Shown here: positions 1 to 64,000 of the stretch, piece after piece
Position numbering within the stretch: the first letter of the stretch is position 1
How the letters are laid out: every line of letters begins with the position of its first letter
Assembly (NCBI RefSeq): GCF_022843985.1
Contig: NZ_JALHMP010000003.1
Span: 62,001 to 126,000 of the forward strand
Reading direction: 5' to 3'
Length of the DNA: 64,000 bases
DNA from: Phreatobacter sp.
GTDB lineage: Bacteria > Pseudomonadota > Alphaproteobacteria > Rhizobiales > Phreatobacteraceae
The notes under the pieces: model-generated
The model's database searches: none
Seen by the model: the letters and a program-made list of their open reading frames with translations, nothing else
What the model was told of the DNA's origin: nothing
Translations under genes and position numbers: made by a program

Positions 1-180
1 TCCAAGGAGAGGGGGACTACGGCGTCGCACTCCGTCCGGCTTCGGCGGCGCCAGCCACGACGGTGGAAGACGAGCGGGACGCGGTGGTCCCCTTCTCTGC
101 GCGCAGCGCGGGGAGGGTGCGGGGGGTCTCTTGCTCCCATCGACACATCACCATGGAAGCAGAAGCCGGCATCCATTCCC
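1..180. repeat. Partial family-A palindromic intergenic repeat (3' part)
   Basis: No gene is visible. The segment ends near 108-128 with GGGGAGGGTGCGGG, the same end sequence seen in the copies at 14625-14770, 32713-32870 and 40858-41011. It also carries the internal GTCGC and CGCGGTGGTCC stretches of the 14.6 kb copy. The left end lies outside the window or is degraded. Positions 129-180 hold nothing I recognise except the downstream flank of the Lrp gene. Confidence 0.55.
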
Positions 181-660
181 TCACACGAAGTCGAGCGGCA
201 GGGCGGTGACCTCCTTGATCTCCTCCATGACGAAGCTCGCCGAGACGTCCTGCATCTCGATCCTGGCGGTCAGCTTCTTGTAGAGGCGATCATAGGCGGC
301 GACGTTCGGCACGCGGGCATGGAGGATGTAGTCGATCTCCCCCGCCGTCCGGTAGACGCCGAGCAGTTCCGGAATGTCCTGGACGGCGGCATGGAACCGG
401 GCAGCCCAGTCGCCGTCGTGCCGGCTGGTGCGCACGGCGATGAAGACGGTGAGCTCGAGATTGAGCTTCGCCGCGTCGGCCAGCACGACGCGGGCGCGGA
501 TGATGCCCTCGTCCTCCAGCCGCTTCAGCCGCCGCCAGCAGGCATTGCGCGACAGGTTCACCTTCTCGGCGAGTTGTTCCATGGACAGGCCGGCATCGTG
601 CTGGACGAGCCGGAGCAGGGCCTTGTCGATGGAATCGAGCGTTGCAACGAGGGATATCAT
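181..660 (-). CDS. Lrp/AsnC family transcriptional regulator
   Basis: A 159-residue protein of normal Lrp/AsnC length. Residues about 5-60 form the helix-turn-helix (LDSIDKALLRLVQ, then LSRNACWRRLKRLEDEG) and about 70-150 the RAM ligand-binding/oligomerisation domain (GEIDYILHARV). It ends in ALPLDF, typical of the family. Such proteins sense amino acids or related metabolites and usually control a nearby or divergent gene; here the divergent gene is the small membrane protein at 800. The ATG at 660 follows GGTGGG directly, so the ribosome site is poorly spaced, but no better start is visible. The target is unknown. Confidence 0.9.
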   Translation of the reverse strand: MISLVATLDSIDKALLRLVQHDAGLSMEQLAEKVNLSRNACWRRLKRLEDEGIIRARVVLADAAKLNLELTVFIAVRTSRHDGDWAARFHAAVQDIPELLGVYRTAGEIDYILHARVPNVAAYDRLYKKLTARIEMQDVSASFVMEEIKEVTALPLDFV

Positions 661-743
661 CCCACCAAAATAGCCTTATGTGCAACAATGTCCACTTCAA
701 TTGCCATAAACATCAAACGATTGGGACATCATCTCAGGGTAAA

Positions 744-755
744 CAGGTTAACCTG
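744..755. promoter_or_regulatory. 12-bp perfect palindrome in the divergent Lrp/DUF6356 intergenic region
   Basis: CAGGTTAACCTG is a perfect palindrome in the 139-bp gap between the Lrp gene (start at 660) and the small gene at 800. The surrounding 661-760 is AT-richer than the genes. Lrp-family proteins often bind their own divergent promoter, so this is a candidate operator. It is a single copy, so the call is tentative. Confidence 0.35.
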
Positions 756-799
756 CGCATCATTGTCGCCATCCCGCCCGCCACGCTGGAGCTCCCCCG

Positions 800-1054
800 A
801 TGATCGAACGTGCCAAGACCGCCTTCCTCGCCCATCCCCGCGCGGTCAACGAGAGCTATTTCGAACATATGGGCGCGGCGCTGCGCTATTCCGGCACCTT
901 CGCCTTCTGCGCCTTCTGCGCCCTGGTCCATGCCTTCCTGCCGTTCCTGTTCGAGAAGACGGCCTCGACCATCGTCAAGAAGATGGTCGCCGACATGAAC
1001 GCCCGCATGGCGCCGCAGGGCCAGATCGCCCCGGGGCGGCAAGCGGCCGAATAA
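800..1054 (+). CDS. DUF6356 family small membrane protein
   Basis: 84 residues. It starts MIERAKTAFLAHP and contains ESYFEHM and one strongly hydrophobic segment (about residues 28-50, rich in Phe, Ala, Cys and Leu), followed by a basic, amphipathic C-terminus. This matches the short DUF6356 family of alphaproteobacteria (HP..V.ESY.EH, then a helix with HA.LP). No function is known. It is probably an inner-membrane protein. It is divergent from the Lrp regulator and 60 bp upstream of the asparaginase, so it could be co-transcribed with the latter. Confidence 0.75.
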   Translation: MIERAKTAFLAHPRAVNESYFEHMGAALRYSGTFAFCAFCALVHAFLPFLFEKTASTIVKKMVADMNARMAPQGQIAPGRQAAE

Positions 1055-1114
1055 CAGAGCTTTTCCCATCGCCGGTTCTGGCTTATCGCGGCAGCCTTGC
1101 TGCCGGAGCTTGCC

Positions 1115-2122
1115 ATGTCCCTGACCGATCCCGTCCTCGTCGAAGTCCTGCGCGGCATCAGCGTTGAATGCGTCCACCGCGGCGCGGCGGTCGTCTGTGA
1201 CGCGACGGGCCGGGTCGTGTTCGCCATCGGCGACGTCGAGCGCGCCATCTATCCGCGCTCCGCCATCAAGGTCCTCCAGGCATTGCCGCTGGTCGAGAGC
1301 GGCGCCGCCGACCGCTACGGCTTCGGCGCGGCCGAACTGGCGCTGGCCTGCTCGTCGCATGGCGGTGAGGAGCGGCATGTGGCGACGGCCGCCGGCATGC
1401 TGGCCAAGGCCGGCCTCGGCGAGCCCGACCTGGAATGCGGCAGCCACTGGCCCTCGGGAGCGGCGGCGACCCATGCCCTCGCCCGCTCGGGCGGCAAGCC
1501 CTCGGCCCTGCACAACAACTGCTCCGGCAAACATGCCGGCTTCGTCTGTTTCGCCTGCGCACAGGACATCGATGTGCGCGGCTATGTCGGCATCGACCAC
1601 AAGGTCCAGCGCTTCGTCGCCGAGGCGGTGGGCGAGGTCACCGGCCACCGCCTCGATGCCGAGACCGCGGTCGGCACCGATGGCTGCTCCATCCCGACCT
1701 TCGCTATTCCCCTGACGAAGCTCGCCCATGGCTTCGCCAAGGTCGCCACCGGCGCAGGCGTCGGGGTGGAACGCGCCAAGGCCTTTGCGCGGCTCAGGGC
1801 GGCCTGCGCCGCCGAGCCCTTCATGGTCGCGGGGTCGGGCCGCTTCTGCACCGACGTGATGGGGCTCCTCGGAACTCGGGCCTTCGTCAAGACAGGGGCC
1901 GAGGGCGTGTTCTGCGCCGCGCTGCCCGAACAGGGACTCGGAATCGCGCTGAAATGTGCCGATGGAGCCTCGCGCGCGAGCGAGGTGATGATGGCCACGC
2001 TGCTGCGGAAACTGCTGCCCATGGACGAGGCAACGGCTGCCAAATTCGGGCGCTTCGTCACGCCGGTCATGAAGAACTGGAACGGCATCACTGTCGGCGG
2101 CCTGCGTCCGACCTTTTCATAA
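1115..2122 (+). CDS. L-asparaginase II, rhizobial (class 3) type
   Basis: 335 residues, the usual length of the Asparaginase_II family (Rhizobium etli ReAV type), which hydrolyses L-asparagine to aspartate and ammonia and is unrelated to E. coli asparaginases. The family's Ser-x-x-Lys pair is present (S49/K52 in PRSAIKV), as are the second serine region (CSSHGGEERHV), the NNCSGKHAG motif and TDGCSIPT. The last two carry the Cys/Lys/Cys residues that bind zinc in the family. I chose ATG 1115 over an in-frame TTG at 1097 because CGGAG lies 7 nt upstream. No signal peptide, so cytosolic. It precedes cluster 1 by 210 bp; membership in that operon is uncertain. Confidence 0.92.
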   Translation: MSLTDPVLVEVLRGISVECVHRGAAVVCDATGRVVFAIGDVERAIYPRSAIKVLQALPLVESGAADRYGFGAAELALACSSHGGEERHVATAAGMLAKAGLGEPDLECGSHWPSGAAATHALARSGGKPSALHNNCSGKHAGFVCFACAQDIDVRGYVGIDHKVQRFVAEAVGEVTGHRLDAETAVGTDGCSIPTFAIPLTKLAHGFAKVATGAGVGVERAKAFARLRAACAAEPFMVAGSGRFCTDVMGLLGTRAFVKTGAEGVFCAALPEQGLGIALKCADGASRASEVMMATLLRKLLPMDEATAAKFGRFVTPVMKNWNGITVGGLRPTFS

Positions 2123-2233
2123 CCTCCTGATTAGAAGTCTTTTTTCCGCCATTCTCGGGCGTCGTCGTGACGGCTGCGCGCAGTTCGAAGAAATTCCAAA
2201 AAAGCCTCTTGCCAGTCCGACGGGACGCGGTAT

Positions 2234-2249
2234 CGTTCGCTTACGAATG
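2234..2249. promoter_or_regulatory. Candidate MarR operator, copy 1
   Basis: CGTTCGCTTACGAATG, an imperfect 16-bp inverted repeat about 84 bp upstream of the binding-protein start. It matches 12 of 16 positions of the perfect dyad CGTTCGTAGACGAACG at 7149-7164, which sits in front of hyuA in the same operon. Sixteen-base dyads with CG-rich half sites are usual for MarR-family proteins, and a marR gene lies in this operon (16334). The gap also has an AT-rich stretch (2199-2275) suitable for a promoter and a GC hairpin at 2295-2312 in the presumed leader. Confidence 0.5.
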
Positions 2250-2332
2250 ATCTTCCGAAGAACAAAAAACGGAAGTCTCGGTCAGAGGTGGAACGGGCGG
2301 TCCCCGCCGCCCGCATCTGAGGGGAGATTGTC

Positions 2333-3559
2333 ATGACGAAGCTTGATCTGTCGCGTCGCACCGTCGTCGGGGGCCTTGCCGCCACCGGTGTGGCCATGAC
2401 CGCCGGCACCGGTGCCGCCCAGGGCGCACCGGTCAAGGTGGGTGAACTGAATTCCTACAGCCGCATGGCCGCGTTCGCGGTGCCCTACCGAAACGGCATG
2501 CAACTCGCCGTCGAGCAGGTCAACGCCGCCGGCGGTCTCGCAGGCCTCGGCGGCCGTCCGCTGGAGATCATCTACCGCGACGACGGGGCCACGCCGGGCG
2601 ATGCCGTCCGTGTCGCCGAGGAACTCGTGACCCGCGAGAACGTCACGTTCATCGCCGGCGCCTTCCTGTCGAATGTCGGTCTCGCGCTCGCCGACTTCGC
2701 CAACCAGAAGAAGGTGCTCTATCTCGCCACCGAGCCCCTGACCGACGCCCTGACCATGGGCAGCGGCAATCCCTTCACGTTCCGCGTCCGGCCCGGCACC
2801 TATATGCAGACCAAGATGCTGGTCGATGCCGCCAAGTCGAAGGGCGTGAAGCGCTGGGCGTTGGTGGCACCGAACTACGAATATGGCCAGTCGGCAGTCG
2901 CCGCCTTCAAGCGCCTGATGGGCGCCGCGGTGCCGGGCTTCGAGGTCGTCGCCGAGCAGTTCCCGGCCCTCGGCCGTGTCGATGCCGGCGCCACCGTGGG
3001 GGCGCTGGCCCAGAGCCGCCCGGACGGCATCTTCAACGTGCTGTTCGGTGCCGACCTGACCGCCTTCGTGCGCGAGGGCAACACGCGCGGCCTGTTTGAG
3101 CGCCGCACCGTCGTCAGCCTCCTCACCGGCGAGCCGGAATATCTCCTGCCGCTCGGCGACGAGACGCCGGAAGGCTGGATCGTCACCGGCTACCCGCCGG
3201 AGCAGGTCGACACGCATGGCCACCAGGCCTTCGTCACCGCCTACAAGGCGAAGTTCAACGACACGCCGCGCCTCGGCTCGGTGCTCGGTTATGTCGTGCC
3301 CTTCATGATCCGCGACATGTTCAACAAGTCGCGGTCCACCGAGACGGCGGCGATGATGGAGGCCTTCAAGGGCCTGACGACGCAGACCGTCTGCGGCCCC
3401 GTCACCATGCGCGCCATCGACCAGCAGTCGACGCTCGGCGCCTGGGTCGGCGAGACCACGCTGAAGGGCAAGCTGCCGACCATGAAGAACTTCCGCTATG
3501 TCGACGGCGCCGACGTGATGTTCCCCGAGGCCGAGGTCCGCGCCGCCCGCCGGATCTGA
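2333..3559 (+). CDS. Branched-chain/amide-type ABC transporter substrate-binding protein
   Basis: 408 residues, type-1 periplasmic binding protein (Peripla_BP_6/LivJ class). The N-terminus has a twin-arginine signal (LSRRTVVGG) and a hydrophobic stretch ending near GAAQGA, so export by Tat is likely. The mature part begins VKVGELNSYS and has typical blocks such as AVEQVNAAGG, IYRDDGATPGDA and an ALVAPNYEYGQ motif. ATG 2333 has GGGGAG 6 nt upstream. It is the first gene of cluster 1 and supplies the fused permease and LivG/LivF that follow. The ligand cannot be read from sequence; the downstream enzymes suggest a cyclic amide or N-heterocycle rather than an amino acid. Confidence 0.92.
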   Translation: MTKLDLSRRTVVGGLAATGVAMTAGTGAAQGAPVKVGELNSYSRMAAFAVPYRNGMQLAVEQVNAAGGLAGLGGRPLEIIYRDDGATPGDAVRVAEELVTRENVTFIAGAFLSNVGLALADFANQKKVLYLATEPLTDALTMGSGNPFTFRVRPGTYMQTKMLVDAAKSKGVKRWALVAPNYEYGQSAVAAFKRLMGAAVPGFEVVAEQFPALGRVDAGATVGALAQSRPDGIFNVLFGADLTAFVREGNTRGLFERRTVVSLLTGEPEYLLPLGDETPEGWIVTGYPPEQVDTHGHQAFVTAYKAKFNDTPRLGSVLGYVVPFMIRDMFNKSRSTETAAMMEAFKGLTTQTVCGPVTMRAIDQQSTLGAWVGETTLKGKLPTMKNFRYVDGADVMFPEAEVRAARRI

Positions 3560-3682
3560 GGGCGGGACCTGTTCCGCATGACATGAACGTCCCGGGCCGC
3601 TGCGCCCGGGATCGTTTCCCCCGATGGGCCGCGGCGACGCCGCGACCCTGCTCCTATCGCTCGCGCCGAGAGCCCCCCACCG

Positions 3683-5593
3683 ATGGATCTCTCCTTCTTC
3701 GTCATCCAGACCCTGTCGGGATTGGCCAGCGCCTCGTCGCTGTTCGTCATCGCCTCCGGCCTCACCATCGTCTTCGGCGTGACGCGGATCGTGAATTTCG
3801 CCCACGGCTCCTTCTACATGCTCGGGGCCTATATGGCGGTGACCATCGTGCCCTGGCTGCTGGAGTTCGACCGTTCGCCGACGCTGTTCTTCGTCGGCGT
3901 CCTGGCCTCGGCACTGGTGGTCGGCGTCCTCGGCGTCATCATGGAGGTGGTGCTGCTGCGCCGCATCTACCGGGTGCCGGAACTGTTCCAGCTGCTCGCC
4001 ACCTTCGGCGTCGTGCTGATCGTCCAGGACGTGGTGCTGAAAATCTGGGGGCCAGTGGACATTACCGGGCCGCGCGCGCCCGGCATGCGCCACGGCATCG
4101 AGATCCTCGGCCAGCGCTTTCCGGCCTATGAACTGTTCCTGATCTTCGTCGGCCCGGCGGTGCTCGGCGCCCTCCTCCTCATCATGCACAAGACACGCTT
4201 CGGTGTGCTGATCCGCGCCGCGACCCAGGACCGCGAGATGGTCGGGGCGCTCGGCGTCAATCAGGCCATGCTGTTCACTGGGACGCTGTTCCTCGGCGCC
4301 TTCCTCGCCGGTCTCGGCGGGGCCCTGCAGATCCCGCGCCTGCCGGCCAATACCGGCATGGACCTCTCGATCATCACCGAGGCCTTCGTCGTCACGGTGA
4401 TCGGTGGCATGGGGTCGGTCCCCGGCGCCTTCATCGCCGCGCTGATCATCAAGATGCTGGAGGCTTTCGGCATCCTCATCTTCCCGAAAATCACGCTGGT
4501 CCTGGTCTTCCTGCTCATGGCGGTCGTGCTGGTGGTCAAGCCCTGGGGCCTGATGGGCAAGCCGGAGGTCGCCTCGGGCCGCGCCGTGCTCCCCGAGGGC
4601 ATCCTCAACCTCAAGGGCTTCTCCAGGAAAGAGACCATGGTCTGGGTGGTGCTGACCCTCGCGCTGCTGCTCGTGCCCATCCTCGGCGATACCTACAAGG
4701 TGAAAGTCGGCATCGAGATCATGGTGTTCGCGCTCGCCGCCTTCTCGCTGAACCTGCTGATCGGCAATGGCGGCATCGTCTCCTTCGGCCATGCCGCCTA
4801 TTTCGGGGTCGGCGCCTATGCGGCGGGCCTGCTCGTCACCGGGCCGCTCAAGGCGCCGATGGAACTGGCGCTGGTGGCGGCACCGCTGGCCGGGGGCCTG
4901 GCAGCCGCGCTGTTCGGCTATTTCATCGTCCGCCTCTCCGGCATCTATCTCGCCATGCTGACGCTCGCCTTCGCCCAGATCACCTATGCCATCTTCTTCC
5001 AGTGGGTTGAGGTCACGGGGGGTGACAACGGTGTCGTCGGCGTCTGGCCGTCGCGCTGGGCGGCGACGCGCGAGGTCTATTTCTACGTCGTCGCGGTGCT
5101 CGCCCTGACCAGTATCGTGGCGCTGCGGCACCTGTTCTACACGCCCTTCGGCTACACGCTGCGCGCCGCCCGCGACAGCGCCAACCGGGCCGATGCCATC
5201 GGCATCGACGTGAAGACCCATCGCTGGCTCGCCTTCATCGTCGCAGGTGCTGCGGCGGGCCTGGCCGGTGGGCTCTACTCCTTCTCCAAGGGCTCGATCG
5301 ACCCGACGATGATCTCCATCGCCATGTCCATCGACTTCCTGATGATGATCCTCACTGGCGGCATTCAGACGGTGATGGGCCCGCTTGTCGGCACCGCGGT
5401 TTTCCACTCGGTGAAGGACTTCTTCATGCCGCTCACCGATTTCTGGCGCTTCTTCCTCGGTGTCTCGATCATCGCCATCGTGCTGATCTTCCCGAAGGGC
5501 GTGGTCGGCGCGCTGGACGGATTGCGCGAACGGCTGGGACGCCGCGCGCCCACTCCCGCCACCCCGGCGGCTGTTGCCAGGGAGACCGCGTGA
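3683..5593 (+). CDS. Fused LivH-LivM branched-chain-type ABC permease
   Basis: 636 residues, about twice a single Liv permease. Residues about 1-290 are LivH-like (ASGLTIVFGVTRIVNFAHG, then VIGGMGSVPGAF) and about 310-620 are LivM-like (NLLIGNGGIVSFGHAAYFG, GGIQTVMGPLVG). Each half has its own set of membrane helices, so one polypeptide should replace the usual LivH/LivM heterodimer in the inner membrane. The stop overlaps the following livG start (TGATG), implying translational coupling. The 123-bp gap after the binding protein has no clear terminator. The second Liv system of this window (29508, 30435) keeps the two permeases separate. Confidence 0.93.
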   Translation: MDLSFFVIQTLSGLASASSLFVIASGLTIVFGVTRIVNFAHGSFYMLGAYMAVTIVPWLLEFDRSPTLFFVGVLASALVVGVLGVIMEVVLLRRIYRVPELFQLLATFGVVLIVQDVVLKIWGPVDITGPRAPGMRHGIEILGQRFPAYELFLIFVGPAVLGALLLIMHKTRFGVLIRAATQDREMVGALGVNQAMLFTGTLFLGAFLAGLGGALQIPRLPANTGMDLSIITEAFVVTVIGGMGSVPGAFIAALIIKMLEAFGILIFPKITLVLVFLLMAVVLVVKPWGLMGKPEVASGRAVLPEGILNLKGFSRKETMVWVVLTLALLLVPILGDTYKVKVGIEIMVFALAAFSLNLLIGNGGIVSFGHAAYFGVGAYAAGLLVTGPLKAPMELALVAAPLAGGLAAALFGYFIVRLSGIYLAMLTLAFAQITYAIFFQWVEVTGGDNGVVGVWPSRWAATREVYFYVVAVLALTSIVALRHLFYTPFGYTLRAARDSANRADAIGIDVKTHRWLAFIVAGAAAGLAGGLYSFSKGSIDPTMISIAMSIDFLMMILTGGIQTVMGPLVGTAVFHSVKDFFMPLTDFWRFFLGVSIIAIVLIFPKGVVGALDGLRERLGRRAPTPATPAAVARETA

Positions 5594-6384
5594 TGCAGCC
5601 GCTCCTGAGCGTCACCGGCCTCGAAAAGCGCTTCGGCGGCGTCACCGCCGGCAAGGATGTCACCTTCAGCCTCGCAGCGGGTGAGATGCTTGCCATCATC
5701 GGTCCGAACGGGGCCGGCAAGTCGACGACCTTCAATATGGTCGGCGGCCAGTTGACGCCCGATGCCGGGTCCATCGTTCTGGCGGGCCAGGACATCACCG
5801 GCAAGCCGCCGCGCGAGATCTGGCGCCTCGGGGTCGGCCGCACCTTCCAGATCGCCCAGACCTTCATCTCGATGAGCGTGGTCGAGAACGTGCAGATGGC
5901 GCTGATCTCTCATCACGGCCAGACGCGCTCGGTCAAGGAGGCCGCCACCCGGCTGCACCGCGATGCCGCCATCGGCTTTCTCGCCCGTGTCGGCATGGCC
6001 GACATGGCCGACCGCCCGGTCAACGAACTGGCCTATGGCGACGTCAAGCGGGTCGAGCTCGCCATCGCGCTCGCCTCGGAGCCCAAGCTCCTGCTCATGG
6101 ACGAGCCCACCGCCGGCATGGCGCCGAAGGAGCGCACGGCCCTGATGCAGCTGACCTCCGACATTGCCCGCGCCCATGGCATCGGCGTGCTCTTCACCGA
6201 GCACGACATGGATTCGGTCTTCGGCCATGCCGACCGCATCCTCGTGCTGGTCCGCGGCGAGATCATCGCCACCGGCACGCCCGACGAGGTGCGCTCCAAC
6301 CAGCGCGTCAAGCAGGTCTATCTCGGCGAGGCGGGGTCGCAGGCCGCCCTCAAGGCCCGCCGACAGGCCGCGGAGGCCCATTGA
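5593..6384 (+). CDS. livG: Branched-chain-type ABC transporter ATP-binding protein LivG
   Basis: 263 residues. Walker A GPNGAGKST, Walker B LLLMDEPTAGM and the H-loop (LFTEHDMDSVF) are present. The signature is LAYGDVKRVELA, a variant of the usual LSxGxxR. The C-terminal extension (EVRSNQRVKQVYLGE) is typical of LivG. ATG 5593 overlaps the permease stop; an in-frame GTG three bases earlier is less likely. It should pair with the LivF protein encoded immediately downstream to power the fused permease at the cytoplasmic face. Confidence 0.93.
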   Translation: MQPLLSVTGLEKRFGGVTAGKDVTFSLAAGEMLAIIGPNGAGKSTTFNMVGGQLTPDAGSIVLAGQDITGKPPREIWRLGVGRTFQIAQTFISMSVVENVQMALISHHGQTRSVKEAATRLHRDAAIGFLARVGMADMADRPVNELAYGDVKRVELAIALASEPKLLLMDEPTAGMAPKERTALMQLTSDIARAHGIGVLFTEHDMDSVFGHADRILVLVRGEIIATGTPDEVRSNQRVKQVYLGEAGSQAALKARRQAAEAH

Positions 6385-7115
6385 TGACCGCAGCACCCAC
6401 CGCCACCATCCTGGAGACCCGCGGCATTGCCGCCGCCTATGGCCATGCCCAGGTGCTGTTCGGCGTCGACATCACGCTGCGCGCCGGCGAGGTCGTGGCG
6501 CTGATGGGCCGCAACGGCGCCGGCAAGTCGACGACGCTGAAGGCGATCATGGGCGTCGTGTCGCCGCATGCCGGCACGGTCAGTTTCGAGGGCCAGGATG
6601 TGACGGGCTGGCAGCCCTACCGGATCGCCCGCCTCGGCATCGGCTATGTGCCGGAGGACCGGCGGATCTTCACCGACCTGACCGTCTTCGAGAACCTCGA
6701 GGTCGGCCGGAAGGCGGCAGCGGGGGCACCGGGCAAGGAGCCCTGGTCGCTCGACCGGCTCTTCGCCATCTTCCCGAACCTCGCGGAAATGAAGGGCCGC
6801 CGCGCCTCGGCCATGTCGGGCGGCGAGCAGCAGATGCTCACCATCGCCCGCACGCTGATGGGCAATCCGCATGCCGTGCTGCTGGACGAGCCCTCCGAGG
6901 GCCTCGCGCCCGTCATCGTCGAGCAGATGGCCGATGCCGTTCTCGCCATGAAGGCGCAGGGCATCGCCGTGCTGCTGTCGGAACAGAACCTCTATTTCGC
7001 TTCCGCCGTCTCCGACCGCGCCTATGTCATCGAGAAGGGCGCCATCCGATACGAGGGGACAACGGAGGACCTCGAGGCGAACGACGAGGTCAGGGAAGCC
7101 TATCTCAGCGTGTGA
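6384..7115 (+). CDS. livF: Branched-chain-type ABC transporter ATP-binding protein LivF
   Basis: 243 residues. Walker A GRNGAGKST, LivF block GYVPEDRRIFTDLTV, signature MSGGEQQML, Walker B AVLLDEPSEGLAP and a C-terminal EDLEANDEVREAYL are all intact. ATG 6384 overlaps the livG stop (TGATG). It completes the importer of cluster 1. A 63-bp gap containing a perfect 16-bp dyad separates it from hyuA, so the enzymes downstream may have an additional control point. Confidence 0.93.
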   Translation: MTAAPTATILETRGIAAAYGHAQVLFGVDITLRAGEVVALMGRNGAGKSTTLKAIMGVVSPHAGTVSFEGQDVTGWQPYRIARLGIGYVPEDRRIFTDLTVFENLEVGRKAAAGAPGKEPWSLDRLFAIFPNLAEMKGRRASAMSGGEQQMLTIARTLMGNPHAVLLDEPSEGLAPVIVEQMADAVLAMKAQGIAVLLSEQNLYFASAVSDRAYVIEKGAIRYEGTTEDLEANDEVREAYLSV

Positions 7116-7148
7116 AACCGACGCCGGACGGCGTGGCTCCGACCGCAC

Positions 7149-7164
7149 CGTTCGTAGACGAACG
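7149..7164. promoter_or_regulatory. Candidate MarR operator, copy 2 (perfect dyad before hyuA)
   Basis: CGTTCGTAGACGAACG has perfect 7-bp arms around an AG spacer. It ends 14 bases before the GTG start of hyuA and directly abuts the ribosome-binding sequence AAAAGGA. It matches the dyad at 2234-2249 with the same spacing. A bound repressor here would block read-through or an internal promoter and so set enzyme levels separately from the transporter. Confidence 0.55.
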
Positions 7165-7178
7165 AAAAGGACGACATC

Positions 7179-9218
7179 GTGAGGCGCGTTGCCGGCATCG
7201 ACGTTGGAGGCACTTTCACCGACCTGCTCCTGACCGAGCAGGACGGGGCAAGCGTGACCGTAAAGCTCGCCAAGGTGCCGACCAGCATCGCCAACCAGGC
7301 GGTGGGAGTGGTCAAGGCCATCGAGGCAGCCGGCGTCAGCCCGGCCGATCTCGACCTCATCATCCACGGCACGACGGCGACCACCAATGCGGTGCTTGAG
7401 CGCAAGGTGGCCAAGGTCGGCCTCATCACCACCGCGGGCTTCCGCGACACCCTCGAACTCGGACGGCGCACCCGGCCGCGCGCCTATGGCATGACCGGCA
7501 CGTTCGAGCCACTGATCGAGCGGCCCTTCCGCCGCGAGGTGGCCGAGCGCATGAACGCGCAAGGAGAGGTGGTCACGCCGCTCGACGAGGCCGCCGTGAA
7601 GCGCGAAGCCGAGGCCCTGGCCGCGGCCGGCTGCGAGGCCATCGTCGTGCATTTCCTGCATTCCTACGCCAATGCCGCCCATGAATTGCGCGCCGGCGAG
7701 ATCGTCCGCAGCGTCTGGCCGAACAGCTACGTGACGCTGGGCCATGAACTCCTCTCCGAATATCGCGAATACGAGCGCGGCACGACGGCGAGCGTCAATG
7801 CCGCGGTGCAGCCGATCCTCGACCGCTATGTACAGCGGCTGCAGGCCGATCTCTCCGCCAAGGGGTTTTCCCGCGACCTCCTGGTGATGAACGGCAATGG
7901 CGGCACTGTGCCGGCAACGCTTGTGGCACGAGAGGCGGCCAAGACGGTGATGTCAGGCCCCGCCTCCGGCGTCATGGCGGCGGCGGCGACGCTGGCCCAG
8001 TCCGGCCTCACCAATGCCATCACCTATGACATGGGCGGCACCTCCACCGACGTGGCGCTCATCCATGGCGGCATCCCCGAGGTGTCGGCGGAGCTGACCA
8101 TCGACTACGGCCTGCCGATCCACCTGCCCATGGTCGACGTCCGCACCGTCGGCGCCGGCGGCGGCTCCATCGCCTCGGTCAACGCGGCGGGGATGCTGCA
8201 GGTCGGGCCGCATTCGGCCGGGTCCGAGCCGGGCCCGATCTGTTATGGGCGGGGTGGAGCCCGTCCGACGATCACTGACGCCAACCTGATCCTCGGCCGG
8301 CTCGACCCCGACCGGCTCACCGCCGTGCAGGGGAAGGTTTCCCGCGACGACATCCGCGCCATCTTCGCGCGCGACCTGGCGCAGCCGCTGGGCATGAGCG
8401 TCGAGGAGGCCGCGGCGGCTGTCATCCGCCTCGGCAATGTCCACATGTCCGGCGCCATCCGCATGGTGTCGCTGTCGCGCGGCTACGACCCCCGCGACTT
8501 CGTGCTTTTCGCCTTCGGCGGCGCGGGGCCGCTCCACGCCGTGGCGCTGGCGCGCGAACTCGGGATCCCCGAGGTTCTCGTGCCGGCGCGTCCGGGCCTG
8601 ACCAATGCTCTGGGCTGCCTCGTCGCGGACCTGCGCCAGGACCGGGTGAACACGGTCAACAAACCGCTCGACCAGACCGACATGGACGAGGTGAAGCGGC
8701 TGATGACGGCGCAGCGCGACAGCGCCCTCGCCGTGGTCGAGGAGGAGAAGGCCGAGATCGAGGAGACCCTGGTCATCCACGGCGCCGACATGCAGTTCCG
8801 CGGCCAGACCCATCTCATCCGCGTGCCGCTCGCCTCGCCCGATGTGACGCGGGCGGAGATCCAGGCGGCCTTCGAGGCGGCCTATTTCCACCGCTTCCAG
8901 GTACGGCTGCCGGAAATCCGGGCCGTTCTGGTCAATCTCGTGACCTCTGTCATCGGTCGGCGTCGCCCCTTCCCGCTCTCCGCCCTGCTCGACGCCTCGG
9001 CGCGGGCGGGAACCGTGGAAGGCGCCATCATCGGCGAGCGGCAGGTCCATGCGGACGGGCGCTGGTGGGATGCCAAGGTCTATTCGCGCGATGCCCTGCC
9101 GGTCGGTGCCTCTGTGATCGGCCCGGCCGTCATCCAGCAGATCGACGCCACCACGGTCATCGAGCCGGGCGCGGTGGCGACCGTCGATGCCATCGGCAAT
9201 CTCCGGGTGAAGGCATGA
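7179..9218 (+). CDS. hyuA: Hydantoinase/oxoprolinase family protein, HyuA-type ATPase subunit
   Basis: 679 residues, usual for HyuA/N-methylhydantoinase A. The actin-like ATPase motifs are clear: VAGIDVGGTFTDLL at residues about 3-17, HGTTATTNAVLER near 65, MSGPASGVMAAA near 260 and YDMGGTSTDVALI near 285. Family members couple ATP hydrolysis to opening of cyclic amides (hydantoins, 5-oxoproline) or act as the ATPase of acetone-carboxylase-like enzymes. The start is GTG 7179 with AAAAGGA upstream. The stop overlaps the hyuB start (ATGA). In this operon I infer ring opening of an oxidised or reduced lactam; the exact substrate is not visible. Confidence 0.9.
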   Translation: MRRVAGIDVGGTFTDLLLTEQDGASVTVKLAKVPTSIANQAVGVVKAIEAAGVSPADLDLIIHGTTATTNAVLERKVAKVGLITTAGFRDTLELGRRTRPRAYGMTGTFEPLIERPFRREVAERMNAQGEVVTPLDEAAVKREAEALAAAGCEAIVVHFLHSYANAAHELRAGEIVRSVWPNSYVTLGHELLSEYREYERGTTASVNAAVQPILDRYVQRLQADLSAKGFSRDLLVMNGNGGTVPATLVAREAAKTVMSGPASGVMAAAATLAQSGLTNAITYDMGGTSTDVALIHGGIPEVSAELTIDYGLPIHLPMVDVRTVGAGGGSIASVNAAGMLQVGPHSAGSEPGPICYGRGGARPTITDANLILGRLDPDRLTAVQGKVSRDDIRAIFARDLAQPLGMSVEEAAAAVIRLGNVHMSGAIRMVSLSRGYDPRDFVLFAFGGAGPLHAVALARELGIPEVLVPARPGLTNALGCLVADLRQDRVNTVNKPLDQTDMDEVKRLMTAQRDSALAVVEEEKAEIEETLVIHGADMQFRGQTHLIRVPLASPDVTRAEIQAAFEAAYFHRFQVRLPEIRAVLVNLVTSVIGRRRPFPLSALLDASARAGTVEGAIIGERQVHADGRWWDAKVYSRDALPVGASVIGPAVIQQIDATTVIEPGAVATVDAIGNLRVKA

Positions 9219-10921
9219 CCCTCCACACATCTCCCACTCCCATCGACGCCCTGACCCTCGCCGTCATCCAGGCGGGCCTGCAGCAGGTCTGCAACGAGAT
9301 GGACATCGCCTTCTCGCGCTCGGCTTTCTCGCCCGTCATCGCCGAGGCGGACGACCGCGCCGACGGAATCTATGACCGCGACACCGGTGCGCTGATCAGC
9401 CAGGGGGAGTTCGGCCTGCCGGTCTTCGTCGGCACGATGCAGCATTCGACCGGCCACATCATCCGCCTCATCGCCGAGGGCAAGGTGGGCCGCCCGGAGC
9501 CGGGCGACATCTACATCGTCAACGACCCCTATCTCGGCGGCACACACCTCATGGACGTGCGCTTCGCCAAGCCGGTCTTCGTCGATGGCGCGCTGTTCTG
9601 CTGGCTGCAGAATACCGGCCACTGGCCCGATATCGGCGGCATGGTGCCCGGCGGCTTCTCGGCCCATGCCACGGAGGTCGAGCAGGAGGGCCTGCGGCTG
9701 CCGCCGGTGAAGCTGTTCAAGCGCGGCGCGATGGACCCCGAGATCTTCGCCATCATCTCCTCCAACATCCGCATCGCCGACCAGCGCATCGGGGACATCA
9801 AGGCCCAGGCGGCGGCGCTGCTGGTGGGCGAAAACAGGCTGATGGATCTCGTCGCGAGATATGGCACGGCGACGCTGGACGAGGCGATCCGCCAGATCCG
9901 CGCCCGATCGGCCGAGCGCATGCGGGCGGAGATCCGCGCCATTCCCGACGGCGTCTACGAGGCCGAGAGCTTCGTCGATTCCGACGGCGTCGTGAACGAG
10001 CCGCTGCGCATCGCCCTGACCCTGACCAAGGCCGGCGAGACGATGACCTTCGACTTCTCGCGCTCCTCGCCGCCCTGCCAGGGGCCGATGAACTCGGTCT
10101 TCGCCACCACCTGCTCGTCGGTCTATCTGGGCGTGAAGCACATCTTCCCGGACGTGCCGATCAATTCGGGGGCCTTCGAGCCGCTGACGATCCTCAAGCC
10201 CGAGGGCACCTTCCTCGACGCGCAATATCCGCGCCCCGTCTCGGGCTGCGCGGCGGAGGTCTCGCAACGCATCGCCGAGGCGGTGTTCCTCGCCCTCGTC
10301 CAGGCCATTCCCGACAAGGTGACGGCGGCCCCCGCCGGCACCTCCGGCAACTTTGCCCTCGGCGGCTTCGACCCGGCGAGACAAGCCGGCTATGTGATGT
10401 ACCAGATCACCGGTGGCGGCTATGGCGGCAATGCCGGCCATGACGGCCTGACCAATGGCTGCTCGACCATCGGCATTTCCAAGACGGCGCCGGTGGAGGT
10501 GATGGAGCAGTACTATCCCGTGCTGTTCCGCCGCTTCGCCCTGCGCGAGGGCTCGGGCGGTGCCGGCAAGGCCCGCGGCGGCTTCGGCGTGCATTACGAG
10601 GTGGAGCTGCTGCGCGGCGAGGCGCGCGCCTCCTTCGTCATGGATCACGGCCGCTTCGGCCCGCCCGGCGTGCTGGGCGGCCAGGACGGCGCGCCGAATG
10701 TCGTGAAGATCCACCGCGGGACCGAGACGACCATCCCCGAACACCTGTCCAAGGACCAGGGGCTGGCCATCCGCGCCGGGGACCGGGTCGAGGTGATGAC
10801 GCCCGGCGGCGGCGGCTATGGCGATCCGCGCCAGCGCGACCCCGCCGCGATCGCCCGCGACGTCGCCCGCGGCTACTACACCGCGGCCGAGGCCGAGGCT
10901 CTGTGGGGATGGAGGGGTTGA
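9215..10921 (+). CDS. hyuB: Hydantoinase B/oxoprolinase family protein, HyuB-type subunit
   Basis: 568 residues. It begins MTLHTSPTPIDALTLAVIQ, the usual opening of HyuB. Family blocks include DRADGIYDRDTG, YIVNDPYLGGTHLMDV, the region around FDFSRSSPPCQGPMNS and the C-terminal TPGGGGYGDP. It is the catalytic partner of the preceding HyuA. ATG 9215 overlaps the hyuA stop. The stop in turn overlaps the ATG of the FAD subunit gene (TTGATG), so the three genes are translationally linked. Cytosolic; no signal peptide. Confidence 0.92.
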   Translation: MTLHTSPTPIDALTLAVIQAGLQQVCNEMDIAFSRSAFSPVIAEADDRADGIYDRDTGALISQGEFGLPVFVGTMQHSTGHIIRLIAEGKVGRPEPGDIYIVNDPYLGGTHLMDVRFAKPVFVDGALFCWLQNTGHWPDIGGMVPGGFSAHATEVEQEGLRLPPVKLFKRGAMDPEIFAIISSNIRIADQRIGDIKAQAAALLVGENRLMDLVARYGTATLDEAIRQIRARSAERMRAEIRAIPDGVYEAESFVDSDGVVNEPLRIALTLTKAGETMTFDFSRSSPPCQGPMNSVFATTCSSVYLGVKHIFPDVPINSGAFEPLTILKPEGTFLDAQYPRPVSGCAAEVSQRIAEAVFLALVQAIPDKVTAAPAGTSGNFALGGFDPARQAGYVMYQITGGGYGGNAGHDGLTNGCSTIGISKTAPVEVMEQYYPVLFRRFALREGSGGAGKARGGFGVHYEVELLRGEARASFVMDHGRFGPPGVLGGQDGAPNVVKIHRGTETTIPEHLSKDQGLAIRAGDRVEVMTPGGGGYGDPRQRDPAAIARDVARGYYTAAEAEALWGWRG

Positions 10922-11784
10922 TGCAGTATTTCCGCCCGACCAGCCTGGCCGATGCCCTCGCCATCAAGGCCGATCACGACGTGACCATCCTCGCAGGGGG
11001 CACCGACGTCTATCCGGTGCGCACCGCCCGCCGGGCCTGGGGCGACCCCGCCCACAGACCTGTGCTCGACATCACCGCCATACCCGGCCTCAGGGGCATC
11101 ACCGAGGAGCCGGGCGGCTGGCGCTTTGGGGCGCTGACGACATGGAGCGATCTCGCTGCGGCCGGGCTGCCGCCCCTCTTCGACGGCTACCGCCGCGCGG
11201 CGCGGGAGGTCGGCGGCCTGCAAGTGCAGAATCTCGGAACGCTCGCGGGTAATCTCGTCACGGCATCGCCGGCCGGCGACGGCATCCCCAATCTCATGGC
11301 GCTCGACGCCGTGGTGGAAGTCGCCGGAAAGGGCGGCACGCGCACCCTTCCGGTCCAGGCCTTCTCCACCGGCTATCGCAGCACGGCGCTGGCGGCGGAC
11401 GAGATCGTCACCGCCCTGATCGTACCGAAGCTGCATGGTGCCCGCTCGACGTTCCTGAAGCTCGGCGCCCGCAAATATCTTGTCATCTCCATCGCCATGG
11501 TCGCGGCAATCGTCGTCACCAACGAGGCCGGCACCATCACCGCCGTGCGGATCGCCGTCGGCGCCTGTTCGGCCGTCGCCCAGCGGCTCACCGCCCTCGA
11601 AGCCGCCCTCCTCGGCCAGCCCCTCGGGCAGGCCGCTGGACTGGTCACGGCGGGCCATCTCGCCGACCTCGCCCCCATTGACGACGTACGCGCCTCCGCC
11701 GCCTACCGTCTCGCCGCGGCGGAGTCGCTGGTGCGCGACGCGCTCACCGATCTTGCCGCCACCGCCGCCCGGAGGGCTGCCTGA
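10921..11784 (+). CDS. FAD-binding subunit of a molybdopterin hydroxylase (CoxM/XdhB-like)
   Basis: 287 residues, normal for the FAD subunit of xanthine-dehydrogenase/CO-dehydrogenase family enzymes. Residues about 25-35 (ILAGGTDVYP) and about 100-125 (NLGTLAGNLVTASPAGDGIP) are the two FAD-binding loops of the PCMH-type fold. I chose ATG 10921, which overlaps the hyuB stop, over upstream in-frame starts. The stop overlaps the ATG of the fused Fe-S/Mo subunit (TGATG). It should pass electrons from the Fe-S clusters to an acceptor. Confidence 0.92.
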   Translation: MQYFRPTSLADALAIKADHDVTILAGGTDVYPVRTARRAWGDPAHRPVLDITAIPGLRGITEEPGGWRFGALTTWSDLAAAGLPPLFDGYRRAAREVGGLQVQNLGTLAGNLVTASPAGDGIPNLMALDAVVEVAGKGGTRTLPVQAFSTGYRSTALAADEIVTALIVPKLHGARSTFLKLGARKYLVISIAMVAAIVVTNEAGTITAVRIAVGACSAVAQRLTALEAALLGQPLGQAAGLVTAGHLADLAPIDDVRASAAYRLAAAESLVRDALTDLAATAARRAA

Positions 11785-14594
11785 TGCTCGACCGTCCCGT
11801 CCTTCCGACCGTCACGCTCACCGTCAACGGCACCGACCGGATGGTGGCGGCCGACCCCTTCGCCAGCCTCGCCGATACGCTGCGCGAAGGGCTCGGCCTC
11901 ACCGGCACCAAGATCGGCTGCGATGCGGGTGACTGTGGCGCCTGCACGGTGCTGATGGACGGCGCGCAGGTCTGCGCCTGCCTCGTCGCCACGGCGCAGG
12001 CCGAGGGCCGGGCGATCACCACGATCGAGGCCGAGGACCCGCTCGTCGACAGGCTGCGCGCCGCCTTTCTCGCGGCCGGCGCCGCCCAGTGTGGCATCTG
12101 CACGCCGGGCATGATCATGGCGGCGGCCGACTTGCTGGCGCACAAAGCGGCGCCGACCCGTCGCGAGATCGAGGACGGCATCGGCGGCGTGCTCTGCCGC
12201 TGCACCGGCTATATCAAGATCGTCGAGGCCATCGAGGCGGTGGCGCGCGGCGCCAATGCCTTCGCCCCCGTGGCCGAGGCGGGGGCCGCCGTCGGCGCCC
12301 GCATCGCCCGTGCCGACGGGCTCCCCAAGGTCCAGGGCACCGACCGCTTCGGCGCCGACTTCGCTCCCGAAGGTGCGCTGTGGATGCGCGCGGTGCGCTC
12401 GCCCCATGCCCGCGCCCGCTTCACCCTCGGCGATCTTTCGGCGGTGAAGGCGGCCCATCCGGGGCTGGAAGCGATCCTGACAGCCGCAGATATTCCCGGC
12501 GCCAATTCCTTCGGCATCTTCCCGACCATCAAGGACCAGCCGGTGCTGGCGCCGGGCCTCGTGCGCTACCGCGGCGAGGCCATCCTCGCCCTCGTCGGCA
12601 CGCGCGAGGCCGTGGAGGGACTCGCCGACGCCGCGCTGCCGATCACCTGGGAGGTGGAGCCGGCGCTGATCGGCGTCGATGCGGCCCTCGCTGAGGGCGT
12701 GACGCCGCTCCATGCCAATATACCCGACAATGTCCTGACCCGCGGCTATCTAGAGACCGGCGACATCGCCGAGGGGCACCGGCTGGGCACTGCCACCGCC
12801 GAAGGCCGCTTCCGCACCGGCTTCGTCGAACATGCCTACATCGAGCCGGAAGCCGGTTATGCGGTCAGGACAAAAGCGATTTCAAGCGAAGCGGGAACCG
12901 GTTCGCGTGAAGAAATCGCGTGGGATGACTCCTCCGACCGGATCGAAGTCACCGCCTGCACCCAGGCCGCGGTCATGGACCAGGAGGAGGTCGCCCGCGT
13001 CGTCGGCGTCTCCATGGCGCAGGTCCGCATCATCCCGACCGCCTGTGGCGGTGGTTTCGGCGGCAAGCTCGACGTCTCCATCCAGCCGCTCATCGCGGTG
13101 GCCGCCTGGCTGACGAGGAAGCCCGTCCGCATCGTCTATTCGCGCACCGAGAGCATGGCCTCGACCACCAAGCGCCATCCCTCGCAGATCCAGGCGCGGA
13201 TGTCGGCCGATGCGGCGGGCCGCTTCACCGCCTATGAGATGACCGGCGACTTCAACACCGGCGCCTATGCCTCCTGGGGGCCGACGGTGGCGAACCGCGT
13301 GCCGGTCCACGCCACCGGCCCCTACAAGGTGCCGCATGTGAGGAACGCCACCCGCGCCGTCCATACCAACGAGGTCCCGGCCGGCGCCTTCCGCGGCTTC
13401 GGCGTGCCGCAGGCGGCCCTGGCCGGCGAGACGCTGATCGACGATCTCGCCGAGAGGCTCGGCATCGACCGCTGGGCCATCCGCCGGATCAATGCCATCG
13501 ACCACGGCGACCGGACCCCGACGGGGCAGATCCTCTACGCCTCGGCCGGCCTGCCGCAATGCCTCGATTCGGTGAAAGCGGACTACGACCGGCTCATGGC
13601 CGGGGCCGCTGCCCACAACGCCATGGGCGGGCGCACCGCCCGCGGCGTCGGTGTCGCCTGCATGTGGTATGGCTGCGGCAACACCTCCATGTCCAATCCG
13701 TCGAAGATGCGGATCACGCTCGCCCGCGACGGCCGGCTGACCTTCCTCAACGGCGCCGTCGACATCGGCCAGGGGTCCTCGACCGTGCTCCTGCAGATCG
13801 CCGCGGATGCGCTGGGGCTGCCGACGGCCGCCTTCGATTTCATCGTCGGGGATACCGACCGGACTCCCGATGCCGGGAAGACCTCGGCGTCGCGCCAGAC
13901 CTTCGTCTCGGGCAATGCGGCGAAGCTCGCCGGCAGGGATCTCCGGGCGAAGATCCTGGCGCTGGCCAATGCCGGTCCCTCGGCCCGGCTCGCCCTCGAC
14001 GGTCATAGGCTGACGGTGGAGGACGGCGAGGCGAGCCGGGTCATCGACCTGTCGGTCCTGGCATCGGAGGCGGACATCGTCCTCGCCGGCGAGGGCGAAT
14101 ATGATCCGCCGACCACGGCGCTGGACGCCAAGGGCCAGGGCATTCCCTACGCCACCTACGGCTTCGCCGCGCAGGTGGCCGAGGTGGAAGTCGATCGCCT
14201 GCTCGGCACGGTGAAGGTGACGCGGATCCTCGCTGCCCACGATGTCGGGCGGGCCATCAACCCGACCCTGACCGAGGGGCAGATCCACGGTGGCATCGCG
14301 CAGGGGCTGGGTCTGGCGCTGATGGAGGAATATCTCCCCGGCCGCACCGAGAACCTGCACGACTATCTGATCCCGACGGCCGGCGACATGCCGGAAATCA
14401 CCATCCATCTGATCGAGGATACCGAGCCGGAGGGTCCGTTCGGGGCCAAGGGCGTCGGCGAGCCGGCGCTGGTGGCCACCGCCCCGGCCATCCTCGGGGC
14501 GATCCGCCACGCCGTCGGCGTGCGCATGACCGAGGTGCCGGTCCTGCCGCACCGGCTGTGGGCCGCGATGCAGGGACGGGAGGCGGCGGAATGA
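11784..14594 (+). CDS. Molybdopterin-dependent hydroxylase, fused [2Fe-2S] and Mo subunits (CoxS-CoxL fusion)
   Basis: 936 residues. Residues 1-80 are a plant-type ferredoxin domain with C46, C51, C54 and C66. Residues about 80-165 are the second [2Fe-2S] domain (QCGICTPG, LCRCTGY). From about 175 the chain is the large molybdopterin subunit, with GGGFGGKLDVSIQP, the AFRGFGVPQ loop, DIGQGSST and the C-terminal GAKGVGEP glutamate that is catalytic in this superfamily. The reaction would be hydroxylation of an electron-poor ring carbon using water. Fusion of small and large subunits is less common than separate genes. Residues about 363-384 are a foreign-looking segment encoded by a palindromic repeat (see 12876-12919). 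Confidence 0.9.
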   Translation: MLDRPVLPTVTLTVNGTDRMVAADPFASLADTLREGLGLTGTKIGCDAGDCGACTVLMDGAQVCACLVATAQAEGRAITTIEAEDPLVDRLRAAFLAAGAAQCGICTPGMIMAAADLLAHKAAPTRREIEDGIGGVLCRCTGYIKIVEAIEAVARGANAFAPVAEAGAAVGARIARADGLPKVQGTDRFGADFAPEGALWMRAVRSPHARARFTLGDLSAVKAAHPGLEAILTAADIPGANSFGIFPTIKDQPVLAPGLVRYRGEAILALVGTREAVEGLADAALPITWEVEPALIGVDAALAEGVTPLHANIPDNVLTRGYLETGDIAEGHRLGTATAEGRFRTGFVEHAYIEPEAGYAVRTKAISSEAGTGSREEIAWDDSSDRIEVTACTQAAVMDQEEVARVVGVSMAQVRIIPTACGGGFGGKLDVSIQPLIAVAAWLTRKPVRIVYSRTESMASTTKRHPSQIQARMSADAAGRFTAYEMTGDFNTGAYASWGPTVANRVPVHATGPYKVPHVRNATRAVHTNEVPAGAFRGFGVPQAALAGETLIDDLAERLGIDRWAIRRINAIDHGDRTPTGQILYASAGLPQCLDSVKADYDRLMAGAAAHNAMGGRTARGVGVACMWYGCGNTSMSNPSKMRITLARDGRLTFLNGAVDIGQGSSTVLLQIAADALGLPTAAFDFIVGDTDRTPDAGKTSASRQTFVSGNAAKLAGRDLRAKILALANAGPSARLALDGHRLTVEDGEASRVIDLSVLASEADIVLAGEGEYDPPTTALDAKGQGIPYATYGFAAQVAEVEVDRLLGTVKVTRILAAHDVGRAINPTLTEGQIHGGIAQGLGLALMEEYLPGRTENLHDYLIPTAGDMPEITIHLIEDTEPEGPFGAKGVGEPALVATAPAILGAIRHAVGVRMTEVPVLPHRLWAAMQGREAAE
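12876..12919. repeat. 44-bp palindromic repeat inside the molybdopterin hydroxylase gene (copy 1 of 2)
   Basis: The ends GCGATTTC and GAAATCGC are inverted, and an inner GCGAA/TTCGC pair flanks a GC-rich centre containing ACCGGT. The core 12885-12910 matches 24 of 26 bases of 56441-56466 in the cupin gene. It is read in frame as AISSEAGTGSREEIA between EPEAGYAV and DRIEVTACTQ, which in related enzymes are close together. Similar short palindromes are common between genes in Hyphomicrobiales, from general knowledge. Confidence 0.8.
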
Positions 14595-14624
14595 GGACGT
14601 CTTTCTCGGCGCTCTTGATCCATG

Positions 14625-14770
14625 CCCCATCCGCACCCTCACCGCTGCGCGGGGAGGGAGACTATGACGCCCTGGACTGGTCTCGAGCGTCGGGCCAGGC
14701 GCGACCGTTTCCAATAGGCCGCGACGCCGTGGTCCCCCTCCCCGCGCGAGCGGGGAGGGTACGGGTGGGG
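14625..14770. repeat. Family-A palindromic intergenic repeat
   Basis: This fills most of the 234-bp gap between the hydroxylase gene and the Fe-S reductase gene. The left end (CCCATCCGCACCCTC) and right end (GAGGGTACGGGTGGG) are inverted, and each end also has its own short hairpin (GCTGCGC/GCGGGGAGG; CCCCGCGCGAGCGGGG). It resembles the copies at 32713-32870 and 40858-41011. The rest of the gap shows only AGGAGG at 14819-14824, a strong ribosome site for the next gene. Confidence 0.75.
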
Positions 14771-14828
14771 CAGTCCTTGCAGCCTCCCGCACAAGCTCGC
14801 GCCCGATACCCCATCCCAGGAGGTCGTC

Positions 14829-16337
14829 ATGACCGCCACTGACCACCTGTCGCTCGAAGCGCGCTCGAGGAAGTTCGGCGCCGACGAGGGCGGCGGCATC
14901 CTGCGTTGCGACGCCTGTCCGGTCCTGTGCCGCATCCGCCCAGGGCGTGCGGGCGCCTGTTCGCGCTATGCCAACGAGAACGGCCAGCTGGTGCGCACCG
15001 ACCCGGTCGTGCTGCTGGCGAAGACTGTCGAGGACGGTGGCAAGATGGTCCCCTTCGGCACGAATGACTGGGATGGCCAGGCGCTGGATCCCCAGCGCAC
15101 CTTCGTCACCGCCATCGGCGCCGGCACCACCTATCCCGACTACAAGCCGGCCCCCTTCATCGTCTCGGCGATTCATGAGGGCGTCGACACGGTCACCGTC
15201 GTGACCGAGGGCATCTTCAGCTATTGCGGCGTCAAGGTGAAGATCGACACCGACCGCCATCTCGGCCCCGAGGCGGCGCCGATCCGCGTCGGCGGCGAGC
15301 AGGTCGGCCATGTCACGACGGCCGAATATGGCAGCCAGATGCTCTCCATCGGCGGGGTGCGCCATCTCACCGGCGGCTCGAAGAAGGAGGGCAACGTCAC
15401 CTGCGACACGATGCTCAAGCTCTGCGCCGGAGAGGCCGTCACCATGGTGATCGACGGCGGCCATGAGGTGGTGGTCGCGGCGAACCAGGCCCCCATCGTC
15501 GACGGCAAGCCCGAGCAGCGCATGCGGGTGGGCTGCGGCTCGGCGACCGTCGGCATCTTCGCCAAGCAGTGGCTCGGCCATGTCGACGAGGTCATCGTCG
15601 TCGACGATCACATCACCGGCGTGCTGACCGAGCATCAGGCCGGCAAGGTGCTGGACATGCGCCAGGCCGGCATCCGCGTGCGCGGGCGCAAGTCGACGCC
15701 CGGCCGCTATTTCCAGGTCGCCAATCCCGGCATCGGCTGGGGCGGCACGGATATCGAGGACCCGCTGTCGATCATCCAGAAGATCGATCCGGAGACGGCC
15801 TGGCCGGGCCTGCGCCTGCTGATGACCTCCACCACCGGCGAGCATTTCCTCTATTGCGTGCTGGACGAGAACCTTGTGCCGGTGCCCGCCCCGATCCCGG
15901 AGGCGGTGATGAAAGTGGTCGATCGCATCGGCGAGAATTGCGAGCCCTCGCTCTGCACGGTCCTGTTCATGGCCGGCGCCGGCGGAAGCCTCAGGGCCGG
16001 CGTCACCGAAAATCCGGTTCTGCTCACCCGGTCCGTCGCCTCCGGCGAGACGAAGGTCACCATGGGCGGCGCGCCGGTCTATCTGTGGCCGGGCGGCGGC
16101 ATCACCGTCATGGCCGATGTGACAAAACTGCCGAAGAACGCCTTCGGCTACGTGCCCACCCCTGCCATCGTCGCGCCGATCGAGTTCACCCTGCCGCGGG
16201 CGCTCTACGAGCGGCTCGGCGGGCATATGGACGATGTCGTCTCCATCGATGACATCCTGCGCGACGTCGCACCGCAGGCACGGATCGACGGCTGGATCGA
16301 CGGCAATCCCTGGCCCTTCCCGGAGAAGCGCCCATGA
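14829..16337 (+). CDS. 6-hydroxynicotinate reductase-like Fe-S protein
   Basis: 502 residues. A cysteine cluster near the N-terminus (C27, C30, C34, C44 in CDACPVLCRIRPGRAG) can hold an Fe-S centre; other blocks include FIVSAIHEGVDTVTV, TEGIFSYCGVKVK and GGAPVYLWPGGG. It resembles the 6-hydroxynicotinate reductase family, named from the nicotinate-fermenting Eubacterium barkeri enzyme, which reduces the pyridine ring to a tetrahydro-oxo product with ferredoxin. Homologues are annotated so in aerobic alphaproteobacteria. AGGAGG lies 4 nt before the ATG. The stop overlaps the marR start (ATGA). Following a Mo hydroxylase, ring reduction is the natural role, but the substrate is unproven. Confidence 0.72.
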   Translation: MTATDHLSLEARSRKFGADEGGGILRCDACPVLCRIRPGRAGACSRYANENGQLVRTDPVVLLAKTVEDGGKMVPFGTNDWDGQALDPQRTFVTAIGAGTTYPDYKPAPFIVSAIHEGVDTVTVVTEGIFSYCGVKVKIDTDRHLGPEAAPIRVGGEQVGHVTTAEYGSQMLSIGGVRHLTGGSKKEGNVTCDTMLKLCAGEAVTMVIDGGHEVVVAANQAPIVDGKPEQRMRVGCGSATVGIFAKQWLGHVDEVIVVDDHITGVLTEHQAGKVLDMRQAGIRVRGRKSTPGRYFQVANPGIGWGGTDIEDPLSIIQKIDPETAWPGLRLLMTSTTGEHFLYCVLDENLVPVPAPIPEAVMKVVDRIGENCEPSLCTVLFMAGAGGSLRAGVTENPVLLTRSVASGETKVTMGGAPVYLWPGGGITVMADVTKLPKNAFGYVPTPAIVAPIEFTLPRALYERLGGHMDDVVSIDDILRDVAPQARIDGWIDGNPWPFPEKRP

Positions 16338-16792
16338 CGGTCAAGCGAGCCAAGCGCGTCGGCGAGATGGCGCCGGACAAACCCTATGTCCTCGAAGACC
16401 AGATCGGCTTCCTCATCCGGCGCGCCCACCAGCGCGCCAGCTCCATTTTCGAGCAGGTGATGGACGGGCTGGACGTGACGCCGGTGCAATATGCCGCGCT
16501 CGCCAAGCTGCACGATCTCGGTCCAACCTCGCAGAACCAGCTGGGCCGCCTGGTCGGCATCGATCCGGCGACGATGTTCGGGGTGGCGGGGCGGCTTGCC
16601 AAGCGCGGCCTCGTCTCGCCCTCGGTCGACCCGAACGATGCGCGCCTCGTCCTTCTCGAACTCACCGCCACCGGCCGCGATACGGTCGAGGCCATGAAGG
16701 CGCGGGGGCCGGAGGTCTCGGCGCGCACGCTCGAGCCCTTGTCGGCCGAGGAAGCCGCGACGCTGCTCGCCCTGCTCGGGCGGATCGGCTGA
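16334..16792 (+). CDS. MarR family transcriptional regulator (cluster 1)
   Basis: 152 residues. It has the winged helix-turn-helix of MarR proteins: QYAALAKLHDLGPTSQNQLGRLVGIDPATMF (here split as QYAALAKLHDLG and QNQLGRLVGIDPATMF), then GLVSPSVDPNDARLVLLELT for the wing. Dimerisation helices flank it. These repressors bind 16-20-bp dyads and release DNA on binding aromatic or heterocyclic ligands. The gene overlaps the reductase by 4 nt and lies 2 nt before the UPF0280 gene. I infer that it controls cluster 1 through the dyads at 2234 and 7149. Confidence 0.92.
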   Translation: MTVKRAKRVGEMAPDKPYVLEDQIGFLIRRAHQRASSIFEQVMDGLDVTPVQYAALAKLHDLGPTSQNQLGRLVGIDPATMFGVAGRLAKRGLVSPSVDPNDARLVLLELTATGRDTVEAMKARGPEVSARTLEPLSAEEAATLLALLGRIG

Positions 16793-16794
16793 CC

Positions 16795-17661
16795 ATGTGG
16801 GAGGCCCCGACGGTCCAGCGCCTCGACGGCGACCGGCTGCATCTGCAGCATGGGCCGATCGACGTCGTGCTGCGGGCCTGGGGCGCGGCGGGCGCGGTGC
16901 GCGAGGCCTATGAGGCGGTGGTCGCACGGTTCGGCGCCATCCTGCCCGAACTCGCCGGGGAACTCACCGAACTGCGCAAGCCGATGGCCGAGCGCCCGGG
17001 CGTGGACGGCCCGGTGGCCCGCCGCATGGTGGCGGCCTGCCGGCCCCATGCCGGCCTCTTCGTCACGCCGATGGCAGCGGTGGCCGGCGCGGTGGCGGAT
17101 GAACTGATGGAGACCCTGGTGACGGCGGCGCCGCTCGACCGCGCCTTCGTCAATGATGGCGGCGACATCGCCATCCACCTGACCGAGGGCGAAATAATGG
17201 ATGTGGCGGTTGCCGCCGATTTCGCGCGCGGGGCCGTTCCCGCCCTCAATGGCCGCATTACCCTGTCGGAGCGGGACGGGATCGGCGGCATCGCCACCTC
17301 CGGTGCGCAGGGGCGGTCGTTCTCGCTCGGCATCGCCGATTCCGTCACGGTCCTCGCCCGCGACGCCGCCTCGGCCGATGTCGCCGCGACGCTGATCGCC
17401 AATGCCGTCGATGTTGACGACCCGGCCATCCGCCGCAGCCCGGCCTGCGCACTCGACCCGGACAGCGATCTCGGCAGTCTCCTGGTGACCACCGCCGTCG
17501 GCCGGCTCGCCAAACCGCAGATCCTCGCCGCTCTGGAGGCCGGCCATGCGCGCGCCGAGCAGTTCCGACGGCGCGGCCTCATCTTCGATGCGGCGCTGAT
17601 GCTCCAGGGCGAGACCCGCATCCTCGGACCAACACGCAGCCTCAGGGAGTTGAAACCATGA
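16795..17661 (+). CDS. UPF0280 (COG2122) family protein, ApbE-superfamily fold
   Basis: 288 residues. Blocks typical of UPF0280: an N-terminal VQRLDGDRLHLQHGPID, MVAACRPH, FVTPMAAVAGAVADE, AFVNDGGDIAIHL and GIATSGAQGRSFSLG. The family is distantly related to the flavin transferase ApbE, and its function is unknown. ATG 16795 follows the marR stop by 2 nt, and the stop overlaps the next gene (ATGA). No signal peptide is seen, unlike classic ApbE. Its fixed place between a ring reductase and an AA_synth protein suggests a role in maturing an enzyme or acting on an intermediate; I cannot choose between these. Confidence 0.85.
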   Translation: MWEAPTVQRLDGDRLHLQHGPIDVVLRAWGAAGAVREAYEAVVARFGAILPELAGELTELRKPMAERPGVDGPVARRMVAACRPHAGLFVTPMAAVAGAVADELMETLVTAAPLDRAFVNDGGDIAIHLTEGEIMDVAVAADFARGAVPALNGRITLSERDGIGGIATSGAQGRSFSLGIADSVTVLARDAASADVAATLIANAVDVDDPAIRRSPACALDPDSDLGSLLVTTAVGRLAKPQILAALEAGHARAEQFRRRGLIFDAALMLQGETRILGPTRSLRELKP

Positions 17662-18239
17662 CCATCGACGTCAGGAAGATCGTCGTCGGCGTCGAGGAGG
17701 TCCGCCACGACGGCGGGCCGAAGCTCGACAGGCCGATCCTCAAGGGATGGATCGCCGCCGTGCTGAAGAACCCCTATGCCGGCCGCTATGTCGAGGACAT
17801 CCAGCCGATGATGGAGGCGCTCAAACCCCTCGGCCTGGAATGCGCGACGAAGCTTCTGAACGCGCTGGGCGGCGACACGGCCGCCATCGAGGCCTATGGT
17901 AAGGGCTCGCTGATCGGCTCGGCCGGCGAACTGGAGCACGGTGCCCTCTGGCACGTGCCCGGCGGCTATGCCATGCGCGAATTGCTCGGCGAGGCCCTGG
18001 CCATCGTGCCGTCGATGACCAAGGTGGGACCGCTCGGCGCCATCCTCGACGTGCCCATCCATCACCGCAACGCGGCCTATGTGCGCTCGCATTTCGACGG
18101 CGTGACGCTGATGGTTCAGGACTCACCGCGCCCCGACGAGATCCTCTTCGCCCTGGCCATGACCACCGGCGGCCGGCCGCATCCGCGCATGGGCGGTCTC
18201 ACGCAGGACCAGATTGCGAAGCGTGACGGACAGAGGTGA
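17658..18239 (+). CDS. AA_synth (DUF1185) family protein
   Basis: 193 residues, the full family length. Recognisable blocks are IDVRKIVVGVEEVRHDGG, KNPYAGRYVEDI, IEAYGKGSLIGSAGELEHG, LHVPGGYAMRELLG-like (HVPGGYAMREL) and HHRNAAYVRSHFDG. The family is named for a supposed role in amino acid synthesis, but no reaction is established. It is the last gene of cluster 1 and starts within the stop of the UPF0280 gene. Structures of the family exist without a defined activity, to my knowledge. The position suggests a late step or an isomerase/hydrolase on a ring-derived compound; this is speculation. Confidence 0.85.
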   Translation: MTIDVRKIVVGVEEVRHDGGPKLDRPILKGWIAAVLKNPYAGRYVEDIQPMMEALKPLGLECATKLLNALGGDTAAIEAYGKGSLIGSAGELEHGALWHVPGGYAMRELLGEALAIVPSMTKVGPLGAILDVPIHHRNAAYVRSHFDGVTLMVQDSPRPDEILFALAMTTGGRPHPRMGGLTQDQIAKRDGQR

Positions 18240-18268
18240 ACCAGCCGATCACGCACGCCATGATCATG

Positions 18269-18293
18269 TATCATACGGATTTTCCGTATGATA
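18269..18293. promoter_or_regulatory. Operator dyad of the BrnT toxin-antitoxin operon
   Basis: Perfect 11-bp arms, TATCATACGGA at 18269-18279 and TCCGTATGATA at 18283-18293, separated by TTT. The right arm ends 4 bases before the toxin ATG, so a bound complex would cover the start region. The stretch is AT-rich in a GC-rich setting. Toxin-antitoxin operons are normally repressed by their own antitoxin, which here has an HTH domain. Confidence 0.75.
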
Positions 18294-18297
18294 ACCT

Positions 18298-18585
18298 ATG
18301 ACGTTGTCGCTCGACTTCGACTGGCATGATGGGAAGGCAGCTTCGAACCTGAAGAAGCATGGCGTGTCGTTCGCGGATGCGCGCCGGGTCTTCTTCGACC
18401 CACTGCGCGTCGACAGGGACACGACGAGGGTGGCGGACGGCGAGGAGCGGCGCAAGGTCACCGGGCGGATCGGAACCAAGCTCTACACCGTCGTCTACAC
18501 AGAGCGCGGTCGTCTGTTCTGGATCATTTCGGCCCGTCGCGCCAATCGCACCGAGGAGAAGAGCTATGGGCAGGTTCCCGCTTGA
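18298..18585 (+). CDS. brnT: BrnT family toxin
   Basis: 95 residues. The opening FDWHDGKAASNLKKHGVSF is the hallmark of BrnT (F.WD..K...N..KHGVSF), followed by a variable strand region and the C-terminal RLFWIISARRANRTEEKSYG (also family-typical: IISAR.A...E...Y). BrnT is a RelE-fold ribonuclease that blocks translation. The start lies at the end of the operator dyad with no clear ribosome site, so it may be read from a nearly leaderless mRNA. Its last 20 bases overlap the antitoxin gene. Confidence 0.88.
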   Translation: MTLSLDFDWHDGKAASNLKKHGVSFADARRVFFDPLRVDRDTTRVADGEERRKVTGRIGTKLYTVVYTERGRLFWIISARRANRTEEKSYGQVPA

Positions 18586-18916
18586 TCCGAACAGTCTGCC
18601 GCCGCTCGACCCAGATTTCGAGCGGCGCATGGACGCCATGACACTGGAGGAGATCGAGCAGAACGCGCTCGACGATCCGGACAATCCGCCCTCCACCGAG
18701 GAGGAACTCGACCGCGGCGTCGCGGGCCGGCGCGTCCGCCTGCTGCGTCAGTCGCTGAATCTCAGCCAGCCGCAATTCGCCGAGCGCTACCGCATCAATC
18801 TCAGCCGTCTCCGTGACATCGAGCAGGGCCGCACTATGCCGGACAGCGCCTTCCTCGCCTACATCACCGTCATCGAGCAGGAGCGCGAGGCGGTGGACCG
18901 GGCGCTGGCCTCCTGA
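18566..18916 (+). CDS. HTH-domain antitoxin of the BrnT system
   Basis: 116 residues. The N-terminal half is acidic (LPPLDPDFERRMDAMTLEEIE, in shorter view DPDFERRMDAMTLEEI) and may neutralise the toxin. Residues about 50-110 are an XRE-type helix-turn-helix (VRLLRQSLNLSQPQFAERY, then LSRLRDIEQGRTMPDS). Classical BrnA antitoxins carry a ribbon-helix-helix, so this is a different partner type, though HTH partners of BrnT-like toxins are known. ATG 18566 is inside the toxin gene, giving coupled translation. It likely binds 18269-18293. Confidence 0.82.
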   Translation: MGRFPLDPNSLPPLDPDFERRMDAMTLEEIEQNALDDPDNPPSTEEELDRGVAGRRVRLLRQSLNLSQPQFAERYRINLSRLRDIEQGRTMPDSAFLAYITVIEQEREAVDRALAS

Positions 18917-18995
18917 CGGCGTCAGGCCTGCCCCTCGGCGGCGAGGCTGGACCTCATGTGCGGCCTATCTCTATGAGGGCGGACCATCTCCTTGA

Positions 18996-20141
18996 ATGAG
19001 CCCTGCGCCCATGTCCTCCCAGACCGATCTCGCCGGCCTCCTCGTCGTCTCCGTCGAACAGGCGGTGGCCGCGCCCTATGCCGCCTCGCGCCTTGCCGAT
19101 GCGGGTGCCCGCGTCATCAAGATCGAGCGTGACGAGGGCGACTTCGCGCGCCGCTACGACAAGGCGGTGGACGGCGAGAGCGCCTATTTCGTCTGGCTCA
19201 ACCGGGGCAAGGAATCCGTCGTCCTCGACCTCAAGGATGGTGGCGACCAGGGGGTGCTGGCGGCCATGGTCGCCAAGGCCGACGTCTTCATCCAGAATCT
19301 CGCCCCCGGCGCGCTGAAGCGTATCGGCTTCGACATGGAGACGCTGCGCCGGCGCCATCCGCGCCTCATCACCTGTTCCATCTCCGGCTATGGCGAGGAA
19401 GGCCCCTGGCAGCACCTCAAGGCCTATGACCTGCTGGTCCAGGCCGAATCGGGCCTCTCCGAGATCACCGGCGAGGGCGACGCCCGCGCGCGCGTCGGCG
19501 TCTCGGTCTGCGACATCGCCGCCGGCATGACCGCCTACCAGGCCATCCTGCAGGCGGTGATCGGCCGGTCCGTCACCGGCGAGGGCCGCCACATCGCCGT
19601 GTCGCTCTACCATGCGCTCGCCGACTGGATGAACGTGCCCTATCTCCAGTACGCCTATGGCGGCATCTATCCGCCGCGCTCGGGGCTCAACCATCCAACC
19701 ATCGCACCCTACGGGGCCTATCCCTGCGCCGACGGCAAGGCGATCCTCTTCTCCATCCAGAACGAGCGCGAATGGGTCTCGCTCTGCGAGAATGTCCTGG
19801 GCGATGCGGCCATCGCCACCGACCCGCGCTTCGACGCCAACGTCAAGCGCGTCGCCAACCGGGCTGATCTCGACGCGATCATCCTCGCCGCCTTCGCGCA
19901 GCATCCGCGCGAGACGGTTGTCGAGCGGCTGGAAGCGGCCAAGGTCGCCTATGGCCGGGTATCCTCTCTCGATGACCTCAAGGTCCACCCGCAGAACCGC
20001 TACATGGACGTGGACACGCCCGCCGGCCGCAAGCGGATGCTGGCCCCGGGCGCCCTCCACGACGGGGCGATCCCGCAATTCGGGCCGGTTCCCGCGCTTG
20101 GCGAACATACGGCCAGGGTGAAGGCTGAATTCGGCGGCTGA
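18996..20141 (+). CDS. CaiB/BaiF family III CoA-transferase
   Basis: 381 residues. N-terminal GLLVVSVEQAVAAPYAASRLADAGA and KIERDEGDFAR are the usual family III opening; LNRGKESVVLDLKD follows. AYDLLVQAESGLSEITG includes the aspartate that forms the acyl anhydride in this family. The enzyme moves CoA between carboxylic acids. ATG 18996 is used; a second in-frame ATG at 19011 is possible. It stands alone, ends one base before the convergent histidine phosphatase gene and has no neighbour indicating its substrate. Confidence 0.9.
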   Translation: MSPAPMSSQTDLAGLLVVSVEQAVAAPYAASRLADAGARVIKIERDEGDFARRYDKAVDGESAYFVWLNRGKESVVLDLKDGGDQGVLAAMVAKADVFIQNLAPGALKRIGFDMETLRRRHPRLITCSISGYGEEGPWQHLKAYDLLVQAESGLSEITGEGDARARVGVSVCDIAAGMTAYQAILQAVIGRSVTGEGRHIAVSLYHALADWMNVPYLQYAYGGIYPPRSGLNHPTIAPYGAYPCADGKAILFSIQNEREWVSLCENVLGDAAIATDPRFDANVKRVANRADLDAIILAAFAQHPRETVVERLEAAKVAYGRVSSLDDLKVHPQNRYMDVDTPAGRKRMLAPGALHDGAIPQFGPVPALGEHTARVKAEFGG

Positions 20142-20768
20142 TCAGCCCGCCGCGGTGGCCTCCCAGCCGCCGGTGGTGCGCGAGAAGAGGATCGGCGTGG
20201 CGTTGCGGCGCAGTTCGGTGTGGACGTCGACGCCGGTCAGGGCGGCGAGGACCAGCAGCACGCCGCCATGGGCGACGATCAGCAGGTCGCCCTCCGGATC
20301 GTCCTCCAGCGCCGTCCAGCGCGACAGGGCATGGCCGGTACGGTGGACGAAGGTCGCCAGGCTCTCGCAGGCCGGCGGATCGACACGCCAGTCGAGCGTG
20401 CCGACCGGGGTGCCGAACAGGCCCATATAGAGGCGCTCCTGCAGGGCGGCGTCCGGTTCGGGCGTGATGTCGCGGCCGTCGGTGACGATGGCGGCGGTCC
20501 GCCAGGCCCGCATCATCGGGCTGGCGGCGACGCGGGTGATCGAGGCCAGCGCCAGGATCGAGGCGGCCTCGGCGGCCTGTGCCTCGCCCGCAGCGTTGAG
20601 CGGCGTATCGGGGAACTGGTAGATGCCCTTGCGGTTGCCCTCGGTCTCGCCATGCCGCAGGAAGATCAGCCGCGACAGGCGCGGCCGGAACGGAACGGCC
20701 CGCGAAAGGTCCTGGATCGCGTCGTAACCGAGGGTCGGCGCGACCTGTGTCGGGGTTCCGCTGGCCAA
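20142..20768 (-). CDS. Histidine phosphatase family protein
   Basis: 208 residues. LIFLRHGETEGNRKGIYQ gives the RHG phosphohistidine motif, and LLIVAHGGVLLVL the second catalytic histidine. RxxxTA (MRAWRTAAIV) and ER of QERLYMGLFG are also present. The family covers phosphoglycerate mutase-like phosphatases. I chose TTG 20768 because GAGGAG sits exactly 7 nt upstream; an upstream TTG at 20783 would place that sequence inside the gene. It is divergent from the WD40 gene. Substrate unknown. Confidence 0.85.
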   Translation of the reverse strand: MASGTPTQVAPTLGYDAIQDLSRAVPFRPRLSRLIFLRHGETEGNRKGIYQFPDTPLNAAGEAQAAEAASILALASITRVAASPMMRAWRTAAIVTDGRDITPEPDAALQERLYMGLFGTPVGTLDWRVDPPACESLATFVHRTGHALSRWTALEDDPEGDLLIVAHGGVLLVLAALTGVDVHTELRRNATPILFSRTTGGWEATAAG

Positions 20769-20892
20769 GGGGTATCTCCTCAAAAATCGGGCGTTGGCAT
20801 GGACCAGCCCGGAGCCGATGTCAAAGGGGCGCGGCGCGCCATCCCCGGTTCTCCCCCTCGCCTTCCGCGAGGCCTTGGGCTAGCAAAGGGCC

Positions 20893-21894
20893 ATGACGAC
20901 CGAGACGCAGCGCCCCTCCATCCGTGACCGCATCCGCCCGATCGATGCCGGCGAGACGGTGCTCGCCGCCCATTTTCTCGGGGCCGATGCGGCCCTGGCC
21001 CTGGCTTCCGGCGAGATCATCCTCGCCGGCGAGACCGACCGGCGGCTGTCCCTCCACGCGGGCGGCATTCTGGACTCCGCCTGCGACGGCTCGGTGCTGC
21101 TGACGGGCGGCGATGACGGCCGCGTGCTGGCCATGGATCGCAGGGGAGACCTGCGCCGAATCCACGACAGCGGCGGCACGTGGATCGACCGGGTGGCCCT
21201 CGGTCCGAGCGGCGCCATGGCCTGGAGCGCCGGCCGCAAGGTCTTCGTCGCCCAGGCCAAGGGCGAGCCGCTGAGCCTGTCCCTGCCCTCGGCGGCCGGC
21301 GGCATCGCCTTTTTTCCCAAGGGGCTGCGGCTCGCCATCGCCCATTACAACGGCGCGACGCTCTGGTATCCCAACGTTCAGGGCGACCCGGTGAAGCTCG
21401 AATGGAAGGGCTCGCATCTCGGCATCACGGTCAGCGCCGACCAGCGCTTCGTCGTCACCACCATGCAGGACGCGCAACTGCATGGCTGGCGCCTCGAGGA
21501 CGGCCAGCACATGCGCATGTCCGGCTATCCCGGCAAGGTGCGCTCATTCTCCTGGACGCAGGGCGGCAAGTTCCTCGCGACATCCGGCGCCGCCGAGGCG
21601 ATCCTCTGGCCCTTTTCCAGCAAGAACGGCCCGATGGGCGCCACCCCAACCATGATCGCGCCCGCCGCCAAGGCGGGCATCAAGGTGACGCAGGTGGCCG
21701 GCCATCCCGCCTCCCCGGTGATCGCGGCGGGGTTCGCCGACGGCCTGATCCTGCTCTGCCGCATCGAGGACGGCGCCGAGATCCTGATGCGGGAGCCGGA
21801 CGGCGACGCCGTCACGGCGCTCGCCTGGCGCGCCGACGGCAAGGCGGTCGCTTTCGGCACCGAGAGCGGCAAGGCCGGCCTCGCCAGCCTCTAG
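20893..21894 (+). CDS. WD40 repeat domain-containing protein
   Basis: 333 residues with repeated beta-propeller strands ending in Asp-containing turns: SVLLTGGDDGRVLAMD, WIDRVALGPSGAMAWS, SWTQGGKFLATSG and ALAWRADGKAVAFG. There is no signal peptide or catalytic motif. Such a propeller of roughly seven blades usually serves as a protein-binding platform. Similar single-propeller proteins are conserved in Hyphomicrobiales without known partners. It is convergent with the DUF2339 gene (4 bp between the stops) and divergent from the phosphatase gene. Confidence 0.85.
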   Translation: MTTETQRPSIRDRIRPIDAGETVLAAHFLGADAALALASGEIILAGETDRRLSLHAGGILDSACDGSVLLTGGDDGRVLAMDRRGDLRRIHDSGGTWIDRVALGPSGAMAWSAGRKVFVAQAKGEPLSLSLPSAAGGIAFFPKGLRLAIAHYNGATLWYPNVQGDPVKLEWKGSHLGITVSADQRFVVTTMQDAQLHGWRLEDGQHMRMSGYPGKVRSFSWTQGGKFLATSGAAEAILWPFSSKNGPMGATPTMIAPAAKAGIKVTQVAGHPASPVIAAGFADGLILLCRIEDGAEILMREPDGDAVTALAWRADGKAVAFGTESGKAGLASL

Positions 21895-21898
21895 GCTG

Positions 21899-24682
21899 TC
21901 ACCCGGCGGGCGGCGGCGTGGTCGCGCCGCGCGCCTGGGCGATGCCGAGCACCCGCTGGTAGACACGCCCGACGACCAGCAGAACCAGTCCGAGGCCGAT
22001 GAAGGACAGCGCACGCCACAGGCCGGTCAGCCCGGCCATGTCGACGAGGAAGACCTTCAGCACGGCGAGAGCCACCATGGCGGCCGAGGCGAGGCGGAAT
22101 GTGCGGCTGCCGAAGGCGGCACCGGCGGCGAGCAGGGCGATGCCGACGACCAGCCAGACGGCGGAATAGGCATAGAGTTCGCCATCGCCGATGTTCCAGA
22201 ACGAGACCTCGTTCCGGGCGAGCATCGCCACGGTGATGTTGAGATAGGTGACCAGCATGGCGAGACCGAACAGGCCCATGACGCGGCATTCGACAGTGCG
22301 GCCGGCGCGCCGTTCCATGACCGCCGCGAGGACGGCCAGCGCGGCGCCGAGGCCATAGCCAAGCAGGGCCCAGTTGACGATCGGGTGCGGGCCGACATAG
22401 CCGCCGGTGATCCAGGGATTGAAGGCGAAACCCATGACCACAGCGATCCAGGCCCAGGAGGCGAAGCGGAGGACGAGGACCGCATTGTCCCAGAAGGCGC
22501 CGGTGCGGAGGGCCCCGAGGCGCGACAGGCCCAGGCCGAAGGCGAGCATGGTCACGGTATGGGTCGCCGCCTCCGGGAACTGCATGGGCGCGGCGAAGAG
22601 CGTGAAGCCGTAGGCGCCGAAGGCGTGGCGGACCTGGACGATCACCAGCAGCGCCGCGAAGACCATGGCAAGGGCCTCGAGGATGCGGACCGGGGCGTCC
22701 TCGCCGCGCCGCTGGCGCAGCAACAGGGCCGCCGCCGCGGCGCTGAGCGCGGGCAGGCCATATCCCGGGAGCAGCCAGTTGAGGATGACCATGTCGCCGA
22801 CATTGATGCCATTGATCGCCGGATCCCACAGCACGCGCAGGAGGACGGCACAGGCGGCCAGCGCCGTCGCCCAGCGCAGGTGCGGCAGCGGACGGAACGT
22901 ATAGACCCAGGCAATGCCGGCGATCATCGCGGCGAGGGCGAGGGTGAGCCAGGCGCGCTCGAGCAGCAAGGTCAGGGCGAAGGCGAGAGCGGCCAGGGCG
23001 CCGATGGCATAGATCGCGGAGGCCGAGGCGAGGCCGGGCCGGCGGCCCGATCGCAGCCGGTGCGCCGCCTCGGTCGCCGCACCGAACGTGGCGGCGAGCA
23101 CCATGGCGAGCGCGGCGAAGCGCGGCGAGATGACGAAGCCCTCGACCTTGCCGTAGACGATGGCGAGGACGGCCAGCGGCATGGCGACGGAGGTCATGGC
23201 GAGGGTCAGCACCACCCAGGCCTCGCGCTGGCGACGCCAGACGGCGAGGAATGCCGGGCCGATGCCGAAGACGAGGGCGACGGCGAGACCGGTCCCAACG
23301 ATGCGCGAGAGCACGTCGGGGAAGTCGGGGGGTACACCGAGCGGGTCGAGGAGGGTCGTGGGCCTGACGCCCACCGCCCAGCCGAGCAGCAGGAGAAGCG
23401 CGAAGAGGCCGGTGAGCGGGGCTGCCGGGGCGACCGACGGCGCGCGCCAGACGAGGACCAGCACCGCAAGTCCGAAGGCCAGGAACAGCGCGACGGCCGC
23501 CATGTCCTGGCGCCCCTCCATGACGGCGAGAAGGCCGAGGAAGGCGAAGGCGCCGAGAATGGCGACGGCGCCGACATCGACGCCCCTGTCGCGTGCCGGC
23601 GCGAAGCGGATGCCGGGGACGACGAACAATGCCGCGGTGGCGAGGCCCGCCAGCGCCTGGACGAGGCTCGGATAGGCCCCGCCGGAGGTGACGACGAGGG
23701 TCAGGGCACCGAGCGACACGGCGACCGAGGTCGCGGCATAGCGCAGCCAGGGCCAGTCGCGGATCCAGGCGAGCGCGAAACAGGCGGCGGTGATGACCGC
23801 CGCATAGATCGGGAAGACGAAGGGGTTGGGGTCGCTGGCGGCGACGAGAAAAGGCGCCGCGAAGGAAGCGACCAGGCCAATGCCGCCGAGCAGCGGGCCG
23901 TGGACGCCGGCCAGGACGAGGGTGCAGAGACCGACCGCGCCGAGGGCGATGAAGGTCGGGGCCGGCCCGATGAAATCGTAGAGCGCATGGGCGGCATAGA
24001 TGGTGGCAAAGGCGGCCACGGCGCCAACCCCGGTCAGCGCCGAGGGGATGTCGGCGACCGGCAGGGCCGGCAGGCCCTTGTCGTTGCGGCGCAGCCATTC
24101 GCCGCCCGCCAGCAATGCCAGCGAGAAGAGAAAGCCGAGGGCGATGCGCAGGCCCGGGCCGACGAGCTCCTGCTCGATGGAGTAACGGACGAGGAAGATG
24201 CCGCCGAGGCCGAGTGCGATGGCGCCGACCCAGACCGCCCAGCGCGAGCCGATGGTCTCCTCGAAACCGCCGAGGCCGGCGGGCTGCGGGGGTACCGGCG
24301 CTGCGGCAGGCGCCTCCACCGGATCGATGGCCTCGAGCGGGCGCGAACTGGCGACAGCGGGCACCGACCGCCGTGACGGCGGGACTTCCTCGGTGAGGGG
24401 TGCCGGCAGCGGCTCGGCGAAGTCCTCCGGCCGGAGCGACGGGGAGGGCTGAGGTTCGGCCGGTGCCTCCGGAGCCAAGTCATCCGCCGGCTGCGCGATG
24501 GGCGTCCCGGCGGCCAGCCCCGCGCGCAGGAGGCCGAGCTCGGTCTCCGCCTGGCGCAGCCGCATCTCGACCGCGACGAGCCGCCGCCTGGCGTCGCCGG
24601 CCCGGATGAAGGCGGCGATGGCGAGGATGGGCAGGCCGAGGACGAGGGCCAGGACGAGGACGATGCCGACGACGTATTCCAT
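21899..24682 (-). CDS. DUF2339 family polytopic membrane protein
   Basis: 927 residues. It starts with one hydrophobic helix (YVVGIVLVLALVLGLPIL), then a short coiled-coil-like stretch (about 30-55), a Pro/Ala/Glu-rich linker (about 60-140), and from about 150 a very long series of hydrophobic helices, likely more than 20. IGSRWAVWVGAIALGLGG marks the start of the DUF2339 domain and GLVLLVVGRVYQRVL its end. The function is unknown; some members are described as possible sensors or transporters. The C-terminal tail is short and cytosolic. Confidence 0.88.
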   Translation of the reverse strand: MEYVVGIVLVLALVLGLPILAIAAFIRAGDARRRLVAVEMRLRQAETELGLLRAGLAAGTPIAQPADDLAPEAPAEPQPSPSLRPEDFAEPLPAPLTEEVPPSRRSVPAVASSRPLEAIDPVEAPAAAPVPPQPAGLGGFEETIGSRWAVWVGAIALGLGGIFLVRYSIEQELVGPGLRIALGFLFSLALLAGGEWLRRNDKGLPALPVADIPSALTGVGAVAAFATIYAAHALYDFIGPAPTFIALGAVGLCTLVLAGVHGPLLGGIGLVASFAAPFLVAASDPNPFVFPIYAAVITAACFALAWIRDWPWLRYAATSVAVSLGALTLVVTSGGAYPSLVQALAGLATAALFVVPGIRFAPARDRGVDVGAVAILGAFAFLGLLAVMEGRQDMAAVALFLAFGLAVLVLVWRAPSVAPAAPLTGLFALLLLLGWAVGVRPTTLLDPLGVPPDFPDVLSRIVGTGLAVALVFGIGPAFLAVWRRQREAWVVLTLAMTSVAMPLAVLAIVYGKVEGFVISPRFAALAMVLAATFGAATEAAHRLRSGRRPGLASASAIYAIGALAALAFALTLLLERAWLTLALAAMIAGIAWVYTFRPLPHLRWATALAACAVLLRVLWDPAINGINVGDMVILNWLLPGYGLPALSAAAAALLLRQRRGEDAPVRILEALAMVFAALLVIVQVRHAFGAYGFTLFAAPMQFPEAATHTVTMLAFGLGLSRLGALRTGAFWDNAVLVLRFASWAWIAVVMGFAFNPWITGGYVGPHPIVNWALLGYGLGAALAVLAAVMERRAGRTVECRVMGLFGLAMLVTYLNITVAMLARNEVSFWNIGDGELYAYSAVWLVVGIALLAAGAAFGSRTFRLASAAMVALAVLKVFLVDMAGLTGLWRALSFIGLGLVLLVVGRVYQRVLGIAQARGATTPPPAG

Positions 24683-24845
24683 GCGCTGCGGCCCCCTGAT
24701 GGCCGAAAGTGGTGCTGCGCCGATGCGGCATGCACCAGCGACGTTCAGCCCAATGCGGCCTCAAGGTTTCGGCCCGATGGCGCCCGCGAACGCCATTGTC
24801 ACCGCAGGATGTTGCGATCGGGTTTCTGCAACCGCAGCAAAGCGG

Positions 24846-25370
24846 TCAGCGCCCCAGGCGCAACGCGAAAGGCTCGCCCTCGAAGGCGTCGCGGCCGCGG
24901 CCGATCCGCTCGATGGCGGAGACCATGCGGCCATCGCGGCCGAGCATGCGGTCGGCGATGGTGACAAGGCGCAGGTTCGGCGTGGCGCTGGGACTGAGAC
25001 GCCTGAGTTCGCTGGCGAGCGCCTGCTCGTCCTCGGCGGGATTGATGGCGCAGGCGGTGATGAAGGCGGCCGCCGTGGAACGGCTGATGCCCGCCCAGCA
25101 ATGGACGACGAGGGGGCTCTGTTCGCCATGGCTGCGCCACCAGCCGCCGACAAAGCCGAGCAGCCGTTCGACATGGGCATCGGCCGGGGCCACATAGCCC
25201 TCCATCGGCGTGACGATGTCGTTCATGCCGAGGAAGAGGTGATCGTCCTCAGCCACCGAGATCGGCCGCTGCACCGCCGTGCCCTCGTTGATCAGCGTCA
25301 CCACGTGGCGCGCGCCGGAGGTTTCGACGGTGGCGGCGAGCCGGGACAGCGAACAGACGTGAACCTGCAT
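24846..25370 (-). CDS. Tyrosine phosphatase-like protein
   Basis: 174 residues. The loop HCWAGISRSTAA (about residue 92) is the Cys-x5-Arg catalytic motif of protein tyrosine/dual-specificity phosphatases. An upstream Asp-containing segment (DDHLFLGMNDI) could provide the general acid. It is a compact member without extra domains, as is common in alphaproteobacteria. ATG 25370 has GGGAAGG just upstream. The next gene upstream (25489-26112) is on the same strand with 118 bp between, so they may be co-transcribed. Substrate unknown. Confidence 0.85.
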   Translation of the reverse strand: MQVHVCSLSRLAATVETSGARHVVTLINEGTAVQRPISVAEDDHLFLGMNDIVTPMEGYVAPADAHVERLLGFVGGWWRSHGEQSPLVVHCWAGISRSTAAAFITACAINPAEDEQALASELRRLSPSATPNLRLVTIADRMLGRDGRMVSAIERIGRGRDAFEGEPFALRLGR

Positions 25371-25488
25371 GGACCTTCCCTCCTGGCGCCCGCAACGGCT
25401 TCTGGCCTGATAGCGCGGGATCGATGACGAGACGATGCGGCAGATCGGAGCGGCAGACAACGAAGCGCCCGCGCCCTGGCGTCCGCTC

Positions 25489-26112
25489 TCAGGCGGCGAG
25501 CGCCGCGAACCGGGCGAGATAGGCGGCCTTGGCGCTGTCGGAATCCATCGGCACCAGCACCGGCGGCACGCCCTTGGCACCGCCGAAGACGCCGTTCGGG
25601 GCGCCGAAGATCGCCGTCGCCTCGTCGTGCCCGAAGCCGGCGAGCTGGGTCGCCTCGAGGAAGGCGGCGACATGGTCGGCCCGCTTGGTCAGGGCGGCGA
25701 TGGCGGCCGGCGCCGTCGCCGGCAGCCCGAAGCGGATGTGGATGGCCCCCATCAGCCGCGCCTCGACCGTCTTGTAGTCGCCGCCGATCACCGCCTTGAA
25801 CGGCGAGATCATGTCGCCGATGACATATTCGGGCGCGTCGTGCAGCAGCACCGCGAGACGCCAGCACGTCTCCAGGCCGGGCTGCAGCCGCACCGCGATC
25901 TCCTCCACGAGCAGGCAGTGCTGGGCGACGGAAAAGACGTGCGGGCCGGTGGTCTGGCCGTTCCAGCGGGCGACGCGCGCCAGGCCATGGGCAATGTCCT
26001 CGATCTCGACATCGAGCGGCGAGGGATCGAGCAGGTCGAGCCTGCGGCCGGAGAGCATGCGTTGCCAGGCGCGCGGCGGGCGCTGGCGCGGGGACGGTGA
26101 GCGGGTGACCAT
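25489..26112 (-). CDS. YfbR-like HD-domain phosphohydrolase (5'-deoxynucleotidase type)
   Basis: 207 residues. ARWNGQTTGPHVFSVAQH supplies the first metal histidine, LLHDAPEYVIGD the HD pair, and a later Asp lies near ALTKRADHVAA. The context YVIGDMISPFK is characteristic of YfbR and related enzymes, which dephosphorylate deoxyribonucleoside 5'-monophosphates. I chose ATG 26112 (MVTRSPSPRQ), since the upstream in-frame extension is Arg/Pro-rich non-coding-like sequence. The C-terminal part (GVPPVLVPMDSDSAKA) is longer than in E. coli YfbR. Confidence 0.85.
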   Translation of the reverse strand: MVTRSPSPRQRPPRAWQRMLSGRRLDLLDPSPLDVEIEDIAHGLARVARWNGQTTGPHVFSVAQHCLLVEEIAVRLQPGLETCWRLAVLLHDAPEYVIGDMISPFKAVIGGDYKTVEARLMGAIHIRFGLPATAPAAIAALTKRADHVAAFLEATQLAGFGHDEATAIFGAPNGVFGGAKGVPPVLVPMDSDSAKAAYLARFAALAA

Positions 26113-26269
26113 GGCCTTTCCTGCCTGCTTCGCCCGCTGCCGACAAGCCGGGTTTTGGCAGCAGCATGGCGCGAGCGGGGAGAGCGTGCCGGTGGACGGG
26201 GGACCACCGAGGGGATAACGGGGTTGATCCTGCCTGCGCCCGGCGCGGGCCCTGGCCGAAGGATGCCGC

Positions 26270-27280
26270 ATGATCAGCGCCGCCATGGCACGCCTGCCGC
26301 AGCCCCCCGAGGCCGTCTCCCGCCCGCCGCGCATCGCGCTGGTCGACGCCGCCCGCGGCGCGGCGCTGGTGGCAATGTTCGTCTATCACTTCGCCTGGGA
26401 TCTCTCCTTTTTCCGGCTGATCACGACGGACATCGTCGCCCATCAGGGATGGCGCTGGTTCGCCCATGGCATTGCCGGCTCGTTCCTGGCGCTGGTCGGG
26501 GCGAGCCTGGTTCTGGCGACCCGCGGCGGTTTCGACCGCGACGGCTATCTGCGCCGTCTCGCCCTGGTGGCCGGGGCCGCGGCGCTGGTGACGGCGGGCA
26601 CCTATCTCTTCATGCCGGACGCCTATGTCTTCTTCGGCATCCTGCACCACATCGCCGTGGCGAGTGTCCTCGCCCTGCCCTTCCTCATGCTGCCGACGCT
26701 GGCGGTGGCCGGCGGCGCCATCACCGCCTTCGCCCTGCCCGCGCTCATCGCCCATCCGCTGCTCGACGCCGATCTCCTGCTCTGGCTCGGCCTCAGCGAC
26801 CGGCCAATCCGCTCCGGCGATTTCGTGCCGCTGTTCCCCTGGTTCGGCTGTGTGCTCGGCGGGATCGTGGCGGCACGGGCGGCGCGCGCCCTCATCGGCG
26901 AGGACAGGCTCGCCGGTCTCCGCGCCGACGGGCAGCCGGCCCGTCTCCTTGCGACGATGGGCCGGCATTCGCTGCCGATCTACCTCATCCACCAGCCGCT
27001 GTTCATCGCGCTACTTACGGCCTGGGTCTGGGTCTTCCCCGCCTCGATCCATCACGGGCCTTCGATGGGCGACGCGCAGACACGGCCCTTCGTCGAGGCC
27101 TGTGTCAGAACCTGCATCAGCAACGGCCAGGAGCCGGATCTCTGCCGCGAGGCCTGCGCATGCACGGCGGACCGGCTCAAGCGCGACAGTCTCTGGAGCC
27201 AGGCGCTGTCCGGCCAGTTGAGCGCGACGGAGCGCGCCCGCGTCGGCGAGATCGCACGCATCTGCACGCGGGGTGAGTGA
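26270..27280 (+). CDS. DUF1624 (HGSNAT-like) membrane protein with Cys-rich C-terminal tail
   Basis: 336 residues. RIALVDAARGAALVAMFVYHF is the N-terminal signature of DUF1624/heparan-alpha-glucosaminide N-acetyltransferase-like proteins (in short form, RIALVDAARG and YHFAWDL). Seven or more hydrophobic helices follow, and GRHSLPIYLIHQP is the conserved last block. Related proteins transfer acyl groups across the membrane. Residues about 280-336 form a hydrophilic tail with cysteines spaced ACVRTC...LCREACAC...ICTRGE, which is not part of the core domain. The ATG has AAGGA upstream. Confidence 0.85.
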   Translation: MISAAMARLPQPPEAVSRPPRIALVDAARGAALVAMFVYHFAWDLSFFRLITTDIVAHQGWRWFAHGIAGSFLALVGASLVLATRGGFDRDGYLRRLALVAGAAALVTAGTYLFMPDAYVFFGILHHIAVASVLALPFLMLPTLAVAGGAITAFALPALIAHPLLDADLLLWLGLSDRPIRSGDFVPLFPWFGCVLGGIVAARAARALIGEDRLAGLRADGQPARLLATMGRHSLPIYLIHQPLFIALLTAWVWVFPASIHHGPSMGDAQTRPFVEACVRTCISNGQEPDLCREACACTADRLKRDSLWSQALSGQLSATERARVGEIARICTRGE

Positions 27281-27317
27281 CGCGTGGTGGAGGCGCGGAG
27301 CAGGCAGAAGCGCCGCC

Positions 27318-27914
27318 TCACCCCAGCGCCTTGACCTCCTCGTGGCGGAAACAGCCGACCAGGTGGTCGTTGGTCATGCCGACCGCCTGCATGAAGGCAT
27401 AGACGATGGTCGGGCCGACGAAGGAAAAACCGCGCGCCTTCAGGTCCTTCGACAGTTTCTGCGCGACCGCGGTCTCGGTTGGAACCTGCGCCCGGTCGCG
27501 GTGGTCCGGCTGGAGCGGACGGCCATCGACATATTTCCACAGACAATCGGAGAAACCTTCACCGCGGGCCATCATGTCGCAGTAGATGCCGGCCGCCTTC
27601 ACCGTCCCGACGATCTTGGCGCGGTTGCGGATGATGCCGGAGTCTTCCATCAGGGCCGCGACCTTGTCAGGCCCGTAGCCGGCGACGACCTCCGGCTTGA
27701 AGCCGTCGAAGACCTTTCGGAAATGGTCGCGCTTGCGCAGGATGGTGATCCAGGACAGGCCAGCCTGGAATCCGTCGAGGATCAGCTTCTCGAACAGGGC
27801 GCGATCGTCGCGCTCAGGGACCCCCCAGTCGGTGTCGTGATAGGCGACATAGAGCGGATCGTGGCCGGGCCACCAGCAGCGCGGCTTGCCGTCTGCATGA
27901 TCGGTGAGCAGCAT
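27318..27914 (-). CDS. tag: DNA-3-methyladenine glycosylase I
   Basis: 198 residues. RCWWPGHDPLYVAYHDTDWG is close to the E. coli Tag N-terminus, with the zinc Cys and His. ILDGFQAGLSWITILRKRD, the conserved FVGPTIVYAFMQAVG and a C-terminal DHLVGC supply the rest of the zinc site and DNA-binding helices. The enzyme excises 3-methyladenine from DNA. ATG 27914 (MLLTDHADGK) was chosen over a TTG-type upstream extension. It is divergent from the cluster 2 binding protein; the AT-rich motif at 27931-27956 lies only 17 bp from its start. Confidence 0.95.
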   Translation of the reverse strand: MLLTDHADGKPRCWWPGHDPLYVAYHDTDWGVPERDDRALFEKLILDGFQAGLSWITILRKRDHFRKVFDGFKPEVVAGYGPDKVAALMEDSGIIRNRAKIVGTVKAAGIYCDMMARGEGFSDCLWKYVDGRPLQPDHRDRAQVPTETAVAQKLSKDLKARGFSFVGPTIVYAFMQAVGMTNDHLVGCFRHEEVKALG

Positions 27915-27930
27915 CAGGGTCTCCTGCCGA

Positions 27931-27956
27931 ATTATTTTACACTTAAAATATTTTTG
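27931..27956. promoter_or_regulatory. Cluster 2 shared motif, copy 1 (upstream of Liv operon)
   Basis: The core 27935-27954 fits TTTTAnnCnTnAAnTATTT, containing the dyad TTTA-N4-TAAA. The same motif occurs twice in the 42674-43008 gap, once near each divergent start of the same pathway. It lies 118 bp before the binding-protein ATG. It is a candidate site of the MarR protein encoded at 32158. Confidence 0.6.
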
Positions 27957-28042
27957 GCGGGTGGGGTTGTTCGCGAAAATTCCGCGTTGATAATGCCTTC
28001 GCATTGGCCGCGACCACGGACAAGCCCGGGAGCGGTCTTCGA

Positions 28043-28059
28043 CCCGAGTCAGACTCGGG
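28043..28059. promoter_or_regulatory. Inverted repeat in the leader of the cluster 2 binding-protein gene
   Basis: CCCGAGT and ACTCGGG form perfect 7-bp arms with a CAG loop, ending 15 bases before ATG 28074 and just before the ribosome site GGGAGG. It could be a leader hairpin that modulates or stabilises the message, or a second protein site. There is only one copy. Confidence 0.4.
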
Positions 28060-28073
28060 GTGGGAGGTTTTCG

Positions 28074-29246
28074 ATGAAGCGCATCCTTCTCTCTCTGGCG
28101 CTGGGAGCGGCCACGCTCGCCGCGCCGGCCCAGGCCCAGGAGCCGATCCGCATCGGCGTGATCCAGACCCTATCCGGTCCTGCTGCCGTCCTCGGTCAGC
28201 AGGCGCGTGACGGACTTCAGCTCGCCGTCCGCCAGCTCGGCGGCAAGATGGGCGGCCGCGATGTCCAGGTCATCGTCGTCGACGACGAGCTGAAGCCGGA
28301 TGTGGCTGTGCAGCGCGTCCAGGCGCTGATCGACCGCGACCGTGTCGACTTCGTCGTCGGCCCGATCTTCTCCAACATCCTGCAGGCGATCCACGCTCCG
28401 GTGGTCAATTCGCCGCGCGCCTTCCTGATCAGCGCCAATGCCGGTCCGTCGAGCTATGCCGGCCGCGGCTGCCATGAGAATTTCTTCGTCACCTCCTACC
28501 AGAACGACCAGGTGCACGAGGTCCTCGGCGCCTATGCGCAGCGGCGGGGCATGCAGAAGGTGTTCCTGCTGACCCCGAACTACCAGGCCGGGCGCGACGC
28601 CATGGCCGGTTTCAAGCGGCATTTCCGCGGCCAGATCGTCGACGAGGTCTATACCCCCCTCGGCCATCTCGACTTCTCGGCCGAGCTCGCCCGCATCGGC
28701 GCCTCGGGCGCCGACGCCCTGTTCACCTTCATGCCCGGCGGCATGGGCGTGAACCTGGTGCGCCAGTACGGCCAGGCCGGCCTCACCCAGCGCGTGCCCT
28801 TCCTCTCGGCCTTCACCGTCGACGAATCGACGCTTCCGGCCCAGCAGGACGCCGCCCTCGGCATGCTCGCCGGCATGACCTGGGCGCCGAACATGGACAA
28901 TCCGCAGAACAGGAAGTTCGTCGCCGACTACGAGGCGGCCTTCGGTTCGGTGCCGGGCTCCTACGCCATGCAGGCCTATGACGCGGCCATGCTGATCAAC
29001 AGCGCGGTGGTCGCCACCGGTGGCAACCTGACGGACCGTGCCGCGGTCCGCACGGCGCTGCGCAAGGCCGACTTCACCTCGCTACGCGGCCGCTTCCGCT
29101 TCGCCAACAACCACTATCCGATCCAGGACTTCTACACGGTGCGCGCCGCCAAGCGGCCGGACGGCAAGTTCCAGACCGAGATCGTGGAGCGCATCTTCGA
29201 GAACTACACCGACGTCTACGCCGCCCAGTGCCCGATGCGCTGGTAA
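28074..29246 (+). CDS. Branched-chain-type ABC transporter substrate-binding protein (cluster 2)
   Basis: 390 residues. A Sec signal peptide (MKRILLSLALGAATLAAPAQAQ) is cleaved around residue 22; in short form it runs MKRILLSL to APAQA. The mature part starts EPIRIGVIQTLSGPAAVLG, a type-1 periplasmic binding protein opening, followed by RVQALIDRDRVDFVVG and TPNYQAGRDAM. GGGAGG lies 7 nt upstream of the ATG. This gene class is often linked to aromatic-acid or amino-acid uptake. Given the pathway that follows, tryptophan, kynurenine or anthranilate are sensible ligand guesses. Confidence 0.92.
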   Translation: MKRILLSLALGAATLAAPAQAQEPIRIGVIQTLSGPAAVLGQQARDGLQLAVRQLGGKMGGRDVQVIVVDDELKPDVAVQRVQALIDRDRVDFVVGPIFSNILQAIHAPVVNSPRAFLISANAGPSSYAGRGCHENFFVTSYQNDQVHEVLGAYAQRRGMQKVFLLTPNYQAGRDAMAGFKRHFRGQIVDEVYTPLGHLDFSAELARIGASGADALFTFMPGGMGVNLVRQYGQAGLTQRVPFLSAFTVDESTLPAQQDAALGMLAGMTWAPNMDNPQNRKFVADYEAAFGSVPGSYAMQAYDAAMLINSAVVATGGNLTDRAAVRTALRKADFTSLRGRFRFANNHYPIQDFYTVRAAKRPDGKFQTEIVERIFENYTDVYAAQCPMRW

Positions 29247-29260
29247 GCCGCACGCCGCAG

Positions 29261-29287
29261 CACCCTCTCCTCTCGCGGGAGAGGGTG
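29261..29287 (+). terminator. Strong hairpin after the binding-protein gene
   Basis: CACCCTCTCC and GGAGAGGGTG form perfect 10-bp arms around TCTCGCG, 15 bp after the stop. There is no T-run, so it is more likely a partial terminator or an mRNA-end stabiliser that lets the binding protein be made in excess of the permeases. It also resembles the end of a family-A repeat. Confidence 0.45.
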
Positions 29288-29311
29288 GCTGTACCGGGCC
29301 GGAGTTCCTGT

Positions 29312-29437
29312 CCGTCATCCCCGGCCAAGGGAAGCGAGGGGAAGGGGATCCCGGAGCCGAAAGGCGCCGACCTCCATTTCGGTGCAGCCGCCCCTGGCCC
29401 CCCTTCCCTCGGCCTTTGGTCTCGCATGGGGTGACGG
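29312..29437. repeat. Imperfect long inverted repeat between binding-protein and livH genes
   Basis: The ends CCGTCATCCCC and GGGGTGACGG are inverted, with inner arms around GGCCAAGGGAAG and CTTCCCTCGGCC. This class of CGTCAT...ATGACG dyad is similar to, but distinct from, the elements at 56882 and 61175. It fills most of the 261-bp gap; I see no gene in it. Confidence 0.55.
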
Positions 29438-29507
29438 GCGACGCGGTTCGGCGTCTGCCCGCTCAACCGACACGCCGCCAGCCCCGAGCGCCTGACCTAG
29501 AGGCCCC

Positions 29508-30431
29508 ATGTCCTCCACGCTCCTCATCATCCAGACGCTGAATGGGCTGCAGCTCGGCGTGCTGCTGTTCCTCATCGCCGCCGGCCTGACGCTGGTCTTC
29601 GGTGTGATGGACTTCATCAACCTCGCCCATGGCGTCCAGTACATGCTGGGGGCCTATCTCGCCGCCATGTTCGTCGCCTGGACCGGCAATTTCTTCATCG
29701 GCATCGCCCTCGCGCTGATCAGCGCCCTCGCCTTCGGCCTGCTGCTGGAGGTCGTGGTGATGCGCCATCTCTACGACCGCGACCATCTCGAACAGGTTCT
29801 GGCGACCTTCGGGCTGATCCTGTTCCTCAACGAGGGCGTGAAGATCGTCTGGGGCGCGGCGCCGCTGCAGGTGCCGATCCCCGACTCGCTGTCGGGCACG
29901 ATCCGCATCGCCGATGGCGTGCTCTATCCGGTCTGGCGCCTCGCCATCATCGGCTCGGGGCTCGCCGTGGCGCTCGGACTCTATCTGATCGTCGCCAAGA
30001 CGCGGGTCGGCATGCTGATCCGGGCGGGCGCCACCAATGCGCCGATGGTCTCGGCGCTGGGCGTCGACATCCGCCGCCTGTTCATGATCGTCTTCGGCTT
30101 TGGCGCCATGCTCGCCGGCTTCGCCGGTTCGATGGCCGCGCCGGTCTTCTCGGTCGAGCCGGGCATGGGCGACAACCTGCTCATTCTCGCCTTCGTCGTC
30201 ATCGTCATCGGCGGCATCGGCTCGATCCGCGGTGCCTTCGTCGGCGCCCTGCTGGTCGGCCTGGTCGACACGCTGCTGCGCTCCTTCTCGGTCGATCTGC
30301 TGCGCCTCGCCGGCCTGTCGCCCTCGGATGCGCGGACCATCGGCCCGGCGATCGCCTCCATGTCGATCTATATCCTGATGGCGGCGGTGCTGTTCTTCCG
30401 GCCCACCGGCCTGTTCCCGGCCAAGGGCTGA
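29508..30431 (+). CDS. livH: Branched-chain-type ABC permease LivH (cluster 2)
   Basis: 307 residues. It has the LivH blocks AAGLTLVFGVMDFINLAHG, LEQVLATFGLILFLNEGVK and FVVIVIGGIGSIRGAFVGA and about eight hydrophobic helices. It is an inner-membrane channel subunit paired with LivM, whose ATG follows the stop by 3 bp. In contrast to cluster 1, the two permeases are separate proteins. Confidence 0.93.
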   Translation: MSSTLLIIQTLNGLQLGVLLFLIAAGLTLVFGVMDFINLAHGVQYMLGAYLAAMFVAWTGNFFIGIALALISALAFGLLLEVVVMRHLYDRDHLEQVLATFGLILFLNEGVKIVWGAAPLQVPIPDSLSGTIRIADGVLYPVWRLAIIGSGLAVALGLYLIVAKTRVGMLIRAGATNAPMVSALGVDIRRLFMIVFGFGAMLAGFAGSMAAPVFSVEPGMGDNLLILAFVVIVIGGIGSIRGAFVGALLVGLVDTLLRSFSVDLLRLAGLSPSDARTIGPAIASMSIYILMAAVLFFRPTGLFPAKG

Positions 30432-30434
30432 ACC

Positions 30435-31409
30435 ATGGCCGAACCCCCCGCCCCCACCCCCGCCCTGCCTGCGACGCCGCCGCTCTGGCGACGGATCTGG
30501 CTGCCCGTCCTCGTCTTCGCGCTGCTGGCACTGGTGCCCTTCGTCTGGGGCGAGCGCTTCATTCTCGGTCTCGTCACCCGCGCCATGATCATGGCGATCG
30601 CCGCCCTGTCGCTCGACCTCATCCTCGGCTATGGCGCGCTCGTCTCGTTCGGCCATGCGGCCTTTCTCGGCCTCGGCGCCTATGCGGTGGCGATCCTGTT
30701 CTCCCACGACATCGTCGATGCGGCGATCGCCTTTCCCGTGGCCATCCTGGTCGGCGCCGGCTTCGCCTTCGTCACCGGCGCCATCTCGCTGAAGACCCGC
30801 GGCGTCTATTTCATCATGATCACCCTGGCCTTCGGGCAGATGGCCTTCTTCACCGCGACGAGCCTGTCGGCCTATGGCGGTGATGACGGCCTGCGCATGT
30901 TCCACCGCTCGGAAGTCTTCGGCACCCGCGTCCTGGCCAACGACACCACCTTCTACTTCGTCGTGCTCGGCACGCTTGCCGGCTGTTTCGTGCTGCTGAA
31001 GATGATCGTCGGCTCGCGCTTCGGGCGCGTGCTGCGCGGCGCCAAGGAGAACGAGCGGCGCATGCGGGCCCTTGGCTTCGACCCGTTCCGCTACCGGCTC
31101 GCCGCCTATGTCATTGCCGGCGCCATCTGCGCCCTGGCGGGCGCGCTCTTCGCCAATCTCGGCATGTTCGTCGCCCCCGCCTACATGACCTGGCAGCGCT
31201 CCGGCGAATTCATCGCCATGGTGGTGCTCGGCGGCATGGGCACGCTGATCGGCCCGATCATCGGCGCCATCGGCGTGACGCTGGTGGAGGAATGGCTGGC
31301 GGCCCTGACGCAGCACTGGAAGGTGATCTTCGGGCCGATGGTGGTGCTGGTCGCCATCTTCGCGCGCGGCGGCATCGTCAAGCTGCTGGAGCGAGTCGCC
31401 GGCAAATGA
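30435..31409 (+). CDS. livM: Branched-chain-type ABC permease LivM (cluster 2)
   Basis: 324 residues. It has a Pro-rich cytosolic N-terminus (AEPPAPTPALPATPP), then helices with the LivM signature LDLILGYGALVSFGHAAFLG, the loop ENERRMRALGFDPFRYRL and the C-terminal VVLGGMGTLIGPIIGA. It forms the channel with LivH. Its stop overlaps the ATG of livG (ATGA). Confidence 0.93.
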   Translation: MAEPPAPTPALPATPPLWRRIWLPVLVFALLALVPFVWGERFILGLVTRAMIMAIAALSLDLILGYGALVSFGHAAFLGLGAYAVAILFSHDIVDAAIAFPVAILVGAGFAFVTGAISLKTRGVYFIMITLAFGQMAFFTATSLSAYGGDDGLRMFHRSEVFGTRVLANDTTFYFVVLGTLAGCFVLLKMIVGSRFGRVLRGAKENERRMRALGFDPFRYRLAAYVIAGAICALAGALFANLGMFVAPAYMTWQRSGEFIAMVVLGGMGTLIGPIIGAIGVTLVEEWLAALTQHWKVIFGPMVVLVAIFARGGIVKLLERVAGK

Positions 31410-32161
31410 CAGCGCCCATCCTTTCCCTGAACAACCTGCACAAGGCCTATGGCGCGCTGAAGGTGACGGACGGCGTCAGCCTCGACGTCGGCGCCGGCGA
31501 GTTGCACGCCATCATCGGCCCGAACGGCGCCGGCAAGACGACGCTCATCTCGGAGATCACCGGCGAGGTGGCGCTCGATGCCGGGACGGTGACCTTCGAC
31601 GGCACCGATGTCACCGCCCTGCCTGTCCATGCCCGGGCCCTGAAGGGCCTGACGCGCTCGTTCCAGATCACCCAGGTCCTGCCCGGCTTCACGGTGCTGG
31701 AAAATGTCGCGACCGCCGCCCAGGCGCATGACGGATCATCGTTCCACTTCTTCCGGTCGGCAGGCGCCGACCGGCGGCTCAACGACACCGCCATGGCGGC
31801 CCTTGGAGAGGTCGGCCTCGCCGCGCGGGCGATCCTGCCGGCGGCCAGCCTGTCGCATGGCGAGAAGCGCCAGCTCGAGATCGCCATGGCGCTGGTGTCG
31901 CAGCCCAAGCTCCTCCTCCTCGACGAGCCCATGGCCGGCATGGGGCGGGAGGAGACCGAGCGCATGGTCGCGGTGCTGATGGCGCTGAAAGGGCGCTATC
32001 CCATGGTGCTGGTGGAACACGACATGCACGCCGTCTTCCGCCTCGCCGACCGCATCTCCGTGCTGGTCTATGGACAGGTCATCGCCTCCGGCAGCCCCGA
32101 GGCGGTGCGCGCCGATCCGGCGGTCCGCGAGGCCTATCTCGGCGAGGAGGAGTTCGGATGA
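31406..32161 (+). CDS. livG: Branched-chain-type ABC ATP-binding protein LivG (cluster 2)
   Basis: 251 residues. Walker A GPNGAGKTT, signature LSHGEKRQLEIAMAL, Walker B LLLLDEPMAGMGREE and H-loop VLVEHDMHAVF are intact, and the usual LivG tail (RADPAVREAYLGEEE) is present. It starts within the livM stop and its own stop overlaps the marR ATG. The partner LivF is encoded only after the regulator and a repeat, at 32897, which is an unusual split. Confidence 0.93.
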   Translation: MTAPILSLNNLHKAYGALKVTDGVSLDVGAGELHAIIGPNGAGKTTLISEITGEVALDAGTVTFDGTDVTALPVHARALKGLTRSFQITQVLPGFTVLENVATAAQAHDGSSFHFFRSAGADRRLNDTAMAALGEVGLAARAILPAASLSHGEKRQLEIAMALVSQPKLLLLDEPMAGMGREETERMVAVLMALKGRYPMVLVEHDMHAVFRLADRISVLVYGQVIASGSPEAVRADPAVREAYLGEEEFG

Positions 32162-32676
32162 GCGAGCCCAACCTCGCCATCGATGCCGAGACGCGCCTGG
32201 CGCACCAGAGCGGTGATACCCGGCCAGAGCTCAGGCTCTGGCTGCGGCTGCTCACCTGCACGACGATGATCGAGCGCGAGATCCGCCGCCGCCTCGCCGA
32301 GCGGTTCCAGATCACCCTGCCGCGCTTCGACCTGCTGGCCCAGCTCGACAAGTCGCCGGAGGGCATGACGCTGGGCGACATCTCCCGCCGCATGATGGTC
32401 ACCAACGGCAACGTCACCGGCCTCGTCGCCCGCATCGCCGAGCAGGGCTATGTCGAGAAGCGCCGCGATGCCTTCGACGGCCGGGCCCAGCGCATCGTCA
32501 TGACTGCCAAGGGCCATCACGATTTCGCCCGCATGGCGCGGGAGCACGGCGCCTGGGTGCGCGAGTTGCTCGCCGACGTCGACCCGACCGAGCGCGAGGT
32601 GCTGATGGGCCTGCTTGCCAAGACGAAGGGCTCGGTCGCCCGCGCCACGGCGGCCAGGATGGAGGGCGGGGCATGA
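32158..32676 (+). CDS. MarR family transcriptional regulator (cluster 2)
   Basis: 172 residues. The winged HTH is clear: ITLPRFDLLAQLDKSPEGMTL, then LGDISRRMMVTNGNVTGLV as recognition helix and YVEKRRDAFDGRAQRIVM as wing. The MTNGNVTGL variant is common in MarR proteins that control aryl-CoA or hydroxycinnamate genes, where the ligand is often a CoA thioester. It is embedded in the transporter operon between livG and livF. I infer that it binds the TTTA-N4-TAAA motif found at 27931, 42690 and 42745. Confidence 0.9.
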   Translation: MSEPNLAIDAETRLAHQSGDTRPELRLWLRLLTCTTMIEREIRRRLAERFQITLPRFDLLAQLDKSPEGMTLGDISRRMMVTNGNVTGLVARIAEQGYVEKRRDAFDGRAQRIVMTAKGHHDFARMAREHGAWVRELLADVDPTEREVLMGLLAKTKGSVARATAARMEGGA

Positions 32677-32712
32677 GTTTGTTCGCGGCTCCGATCGGGG
32701 CAGAAGCAACAA

Positions 32713-32870
32713 GGCCCCACCCGCACCCTCCCCTCGCTCCGCGAGGAGAGGGGGGCTACCGCGTCGCGCTTCACTGTCGACCGCCGCGCCAGGCACCGCC
32801 GCCTGCGATGACACGCGCGGTCGAAGTCTCCCTCTCCTCGCGCCAGCGAGGGGAGGGTGCGGGTGGGGCC
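32713..32870. repeat. Family-A palindromic repeat with perfect 26-bp terminal inverted repeats
   Basis: Positions 32713-32738 and 32845-32870 are exact reverse complements over 26 bp, starting GGCCCCACCCGCACCC. Short inner hairpins lie next to each end (CCTCGCTCCGCGAGG; CCTCGCGCCAGCGAGG). The right 50 bp nearly equals the right end of the copy at 40858-41011. It sits inside the cluster 2 operon, between marR and livF, and has no coding capacity. Confidence 0.85.
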
Positions 32871-32896
32871 TGCCACGCACAACCCGGGGCCACCCC

Positions 32897-33598
<702 letters not shown>

Positions 33599-33610
33599 TC
33601 GGACCTGCCC

Positions 33611-34693
33611 ATGGCCACCCCGCTCGCCGAAACCATCGCCCGCGAATACGGGACGCCGGCCGTCGTCATCGACATGGACCGCGTTGCGGCAAACATCGCC
33701 CGCGTCCAGGCCCAGTGCGATGCCGCCGGCATCGCCAACCGGCCGCATATCAAGACCCACAAGAGCCCCGAGCTCGCCAAGATGCAGGTCGCGGCAGGCG
33801 CCAGGGGCATCACCTGCCAGAAGATCGGCGAGGCCGAGGTCATGGCCGCGGCCGGCCTCGACGACATCCTGATCAGCTACAACCTCCTCGGCGAGGAGAA
33901 GATGAACCGGCTGGGACGGCTCCTCGAGACCACCACCGTCACGGTGGCCGCCGACAACGCCACCGTCATCGGCGACCTGCCGAAGGCGGCGGCCTTCGCT
34001 GGCCGACCGCTCGGCGTCGTCATCGAATGCGACACGGGCCGCAAGCGCGCCGGTGTCGAGACGCCGGGCGAGGCCATCGAACTCGCCAAGCTGATCGCTG
34101 CCTCGCCCGGCCTCGCCTTCAAGGGCTTCATGTTGTACCCGACCGAGGACGGCTGGCCGGAGGCGCAGAAATTCCTCGACACGGCGCTGGCCGGGATCGG
34201 GCTCGAGGGTCTGGAAGCGGAGATCATCTCCACCGGCGGCTCGCCCAACATGAAGAATATCGGCAAGCTCACGGGCGCCACCGAACACCGTCCCGGCACC
34301 TATATCTATAACGACCGCATGCAGATCGAGGTCGGCGTCGCCACCCTCGATGACTGCGCGCTGACCGTCTATTCCACCGTGGTGAGCCGCGCCGGGGCCG
34401 ATCGCGGCATTCTCGATGCCGGCTCGAAGACGCTGACCGCCGATCCCGGCGGCGGGCTCGACGGCTACGGGCTCATCCTCGAACATCCGGAAGCGCGCGT
34501 CGCCAAGTTCGCCGAGGAGCATGGCTTCCTCGACCTTTCGAAGTGCAACGAACGGCCGAAGGTCGGCGACATCGTGCGCATCGTGCCGAACCATGTCTGC
34601 GTGGTGGTCAACATGGTCGACGAGGTGGTGATGGTGCGCGGCGAGGAGATCGTCGGTATCCTTCCCGTCGCCGCCCGCGGCAAGCTGAGGTGA
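33611..34693 (+). CDS. Fold-III PLP enzyme, D-threonine aldolase/D-serine dehydratase (DSD1) type
   Basis: 360 residues. The N-terminal alanine-racemase-like barrel has TPAVVIDMDRVAANI and RPHIKTHKSPELAKMQ, which holds the PLP lysine (KTHK, residues 48-51). STGGSPNMKN and TYIYNDRMQIEVG follow. The C-terminal NHVCVVVN (H328, C330) matches the His-x-Cys zinc site of DSD1-type D-serine dehydratases, while D-threonine aldolases use His-x-Asp. Family enzymes act on beta-hydroxy D-amino acids. It lies 11 bp before a RidA gene and before tryptophan dioxygenase; its role in kynurenine catabolism is not obvious. Confidence 0.85.
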   Translation: MATPLAETIAREYGTPAVVIDMDRVAANIARVQAQCDAAGIANRPHIKTHKSPELAKMQVAAGARGITCQKIGEAEVMAAAGLDDILISYNLLGEEKMNRLGRLLETTTVTVAADNATVIGDLPKAAAFAGRPLGVVIECDTGRKRAGVETPGEAIELAKLIAASPGLAFKGFMLYPTEDGWPEAQKFLDTALAGIGLEGLEAEIISTGGSPNMKNIGKLTGATEHRPGTYIYNDRMQIEVGVATLDDCALTVYSTVVSRAGADRGILDAGSKTLTADPGGGLDGYGLILEHPEARVAKFAEEHGFLDLSKCNERPKVGDIVRIVPNHVCVVVNMVDEVVMVRGEEIVGILPVAARGKLR

Positions 34694-34703
34694 GGAGACG
34701 GAC

Positions 34704-35165
34704 ATGACCCCGGAAGAGAAGCTTGCCCAGCTGGGCCTGACGCTGCCCGCGACGCCGACGCCGGCCGGCAATTACGTGCCCTTCAAGCGTGACGGCCATA
34801 TCGCCTATCTGGCGGGCCAGGGCCCGCGGAAGGCCGATGGTTCGCTGCATACCGGCAAGGTCGGCGGCGATGTGACGGTGGAGGCCGCCTATGAGCACGC
34901 CAAGCTCGTGGGCCTGCAGATCCTTGCCTCGGCCAAGGCGGCAGCTGGCGGCGACCTGTCCAAGGTCGAGTTCCTGAAGGTGCTCGGCATGGTCAACGGC
35001 ACGCCGGATTTCGGCGACCATCCCCGCGTCATCAACGGCTTCTCCGACCTGATGGTCGCCGTGCTCGGCGACCGCGGCCGCCATGCCCGCTCGGCCGTCG
35101 GCATGGGCTCGCTGCCGATGGGCATCACCGTGGAGATCGAGGCGGTGATCCGGATTCACGACTGA
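34704..35165 (+). CDS. RidA (YjgF/YER057c/UK114) family protein, forward arm
   Basis: 153 residues, of the longer RidA subgroup that begins TPEEKLAQLGLTLP. Other blocks are YVPFKRDGHIAYLAGQGP, FLKVLGMVNGTPDFGDHP and ARSAVGMGSLPMGITVEIE. The Arg in ARSAVG is at the position of the catalytic arginine of RidA. RidA proteins hydrolyse reactive enamines and imines such as 2-aminoacrylate, a product of PLP dehydratases like the preceding gene. GAGGAG precedes the ATG. Confidence 0.9.
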   Translation: MTPEEKLAQLGLTLPATPTPAGNYVPFKRDGHIAYLAGQGPRKADGSLHTGKVGGDVTVEAAYEHAKLVGLQILASAKAAAGGDLSKVEFLKVLGMVNGTPDFGDHPRVINGFSDLMVAVLGDRGRHARSAVGMGSLPMGITVEIEAVIRIHD

Positions 35166-35176
35166 GGAGCCCCGTC

Positions 35177-36247
35177 ATGGCCCGCGCCCCCGTCTATTAC
35201 GGCGACTACCTGAAGCTCGACAGGCTGCTCTCCGCGCAGGAACCGGAGAGTGTCAAGGAGGGCGTCGACGCCCATGACGAGATGCTCTTCATCATCGTCC
35301 ACCAGGCCTATGAGCTGTGGTTCAAGCAGGTGCTGCACGAGCTCGACCGGATCGAACGCGACTTCGGCACCGTGCCGGTGGACGACGACGCGCTCGCCCG
35401 CATCGTCCACGGCCTGAACCGCATCCACGAGATCCTCAAGCTCACCCTCGGCCAGCTCGACGTGCTGGAGACGATGACGCCCTTTGATTTCCTCGATTTC
35501 CGCGACCTCTTGATGCCGGCCTCCGGCTTCCAGTCGCTGCAGTTCCGGCTGATCGAGACGCGGCTCGGCCTCGCCTCCGACATCCGCGTGCCCTTCGACG
35601 ACAAGGCGGTGGACGAGCGGTTGTCGCTGGGCGACCGGCAGGCGCTGGCGGCGGCGCGGGCAAGGCCCTCGCTCTTCGATCTCCTCGACCGCTGGCTCGC
35701 GCGCACGCCCTTCCTCGAATGGGGCGGCGGATCCTTCCGCGAGGCCTATCGCGAGGCCGTCAAGGCCCACCTGACCCGCGACAAGGCCATCGTCGAGGCC
35801 GACACCGCCATGCCGGCCGAACGGCGTGAGCGCGAGCTCAAGGCCATGGACCGGGCGCTTGCCGCTTTCGCGGCGGTGTTCTCGCCGGAGGAAGACCGCG
35901 GCGGCTGGCGCCTCGGCCCGTCCTCCGTCCAGGCGGCGCTGTTCATCACGCTCTACCGCGACAAGCCGGCGGTGCATCAGGCCTTCCGCTTGCTCGCCGC
36001 CCTGATGGACATCGACGAGACCATGACGCTCTGGCGCTATCGCCACGCCCTCATGGTCGAGCGGATGATCGGCGTGAAGATCGGAACGGGCGGGTCCTCG
36101 GGCGGCGCCTATCTCAAGACCACCGCCGAGCGCCATCGGATCTTCGGCGACCTCTTCCGCCTCTCCACCTTCCTCATCCCGCGCTCGGCCCTGCCGCCGC
36201 TGCCGGCTGAGGTGCAGGCCCGCATGGGCCTCGTCTACGCGGCATGA
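35177..36247 (+). CDS. kynA: Tryptophan 2,3-dioxygenase family protein
   Basis: 356 residues. YYGDYLKLDRLLSAQ, FIIVHQAYELWFKQ (H42 matches the active-site His near the haem), FLDFRDLLMPASGFQSLQFR and RYRHALMVERMIGVKIGTGG, which has the haem-ligating His and the conserved loop, identify the family. It would open the indole ring of L-tryptophan with O2 to give N-formylkynurenine. It is about 70 residues longer than typical bacterial KynA (about 280), with extra sequence around residues 140-240. Its stop overlaps the ATG of the kynureninase-like gene. No formamidase (KynB) gene is seen in the window. Confidence 0.88.
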   Translation: MARAPVYYGDYLKLDRLLSAQEPESVKEGVDAHDEMLFIIVHQAYELWFKQVLHELDRIERDFGTVPVDDDALARIVHGLNRIHEILKLTLGQLDVLETMTPFDFLDFRDLLMPASGFQSLQFRLIETRLGLASDIRVPFDDKAVDERLSLGDRQALAAARARPSLFDLLDRWLARTPFLEWGGGSFREAYREAVKAHLTRDKAIVEADTAMPAERRERELKAMDRALAAFAAVFSPEEDRGGWRLGPSSVQAALFITLYRDKPAVHQAFRLLAALMDIDETMTLWRYRHALMVERMIGVKIGTGGSSGGAYLKTTAERHRIFGDLFRLSTFLIPRSALPPLPAEVQARMGLVYAA

Positions 36248-37425
36248 CAGCGCTCGACCTCACCGGGCATTTCGCGCGCTTTCGCGCAGCGGCGCCCGCC
36301 CGCATCAACCTCGCGGCCCATTCGCATCACGACTGGCCGGACGTGACCCTGGCCGCGCAGGAGGCCTGCTGGCAGGACGCGGCGCTGCTCGCGGGCGACA
36401 AATGGGGCAAGGTGTTCGGCGAGGTGATCCCGGCGGTGCAGCGCGGTATCGCGGCCCGCCTCGCCCTGCCCGACCCGTCGACCATCGCGGTTGCGCCGAA
36501 CACCCACGAGTTCCTGCGCCGGATCCTCTCCTGCCTGCCCTCAGGGCGGCCGGCGCGCATCCTCACCAGCGACGCGGAATTCCACACCGCGCGTCGGCAG
36601 ATGGCGCGGCTCGAGGAGGACGGGCTCGTCACGGTGACGCGCGTTCCGGCCGAACCCTTCGAGACCTTCTCCTTCCGCTGCGCCGCGGCGGCGGCAAAGG
36701 GCGGCCATGACCTCGTCTTCGTCAGCCAGGTCTTCTTCACCTCGGGCGCCACATGCGGCGATCTTGCCGCGCTCGTGGCCGCGGTGCCCTCGGCGGACAC
36801 GCTGATTGTGATCGACGGCTATCACGGCTTCATGGCGCGGCCGACGGACCTGTCGGCGGTGGCGGACCGGGTCTTCTACATGTCCGGCGGCTACAAATAT
36901 GCCATGGCGGGCGAGAACTGCTGCTTCCTGCACTGCCCGCCCGGCTACGGCGAGCGTCCGCGCGATACCGGCTGGTTCGCCGATTTCGGCGCGCTCGCGG
37001 CCCCCGCCGGCAAGAGCGTCGGCTATCCCGCCGATGGGGGGCGCTTCCTCGGTGCGACCTTCGACCCGGTGGGGCTTTACCGCATGGCCGCGGTCTTCGA
37101 CTGGCTGGATGGGCTGGGGCTCACGGTGGCGGCAATCCATGCCCATGCCCAGAGCCTCATGGCGCGCTTCCTTGACGCGGTGGAGGCCATGGGCGTGGCC
37201 GGACTTGGTGCGGCCGACCTCATCACGCCCTTCGGCCCGCATCGCGAGCACGGCAATTTCCTCACGTTCCGAACCGAAAGGGCCGGCGAGATCGAAGCGA
37301 AGCTCGCGGCGGTGCATGTCCACAGCGACCATCGCGGCGACCGCCTGCGCTTCGGCTTCGGCCTCTGCACCAACGCAGCGGATGTGGACCGGGCGGTGGA
37401 GCGGATCGGCCGGGCGCTGCGGTAA
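36244..37425 (+). CDS. Kynureninase-like PLP-dependent enzyme (aminotransferase class V fold)
   Basis: 393 residues, close to kynureninase length. LAAHSHHDWPDV, NTHEFLRRIL, FFTSGATCGDL, VIDGYHGFMA and the PLP-lysine motif MSGGYKYAMAGENCCFLHC (K218) are visible. The overall order matches kynureninase/class V aminotransferases. The gene begins inside the tryptophan dioxygenase stop (ATGA), which strongly suggests it cleaves kynurenine to anthranilate and alanine. Canonical kynureninases have a somewhat different lysine context, so a related specificity remains possible. It ends the forward arm. Confidence 0.75.
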   Translation: MTALDLTGHFARFRAAAPARINLAAHSHHDWPDVTLAAQEACWQDAALLAGDKWGKVFGEVIPAVQRGIAARLALPDPSTIAVAPNTHEFLRRILSCLPSGRPARILTSDAEFHTARRQMARLEEDGLVTVTRVPAEPFETFSFRCAAAAAKGGHDLVFVSQVFFTSGATCGDLAALVAAVPSADTLIVIDGYHGFMARPTDLSAVADRVFYMSGGYKYAMAGENCCFLHCPPGYGERPRDTGWFADFGALAAPAGKSVGYPADGGRFLGATFDPVGLYRMAAVFDWLDGLGLTVAAIHAHAQSLMARFLDAVEAMGVAGLGAADLITPFGPHREHGNFLTFRTERAGEIEAKLAAVHVHSDHRGDRLRFGFGLCTNAADVDRAVERIGRALR

Positions 37426-37445
37426 GGTTTGGGACGGCGCGGAAC

Positions 37446-37465
37446 GGCCCCACCCACACGGGGCC
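37446..37465. terminator. GC hairpin between the two convergent arms
   Basis: GGCCCC and GGGGCC pair around ACCCACAC in the 52-bp gap between the convergent stops. There is no T-run on either strand, so efficiency as an intrinsic terminator is doubtful. Part of it resembles a family-A repeat end. Confidence 0.3.
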
Positions 37466-37477
37466 CCTGGCCCCCCC

Positions 37478-37924
37478 CTACTCCGCCACGACCGCCGTCG
37501 CCTCGATCTCGATCTTCGCCGCCGTCTCCACCAGCCGCACAACCTGCACCACAGCCATGGCCGGGTAGTGCGCGCCGAAGACATCGCGATAGGCCTGCCC
37601 GAGCGGGCGCAGGTTCGCCTGGTATTCCTCGACGTCGGTCACGTACCACGTGAGCCGGACGATGTGGTGCGGCAGCGCGCCGCCCTCCGCCAGGATCAAC
37701 CGGATGTTGTCGAAGCATTGGCGCGCCTGCGCGGCGAAGCCCTCGGGGAAATTGCCCATGACGTCCCAGCCGACGACACCGCCGGTAACGATGATGCGGC
37801 CCCTGGCCGCCATGCCGTTGGCATAGCCGCGCGGCACCGGCCAGCCCTTGGGGTTGAGCGTCACCGGCACGACGTCTTCGTCCGGCAGGGCGAGCGGGAT
37901 CACGGGCTTCATGGGATGGGACAT
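37478..37924 (-). CDS. RidA family protein, reverse arm
   Basis: 148 residues of a different RidA subgroup from the one at 34704. Blocks are LNPKGWPVPRGYANGMAARG, ARGRIIVTGGVVGWD, QARQCFDNIRLILAEGGA, VRLTWYVTDVEEY and a C-terminal ETAAKIEIEATAVV. It is the last gene of the reverse arm, 22 bp after the CoA ligase. RidA-like proteins have been reported in anthraniloyl-CoA gene clusters; here it could hydrolyse the enamine left after ring reduction of 2-aminobenzoyl-CoA. Confidence 0.88.
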   Translation of the reverse strand: MSHPMKPVIPLALPDEDVVPVTLNPKGWPVPRGYANGMAARGRIIVTGGVVGWDVMGNFPEGFAAQARQCFDNIRLILAEGGALPHHIVRLTWYVTDVEEYQANLRPLGQAYRDVFGAHYPAMAVVQVVRLVETAAKIEIEATAVVAE

Positions 37925-37946
37925 GGGGAGGGTCTCCGGCGCGCGT

Positions 37947-39629
37947 CTATTCGGCGGCCTTGGCGGTCTCGGTGGCAGGTCCGGCGCCGGCCTCGCGGGC
38001 GGCCCTTTCGCGCAGGGCGAAGCGCTGCAGCTTGCCCGTCTCGGTGCGCGGCAGTTGCGGCACGAAGGCGATGTCGCGGGGATATTTGTAGGGCGCGATC
38101 TCGTCCTTGACGAAGGCCTGGAGCTCGACGACGAGGGCCGGCGTCACGGTGACGTCGGGCTTCGGCACGACATAGGCCTTGACGATCATGCCGCGCTCGG
38201 GATCCGGCTGGCCGACGACGCCGGCCTCGGCGACGGCCGGATGGGCGAGGAGCGCCGCCTCCACCTCGGGTCCCGCGATGTTGTAGCCGGCAGAGACGAT
38301 CATGTCGTCGTTGCGCGCCTGGTACCAGAAATAGCCGTCGGCATCGCAGACATAGGTATCGCCGGTGACGTTCCAGCCGTCGACGACATATTTGCGCTGG
38401 CGCTCGTCGTCGAGATAGCGGCAGCCGGTGGGGCCGCGCACGGCGAGGCGGCCGGGTGTCCCGGGGGCCAGGTCCTCGCCATCGGCGCCGATCACCTTGG
38501 CCTCGTAGCCGGGCACCGGCTTCCCCGTCGCGCCGGGGCGGATCGCCTCCTCGGGCGCCGAGATGAAGATGTGCAGCATCTCGGTGGCGCCGATGCCGTC
38601 CATCAGCTTGAGCCCGGTAGCCGCCTGCCAGGCATCGAAGGTCGCCTTGGGCAGGGCCTCGCCCGCCGAGACGCATTTCCGCAGGGAGCGCCAGTCGTGG
38701 TCGCCGAGAAGCGGGATCATGGCGCGGTAGGCGGTGGGCGCGGTGAAGCAGATGGTCGGCCGGAAGGTGGCGATGGCCGGCAGCAGGTCGCCCGGCGAAG
38801 CCTTCTCCACCAACACGGTGGAGGCTCCGACCCGGAGGGGGAAGAGCACCAGGCCGCCGAGGCCGAAGGTGAAGGCCAGCGGCGGCGAGCCGATGAAGCG
38901 ATCGTCGGGCGTCGGCTTCAGGACATTGCGGGCGTAGGCATCGCAGATGGCGAGGAGGTCGCGGTGGAAATGCATGGTGCATTTCGGCTCGCCGGTGGTC
39001 CCCGAGGTGAAGCCGAAGAGGCAGACGTCGTCGCGGGCGGTATCGACGGCGGCGAAGTCCGCAGATGCGTCCCTCGCAAGCGTCTTGAGCTCGGCAAAGG
39101 TCACGACCCGCGTCAGGTAACGCGATGAGGCGGCGGTCTTGGTGAGTTCGTCGGTCAGGCGGTCGTCGCAGAGGGCGAGAGCGATCTCCGCCTTGTCGAC
39201 AATCTGGCCGAGTTCCCTGGCGCGCAGGAGCGGCATGGTGGCGACGACGATGCCGCCGGCCTTGATGACTGCCAGATAGGCCGCAACCATGGTCGGGTTG
39301 TTCGGCGCCCGCAGCAGCACCCGGTTCCCCGGCACCAGGCCGAGGGCGCCGGTAAAAACATTGGCGATGCGGTTGATCTCGGCCGCGAGGTCCGCATAGG
39401 TCCAGTGCAGCCCGCCCGGCGCGAGGATGGCGATGCGGTCGCCCCGGCCCTCCGCGACATGGCGGTCGACGAATTCCGTCACGCAGTTCAGCCGCTCGGG
39501 ATAGGCAAGTTCCGGCCTGTCGAAGAGGAAGGCCGGCTGCAGTTCCCGCGGCGGCAGCCCGCGGGCGGCGAAGGTGTCGACATGGGCGGACACCACCCCT
39601 GACCGCAATGTCACCACCGATCCCGTCAT
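37947..39629 (-). CDS. Aryl-CoA ligase, probable 2-aminobenzoate-CoA ligase
   Basis: 560 residues. The AMP-binding motifs are intact: FGFTSGTTGEPKCTMHFH (P-loop), MDGIGATEMLHIF, GDTYVCDADGYFWYQARNDD and the catalytic lysine in RTETGKLQRF. It belongs to the benzoate/2-aminobenzoate-CoA ligase branch (opening SAHVDTFAARGLPPRELQP). It would activate anthranilate to anthraniloyl-CoA with ATP. The substrate is inferred from the kynureninase-like gene and the monooxygenase/reductase-type fusion in the same cluster. It precedes RidA by 22 bp and follows the acyl-CoA dehydrogenase by 9 bp. Confidence 0.82.
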   Translation of the reverse strand: MTGSVVTLRSGVVSAHVDTFAARGLPPRELQPAFLFDRPELAYPERLNCVTEFVDRHVAEGRGDRIAILAPGGLHWTYADLAAEINRIANVFTGALGLVPGNRVLLRAPNNPTMVAAYLAVIKAGGIVVATMPLLRARELGQIVDKAEIALALCDDRLTDELTKTAASSRYLTRVVTFAELKTLARDASADFAAVDTARDDVCLFGFTSGTTGEPKCTMHFHRDLLAICDAYARNVLKPTPDDRFIGSPPLAFTFGLGGLVLFPLRVGASTVLVEKASPGDLLPAIATFRPTICFTAPTAYRAMIPLLGDHDWRSLRKCVSAGEALPKATFDAWQAATGLKLMDGIGATEMLHIFISAPEEAIRPGATGKPVPGYEAKVIGADGEDLAPGTPGRLAVRGPTGCRYLDDERQRKYVVDGWNVTGDTYVCDADGYFWYQARNDDMIVSAGYNIAGPEVEAALLAHPAVAEAGVVGQPDPERGMIVKAYVVPKPDVTVTPALVVELQAFVKDEIAPYKYPRDIAFVPQLPRTETGKLQRFALRERAAREAGAGPATETAKAAE

Positions 39630-39638
39630 GGGGCGCTC

Positions 39639-40832
39639 CTATTCGGCTGCCTTGGAATGCGCCGCGGCTTCGGCCTCGGCGAGATGGGCCCTGGCGATGA
39701 CGATCTTCTGGACCTCGGTCGCCCCCTCGTAGATGCGCAGGGCACGGATCTCCCGGTACAGTTCCTCCACCTTTTCACCCTTCTTGACGCCCAGGCCGCC
39801 GAAGACCTGGATCGCCCGGTCGATGACCTTCTGGGCATTCTCGGTGGCGACCATCTTGGCGATGGCGGCCTCCTTGGTGATGCGGGGCTTGCCCTGGTCC
39901 TTGGCCCAGGCGGCGCGGAAGACGAGCAGGGCCGCGGCCTCAAGCTCGGCGACGCTGTCGGCGAGGGAGGCCTGGGTGAGCTGGAGGTCGGCGAGCGGCG
40001 CGCCGAACATGATCCGCGACTTCGCCCGGCGGGTCGCCTCATCGAGGGCGCGGTAGCCCATGCCGAGGGCGGCGGCGGCGACGGTGGGGCGGAAGATGTC
40101 GAGGTTCGCCATCGCCATGGCGAAACCGCCGCCGGGCTTGCCGACCAGCGCGTCCACGGGGAGGCGGCAATCCTCGAAGAGCAGGGTCGCGAGCGGATGC
40201 GGCGCGATCACGTCGATGCGCTCGGCGATGGACAAGCCGGCAGCGTCGGCCGGCACGATGAAGGCGGAGATGCCGCGGGCGCCCGGCGCCTCGCCGGTGC
40301 GGGCGAAGACGACATAGCGGTCGGCGATGCCGCCATTGGAGATCCAGGTCTTGACGCCGTCGAGCCGCCAGCCGTCGGCGGTGCGGGTCGCAGTGGTCGC
40401 CATGGCGGCAACGTCGGAGCCGGCATCGGGCTCGGAGAGGGCGAAGGCGGCGATGGCCTTGCCGTCGCGCACCGGCGGGCAGCACAGCGCCTTCTGCGCC
40501 TCCGTCCCGAAAAGCGAGACGACGCCGGTGCCGAGGCCCTGCATGGCAAAGGCGAAGTCGGCGAGGCCCTCGACATAGGCGAGGGTGGCCCGGGTGATGC
40601 AGAGGGTGCGCACGTCGAGGGCGGGAGTGAGGCCGCCCTGGTCGCCGGGCACGCAGGCCTTGAGCCAGCCGGCTTCGCCCATGGCGGCGACGAGCTTGCG
40701 GCAGGAGCCGTCGACGTCGTGATGGTCGACGAGCGCGGGGACGGTGCGTTGCGCCCAGTCGGCGAGGCGGGCGGCGTAGTCGCGGTGGCGGTCCTCGAAG
40801 AAGGGCAGCGACAGGAGGTCAGCGGGGAGCAT
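39639..40832 (-). CDS. Acyl-CoA dehydrogenase family protein
   Basis: 397 residues. Typical blocks are [74 protein letters not shown] and [17 protein letters not shown]. The FAD-dependent enzyme would desaturate an alicyclic acyl-CoA. I chose ATG 40832 ([10 protein letters not shown]), because the upstream in-frame extension lies within a palindromic repeat. In this cluster the likely substrate is a cyclohexane- or cyclohexenone-type CoA ester from the reduced ring. Confidence 0.9.
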
Positions 40833-40857
40833 CACAGGGCCTCCGACAGAATGAAAA

Positions 40858-41011
40858 GCCCCACCCGTACCCTCCCCGCTGCCGCGGGGAGGGAGGCTTC
40901 GGCGTCGCGTCTGCAAACCAACGGCTGGGCCTGGCTCGACCCCGAACGAACCGGGCGCGAGGTGGAAGTCTCCCTCTCCTCGCGCCAGCGAGGGGAGGGT
41001 GCGGGTGGGGC
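40858..41011. repeat. Family-A palindromic intergenic repeat
   Basis: The left end GCCCCACCCGTACCCTCCCC and the right end (40992-41011) are inverted with one mismatch. Each end has a small hairpin (CCCCGCTGCCGCGGGG; CCTCGCGCCAGCGAGG). The right 50 bp nearly equals the right end of the copy at 32713-32870. It separates the enoyl-CoA hydratase from the acyl-CoA dehydrogenase within one operon. Confidence 0.82.
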
Positions 41012-41036
41012 CATGCCAAGCGCCGTCGCCATGCGC

Positions 41037-41879
41037 TCAATCCCCCGCGAAGACAGGCTTGGTCTTCGCCGCGAAGGCCTCGAAGGCGCGGCGGAAGTCC
41101 TGTGTGTCCATGCAGATCGCCTGAGCCATGGCCTCGGCCTCGATCGCCTCGTCCACCGACATGGTCCATTCCATGTGCAGCATGCGCTTGGTGATGGAAT
41201 TGGCAAAGGTCGGGCCATCGGCGATCTCACCCGCGAGCGCGGTGGCTTCCGCCAGCACCGCGTCCGGCGCCGCCAGGCGGTTGAAGAAGCCCCAGGCATG
41301 GCCCTCCTCACCGCCCATCATGCGGCCGGTATAGAGCAGTTCGGAGGCGCGGCCCTGGCCGATGAGGCGGGGGAGGATGGCGCAGGCGCCCATGTCGCAG
41401 CCGGCAAGGCCCACCTTGTTGAAGAGGAAGGCGACCTTGGTCTTCGCCGTGCCGACGCGCAGGTCCGAGGCCATGGCGATGATGGCGCCGGCGCCGACGC
41501 AGATGCCGTCGATGGCGGCAATGATCGGCTGGGGGCAGGCACGCATGGCCTTGACCAGTTCGCCGGTCATGCGGGTGAACTGCAGCAGCCCCGGCATGTC
41601 GCGGCCGGTCAGTGGCTCGATGATCTCGAAGACGTCACCGCCGGCGCAGAAATTGCCGCCGGCGCCGGTCACCACCACCGCCTTGATGGAGGTGTCGAAG
41701 GCCAGCGCCCGGAACAGGTCGCCGAGCTCGGCATAGCTCTCGAAGGTCAGCGGGTTCTTCTTCTCGGGGCGGTTGAGGGTGATGGTCGCGACCTTGCCCT
41801 TCACCTCCCAGAGGAAATGCGTCGCCTGCCACGCGGCGAGGGCCTGGCGATGCGGGATGCGGTGGGCGGGGGCTTGCAT
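41037..41879 (-). CDS. Enoyl-CoA hydratase/isomerase family protein
   Basis: 280 residues. [39 protein letters not shown] and [19 protein letters not shown] are the crotonase-fold blocks, with the oxyanion-hole glycines present. The stretch GLAGCDMGA replaces the Glu-containing loop of classic hydratases, so the reaction may be a ring-opening hydrolysis or another crotonase variant. ATG 41879 ([10 protein letters not shown]) was chosen. It lies 11 bp after the SDR stop in the reverse arm. Confidence 0.88.
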
Positions 41880-41890
41880 GGGGCGTGTCC

Positions 41891-42673
41891 TCAGATCTCT
41901 CCGCCCGCCACCGGCAGAGCGAGGCCGGTGACGGCGGCGGCGGCGTCCGAGACGAGCCAGAGGACGGCGGCTGCCACCTCCTCCGGCTTGATCAGGCGGC
42001 CGATGGGCATGGTCCTGGTGAGGTCGGCGAGCGCGGCCTCGGGGCTGCGGCCTGTCCTGGCGACGATGGTGTCGATGGAGCCGGCGACGAGGTCGGTCTC
42101 GGTGAAGCCGGGGCAGACGCAATTGACCGTGACGCCAGAGGTCGCGACCTCTCTGGCAAGCGCGCGGGTGAGGCCGACGACGCCGTGCTTCGCCGCGCAA
42201 TAGGCGGAGACATAGGGGTAGCCGGTGAGGCCGGCGGTGGAAGCGACGGAGACGATGCGCCCCGTGCCCCGCGCCACCATGCCCGGGAGGACGGCGTGGA
42301 TGCCGTCGAAGACGGCGGTGAGGTTCAGCGCGATCATGCGGTCGAACAGCGCGCCATCCATGCGCCTGAGCGGCGCGGTCTCGGCATGGCCGGCATTGCT
42401 GACGAAGATGTCGAGGTCGCCCACCTCGCGCAGCGCCGCGAGAAAGGCGGGGCGGTCGGTGACGTCGCAGGCGATGGCGCGGGTGGCGTGACCGGCTGCA
42501 ACAGCCTCGTCGAGCGGCCCGCGGCTCCGGCCGAGCACGATGACCTCGGCGCCCTGGCCCGTCAGCGCCGCGGCGATGGCCCGGCCGATGCCGCGTCCGC
42601 CGCCGGTGACGAGGGCGCGCCTGGCCGCGAGCGGCGCCAGCGCAGAGGAAAGGGCGGCGGGGTCCGACGGCAT
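41891..42673 (-). CDS. SDR family oxidoreductase, probable 3-hydroxyacyl-CoA dehydrogenase (reverse arm, first gene)
   Basis: 260 residues. The NAD(P)-binding [22 protein letters not shown], the catalytic [11 protein letters not shown] (Y-x3-K) and [10 protein letters not shown] are present. ATG 42673 has GGAGGAGG about 6 nt upstream; the TTG one codon earlier is less likely. As the first gene of the reverse arm it lies 17 bp from the AT-rich motif at 42690-42715. In the beta-oxidation-like scheme it would oxidise a hydroxyacyl-CoA. Confidence 0.88.
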
Positions 42674-43008
42674 CAAGGCCTCCTCCCGCGAATGTTTTAA
42701 GCTTCAAATATTTTGGAGCAAGAGCCTTTGCGCTCCTTGCCGGCGATTATTTTAAGCCTAAACTATTTTGCATGACGACCTGCACGAGCGGCAGTGCGTC
42801 CTTCGAGGCTCGCACCGGACGATGCTGCCGCGTCGCCGTTGCTCGCACCTCAGGATGAGGACCGGACAGACCTGCATCGGGCATGATGCGAGTCTGGAGC
42901 GCCCATTCCTGCCATGCTCGCCCCCCCTCATCCTGAGGTGCGAGCGAAGCGAGCCTCGAAGGACGCACTCGGCTGATGCCGGGCGGCAGGCCGAAAAGGG
43001 AGATGGCC
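42674..43008. promoter_or_regulatory. Divergent control region of cluster 2 with two copies of the shared motif
   Basis: This 335-bp gap between two divergent starts holds no gene. It contains two copies of the cluster 2 motif, at 42690-42715 and 42745-42770 (cores 42695-42714 and 42750-42769, both fitting TTTTAnnCnTnAAnTATTT). One copy lies close to each side's expected promoter. A 173-bp palindromic element (42795-42967) occupies the leader of the rightward gene. GGGAG at 42998-43002 is the ribosome site for ATG 43009. Confidence 0.65.
42795..42967. repeat. 173-bp family-B element with nested perfect inverted repeats
   Basis: The outer arms TGCGTCCTTCGAGGCTCGC (42795-42813) and 42949-42967 are perfect 19-bp reverse complements. 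The inner arms at 42841-42860 and 42926-42945 are perfect over 20 bp (starting GCTCGCACCTCAGG). There is no coding capacity. It resembles the CCTTCGAGG...CCTCGAAGG elements common between genes of Hyphomicrobiales, from general knowledge. It has landed between the motif at 42745 and the gene at 43009. Confidence 0.85.
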
Positions 43009-45342
43009 ATGCGCATCGCGGTGATCGGCGGCGGACCGGGCGGGCTCTATTTCGCCATCCTGATGAAGAAGTGGCAGCCGGCGGCGGACATCACCGTCTT
43101 CGAGCGCAACCGCCCGGACGACACGTTCGGCTTCGGCGTCGTCTTCTCCGACGCGACGCTCGACATTTTCGAGCGCTACGACGCCGAGAGCTACCGCGCC
43201 ATCACCGAGAATTTCGCCTACTGGGACGATATCGAAGTCCGCTTCAAGGACACGGTGCACCGCATCGGCGGCAACGGCTTCTGCGGCTGCTCGCGCCAGA
43301 CGCTGCTGATCCTGTTGCAGAACCGCGCCCGCCAGTTGGGCGTCGCCATGGAGTTCCAGACCGAGATCGATCCGAGCCTCGAGACCTTCGCGGCTTACGA
43401 TCTCGTGGTCGCCGCCGACGGCATCAATTCGCGCATCCGCGAGGCGAGCCGCGACCATTTCCAGCCCGAGGTGGATCTGCGCCCCAACCGCTTCACCTGG
43501 CTCGGCTCCACCCGCGAGCTCGACGCCTTCACCTTCTTCTTCCGCGAGACGGACGACGGCATTTTCATCGCCCATACCTACCAATACGAGCCGGGCCGCT
43601 CGACCTGGGTGATCGAGACCGATCCGGCGACTTTCGCCCGCGCCGGCCTCGACCGCATGGACGAGGAACAATCCGCCCGCTTCCTCGAGGGCGTCTTCGC
43701 CGAGGAGCTCGCCGGCCATCCGCTCATCACCAACCGCTCGTTGTGGCGGCAATTCCCGATGATCCGCTCGAAGCGCTGGGTGAAGGACAACGTGGTCCTC
43801 ATGGGCGATGCCAAGGGCACGGCGCATTTCTCCATCGGCGCCGGCACCAAGCTCGCCATGGAGGATTCCATCGCGCTCTTCGACGCCTTCCGCGCGAAGG
43901 GCACGGTGGCGGAGGCGCTCAAGGCCTACGAGACCGACCGCCGCGAGGAGGTGGAGCGCACCCAGCACGCGGCGGACGTCTCGCTCGTCTGGTTCGAGCA
44001 TGTCGACCGGTTCTGGGACATGGACCCGCGGCAGTTCGCCTTCGGCCTGATGACGCGCTCCAAGGCCATCACCTACGAGAACCTCAAGCTGCGTGCCCCC
44101 GACTTCGTCGCCGAAACCGACCGGATGTTCGCGGAAGGCGTTCCCGGTGCTGACATCGAGAAGCCCCGCCCGCCGCTGTTCCAGCCGCTGACGCTCCGCG
44201 GAATGACGGTGGCGAACCGCGCCGTCGTCTCGCCCATGTGCATGTATTCGGCGGTGGAGGGCATGCCGACCGACTGGCACGTCGTGCATTACGGCGCCCG
44301 CGCCATCGGCGGCGCCGGCCTCGTCTACACCGAGATGGTCTGCGTCGCCCCCGACGCCCGCATCACGCCTGGCTGCGCGGGGCTCTGGTCCGACGAGCAG
44401 GAGGCGGCCTGGACGCGCATCGTCGCCTTCGCTCATCAGAACTCGCAGGCGAAACTCTGCCTGCAGCTCGGCCATGCCGGCCGCAAGGGCGCGACGAAGC
44501 TGATGTGGGAGGGCATGGACCGGCCATTGCCTGCCGGCGCCTGGCCGATCGTCTCCGCCTCCCCCCTGCCCTATTACCCCGACAGCCAGGTGCCGGCGGA
44601 GCTGGACGAGGCCGGCATGGCGCGCATCACCGCCGAGTTCGTCGCCGCGACGGAACGGGCGGCACGCTGCGGCTTCGACATGCTGGAGCTGCACTGCGCC
44701 CACGGTTATCTCCTCGCCTCCTTCCTGTCGCCGCTGACCAACGAGCGGACCGACGCCTATGGCGGCAGCCTCGCCAACCGCCTGCGCTTCCCGCTCCGCG
44801 TCTTCGCCGCCATGCGCGCAGCCTGGCCAGCGGACAAGCCCATGGCGGTGCGCATCTCGGCCACCGACTGGGCCGAGGGCGGCATCACGGAAGCGGACAG
44901 CATCGCCATCGCCCGCGCCTTTGCCGAGGCCGGCGTCGACCTCGTCGACGTCTCGACGGGGCAGACCTCGCCGAAGAGCCGGCCGGTCTATGGCCGCATG
45001 TTCCAGACGCCGTTCTCCGACGCCATCCGCAACGTGGCCGAGGTGAAAACCATGTGCGTCGGCAACATCACCTCGGCCGACCAAATGAACACGATCCTCG
45101 CCGCCGGCCGCGCCGATCTGGTGGCGCTGGGGCGGCCCCATCTCGCCGATCCCGCCTTCATGTTGAAGGCGGCGGCCTGGTACGGCGTCGACCTCCACCA
45201 GCCGCCGCAATATCAGCCGGGCAAGGACCAGGCGCTGCGCAATGCGGTGAAGGACCGGGCGGATTTCGAGGCGCTGAAGGTCGCGGCGAAGCCGAAGCGG
45301 CACGCGCGGGGGAGTTTCGCGCGGAAGGCCGCGGCGGAATAG
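43009..45342 (+). CDS. Bifunctional monooxygenase/OYE-type oxidoreductase (2-aminobenzoyl-CoA monooxygenase/reductase or salicylyl-CoA hydroxylase type)
   Basis: 777 residues. Residues 1-380 are an FAD monooxygenase of the salicylate-hydroxylase type ([18 protein letters not shown], then [15 protein letters not shown] and [18 protein letters not shown]). Residues about 390-760 are an old-yellow-enzyme FMN barrel ([60 protein letters not shown]). This fusion is typical of the Azoarcus evansii 2-aminobenzoyl-CoA monooxygenase/reductase, which hydroxylates and then reduces the ring. Similar fusions are annotated as salicylyl-CoA 5-hydroxylase. I chose ATG 43009 (GGGAG 6 nt upstream) over 43003. 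Confidence 0.88.
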
Positions 45343-45344
45343 GC

Positions 45345-45917
45345 TCAGCCGAGATCAGCGAGGCGGAAGGACAGGGCCGCGAGGTCGGGATGGGCGGGCT
45401 CAAGCGGATCCGTTGCGCCGAGGCGGCGGATGGCGCCATAGCCGTCGGCACGCGGCTCGCGATGGATGGTGACCGCGAGCGTGTGGGCGTCGACCACCCA
45501 ATAGTCCGCCACGCCATGGACTGCCATCAGTTCGGCCTTGCGACCGAGATCGAAGGCAAGGCTCGTGTCGGCAACCTCGACCACGAGCAACACGTCAGCA
45601 GGTGTCAGCCGCTCGCCGCTGAAGTCGCGGTAGATGACGAGGTCGGGCGCGAGGAACGTCGTCTCGGAAAGTTGCAGCGTCGGCTCGGTGCCGACGCGGA
45701 ACCCCCGGGGCAGCAGGCGGGCGAGGGCCATGATGAGATCGTCCTGAAGGCGCTGATGGATGCGGTTCTTCGCGTTCATCGGGACGAACTCTCCCTCGAT
45801 CAGCTCGACCCTCTCATTGTCCTGGAGAATGCCCGTTTCCAGCATGCGGAAGGCGTCCTCGACGGTGAATGCCCGTCGCGGCAGTCCCTCGGCTCCCTGT
45901 GTGACCATCACGTTCAT
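45345..45917 (-). CDS. Uma2 family (DUF820) putative endonuclease
   Basis: 190 residues. Opening RRAFTVEDAFRMLETG, then RVELIEGEFVPMNAKN, APDLVIYRDF, VLLVVEVADTS and the K of DLGRKAELMA make up the PD-(D/E)xK nuclease core of Uma2 proteins. Their biological role is unknown, and such genes are often mobile or present in several copies. It is convergent with the monooxygenase/reductase gene, with a 2-bp gap. Confidence 0.88.
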   Translation of the reverse strand: MNVMVTQGAEGLPRRAFTVEDAFRMLETGILQDNERVELIEGEFVPMNAKNRIHQRLQDDLIMALARLLPRGFRVGTEPTLQLSETTFLAPDLVIYRDFSGERLTPADVLLVVEVADTSLAFDLGRKAELMAVHGVADYWVVDAHTLAVTIHREPRADGYGAIRRLGATDPLEPAHPDLAALSFRLADLG

Positions 45918-45988
45918 GGGCTGACCTCGGCATTGAGGATAGCACCGTTGGTACGGGATGTATTGACCCCGAGCCGGGCCGCAAGCTT

Positions 45989-46789
45989 CTACCGGCTCGC
46001 CGCCGACAGCCCGCCATCCACGGCGATCTCCGCCGCGGTGACATAGCGCGCCTCGTCGGAGACGAGGAACAGCACGGCCTGCGCCACGTCCCAGGCGTCG
46101 CCCATCCTGCCCGTCGGCACCTGGGCGTTGCGGGAGGCGATGAGCGCGGCGACGTCGCCGCCGGCGACCTGCTTCGCCAGCCGGTGCTCGACCAGCGGCG
46201 TGTGCATGAGGCCGGGGATGACCGTGTTGCAGCGGATGGCCTGCTTGGCATAGGTCACCGCGATGGAGCGCGAGAAGCCGAGGATGCCGAGCTTGGTCGT
46301 GGTGTAGGCGACGTGCGGCCGGTCGGGCAGGATGCGGACGCCGGCGATGGACGACAGGTTGACGATGGCGCCGCCGCCCTGCCGCTGCATCGCCGGGATG
46401 ACGTGTTTGCAGGCGAGGAAAGCGGTCTTCAGGTTGAGGTCGAGCTGAAGGTCCCAGACCTCCTCGCTCATGGTCACCGGGTCTCCCGGCGCCGATCCCC
46501 CGACATTGTTGATCAGGATGTCGATGCGCCCGAAGCGGGCGAGGCAGTCGGCGACGGCCGCCTCGACCTCCCCGGCCTGCGTCATATCGACGGCGCGGGC
46601 GACGGCGGTGCCGCCCTCCGCCGCGATCAGCCGCTGCGTCTCTTCCGCCGCGGCGAGCGTGATGTCGGTGCCGTAGACGGTGGCGCCCTGGCGGGCGAGC
46701 AGCACGGCGGTGGCCTTGCCGTTGCCCCAGCCCTCCCCCGCCGAGCCGGCTCCGGAGATGAAGGCCACCTTGCCGGTGAGGTCATGCAT
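45989..46789 (-). CDS. SDR family oxidoreductase
   Basis: 266 residues. The Rossmann motif is FISGAGSAGEGWGNGKA, a longer glycine loop than usual, with NNVGGSAPG and the catalytic region IAGVRILPDRPHVAYTTTK (Y-x3-K). The ATG at 46789 (MHDLTGKVAF) was preferred to an upstream in-frame start. It lies 32 bp after the pncB stop on the same strand and could be co-transcribed with it. Substrate unknown; the insertion in the glycine loop suggests an unusual cofactor fit. Confidence 0.87.
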   Translation of the reverse strand: MHDLTGKVAFISGAGSAGEGWGNGKATAVLLARQGATVYGTDITLAAAEETQRLIAAEGGTAVARAVDMTQAGEVEAAVADCLARFGRIDILINNVGGSAPGDPVTMSEEVWDLQLDLNLKTAFLACKHVIPAMQRQGGGAIVNLSSIAGVRILPDRPHVAYTTTKLGILGFSRSIAVTYAKQAIRCNTVIPGLMHTPLVEHRLAKQVAGGDVAALIASRNAQVPTGRMGDAWDVAQAVLFLVSDEARYVTAAEIAVDGGLSAASR

Positions 46790-46821
46790 GGGTTGGGCTC
46801 CGCTGGGTGGGTGTGCCGCCG

Positions 46822-48138
46822 TCACACGAGGACGGGATGGGCTTTCATGCCGATCGTGCCGAAGACGCGGCGATAGCGGGCGATCTCGTCTTCCGGTCCC
46901 GTCGCCTTCAGCGGGTTGTCGGAGAGCTTCACCGCCGGACGGCCATTGGCCTCGACCACCTTGCAGACGACCGAGATCGGCGCCAGCGCGTCGGGATCGC
47001 CGTTGGGCACGCAGCCCTTGAAGTCGTTGGTCAGGTTGGTGCCCCAGCCGTAGCCGATGCGCACCTCGCCGGTGAAGCGGCGGGCCGTCGCCTCGATGGA
47101 ATCGATGTCCATGCCATCGGAGAGAATGACGAGCTTCTTAGCGGGGTCGCGGCCCTTGGCGCGCCACCAGGCGACGAGTTCCTCGGTGCCCTCGGTCGGG
47201 TCCTTGGAATCGGGCCGCGCACCGGTCCAGTCGGCGACCCAGTCGGGAGCATGGGCAAGGAAATGCGCCGTGCCGAAACAGTCCGGCAGGATGATGCGCA
47301 TGTTCTGGTCATAGATGCGCGCCCAGTCCTCCAGCACCTTGTAGGGCGCCTTGAGCAGGTCCTCGTCGGTTTTCGCCAGGGCGCCGTAGACCATGGGCAG
47401 TTCATGGGCATTGGTGCCGATAGCCTCGAGGCCGAGATCCATGGCGAGCTTCATGTTGGAGGTGCCGGTGAAGACGTCGGGGCCGAGGGCGTCGGCCATG
47501 GCCTCCATCATCCATTGCTGCCAGAGGAAGCCGTGGCGGCGGCGGGTGCCGAAATCGGAGATCTTCAGCGTGCCGACCTCGTCCTTCAGGCGGCGCAGGC
47601 GCTTGATCTTCTCCCAGGCCTTGGCCTTGGCATTGGCGTAGAGGATGTCGAGTTCGAGCTTCGACAGGGTGCGCATGGTGGCGCGGGCGCGCAGCTCGTT
47701 GATGATGGCGAGGGCCTGGACCTCCCACATCGTCGTCTCGGCCCATTTGCCGGCGAAGGTCAGCTCATATTGCCCGTCGCGCTTCTCGAGCTGGTACTCC
47801 GGCAGGCGGAAATCCTTGAGAAAGGCGAGATAGTCAGGGCCAAAGATGCGCTCGCGCCCGTAGAACGTGTTGCCGGCGAGCCAGATCAGCTCCTTCGGCT
47901 TGAACCTGAGATCGCGGGCATGGTCGAGCTGGGCGCGCAGCTCGCGCTCGTCGATCACCTCGGCGAGGCGGATGGTCCGGGTGCGGTTGCTGAGCGCGAA
48001 GGTCGCCGTCACCTCCGGGTGGAAGCGGCGGATGAGCTGCTGCATCGAGAACTTGTAATAGTCCGAATCCAGCAGCGACCGGATGATCGGGTCCAGCTTC
48101 CACGTGTGATTGTAGACCCGGGTGGCGATATCGACCAT
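46822..48138 (-). CDS. pncB: Nicotinate phosphoribosyltransferase
   Basis: 438 residues, as in alphaproteobacterial Pnc[53 protein letters not shown] and the phosphorylatable histidine in GTNAHELPM are present, with the PRPP-binding [13 protein letters not shown]. It converts nicotinate, PRPP and ATP to nicotinate mononucleotide in NAD salvage. It is 108 bp downstream of the peptide-type transporter operon. Despite the 6-hydroxynicotinate-reductase-like gene at 14.8 kb, I see no direct link between them. Confidence 0.95.
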
Positions 48139-48246
48139 GGACGGCCCGCTCGTGGCGCTTCAGGGCTGCGGACCTTAGGAGCCCTGACAGCCCTTGGAAA
48201 GTCACCTGCCGGATACCGGCATGCAAGGCTGCCGCGCGGGGCGCGG

Positions 48247-49869
48247 TCAGGCCAGCGCCGCATCCCGCGACAGGCCGAATTCGCGCCCGGGAATGGAGGC
48301 GAGGAGTGCCTGCGTATAGGCATGCTGCGGATTGCCGAAGACCTCGCCGATGGGGCCGGCCTCGACCACCTCGCCGCTCTTCATCACCGCCACGAGGTCG
48401 CAGACCTGGGCGGCGACCCTGAGGTCGTGGGTGATGAAGACGATGGACAGGCCGAGCCGCTCGCGCAGATCGGCGAGGAGCCGCAGCACCTGCGCCTGGA
48501 CCGAGACGTCGAGGGCGGAGACCGCTTCGTCGGCGACGAGCACCTCGGGCTCCAGCGCCAGGGCGCGGGCAAGGCCGATGCGCTGGCGCTGGCCGCCGGA
48601 AAACTCGTGCGGATAGCGGTCGGTCGCGGCGGGATCGAGCCCGACGAGGCCGAAGAGCTCCTTGGCCTTTGCCAGCGCAGCGGCACGGTCCATGCCGTGG
48701 ACGATGGGGCCCTGGGCGACGAGTTCGCCGGCCTTGCGGCGCGGGTTGAGCGAGCCGTAGGGGTCCTGGAACACCATCTGGATGTGACGGGTCTCCTGCC
48801 GCATCTGCTCGCGGCTGAGCTTGGCGAGATCCTTCCCATTGAGGACCAGCGACCCGGTATCGGGATCGATCAGGCGGATGATGCAGCGGGCGAGCGTCGA
48901 CTTGCCCGAGCCGGATTCGCCGACGATGCCGAGCGTGCCGCCCCTGGGCAGGACCAGCGAGACGTCCTTGACCGCATGGGTGACGCGCACGCCGCGGCCG
49001 AGGAAGCCGCCGGTGCGGAAGGTCTTGGAGACATTCCGCATGGTGAGGATCGGTTCGGCGGAGATCGGCCGTGGCGGCGGCGCCTTCAGCGGCGGCACGG
49101 CGGCGATGAGCTGCTTGGTATAGGCATGCTGCGGGCGGTTCAGCACCTCGACCGCCGGGCCCTGCTCGACCACCAGTCCATATTGCATCACGGCGACGCG
49201 GTCGGCGATCTCGGCGACAACGCCGAAATCGTGGGTGATGAAGAGGACGGCGGTACCCTTGCGCTTCTGCAGGTCCTTGATGAGGCTGAGGATCTGCGCC
49301 TGCGTCGTCACGTCGAGGGCGGTGGTCGGCTCGTCGGCGATGAGCACCTTGGGGTCGAGGGCCAGCGCCATGGCGATCATGGCGCGCTGGCGCTGGCCGC
49401 CGGAGAGCTCGTGCGGATAGGCTCTGGCCGCCAGTTTCGGGTCGGGAATGCGGACCTCGGCGAGGAGGTCGAGCACCTTGGCGGCAATCTCCTGTTTCGA
49501 CAGGCCGGTATGGATGTCGAACATCTCGCCGATCTGGTCGCCGATGGTGCGCAGGGGATTGAGCGCGGTCATCGGCTCCTGGAAGATCATGGCGATGCCG
49601 GAGCCGCGCACGGCGCGCATCTCCGCTTCCGTCAGCTGCGTCAGGTCGCGGCCGTCGAACAGAACCTGGCCGCCATCGATGGTCACGCCGGTCGGCAGCA
49701 GCCGCATGATGGCATTGGCAGTCATCGACTTGCCGGAGCCGCTCTCGCCGACCACGCAGAGGATCTCGTTGCCGGCAATGGCGAGCGAAACATCCTTCAT
49801 GGCGTGCGGGCGGTCGGCGCCGGCGGGCAGCCGCACGCTCAGGCCTTCGAGGGTCAGGACGGGGGCCAT
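48247..49869 (-). CDS. Dipeptide-type ABC transporter, fused double ATP-binding protein (DppD-DppF type)
   Basis: 540 residues with two complete ABC domains. The first (about 1-255) has GESGSGKSM, LSGGQRQRAM and VLIADEPTTALD. The second (about 285-540) has GESGSGKST, FSGGQRQRIGLARAL and VLVADEAVSALD. A single chain therefore replaces the DppD/DppF pair. The ATG follows the upstream permease stop by 2 bp. It powers uptake of a peptide- or opine-like solute through the permeases at 49872 and 50706. Confidence 0.93.
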   Translation of the reverse strand: MAPVLTLEGLSVRLPAGADRPHAMKDVSLAIAGNEILCVVGESGSGKSMTANAIMRLLPTGVTIDGGQVLFDGRDLTQLTEAEMRAVRGSGIAMIFQEPMTALNPLRTIGDQIGEMFDIHTGLSKQEIAAKVLDLLAEVRIPDPKLAARAYPHELSGGQRQRAMIAMALALDPKVLIADEPTTALDVTTQAQILSLIKDLQKRKGTAVLFITHDFGVVAEIADRVAVMQYGLVVEQGPAVEVLNRPQHAYTKQLIAAVPPLKAPPPRPISAEPILTMRNVSKTFRTGGFLGRGVRVTHAVKDVSLVLPRGGTLGIVGESGSGKSTLARCIIRLIDPDTGSLVLNGKDLAKLSREQMRQETRHIQMVFQDPYGSLNPRRKAGELVAQGPIVHGMDRAAALAKAKELFGLVGLDPAATDRYPHEFSGGQRQRIGLARALALEPEVLVADEAVSALDVSVQAQVLRLLADLRERLGLSIVFITHDLRVAAQVCDLVAVMKSGEVVEAGPIGEVFGNPQHAYTQALLASIPGREFGLSRDAALA

Positions 49870-49871
49870 GG

Positions 49872-50702
49872 TCACCGACCCTTCAGGCGCGGATTGAGCG
49901 CGTCGTTCAGCCCCTGGCCTACCAGCGAGACGGCGAGCACGGTGAGGAGGATGGCGATGCCGGGAATGGCCGAGACGTACCACTGGACGCGCAGCACGTC
50001 GCGGCCGAGGCCGATGAGATTGCCCCAGGAGGCGACGTTGGGATCGGAGAGGCGCAGGAAGGCCAGGGCGCTCTCCAGCAGGATGGAGACCGCCATGACG
50101 ACGCTGGCATAGACGATCACCGGCGGCAGGGCGTTGGGCAGGATCTCGCCGAAGATCAGCTTGAGGTCCTTGAGGCCGAGGGTGCGGCCGGCCTGGACGA
50201 ATTCACGGTTGCGCAGGGACAGGAACTCGGCCCGTGTCAGGCGCGCCGGCGCCGGCCAGGAGACGATGCCGATGGCGATGATGACCGTGTTGATGTTCGA
50301 GCCGAAGACAGCGACCAGGACGAGCAGCAGAAGGAAGTTGGGCAGGGTCTGGAAGGCTTCCGTGATGCGCATCAGCACATTGTCGACCCAGCCGCCATAA
50401 TAGCCCGAGACGGCGCCGATGACGATGCCGATGAGGACGGCGATGACGGTCGCAACCCCGCCGATCAGCAGCGAGATGCGGGCGCCGTAGAAGATCTGGG
50501 CGGCGATGTCGCGGCCGGAATTGTCGGTGCCGAGGGGAAAGCGCGGATTGGTGAAGGGCCAGACCAGCGGCCGTCCGGCCAGGGCCAGCGGGTCACGCGG
50601 GAAGAGCCAGCTGGCACTCGCCGCCATGGCGATGACGACGAGGAGCAGGAACAGGCCGACAATGGCCGCCGGGGAGCGGAAATAGGCGCGCACGATCTCC
50701 AC
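49872..50702 (-). CDS. ABC transporter permease, DppC type
   Basis: 276 residues. It starts with a GTG (VEIVRAYFRSPAAIVG) 3 bp after the DppB-type stop. The BPD_transp_1 region contains PLGTDNSGRDIAAQIFYGAR, VRAGRTLGLKDLKLIF-like (FVQAGRTLGLKD) EAA loop and the final LLTVLAVSLVGQGLNDALNPR. It has about six membrane helices. It pairs with the protein encoded at 50706-51683. Confidence 0.93.
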   Translation of the reverse strand: MEIVRAYFRSPAAIVGLFLLLVVIAMAASASWLFPRDPLALAGRPLVWPFTNPRFPLGTDNSGRDIAAQIFYGARISLLIGGVATVIAVLIGIVIGAVSGYYGGWVDNVLMRITEAFQTLPNFLLLLVLVAVFGSNINTVIIAIGIVSWPAPARLTRAEFLSLRNREFVQAGRTLGLKDLKLIFGEILPNALPPVIVYASVVMAVSILLESALAFLRLSDPNVASWGNLIGLGRDVLRVQWYVSAIPGIAILLTVLAVSLVGQGLNDALNPRLKGR

Positions 50703-50705
50703 GGC

Positions 50706-51683
50706 TCAAACCCCCGTGGTGATGCGCGGGTCGAGGCGCGCATAGATGAGATCGACGATGAAATTGACGGTGATGACCAGCAGCGCCGAGACGAAGATGA
50801 TGCCCAGCAGCGTGTTCAGGTCGCGCTGGACGACGCTCTCATAGGCGAGGCGCCCGAGGCCGGGCAGCGAGAAGACGCTCTCCACCACGACCGAGCCGCC
50901 GAGCATCGTGCCCGCCTGCAGGCCGATCAGCGTCACCATCGGCAAAAGCGCGTTGCGCAGCACGTGGCGGGTGATGATGCGCGTCTCGTCGAGGCCCTTG
51001 GAGCGGGCGGTGCGGACGAAGTCGAGGTTCAGCACCTCCAGCATCGAGGCGCGCATGATGCGCAGGTAGATGGCGAGGAAGATCAGCCCCAGCGTCAGGG
51101 TCGGCAGGATCAGGTGCCGCGCCGTGTCGAGCACCGCGCGGATGCCGGTCGCCGTCGAGGTGATGTCGGAGAGGCCGCCGGCCGGCAGCCATTGCAGATA
51201 GATGGAGAAGACGACGATGGCCATCAGGCCGAACCAGAAGGACGGCGTCGCGTAGAAGATCAGGCCGACGGTCGAGATCAGCGTATCCGGCCATTTGTTG
51301 ACGCCGCGGGCGGCGATGACGCCGAGGATCAGGCCGAAGAAGAAGGCGAAGGACAGCGACGCCGTCATCAGGAGGATGGTCGCCGGCAGGCGCTCGGCGA
51401 TGACGGTGGCCACCGGCTTGCCGTAGATGGCGGAGAAGCCGAGATCGAAACGCACCAGCCGCCACAGGTAATTGCCGAGCTGGGCCGAGACCGAGAGATC
51501 GAGGCCATAGAAGCGGCGCAGGTCCTCGGCGGTGCGGGCGTCGCCGCCGCCCATCTGCGCCATCATGGCGTCGACCGTGTCGCCCGGCGCGAACTGCAGC
51601 AGCAGGAACACGCCGACGAGGATGAGGATCAAGGTCGGGATCGAGGCGGCGAGACGCCGCCCCGCCAGGTTCAGGACACGCAT
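50706..51683 (-). CDS. ABC transporter permease, DppB type
   Basis: 325 residues. N-terminal LAASIPTLILILVGVFLLLQ, then GDTVDAMMAQMGG, and the EAA loop LDFVRTARSKGLDETRIITRH, followed by LIGLQAGTMLGGSVVVE, all typical of DppB/OppB. ATG 51683 (MRVLNLAGRR) lies 29 bp after the binding-protein stop. It forms the channel with the DppC-type protein. Confidence 0.93.
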   Translation of the reverse strand: MRVLNLAGRRLAASIPTLILILVGVFLLLQFAPGDTVDAMMAQMGGGDARTAEDLRRFYGLDLSVSAQLGNYLWRLVRFDLGFSAIYGKPVATVIAERLPATILLMTASLSFAFFFGLILGVIAARGVNKWPDTLISTVGLIFYATPSFWFGLMAIVVFSIYLQWLPAGGLSDITSTATGIRAVLDTARHLILPTLTLGLIFLAIYLRIMRASMLEVLNLDFVRTARSKGLDETRIITRHVLRNALLPMVTLIGLQAGTMLGGSVVVESVFSLPGLGRLAYESVVQRDLNTLLGIIFVSALLVITVNFIVDLIYARLDPRITTGV

Positions 51684-51712
51684 GGGATGAGGCCTGGCTC
51701 CGTGCTGCGGAC

Positions 51713-53311
51713 CTATTCGGCCAACCAAAGATCGTGCCAGGACGAGGACCCCCAGCGCGGCGTGTTGGAATGGTTGCGCGCCCGGGCCGTGATCGTGGTG
51801 ACGAAGATCTGCTCGATCGGCATCCACAGCGGCAGGGCGGCATTGGCCTTGGTGACGAATTCGGCATAGAGCGCCTTGCGCTTGACCGGATCGACCTCGG
51901 TCGCGGCATCATCGATCACCTTGTCGATGACATCGTCCTTCCAGCCCCACTGGTTGGTCCAGGGCGCGCCGGCCGGCTGGCCGGAGCGATACCAGACCGT
52001 GGTCGAGACGGCGGGATCGTTGCGGTACTGGTGCCAGCCGGTGGCGAGATCGAAGGCATGGTCGGCATAGACCGACTTGAGGAAGCCGCCACCGTCGTTG
52101 CGCACCACCTCGACGCGGATGCCGACTTCGCCCAGCGACTGCTGGATGAAGGTCGCCCAGAGCGAGATGTCCTCGCCCCAGGGCGCCGGGAGCAGGCGCA
52201 GCGTCAGGCGTGTGCCGCCGGCGCCGGGGCGCAGACCCGCCTCGTCGAGCAGCCGGATCGCCCGGGCCTTGTCATAGGGATATTGCGGCGTGTTGGGGCC
52301 CGGATAGAAATCGGTCGAGACCGAGGGGATCGGGCCGGTGCCGAGCTTGGCGAAGTCGCCGAGGAAGTTCTCGATGAAGAAGGGCACGTTGATGGCATGG
52401 GCGATGGCCTGGCGCACCTTGATGTCCGCCAGTTCGCGGCGCCGGAAGTTGAACTCCAGCGTGTTGGTGCGGGCATTGCCCTCGTTGCCCTTGGTCGAGA
52501 CGATGAAGCGCCGGTCCTTGGCGAGGCGCGCCATGTCGGAGATGGTCAGGCCGGAGAAGGGCGAATAGTGGAGCTGTCCGGCCTCCATCTGGGCGGCGGC
52601 GGCGGAGCGGTCGGTGATGACGCGCCAGACAATGCGGTCGAGATTGGCCGGGCCCTTCCAGTAGCCGTCATGGCGGTCGGCGATGATGTGCTGGCCGCGC
52701 TCGTACTGGACGAACTTGAACGGGCCGGTACCGACCGGGGCGAGGTTCAGCGGGTTCTGGCGGACGTCGCCGTTCTCGTAGAGGTGCTTGGCGGTGATGT
52801 AGCCGAGATCGGGCAGCGCCCGCAGCAGCAGGTTGAGCGGCATCGGCCGCTCGTAGCGGAAGATGGCGGTATGCGGGTCGGGCGTGTCGACGGCGGTCAG
52901 GAAGAGCTGCAGCGTGGTGCCGTAGTTGAGCACCTTCTTCCACATCTCCATGGCGGTGAACTGCACGTCCGCCGAGGTGAAGGGCTTGCCATCGTGCCAG
53001 GTGACGTTGCGCCGCAGCTTGAAGGTGATGGTCTTGCCGTCAGGCGTGGATTCCCAGCTCTCGGCAAGCACGCCGACCGGATTGCCCGCCGCGTCGAGAT
53101 CGACCAGCGGCTCCTGGATCTTGCCGCTGACGATATAGACACCGGTCGAGGCCTGGATGCTGGGGTTCAGCTGGCGCTGCTCGGCGCCATAGTGGACGAC
53201 GAAGACGCCGCCCTTGCGCGGAGCTGTCTGGGCGAAGGCGCGGAAGGGATCGACGACATTGGCGGCGATGGCGGCCGAGGTCATCAGGGCTGCGCGGCGG
53301 GTGAAGTTCAT
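51713..53311 (-). CDS. ABC transporter substrate-binding protein, dipeptide (SBP_bac_5) family
   Basis: 532 residues. The Tat-like signal is NFTRRAALMTSAAIAANVV, with cleavage near AFAQ. The mature domain has GGVFVVHYGAEQRQLNPS, WESTPDGKTITFKLRRNV and WHDGKPFTSADVQFT, the family signature. It delivers a peptide, opine or similar solute to the DppBC-type channel. The stop is 29 bp before the DppB-type gene. The preceding VOC gene ends 94 bp upstream on the same strand. Confidence 0.93.
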   Translation of the reverse strand: MNFTRRAALMTSAAIAANVVDPFRAFAQTAPRKGGVFVVHYGAEQRQLNPSIQASTGVYIVSGKIQEPLVDLDAAGNPVGVLAESWESTPDGKTITFKLRRNVTWHDGKPFTSADVQFTAMEMWKKVLNYGTTLQLFLTAVDTPDPHTAIFRYERPMPLNLLLRALPDLGYITAKHLYENGDVRQNPLNLAPVGTGPFKFVQYERGQHIIADRHDGYWKGPANLDRIVWRVITDRSAAAAQMEAGQLHYSPFSGLTISDMARLAKDRRFIVSTKGNEGNARTNTLEFNFRRRELADIKVRQAIAHAINVPFFIENFLGDFAKLGTGPIPSVSTDFYPGPNTPQYPYDKARAIRLLDEAGLRPGAGGTRLTLRLLPAPWGEDISLWATFIQQSLGEVGIRVEVVRNDGGGFLKSVYADHAFDLATGWHQYRNDPAVSTTVWYRSGQPAGAPWTNQWGWKDDVIDKVIDDAATEVDPVKRKALYAEFVTKANAALPLWMPIEQIFVTTITARARNHSNTPRWGSSSWHDLWLAE

Positions 53312-53405
53312 GGAGCTCTCCTAGCGGCAGGCAAGACAGATTTCACGATGGGCGACTGCGGATAGACCGTCAATCGCCGAACTGGTCGCGGGGTCGTCGT
53401 GCCGC

Positions 53406-54254
53406 TCAATGGGGCACGAAGCTGACGATGACGCCATTGGCGCGGGAGGCCGGCACGCTGACCGTCTCCTCGCCATGGGCGATGCCGCCCGAGGCCTTCG
53501 CAGCCTTGGCAAGATCGTCGGTGGCGATGACCAGGGCGACGGCGCCTTCCGATGCGGCGCCCTCGCGGATGGCGGCGGGATAGAGCGCCGCGAAGGTCTT
53601 GGCGTCATAGAAACGGAAGTCGGCGCGCTTGCCGCCCGAGGGCACGCGCCAGCCGTCCGGCGTCTCGGTCGCCGGCTCGTCGATCAGGCCGGCCATCTTT
53701 GCGGCGGCCGCCTTCGGATCGGCGGTGAGGATCTCGATGCGGGCGATGCGCCTGGCGCCGTTGGCATGGGTCATGATCTCCGGGATCCAGACCGTGTCGC
53801 GCGTCAGGTGCTGACAGGCGAAGATGCGCATGCCGCCGGGATTCTGATCCAGGGGCCAGCGGAAGACGTTGAACTTGGCTTCCCCGGTGCCGCCACCGGG
53901 AAGGTCGACCGGACGGCCGAAATGGACCGGGCCGAGCGGCACGAGGCCGCGCGCCTTCAGCTCTTCGGCGCCGGCCGCTGCATCGTCGGTGGTGAAGGCG
54001 GTGCGCTCGATGCCCTCGCGCCGGGCGAGGAAGTCGCGCGTCGGCTTGTTCTGGTCGGTCTCGGTGAGGACGCCGAGCAGTTCGAGATAATCGTCGGCGA
54101 ACATGGTGGTGTAGTTGCCGGTCCCCAGATGGGGCGAATGGGTGCCGCGCGGCGACATGGAAAAGCCGATGCCCTCCCAAGCCTTGGCGGCGGCGTCGAG
54201 ATCACGCACTGTGACCACCACATGGTCGGCGCCGAGAATATGCTTGAGCGGCAT
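53406..54254 (-). CDS. VOC family protein (glyoxalase-like domain)
   Basis: 282 residues. Two glyoxalase-type halves: GADHVVVTVRDLDAAAKAW, with the metal His of the first strand, and NGARRIARIEILTADPKAA in the second half. GTGNYTTMFADDYLELLGV supplies a family Glu. Glyoxalase_3-type proteins of this length are often found near transporters but have no assigned reaction. It precedes the dipeptide-type transporter by 94 bp and is divergent from the FAD oxidoreductase, sharing a 338-bp gap with it. Confidence 0.85.
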   Translation of the reverse strand: MPLKHILGADHVVVTVRDLDAAAKAWEGIGFSMSPRGTHSPHLGTGNYTTMFADDYLELLGVLTETDQNKPTRDFLARREGIERTAFTTDDAAAGAEELKARGLVPLGPVHFGRPVDLPGGGTGEAKFNVFRWPLDQNPGGMRIFACQHLTRDTVWIPEIMTHANGARRIARIEILTADPKAAAAKMAGLIDEPATETPDGWRVPSGGKRADFRFYDAKTFAALYPAAIREGAASEGAVALVIATDDLAKAAKASGGIAHGEETVSVPASRANGVIVSFVPH

Positions 54255-54592
54255 GGCAACAGCCCTCCCCTGATCATTGTGTGGGCACTTGACCCCAACA
54301 TGGCGGCGGAGGCAACGCGGCGAGGGCGGCAGATTTGCCGGGTCACGGCTGCTCGGCACACATAGCTGGTCTAGCATATTATTCTTTTGGAAGTGGATTT
54401 TTAAGATACAAACGATATCATTTTTCTTCTTAAGGCATTACAAATGAAAATTTCATACTGACTCTCTGGGCAGTAGCCCGATCCCCGCGCTGTCGGGCCG
54501 CCCTCGCCGGGCCCGCCCGGTGGCCGCGCTCTTGCCGCGGCGCTGCCGGGTCGCTTTCATGGATCATGCCACATTCCGCGGAGATTGCTTCC
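54255..54592. promoter_or_regulatory. Divergent intergenic region with an AT-rich island
   Basis: 338 bp without a gene. Positions about 54361-54460 are strikingly AT-rich compared with the rest of the window. They contain a 13-bp dyad ATGAAAATTTCAT (54444-54456) and a T-run after GATATCA near 54414. This is the likely promoter and operator area for the FAD oxidoreductase operon and the VOC/transporter operon. No regulator gene is adjacent. Confidence 0.5.
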
Positions 54593-55921
54593 ATGCCGTC
54601 CACATCATCGGCTCCCTGGCCGCCGTCCCTCTGGGCGGCGACGGCCCCGCCGGGTCCGACCCTCGCGCCGCTGGTGGGAGACGAGACCGCCGACGTGGTG
54701 GTGATCGGCGCCGGCTTCACCGGCCTGTCGACCGCCATCCACCTGCGCGAGATGGGCGTCGCCGTCACCGTGGTGGAGGCGGTGGAGCCGGGCTGGGGCG
54801 CCTCGGGCCGCAACAACGGCCAGGTCATCCCGACGCTCGCCGGCCATGATCCCTCGGGCATGACGGCCCGCCATGGCGAGGCCGGCGAGCGCTTCAACGC
54901 GGTGCTGCGCGACGCGGCGCAATATCTCTTCGACACCGTCCGCAAATATGACATCCCGGCCGAGGCCGAGCAGGCCGGCTGGGTGCAGCCGGTCCATTCG
55001 CCCGGACGGTTCAAGATCGCCGAGAAGCGGGTGAGGGAATGGTCGGCGCTCGGCGCGCCGGTCGAGCTGCTCGACCGTGAGGCCATGGCGCGGATGCTGG
55101 GCTCGGAAGCCTGGTTCGGCGGGTTCTGGAACCGCACCGGCGGCCATATCAACCCGCTCGCCCTCGCCCGCGGCCTCGCCGAGGTCGCCCTCAGGCTCGG
55201 CGCGGTGATCCGCGCGCGCTCGCCGGTGCAGTCCTATGGGCGGGTCGGCGACAGCTGGGTGGTCAAGACCGAGAAGGGCCAGGTCACGGCCAAGGCCCTG
55301 GTGCTCGCCACCAATGCCTATACCGGCGAGTTCAGCGACACGCTCAATCCCGCCATCGCGCGCGAGGTGATCCCGGTCCTGTCCTGGCAGATGGCGACGC
55401 GGCCGATCAGCGACAATGTCGCCAAGTCGATCATCCCCGACCGGCAGGCCATGTCGGACACCCATCGCGAGCTCTATTTCTGCCGCTGGGACGCGCGCAA
55501 CCGGCTGGTCACCGGCGGCGCCGCCATGTTTCCCGGCGCCGGCGGCGACAATCTGAGGCCCTATCTCGCCGAGCGCCTGAAAAAGCTCTGGCCGCAGATC
55601 GGCGATGTCGAGTTCGATTTCGTCTGGTCGGGCTATGTGGGCATGACGCCGGACAACCTCCTGAAGCCCCATATCGCCGGTTTCCCCCGGTTCCACCGGC
55701 TCGGTCCCGATGGCTATGCCTGGGCCGGCTGCAACGGCCGCGCCGTGGCGCTCTCGGTCGCGCTCGGCCGGGAGCTCGCGAAGGTCACCCAGGGCGTGCC
55801 GGAGAGCGAACTCGGCCTGCCCTTCTCGGAGCCGAAGCCGCAGCCCTTCCAGCCGATCATCCGGCGCATCGCGCCCTTCGCGCTGCCGCTCTACCGCCGC
55901 CTCGACGCACAGGAGATCTGA
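54593..55921 (+). CDS. FAD-dependent oxidoreductase, DAO family (PuuB-like)
   Basis: 442 residues. After a Pro/Trp-rich N-terminus (SSAPWPPSLWAATAPP) the Rossmann motif ADVVVIGAGFTGLSTAIHL binds FAD. GWGASGRNNGQVIPTL and a C-terminal AWAGCNGRAVALSVALG are typical of gamma-glutamylputrescine oxidase/glycine-oxidase-like amine oxidases. I chose ATG 54593 (GGAG about 10 nt upstream) over 54566. It is followed after 3 bp by a cupin gene. It probably oxidises an amine or amino acid; the substrate is unknown. Confidence 0.88.
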   Translation: MPSTSSAPWPPSLWAATAPPGPTLAPLVGDETADVVVIGAGFTGLSTAIHLREMGVAVTVVEAVEPGWGASGRNNGQVIPTLAGHDPSGMTARHGEAGERFNAVLRDAAQYLFDTVRKYDIPAEAEQAGWVQPVHSPGRFKIAEKRVREWSALGAPVELLDREAMARMLGSEAWFGGFWNRTGGHINPLALARGLAEVALRLGAVIRARSPVQSYGRVGDSWVVKTEKGQVTAKALVLATNAYTGEFSDTLNPAIAREVIPVLSWQMATRPISDNVAKSIIPDRQAMSDTHRELYFCRWDARNRLVTGGAAMFPGAGGDNLRPYLAERLKKLWPQIGDVEFDFVWSGYVGMTPDNLLKPHIAGFPRFHRLGPDGYAWAGCNGRAVALSVALGRELAKVTQGVPESELGLPFSEPKPQPFQPIIRRIAPFALPLYRRLDAQEI

Positions 55922-55924
55922 GCC

Positions 55925-56497
55925 ATGAGCGCGCCCGTGCCCGGCGAGGTGAAGGTCTTCGGCCCGGAGGAAAGCCCCTCCTACTGGCAGCCCGTGCCGG
56001 CCAACGGCTTTGTGCGCTGCATCCTCAACCCGAAGACGATCACCTCGGACAGCCGCTTCGCCATGGGGACTCAGACCGTGGCGCCGGGCTGCCATATCCG
56101 CGAGCACACCCATGACCAGCACGAGGAGGTGATCCACCTCACCGCGGGCAAGGGCTTCGCCCGCATCGACGGCGAGGACATCCCGATGGAGGCGGGGTCG
56201 ACGGTCTTCATCGGCCGCGACCGCAAGCACGGCTTCGTCAATCCCGGCCCGGAGCCGATGAGCTTCGTCTGGTTCCTGATGCCGGGCGGGCTGGAGGATT
56301 TCTTCGCCGCCATCGGCCGCGAGCGGGTGCCGGGACAGCCGGCGCCGGAGCCTTTCCCGCGCCCCGCCGACGTCGCCGAAATCGAGAAGCGCACCGTCTT
56401 CGGCTGGGCGGATCCGTCACATAATCCCCAAGCATTTCCGAGCGAAGCGGGCACCGGTTCGCGCGAAGGAAATGCGTCTCCGACGAAGACAGGATAG
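55925..56497 (+). CDS. Cupin domain protein with repeat-encoded C-terminus
   Basis: 190 residues. The double-stranded beta-helix has metal histidines in CHIREHTHDQHEEVIHL and later in DRKHGFVNPGPEPM. The preceding C-terminal region (AEIEKRTVFGWADPSH) looks like a natural end. The last 21 residues (170-190, AFPSEAGTGSREGNAS then PTKTG) come largely from a 44-bp palindromic repeat, so the protein has been lengthened. It lies between the FAD oxidoreductase and a NIPSNAP-like gene on the same strand. Function unknown. Confidence 0.85.
   Translation: MSAPVPGEVKVFGPEESPSYWQPVPANGFVRCILNPKTITSDSRFAMGTQTVAPGCHIREHTHDQHEEVIHLTAGKGFARIDGEDIPMEAGSTVFIGRDRKHGFVNPGPEPMSFVWFLMPGGLEDFFAAIGRERVPGQPAPEPFPRPADVAEIEKRTVFGWADPSHNPQAFPSEAGTGSREGNASPTKTG
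56432..56475. repeat. 44-bp palindromic repeat at the end of the cupin gene (copy 2 of 2)
   Basis: The ends GCATTTCC (56432-56439) and GGAAATGC (56468-56475) are perfect inverted arms, with inner GCGAA/TTCGC around GCACCGG. It has the same length and nearly the same core as 12876-12919, and is read in the same frame (SEAGTGSRE in both proteins). Confidence 0.82.
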
Positions 56498-56501
56498 GAC
56501 C

Positions 56502-56816
56502 ATGATCGTCGAGGAGCGCGACTACCGCATCAAGACCGGGCACGTGGCGGAATTCGTCGGGCTCTACGAGGAGCACGGCCTGCCGATCCAGCAGGAGCTG
56601 CTCGGCACGTTCCACGGCTATTTCACCTCGGAGACGGCGGAGCTGAACCACGTGGTGGCCTGGTGGTCCTACGAGAGCCTCGACGACCGGCTCGCCCGCC
56701 GCGACCGGATGATGGCCGACCCGCGCTGGCAGGCCTATCTCGCCAAGGTGAAGGGGCTGGTGGAGACCCAGCACGTGCGGTTTCTCAGGCCGACGCGGTT
56801 CTCGCCGTTGCGGTAG
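56502..56816 (+). CDS. NIPSNAP family protein
   Basis: 104 residues. MIVEERDYRIKTGHVAEFV, then LGTFHGYFTSETAELNHVV, WWSYESLDDRLARRD and WQAYLAKVKGLVETQ match the small dimeric alpha/beta-barrel NIPSNAP proteins (ExRxYxxxxG...). The ATG follows the cupin stop by 4 bp, with AGGATAGGA as ribosome site at the end of the cupin gene. It is the third gene of the FAD oxidoreductase operon. The family has no defined bacterial function. Confidence 0.88.
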   Translation: MIVEERDYRIKTGHVAEFVGLYEEHGLPIQQELLGTFHGYFTSETAELNHVVAWWSYESLDDRLARRDRMMADPRWQAYLAKVKGLVETQHVRFLRPTRFSPLR

Positions 56817-56881
56817 GGGCGGGACGGGCTCTCGTTCGCGATGGACTGACCGCCGCCTGAAGGCTCACATCGCCCTCCCCG

Positions 56882-56973
56882 CGTCATGCCCGGGCGCGGC
56901 CCGGGCATCCACGAATTCCTTTCGAAGTGCGGCGTTCAAGTCGTGGATGCCCGCCACATGGGCGGGCATGACG
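56882..56973. repeat. Family-C CGTCATGCCC...GGGCATGACG palindromic element
   Basis: 92 bp with inverted ends (CGTCATGCCC, GGGCATGACG), inner hairpins (CCCGGGCGCGGCCCGGG; CCGCCACATGGGCGG) and an inverted CCACGA/TCGTGG pair. Read on the other strand, its centre (TTGAACGCCGCAC) matches the centre of 61175-61265, so the two are the same element in opposite orientation. It fills the gap between the NIPSNAP and aldo/keto reductase genes, which converge on it. Confidence 0.8.
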
Positions 56974-57024
56974 GAAAGGTGGTGCGAGAGGTGGAGAGCG
57001 GCGCCCGTCGCGCCCCTCCAGCCC

Positions 57025-58005
57025 CTATTTGAATCCCACCACGGCATGCGGCACATAGGCACCTTCCAGCGTCGCGATCTCCTCGGCCGTGAGCTTCACC
57101 TTGAGGGCCGCCACGGCATCGTCGAGGTGGCCCATCTTGCTGGCGCCGATGATGGGCGCGGTGATGCCGGGCTTCTGCAGCACCCAGGCGAGCGCCACCT
57201 GCGCCCGCGGGATGCCGCGCGCCTTGGCGACGGCGGCCACCGCCTCGACCACCTTGCGGTCGGCGGCGGCGGTGGCGGCATAGAGCGTCTTGCCGAAATC
57301 GTCGGTCTCGGCACGGGCGCTGCCCTCCTCCCAGTCGCGGGTGAGGCGGCCGCGGGCGAGCGGGCTCCAGGGGATGACGCCGATCCCCTCCTCACGGCAG
57401 AGCGGCAGCATCTCGCGCTCCTCCTCGCGGTAGAGCAGGTTGACGTAGTTCTGCATGGTGGAAAAGCGCGTCCAGCCATGGGCCTCGGAGGTCTTCAGCA
57501 TCTTCATGAAGCGCCAGGCGCTCATGGAGGAGGCGCCGATATAGCGGGCCTTGCCGGCCTTCACCACGTCGTGGAGCGCCTCCAGCGTCTCCTCGATCGG
57601 CGTGTCGTAATCGAAGCGGTGGATCTGGTAGAGGTCGACATAGTCGGTGCCGAGGCGCCGCAGCGAATGGTCGATCTCGGTCATGATCGCCTTGCGCGAC
57701 AGGCCGGCGCCGTTGGGCCCCGGGCGCATGCGGTTGAAGACCTTGGTGGCGATGACGATGTCGTCGCGCCGCGCCATGTCCTTCAGCGCCTTGCCGACGA
57801 TCTCCTCGCTGGAGCCGAGGGAATAGACATTGGCCGTGTCGAAGAAATTGATGCCGAGGTCGAGCGCCCGCCGGATGAAGGGGCGGCTCTCGGTCTCCCC
57901 CATGGACCAGGGATGGGCGCCCATGTCGGGGGCGCCATAGGTCATGCAGCCGAGGCAGAGGCGGGAGACGTCGAGGCCGGTGCGGCCGAGCTTCACGGTG
58001 TCCAT
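57025..58005 (-). CDS. Aldo/keto reductase
   Basis: 326 residues. MDTVKLGRTGLDVSRLCLG opens as in AKR family members; the catalytic residues are D/Y in FFDTANVYSLGSSEEI, K in IVIATKVFNRM and H in DLYQIHRFDYD. It has a VQKPGITAPIIGASK-like (LQKPGITAPIIGAS) NADPH loop. It reduces an aldehyde or ketone. It is monocistronic and lies downstream of a family-C repeat with respect to the neighbouring convergent gene. Confidence 0.92.
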   Translation of the reverse strand: MDTVKLGRTGLDVSRLCLGCMTYGAPDMGAHPWSMGETESRPFIRRALDLGINFFDTANVYSLGSSEEIVGKALKDMARRDDIVIATKVFNRMRPGPNGAGLSRKAIMTEIDHSLRRLGTDYVDLYQIHRFDYDTPIEETLEALHDVVKAGKARYIGASSMSAWRFMKMLKTSEAHGWTRFSTMQNYVNLLYREEEREMLPLCREEGIGVIPWSPLARGRLTRDWEEGSARAETDDFGKTLYAATAAADRKVVEAVAAVAKARGIPRAQVALAWVLQKPGITAPIIGASKMGHLDDAVAALKVKLTAEEIATLEGAYVPHAVVGFK

Positions 58006-58091
58006 GGGGCGGTCCTCAGGGGGCGGGACGGGAGGTCTAGCGCGCCGCGGCCGCCGCGGAAACGGCGGCGGCGCAGGGACCTGCCATGCCG

Positions 58092-59363
58092 TCAGTCCTC
58101 GCGGGTGCGGATGCGGCGCACGACGAGGGCCATGACCAGCACCACGAAGGGCAGGACCGCGGCAGTCGCCACCGTCGGTTCGAAGGGCAGGACTCCGGAA
58201 TCCTTTCCGCCCTTGAACAGGTAGCCGAGCAGGCCGAGCACGTAGTAGGAGACGGCGGCGATGGAGAGCCCCTCCACCGTCTGCTGCAGGCGGAGCTGCA
58301 GCCGGCCGCGCTCGGACATGGTCTCCAGCAAGGTGCGGTTCTGCTGTTCGAGGGCGATGTCGACGCGGGTGCGCAACAGGTTGGCGGCGCGGGTGAGTTT
58401 CAGCGACAGTTCGGCCTGGCGGTCCGACGCGGTCTGGCAGGTACGCATGGCGGGCGCGAAGCGGCGGTCGAGGAAGGCCGCCCAGGTGGAATGGCCTTCG
58501 ACCGGCGCCTCGCCGATGACGGCGAGACGCGAGCGCACCAGCGCCTCATAGGCCCGCGTCGCACCGAAGCGGAAGCTCGACAGGGCGGCCTCGGCCTCGA
58601 GCTCGGCGGCCTGGGCGACCAGAGTGTCGAGCAGCGCGGCATTGCTCTCCAGGCCCGTCGCCGTCTTCATTCGGCCGGCGACCGCCACGAGTTCGCGTTC
58701 GATGCGGCCGATGATGGGGCCCATGCGCTGGGCCTCCGGCAGGCCGAGCAGGGCGAAGCAGCGATAGGTCTCGACCTCGAGGAGCCGCTGCACCAGCGCG
58801 CCGGCCACCGCCGGGGTCAGCGCATGGTCGATGACCAGAATGCGGGTATAGCCGCGGGAGTCCTGGCGGAAATCGGTGGCGATGGTGGCGGCGCCGTCCA
58901 TGGCCCCGGACACGCACAGGGATGCCGGATCGAACAGCCCCTGCCAGTCGGCCGGCAGGGCGCTGGCGCGCACCAGGGCAAGGTCGATGGCGACCAGAAG
59001 CGACCCTGGCGCGGCGACGGCCCCGCCCACCGGGCTCGGCTGCGGCAGCGGCCAGTGGAAGGGATCGCTGCCGGGCGCCGGCACGTCCCAGCCATAGGTG
59101 GAGAACTCGCTGTGCCGTTCCCACCGCAGACGCGCCGTCGGGAACACCGCGCGATGGAAATTGGCACCGTCATCCGGTCGCGCGGCGCCGGTGGCCGTGC
59201 ACCAGGCGGCAAGCGCAGCGCGCTCCTGCGCCACCGGCATCTCGGCAGTGGCGAAGGCATGGAGCAGCACCCGGCGCGGCGTCTCCACCAGCTGGAACGG
59301 CCGGGCGTGCAGTTCATCCAGCACCTGGCGGCGGAGCGGATGCGGCGCGAAATCAAGACTCAC
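58092..59363 (-). CDS. DUF3422 family membrane-anchored protein
   Basis: 423 residues. VSLDFAPHPLRRQVLDELHAR is the family opening (in short, HPLRRQVLDELHARPF), with SEFSTYGWD and YTRILVIDHALTPAVAGAL following. Residues about 250-360 are helical and probably coiled-coil. The C-terminus has two hydrophobic helices (AAVSYYVLGLLGYLF and AAVLPFVVLVMALVV) and a basic tail. The start is GTG 59363. This conserved alphaproteobacterial family has no known function; the tail implies insertion into the inner membrane with a large cytosolic domain. Confidence 0.85.
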   Translation of the reverse strand: MSLDFAPHPLRRQVLDELHARPFQLVETPRRVLLHAFATAEMPVAQERAALAAWCTATGAARPDDGANFHRAVFPTARLRWERHSEFSTYGWDVPAPGSDPFHWPLPQPSPVGGAVAAPGSLLVAIDLALVRASALPADWQGLFDPASLCVSGAMDGAATIATDFRQDSRGYTRILVIDHALTPAVAGALVQRLLEVETYRCFALLGLPEAQRMGPIIGRIERELVAVAGRMKTATGLESNAALLDTLVAQAAELEAEAALSSFRFGATRAYEALVRSRLAVIGEAPVEGHSTWAAFLDRRFAPAMRTCQTASDRQAELSLKLTRAANLLRTRVDIALEQQNRTLLETMSERGRLQLRLQQTVEGLSIAAVSYYVLGLLGYLFKGGKDSGVLPFEPTVATAAVLPFVVLVMALVVRRIRTRED

Positions 59364-59443
59364 GGGGAGCGCGTCCTTGGGCGAGGGAAGACGACATTGG
59401 AGCCCCGCCCCGCCGGCTTGGCAAGCGGCGGCGCGAGGCTGCG

Positions 59444-61075
59444 TCACTCGATGCCATAGGCCTTGCGGGCTTCCTCCACTTCCTTCTCGTCCCAGTAGCC
59501 GATGAGGATGCCGCCGCGCAGCTGCCGCGCCGGGCCATAGGTCTCGATCGCGGCGTCCGGCATGGTGATGCGGTTGTGATCGGTGAGGGCCCAGGCGAGG
59601 AGATGTTCCTTCAGCCGCTCGCGCTCGGCGGCGAAGTCGGGATCGTCGCCGCGGTCGCGATATTCCTGCGGGTCGGTCGCGAGGTCCCAGAGCATGGGGC
59701 GGAAGCCTGGCGCGTGGACATATTTGAACCGGCCGTCGAAGACCATGAAGAGGCGGCACTCGTCGGGGCCGCGGCCGAGCGTGCGGCGCGAGTCGAGCAT
59801 GGAATAGTCGTATTCGGAGATCGCCACCTGCCGCCAGTCGAGCGGCTTCTGCCCGCGCAGGAGGGGCTTCAGCGACCGCCCCTCGATGATATGGCGCGGC
59901 ACCGTGCCGCCGAAATGCTCGATGAAGGTCGGCGCGAGATCGATGGCCTCGACAAGGGCGTCGCAGGTGGTGCCGCGGGCCGCCGCGGCCTCCGGCGAGG
60001 GATCGACGATGATGAGCGGCACCTTCACCGAGACCTCGTGGAACAGGTCCTTCTCGCCGAGCCAGTGGTCGCCGAGATAGTCGCCGTGGTCGGCGGTGAA
60101 GACGATCATGGTCTTGTCGGTGAGGCCCTCGTCATCGAGGAATTTGAACAGCACGCCGAGCTGGTCGTCGATCTGCTTGATGAGGCCCATATAGGCGGGG
60201 ATGACGCGGCGGCGCACCTCCTCGCGGGAGAAGTTCCGCGACACCCGCATGTCCATGAAGGCGCCGTAGACTGGGTGCGGGTTCTGCCGCTCCAGATCCG
60301 AGCGGATGGCCGGCTGGACGTCGTCCTCGGAGAACATGGTGTGGTAGGGCGCGGGCGCGATATAGGGCCAGTGCGGCTTGATGTAGGAGAGATGCAGGCA
60401 CCAGGGGCGGCCGTCGCCCTTGGCCTCGCGGATGAAGTCCATGGCCCGGCGGGTCATGTAGGGCGTTTCGGAATGTTCCTCGGGGATGTTGGCTTCCTTG
60501 TCGGCATGGGCGAGCAGCCAGCCATTCTGCTTCTCCCCGTCCGGCCCGATCCCGGAATTGGCCCGGTCCTCCCAGGGGTTGCGGGCGGCAAATCCATGAT
60601 CCTCGAGGTATTTGTCATAGGCCGGCCGGGCTGCGCCGGGGCGCGAGGGATGCAGGCCGTCGTCGCGCTCATAGGGCTCGAAGCCGCATTGCGCCGCCTC
60701 GACGCCGATGACCGAGCCCTTGGGGATGCCGAGGCGCTCCATGCCCTCGTCGTCGGCGGTCATGTGGGTCTTGCCGACGAGGACGTTGCGCACGCCGAGG
60801 GCCTTGAGGTGCTGGCCGAGGGTCGGCTCGCCGATGCGCAGGGGGAAATTGTTCCAGTTGGAGCCGTGGGAGCGCATGTAGCGGCCGGTATAGGTGCTCA
60901 TGCGCGAGGGGCCGCAGACCGGCGACTGGACATAGGCCCGGGTGAAGCGCACGCCGCGGGCGGCCAGCGCATCGATGTTCGGCGTCTGCAGGGTCGGATG
61001 CCCGTAGCAGCTCAGGTAGTCGAACCGGAGCTGGTCGCACATGATGAAGAGGACGTTCTTGTCGGCGTGCGGCAT
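59444..61075 (-). CDS. Sulfatase / phosphonate monoester hydrolase family protein
   Basis: 543 residues. LFIMCDQLRFDYLSCYGHP carries metal-binding Asp, and VCGPSRMSTYTGRYMRSHG has the C-x-P-x-R formylglycine motif with its TGR partner. FTADHGDYLGDHWLGEKD holds the second metal cluster, and the KTHMT and IKPHWPY motifs are also present. The overall look is that of Rhizobium-type phosphonate monoester hydrolases and related arylsulfatases. A Cys-type site needs a formylglycine-generating enzyme, not visible here. The ATG 61075 (MPHADKNVLF) was preferred to an upstream extension lying in a repeat. No signal peptide, so cytosolic. Confidence 0.9.
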   Translation of the reverse strand: MPHADKNVLFIMCDQLRFDYLSCYGHPTLQTPNIDALAARGVRFTRAYVQSPVCGPSRMSTYTGRYMRSHGSNWNNFPLRIGEPTLGQHLKALGVRNVLVGKTHMTADDEGMERLGIPKGSVIGVEAAQCGFEPYERDDGLHPSRPGAARPAYDKYLEDHGFAARNPWEDRANSGIGPDGEKQNGWLLAHADKEANIPEEHSETPYMTRRAMDFIREAKGDGRPWCLHLSYIKPHWPYIAPAPYHTMFSEDDVQPAIRSDLERQNPHPVYGAFMDMRVSRNFSREEVRRRVIPAYMGLIKQIDDQLGVLFKFLDDEGLTDKTMIVFTADHGDYLGDHWLGEKDLFHEVSVKVPLIIVDPSPEAAAARGTTCDALVEAIDLAPTFIEHFGGTVPRHIIEGRSLKPLLRGQKPLDWRQVAISEYDYSMLDSRRTLGRGPDECRLFMVFDGRFKYVHAPGFRPMLWDLATDPQEYRDRGDDPDFAAERERLKEHLLAWALTDHNRITMPDAAIETYGPARQLRGGILIGYWDEKEVEEARKAYGIE

Positions 61076-61174
61076 GGAATGGACTCGGGTCGGACTTGAG
61101 GGCGGACAGTGCGACGGGATGGCAGGGCAAACAAGGTAGCTGGGGGCTCCGCGGGGTGCATGAGCCGCCCTCTG

Positions 61175-61265
61175 CGTCATGGCCGGGCTTGTCCCGGCCA
61201 TCCACGACTTGAACACCGCACCATCAAGAAATTCGTGGATGCCCGGGACAAGCCCGGGCATGACG
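61175..61265. repeat. Family-C CGTCATGGCC...GGGCATGACG palindromic element
   Basis: 91 bp, with outer CGTCAT/ATGACG, hairpins GGCCGGGCTTGTCCCGGCC and GCCCGGGACAAGCCCGGGC, and the CCACGA/TCGTGG pair around TTGAACACCGCACC. It is the same element as 56882-56973 but inverted. It fills the gap between the sulfatase gene and the Bug gene (61076-61312), where I see nothing else. Confidence 0.82.
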
Positions 61266-61312
61266 GAGGGGGCGGTGAACCTGTCAGGCCAGGCGGCGAG
61301 CCGACCTGCCCC

Positions 61313-62269
61313 TCAGCTCGGCTTGAACCCCGAGGCCTTCACCGCCGGCGTCCAGGCCTCGTGGTCTTCCTTCTGGATGCGGGCGAGATCCTCCGGCGTC
61401 GAGCCGGACGGCACCATGGAGAGGCGCAGGACCTTTTCCCTGACGCCGGCATCGCGCATCGCCGCCATGGTGGCGCGGCCGACACGGGCGATCGTCTCGG
61501 CCGGCGCGCCCGCCTTGGTGTAGAGCCCGTACCAGGCGCTGCCGACAATGGGGATGCCGGCTTCGGAGAAGGTCGGCACGTCGGGCAGGAAAGGCGAGCG
61601 CTCACGGCCCGAGACCGCCAGAACCCTGATGCGGCCGGCCCGCGCCAGTTCGGTGACGTCCGAGGTCGTCGTCATCACCATCGGCACCTGGCCGCCGAGC
61701 AGGTCGTTGAGGGCCGGCGCCGAGCCGCGATAGGGCGCATGCTGCATCGGTACGCCGATCGTCTCGGCCATCAGCGCCCCGAAGAAATGCGGCAGGTTGC
61801 CGACACCGGGCGAACCGTAGGTGGTCCGCCGCGGATCCTGCTTCATCCAGGCGACCAGTTCGGTCAGCGTCTTCGCCGGCGTGTCCGGGTTGATGGCCAG
61901 GGCGAAGTCGAAGGTGGTGACCAGGCTGATCGGCGTGAGGTCGCGGAACGGGTCGTAGGGCAGCTGCGGGAAGATGATCGGGTGGATGATGATCGGCGCC
62001 ACCGGTGTCAGCAGCAGGGTGCGGCCATCGGCCGGCGCATTGATCACCGCCTGGGTACCGATCTGCCCGCCGGCGCCAGGCCGCGCCTCGACGATGGCCG
62101 TGTCGTTCAGCGCCCGCCCCACCTCGTCGGCGACGATACGGGTCAGGGCGTCCCCTGCCCCGCCGGCGGCGAAGGGAAAGATGAAGCGCAGCGGACCGGA
62201 CTGGGCGCGGGAGGCCCCCGCCGCGAAGGGCGCCAGCGCTGCTCCTGCGATGAAATGCCTGCGATCCAT
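61313..62269 (-). CDS. Bug family tripartite tricarboxylate transporter substrate-binding protein
   Basis: 318 residues. The Tat-like signal MDRRHFIAGAALAPFAAG ends near SRAQ. The Bug domain follows: LRFIFPFAAGGAGDALTRIV, ARPGAGGQIGTQAV, TYGSPGVGNLPHFFGALM and PYRGSAPALNDLLGGQV. Bug proteins bind carboxylates or amides in the periplasm, usually for a TctA/TctB permease, but no such permease genes are present here. Orphan Bug genes are very common in related bacteria. The gene has its own AT-rich upstream region (62335-62385). Confidence 0.92.
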   Translation of the reverse strand: MDRRHFIAGAALAPFAAGASRAQSGPLRFIFPFAAGGAGDALTRIVADEVGRALNDTAIVEARPGAGGQIGTQAVINAPADGRTLLLTPVAPIIIHPIIFPQLPYDPFRDLTPISLVTTFDFALAINPDTPAKTLTELVAWMKQDPRRTTYGSPGVGNLPHFFGALMAETIGVPMQHAPYRGSAPALNDLLGGQVPMVMTTTSDVTELARAGRIRVLAVSGRERSPFLPDVPTFSEAGIPIVGSAWYGLYTKAGAPAETIARVGRATMAAMRDAGVREKVLRLSMVPSGSTPEDLARIQKEDHEAWTPAVKASGFKPS

Positions 62270-62334
62270 GATCCCCTCCCGCTCCCTGTCGTTGCGCCCA
62301 TCACTGCACGACGGCCGCATCCTAGCAACGGCAC

Positions 62335-62385
62335 CCCTTCCTGTCAACGACAATTTTCCTATGATAGGTCTTTTTGTCTAGATCG
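62335..62385. promoter_or_regulatory. AT-rich upstream region of the Bug gene with a CCTAT dyad
   Basis: CCTATGATAGG (62358-62368) is a dyad with a single central G inside an AT-rich stretch (CAATTTTCC to TTTTTGTC). It lies about 90 bp upstream of the Bug ATG and about 60 bp after the stop of the ThDP gene. It is a likely promoter and possible operator; only one copy is seen. Confidence 0.35.
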
Positions 62386-62426
62386 TCACCACCGGCGCTC
62401 CCTGCCCGGCCGGCGCGCGGTGCCGC

Positions 62427-64000
62427 TCAATAGGCCCTGACCGGATGGATGAAGGGCCAGGGCGAGGCTTCCGAGCCACGGGCGACCTTGACCTCGATGA
62501 GGGCCGGCGCGCCCTTGGCCAGCGCTGCGGCCAGCACCGGCCGCAGCGCGGCCGGCGACGCGACGCTCGCCGTGTCGATGCCGAAGGCCCTGGCCAGGGC
62601 CGGAAAATCCGGATTGACGAGATCGGCGCCGATCAGCCGGTTGCCGTAGCGGGTCTCCTGGTCGCGGCGGACATTGCCGTAGGCCTCGTTGTTGAACAGG
62701 ACGGTGACGAGGCCGATGCCATATTGGACCGCGGTGGCCAGTTCCTGCACGCCGAACATGAAGCCGCCGTCGCCGGTGATCGCCACCACGGGCCTGTCGG
62801 GATGGGCCACCTTGACCCCCAGCGCCGTCGGGAACCCATAGCCCAGCGTGCCCTGGAAGCCGGTCGAGACATAGGTCCGCGGCTGGTGGACGGGATAGCC
62901 GAAATAGCTGGCAAAGCCGGCCTGGCAGAGTTCCTCGACGAGCAGGCCGTCGGCGGGGAGGACGTCGCGGATGACGTCGAGATAATCGATCTCCGGCTGG
63001 ACGATGCGGATCGCCTCTGCGGCCGCAGCGCGGGCGTCTTCGATCGCGGCGCGGTTGTCGACGGCGCGGTGTCCGTCGAGGGCGGCGAGCAGCGCCATGA
63101 CGGCCTCGCCGCTGTCGGCGACGATGCCGGCATCGGCCTCGAGCCGGCCCATTTCCGCGGGATCGATGTCGATGCGGATGAGCGAGCGGCCGCCGTCGAG
63201 GTGGGTCGTTACCTGCATCATGTTGGCCCAGCGCATGGTCGGCATTTCGAGCCGCGTGCCGATGCCGATGACGAGGTCGCAGTCGCCGTAAAGCCGGAAG
63301 GCGGCATAGGAGGACAGGCCCCAGGGGCCGGCCTCGTCGACGACGCCGCGGCCGCCGCGGAAGGCCGCCACCGGCGCGCCGATGCGCTCGGCGAGGCGGG
63401 CGATGGCCGGGCCGGCATCCTGTGCCCCCGATCCGGTCATGATGATCGGGCAGCGGGCGGCGCGGATCAGATTGGCGGCATGGGACACCGCCAGCGGGTC
63501 GGGCTTCGGCGGCGTGTCGCGCACCGCGGCGGCAGCCTGCGGCACGTCCTCGGCTCCGGCCATGACGTCCCAGGCCATTTCGAGTGCCACAGGGCCGGGC
63601 CGGCCTGACTGCGCCTGACGGAAGGCCTCGGCGACGAGGGCCGGCGCATCGGCGGGCCGCTCGATCCGGGCCGCCCATTTCACCAGCGACGTGAGGGTTC
63701 CGAGCTGGTCGGCGATCTCGTGCAGATGGCCGCGCCGCCGGCCGATGAAGCCGGAGGGGATCTGCCCGGTGAGGCAGACCATCGGCGTGTTGCAACCCCA
63801 GCCGGTGGCCAGCGCCGCGGTGGTGTTGAGGACCCCGGGGCCCGGCACCACGGAATAGACGCCGGGCCGGCCGGTCGAGCGGCCATAGCCGAAGGCCATG
63901 TAGCCGCAGGCCTGCTCGTGGCGGGCGCCGACGGTGCGTATCCGGTCGGTGTTGCGGGCCAGGGCGTCGAAAAGCGGATACATCTGGGCGCCCGGCAGGC
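62427..64000 (-). CDS. Thiamine-diphosphate-dependent enzyme, acetolactate synthase-like (5' end outside the window)
   Basis: At least 523 residues are visible. GARHEQACGYMAFGYGRSTG holds the catalytic Glu of the N-terminal ThDP domain (in short, RHEQACG), a central domain begins near MTGSGAQDAGPAIA, and the C-terminal ThDP motif is ITGDGGFMFGVQEL with NNEAYGN. An in-frame ATG at 63983 exists, but coding continues upstream (LPGAQ before it), so the true start is beyond 64000. It fits acetolactate synthase/benzoylformate decarboxylase-like enzymes acting on 2-oxo acids. The Bug protein downstream may supply the substrate. Confidence 0.88.
   Translation of the reverse strand, partial: LPGAQMYPLFDALARNTDRIRTVGARHEQACGYMAFGYGRSTGRPGVYSVVPGPGVLNTTAALATGWGCNTPMVCLTGQIPSGFIGRRRGHLHEIADQLGTLTSLVKWAARIERPADAPALVAEAFRQAQSGRPGPVALEMAWDVMAGAEDVPQAAAAVRDTPPKPDPLAVSHAANLIRAARCPIIMTGSGAQDAGPAIARLAERIGAPVAAFRGGRGVVDEAGPWGLSSYAAFRLYGDCDLVIGIGTRLEMPTMRWANMMQVTTHLDGGRSLIRIDIDPAEMGRLEADAGIVADSGEAVMALLAALDGHRAVDNRAAIEDARAAAAEAIRIVQPEIDYLDVIRDVLPADGLLVEELCQAGFASYFGYPVHQPRTYVSTGFQGTLGYGFPTALGVKVAHPDRPVVAITGDGGFMFGVQELATAVQYGIGLVTVLFNNEAYGNVRRDQETRYGNRLIGADLVNPDFPALARAFGIDTASVASPAALRPVLAAALAKGAPALIEVKVARGSEASPWPFIHPVRAY

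Follow-up and report, generated by a model that had tools for sequence, protein, structure and literature searches.

A predicted Phreatobacter operon for reductive nicotinate catabolism in which HyuA/HyuB probably replaces enamidase

The window analyzed in this study, a stretch of 64,000 nucleotides from Phreatobacter sp., contains a predicted operon that quite likely serves the catabolism of nicotinate (or 6-hydroxynicotinate) by the reductive route, with the two-subunit HyuAB protein replacing the one-protein enamidase. HyuAB probably opens 1,4,5,6-tetrahydro-6-oxonicotinate (THON) with ATP. This conclusion is drawn from the either/or distribution of HyuAB and enamidase, their repeated change on the tree of the 6-hydroxynicotinate reductase-like protein (Hnr) and the retention of the ATP- and metal-binding residues of caprolactamase CapAB. 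That HyuA/HyuB stands in for the enamidase had been proposed in the original prediction, and the locus, genome and tree tests agree with it.

Profile searches and ORF reading placed twelve forward-strand genes at 2333-18239, from the binding protein to AA_synth in the order of Table 1. All of the parts predicted for one forward operon (a Liv-type importer, a Mo hydroxylase, an Hnr-like protein, HyuA/HyuB, a MarR regulator and two proteins of unknown function) were present. Read from the gene layout, the predicted operon is real, with intergene gaps (5' to 3') of 123, -4, -4, 63, -4, -19, -1, 234, -4, 2 and -4 bp. The 234-bp break 5' of hnr is a dispersed palindromic repeat, which has further copies within the window and 47 matches across its own genome, both strands counted. 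A scan for promoter- and terminator-like sites performed no better than on shuffles, and Rfam gave no match above gathering scores in 1-21000. The UrtB- and UrtC-like halves of the permease score under the equivalog cut-offs, and the MarR regulator matches a protein annotated NicR (locus L137) at 46% over 134 residues. Across 100 Hnr loci, many of them cut by contig ends, most of these genes were again found nearby, with counts of 95 for UPF0280, 81 for the Mo subunit, 71 for AA_synth, 50 for MarR and 41 for the binding protein. Solved relatives of AA_synth are 3byq and 2qtp.

Table 1. Features of the predicted operon and its flank, in 5' to 3' order.
Feature	Position	Strand	Evidence
Substrate-binding protein, Liv/Urt-type importer	2333..3559	+	PF13458, E 2.2e-63
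Fused permease, LivH-LivM / UrtB-UrtC type	3683..5593	+	PF02653 in two stretches
ATPase, LivG type	5590..6384	+	PF00005, PF12399
ATPase, LivF type	6381..7115	+	PF00005
HyuA, ATP-binding subunit, CapA/hydantoinase kin	7179..9218	+	PF01968, PF05378, PF19278
HyuB, metal-binding hydrolytic subunit, CapB kin	9215..10921 (start ATG 9215)	+	PF02538, 6yra_B
FAD subunit of Mo hydroxylase	10903..11784	+	PF00941, PF03450
Fused 2Fe-2S + molybdopterin subunit, Mo hydroxylase	11784..14594	+	Fer2, Fer2_2, Ald_Xan_dh_C, MoCoBD_1/2
Dispersed palindromic repeat, gap between Mo subunit gene and hnr	14595..14828	.	Genome and window copies
6-Hydroxynicotinate reductase-like Fe-S protein (Hnr)	14829..16337	+	Identity to Hnr loci, annotated plasmid relatives
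MarR-family regulator	16334..16792	+	PF01047, E 6.7e-12
UPF0280 / PRK04334 protein, ApbE-like fold	16795..17661	+	NF003322, 375 bits vs cut-off 290
AA_synth, PF06684 (formerly DUF1185), type 1	17658..18239	+	E 3.8e-69
Family III CoA-transferase, tentative member	18996..20141	+	PF02515

A putative 6-hydroxynicotinate reductase gene is present at the locus, as judged by orthology to annotated proteins. Hnr is 66-98% identical to the aligned Hnr loci, and relatives on several plasmids, at 62-82% identity, are annotated "6-hydroxynicotinate reductase". Eight cysteines (27, 30, 34, 44, 133, 192, 236 and 371) are invariant in 61 aligned sequences. The structure alignments each comprised 60 locus sequences and the window; the usable sequences numbered 94 for Hnr and 93 for UPF0280. 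Hnr matched no family above the curated cut-off in Pfam or NCBIfam, and a sequence search of the PDB returned no relative. The Hnr model is moderate (pLDDT 79.5) and has no PDB match at E <= 0.001, therefore no fold-based mechanism is offered. A PNAS 2006 study of Eubacterium barkeri reportedly describes Hnr with covalently bound flavin and Fe-S clusters. The domains of the Mo subunit are those of the family expected for a nicotinate hydroxylase. It scored 232 and 229 bits with the Mo chains of nicotinate dehydrogenase (3hrd_A and 3hrd_B), which favours the nicotinate reading, and its best single solved chain was the aldehyde oxidoreductase 1dgj (370 bits), which speaks against it. For the FAD subunit, two CutM chains scored highest (96 and 95 bits), and the nicotinate dehydrogenase FAD subunit 3hrd_C came next with 91 bits.

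The locus resembles known nicotinate systems. The fermentation of nicotinate in E. barkeri proceeds, as predicted for the window, by hydroxylation, ring reduction and hydrolytic ring opening, and its nicotinate dehydrogenase chains resemble the window Mo subunit. However, E. barkeri uses an enamidase, whereas the window has HyuAB, and at E <= 1e-60 no enamidase was found in the genome of the window or in 11 genomes of the same genus. Because no enamidase was found at this threshold and HyuAB is in its place, the locus is considered a variant of the reductive (THON) nicotinate cluster. The operon had been put forward as a candidate undescribed one, which is not supported as worded, as PMC3511419 presents the Hnr cluster of Azorhizobium and Bradyrhizobiaceae as a nicotinate cluster. 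As described there, the cluster of Azorhizobium caulinodans and Bradyrhizobiaceae resembles the window in combining Hnr with a putative transporter of the ABC type for nicotinate, with the genes of the first three steps and with two conserved proteins of unknown function. This comparison was made by text description, with loci L124 and L127 (group f35, taken as Bradyrhizobium-like) fetched as stand-ins. Both share Hnr, UPF0280, AA_synth, importer and MarR with the window. They differ from it in having an enamidase and a distinct cytochrome-bearing Mo hydroxylase protein (the cytochrome being read by eye from CxxCH motifs), where the window has HyuAB and the fused FeS-Mo subunit. The swap between enamidase and HyuAB is new, and the cluster itself is not wholly undescribed. 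No earlier role of a hydantoinase in nicotinate breakdown was found among the titles and abstracts listed from the open-licence literature. One listed paper, a small-RNA study, mentions "nicotinate" and "hydantoinase" once each.

HyuAB and enamidase are distributed in an either/or manner. Among 100 Hnr loci, 34 had HyuAB, 25 had enamidase, 41 had neither and none had both. The enamidase was first spotted by reading the ORFs in gaps and then confirmed as a true homologue (368 bits to 2VUN, E 4.8e-109); blind ORF clustering of the neighbourhoods was unusable owing to shadow frames in GC-rich DNA. A whole-genome search for 29 loci with neither call found HyuB in 15, enamidase in 12, neither in two and both in none; by identical matches, two of these genomes duplicate the order sample (G298 = G037, G324 = G293). 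Hnr is also identical in L053 and L132. In the order sample, Hnr was present in 73 of 297 genomes, after removal of G022 (E 6e-4, short match). HyuB only was found in 29 of these, enamidase only in 38, both in four and neither in two (Fisher 8e-14, the genomes not being independent). The identity cut-offs were chosen after viewing the matches, at 64% for enamidase and 55% for HyuB in the order sample and at 59% and 66%, respectively, in the 29-genome search. With a HyuB cut-off of 66% the order sample gave 26, 39, three and five, in the same sequence. Enamidase-like matches of about 40-43% identity (G004, G020, G038, G226 and G245 in the order sample; G316 and G313 in the 29-genome search) were excluded from the counts, and their inclusion would turn G004, G020 and G245 into genomes with both.

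This type of HyuB is nearly confined to Hnr-positive genomes (33 of 36). Conserved separation of the hydroxylase/HyuAB genes from the reductase in relatives had been named as grounds for refutation, and the outcome is mixed; HyuAB stays near Hnr in the 34 of 100 loci above, but in nine of the 33 genomes (G038, G064, G069, G136, G159, G209, G245, G248 and G265) HyuB is more than 70 kb from Hnr or on another contig, some of which contig breaks may explain. Such distance would fit a HyuAB that acts elsewhere, in a separate lactam or hydantoin pathway or in salvage, with an unrecognised enzyme opening THON, as would the few genomes with both enzymes or neither and the many cyclic amides accepted by kindred HyuAB enzymes. 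However, the exclusion of enamidase persists with distant HyuB in all but G038, G209 and G248, and none of the 29 genomes of initially uncalled loci carries both, so this explanation is considered improbable.

The Hnr tree, a quick tree in which 39 rows were labelled via genome search and L095 and L102 are without a label, requires at least 10 switches between the HyuAB and enamidase states, five of them forced by well-supported branches. Shuffled labels average 33 switches. This clustering of labels is what would be expected if the either/or pattern reflected shared ancestry alone, with two old lineages holding one enzyme each and no functional exchange. That account is very improbable, given the forced changes, the rejection of a single HyuAB clade (p-AU 2.4e-7) and the presence of both HyuAB-type and enamidase-type genomes in each of the genera g59 and g77.

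HyuA and HyuB resemble ATP-dependent lactamases. HyuA scored 464 bits with 7hk5 (hydantoinase), 397 with 6yra_A (CapA) and 293 with acetophenone carboxylase, and HyuB scored 260 with 6yra_B (260 and 237 versus 121 for carboxylase). A carboxylase reading is disfavoured by these lower scores; on one plasmid record, subfamily members are named acetophenone carboxylase subunits. The PF02538 match of HyuB (E 4.3e-162) was scored on the longer ORF 9065-10921. Against the caprolactamase equivalogs the window proteins reach 494 and 315 bits, far under the cut-offs of 1000 each. In the available text of PMC8453981, the catalytic sites of CapAB are CapA Asp11 and Asp295 (ATP) and CapB Asp41, His99, Asp102 and His124 (metal), with CapB Tyr136 as the proposed acid/base group. 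HyuA Asp8 and Asp284 align with the two ATP-site residues, and DVGGT is found in 33 of 34 rows including the window (one gap; D-[MT]-GGT in all 34). The Asp-His-Asp-His metal site of HyuB (Asp47, His111, Asp114 and His136) is present in 27/27 orthologs. Unlike CapAB, the window HyuB type is linked to Hnr and has Phe (Phe148 in the window, Phe in 27/27 orthologs) for Tyr136.

HyuAB could mark another starting compound, such as another hydroxypyridine or a substituted nicotinate, passing through the same order of enzymes at HyuAB loci while enamidase loci stay with nicotinate. The Phe in place of Tyr136 would fit this, as would the well-supported grouping of the nearest HyuAB loci with the window in Hnr (19 rows) and the lack of the Mo hydroxylase at some HyuAB loci; it is absent beside Hnr in Methylobacterium loci. 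However, HyuAB and enamidase trade places repeatedly across a single Hnr tree and inside g59 and g77, and UPF0280 is constant, in 34/34 HyuAB and 25/25 enamidase loci. A change of substrate at each switch is therefore less simple, and we regard it as unlikely. A different pyridine, pyrimidine or lactam had originally been suggested; according to the available part of PMC3511419, strain SG-6C, which carries the Hnr cluster, grows on nicotinate with 6-hydroxynicotinate as an intermediate, which goes against that suggestion. Nicotinate or 6-hydroxynicotinate is the likeliest substrate.

We infer every reaction in the Phreatobacter host from sequence. The Liv-type importer would take up the substrate, the Mo hydroxylase would 6-hydroxylate nicotinate and Hnr would convert 6-hydroxynicotinate to THON. 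HyuA would activate the THON lactim with ATP and HyuB would hydrolyse it, metal-assisted, to the open ring. The enamine product would yield 2-formylglutarate and ammonia, either spontaneously or assisted by AA_synth, and carbon would exit via glutarate. That the hydroxymethylglutarate branch is missing, as stated in the original prediction, is no sign of a different substrate, since PMC3511419 describes the Azorhizobium route as passing through glutarate. The CoA-transferase downstream, tentatively acting on glutarate, has succinate-glutarate CoA-transferase as its best NCBIfam match (231 bits, far under the cut-off of 750) and holds an equivalent position in Phreatobacter loci L036-L038.

UPF0280, which we take to be the family name of the PRK04334/DUF375 protein, co-occurs with Hnr in 70 of 71 genomes. 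Its predicted structure (pLDDT 92.6) shares the fold of the flavin transferases FmnB and ApbE, and Foldseek matched it to 2o34, FmnB (E 2.5e-6) and ApbE (E 4.4e-5), with FmnB and ApbE chains overall at E 2.5e-6 to 1e-3 and TM about 0.35-0.54. Unlike ApbE and FmnB, UPF0280 has the DPxTG segment in 0/61 aligned sequences and no invariant His among them, and the flavin-transferase partner motif D-x-x-[ST]-G-A-[ST] is found in 0/61 Hnr sequences. The catalytic His of Vibrio cholerae ApbE is His257 in the available text of PMC12052999. Because the canonical His, DPxTG and partner motif are missing, UPF0280 is not filed as ApbE, and it may work like ApbE despite this. Its ApbE-like fold and co-occurrence with Hnr make it a candidate Hnr maturation factor, and its probable role in the model is to assist Hnr, where it may help to insert the flavin.

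A wider scheme is put forward tentatively, at somewhat less than an even chance. In it, THON would be opened by two non-homologous and often exchanged enzymes, an enamidase that needs no ATP and has an AA_synth partner of its own, and an ATP-driven HyuAB enamide lactamase, and UPF0280 would be a cytosolic, non-canonical flavin transferase or chaperone dedicated to the iron-sulfur flavoenzyme Hnr. The main reading, that of HyuAB in place of enamidase, would if true give a HyuA/HyuB subfamily a testable function, show that two unrelated enzymes can each carry out one step of vitamin B3 breakdown, and tie the uncharacterised families UPF0280 and PF06684 to a definite pathway.

The predicted operon was confirmed in the window, whose source genome is 4.33 Mb in 53 contigs. 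The operon is nearly gapless, with the exception of 123 bp behind the binding protein, 63 bp ahead of hyuA and 234 bp ahead of hnr, which encodes the 6-hydroxynicotinate reductase-like Fe-S protein (Hnr). The predicted gene list was correct, and its two proteins of unknown function are UPF0280 and AA_synth (PF06684). The closest named relatives belong to Phreatobacter (order Hyphomicrobiales); the window Hnr is 98% identical to that of the Phreatobacter locus L036. A dispersed palindromic repeat ahead of hnr has 47 matches in the window's genome, counting both strands, and might lower the expression of hnr together with the genes downstream; the Phreatobacter loci L037 and L038 have no space for it between the same two genes. 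The BrnT match is also present in L036 and L037 and is not found in L038.

Features of the operon and its surroundings (window coordinates)
Feature	Position	Strand	Basis or remark
Operon, 12 genes	2333-18239	+	all forward
Importer, Liv/Urt-type, permease fused		+	family assignment
Ring-degradation genes: HyuA, HyuB, FAD subunit, fused FeS-Mo subunit, Hnr		+	family assignment
hnr	14829-16337	+	
Remaining operon genes: MarR, UPF0280, AA_synth (PF06684)		+	family assignment
L-asparaginase II family gene	1097-2122	+	PF06089, E 4.4e-113; immediately upstream of importer, same strand
Palindromic repeat, ~150 bp	14595-14828		inside operon, ahead of hnr
Palindromic repeat, further copies	about 32714-32872 and 40858-41011		
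BrnT-type toxin gene	18298-18585		PF04365, E 2.6e-24; between operon and CoA-transferase
Helix-turn-helix protein	18566-18916		follows BrnT; between operon and CoA-transferase

HyuA and HyuB (HyuAB) were compared with enamidase at 100 Hnr loci, which comprised the best 80 of at least 588 from a scan of named contigs and 20 regions selected from 297 genomes of the same order (the order sample). HyuAB was found at 34 loci, enamidase at 25, both at none and neither at 41. Contig ends cannot account for all 41, because 20 of them have at least 8 kb on each side. For the 12 loci with neither enzyme that came from the order sample, each genome carried exactly one of the two elsewhere (11 enamidase, one HyuB). 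Whole-genome searches for the other 29, two of whose genomes duplicate order-sample genomes, identified HyuB for 15, enamidase for 12, neither for two (L095 and L102) and both for none. Hnr was present in 73 of the 297 order-sample genomes, with HyuB only in 29, enamidase only in 38, both in four (G038, G098, G209 and G248) and neither in two (G032 and G227). The Hnr-associated HyuB type occurred in 36 of the 297, and 33 of these also had Hnr. In the window's genus, Hnr was found in 12 of 12 genomes, enamidase at E <= 1e-60 in none of the 12 and this HyuB type in 11; the exception, G227, is a 480-contig assembly.

In caprolactamase (CapAB), which is related to HyuAB, Asp11 and Asp295 of CapA are described as binding ATP and Asp41, His99, Asp102 and His124 of CapB as metal ligands, and alanine mutants of these residues gave conversions of at most 0.4% (PMC8453981). 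All six residues have counterparts in our HyuAB alignment, and these are conserved in the orthologs that were compared. The acid/base group proposed for CapB, Tyr136, corresponds to Phe148 in the window HyuB and in 27 of 27 orthologs; judged from the alignment, Phe148 is a mark of this HyuB subfamily, and thus the HyuAB mechanism may differ from that of CapAB in detail. At L137, on Pleomorphomonas plasmid pSM30-1, the HyuA and HyuB adjoining Hnr carry the names of the gamma and delta subunits of acetophenone carboxylase, which is probably a misannotation.

UPF0280 was modelled with confidence, and its predicted structure matches 2o34, FmnB and ApbE. Hnr was found in 70 of 71 genomes bearing UPF0280, and UPF0280 in 70 of 73 bearing Hnr; at 86 of the 95 loci having UPF0280, its gene is no more than 500 bp downstream of hnr. 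The E. barkeri Hnr reportedly holds covalently bound flavin. Because of the ApbE-like match, the co-occurrence and this flavin, UPF0280 is hypothesized to act in flavin maturation of Hnr. However, in the aligned sequences UPF0280 lacks DPxTG and an invariant His, and Hnr lacks the known flavinylation motif, which count against this role. Hnr has eight invariant Cys in the alignment, and no confident PDB fold match was found for its predicted structure. Several enamidase-type clusters (L110, L120, L127 and others) are accompanied by a ferredoxin-NADP-reductase-like gene (PF00970/PF00175), whose product could be the electron source for Hnr.

AA_synth is of two types among Hnr loci. All 25 enamidase loci carry type 2, as do 2 of the 34 with HyuAB. 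Type 1 occurs at 25 of the 34 HyuAB loci and at 12 of the 25 enamidase loci. AA_synth also adjoins enamidase genes where the genome showed no Hnr, for example in G244. Away from any Hnr found, it adjoins enamidase-like genes on G244:C12 (74% identity) and on contigs G004:C2, G056:C2 and G236:C84 (41-43%), hinting at a broader partnership between AA_synth and amidohydrolases. TgnF of trigonelline breakdown, a homologue of the PF06684 relative HcdD, is said to stimulate a partner enzyme, an effect that was not observed for HcdD (PMC7913881). We infer that AA_synth would handle an unstable enamine.

The original prediction of an undescribed operon was too strong. An Hnr-containing nicotinate cluster common to Azorhizobium caulinodans and Bradyrhizobiaceae is in print, with strain SG-6C shown to grow on nicotinate through 6-hydroxynicotinate (PMC3511419), so the operon type is partly known. 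Two loci of group f35, L124 and L127, taken to be Bradyrhizobium-like, share Hnr, UPF0280, AA_synth, the importer and MarR with the window but, unlike it, carry enamidase. The L127 enamidase matches 2VUN, the solved enamidase of E. barkeri, at E 4.8e-109. The predicted substrate range, which extended to other pyridines, pyrimidines and lactams, was also too broad: Hnr orthology, the Mo-subunit matches and, weakly, MarR identity favour nicotinate or 6-hydroxynicotinate on sequence grounds. The Mo subunit matched both nicotinate dehydrogenase Mo chains, at 232 and 229 bits; among single chains, an aldehyde oxidoreductase scored highest (370 bits). The window MarR is 46% identical to a NicR-annotated protein on the Pleomorphomonas plasmid, which adjoins an Hnr-UPF0280-AA_synth-HyuA-HyuB run. 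In Methylobacterium (L041-L043 and L136, including plasmid pMaq22A_1p), HyuB is immediately ahead of Hnr, with no FAD or Mo subunit genes between; at L043, weaker matches to Mo hydroxylase lie downstream of AA_synth, 2.5 kb away. The pathway at these loci might begin with 6-hydroxynicotinate or rely on a different hydroxylase.

The two enzymes were also mapped on a quick Hnr tree of 101 rows (51 HyuAB, 48 enamidase and two unlabelled). The record L072 bears the title Mesoflavibacter sp. (Bacteroidota), yet its Hnr was placed among alphaproteobacterial ones, and the title may be wrong. At least 10 changes between HyuAB and enamidase were required, five of them forced by well-supported branches, against a shuffle mean of 33; with locus-level labels only, there were seven changes, three forced. 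A single HyuAB clade was rejected on this quick tree (p-AU 2.4e-7). The loci, the genomes and the Hnr tree agree that HyuA/HyuB replaces enamidase, as had been guessed, and the tree shows the pattern that would be expected if two enzymes serving a single step had been exchanged repeatedly.
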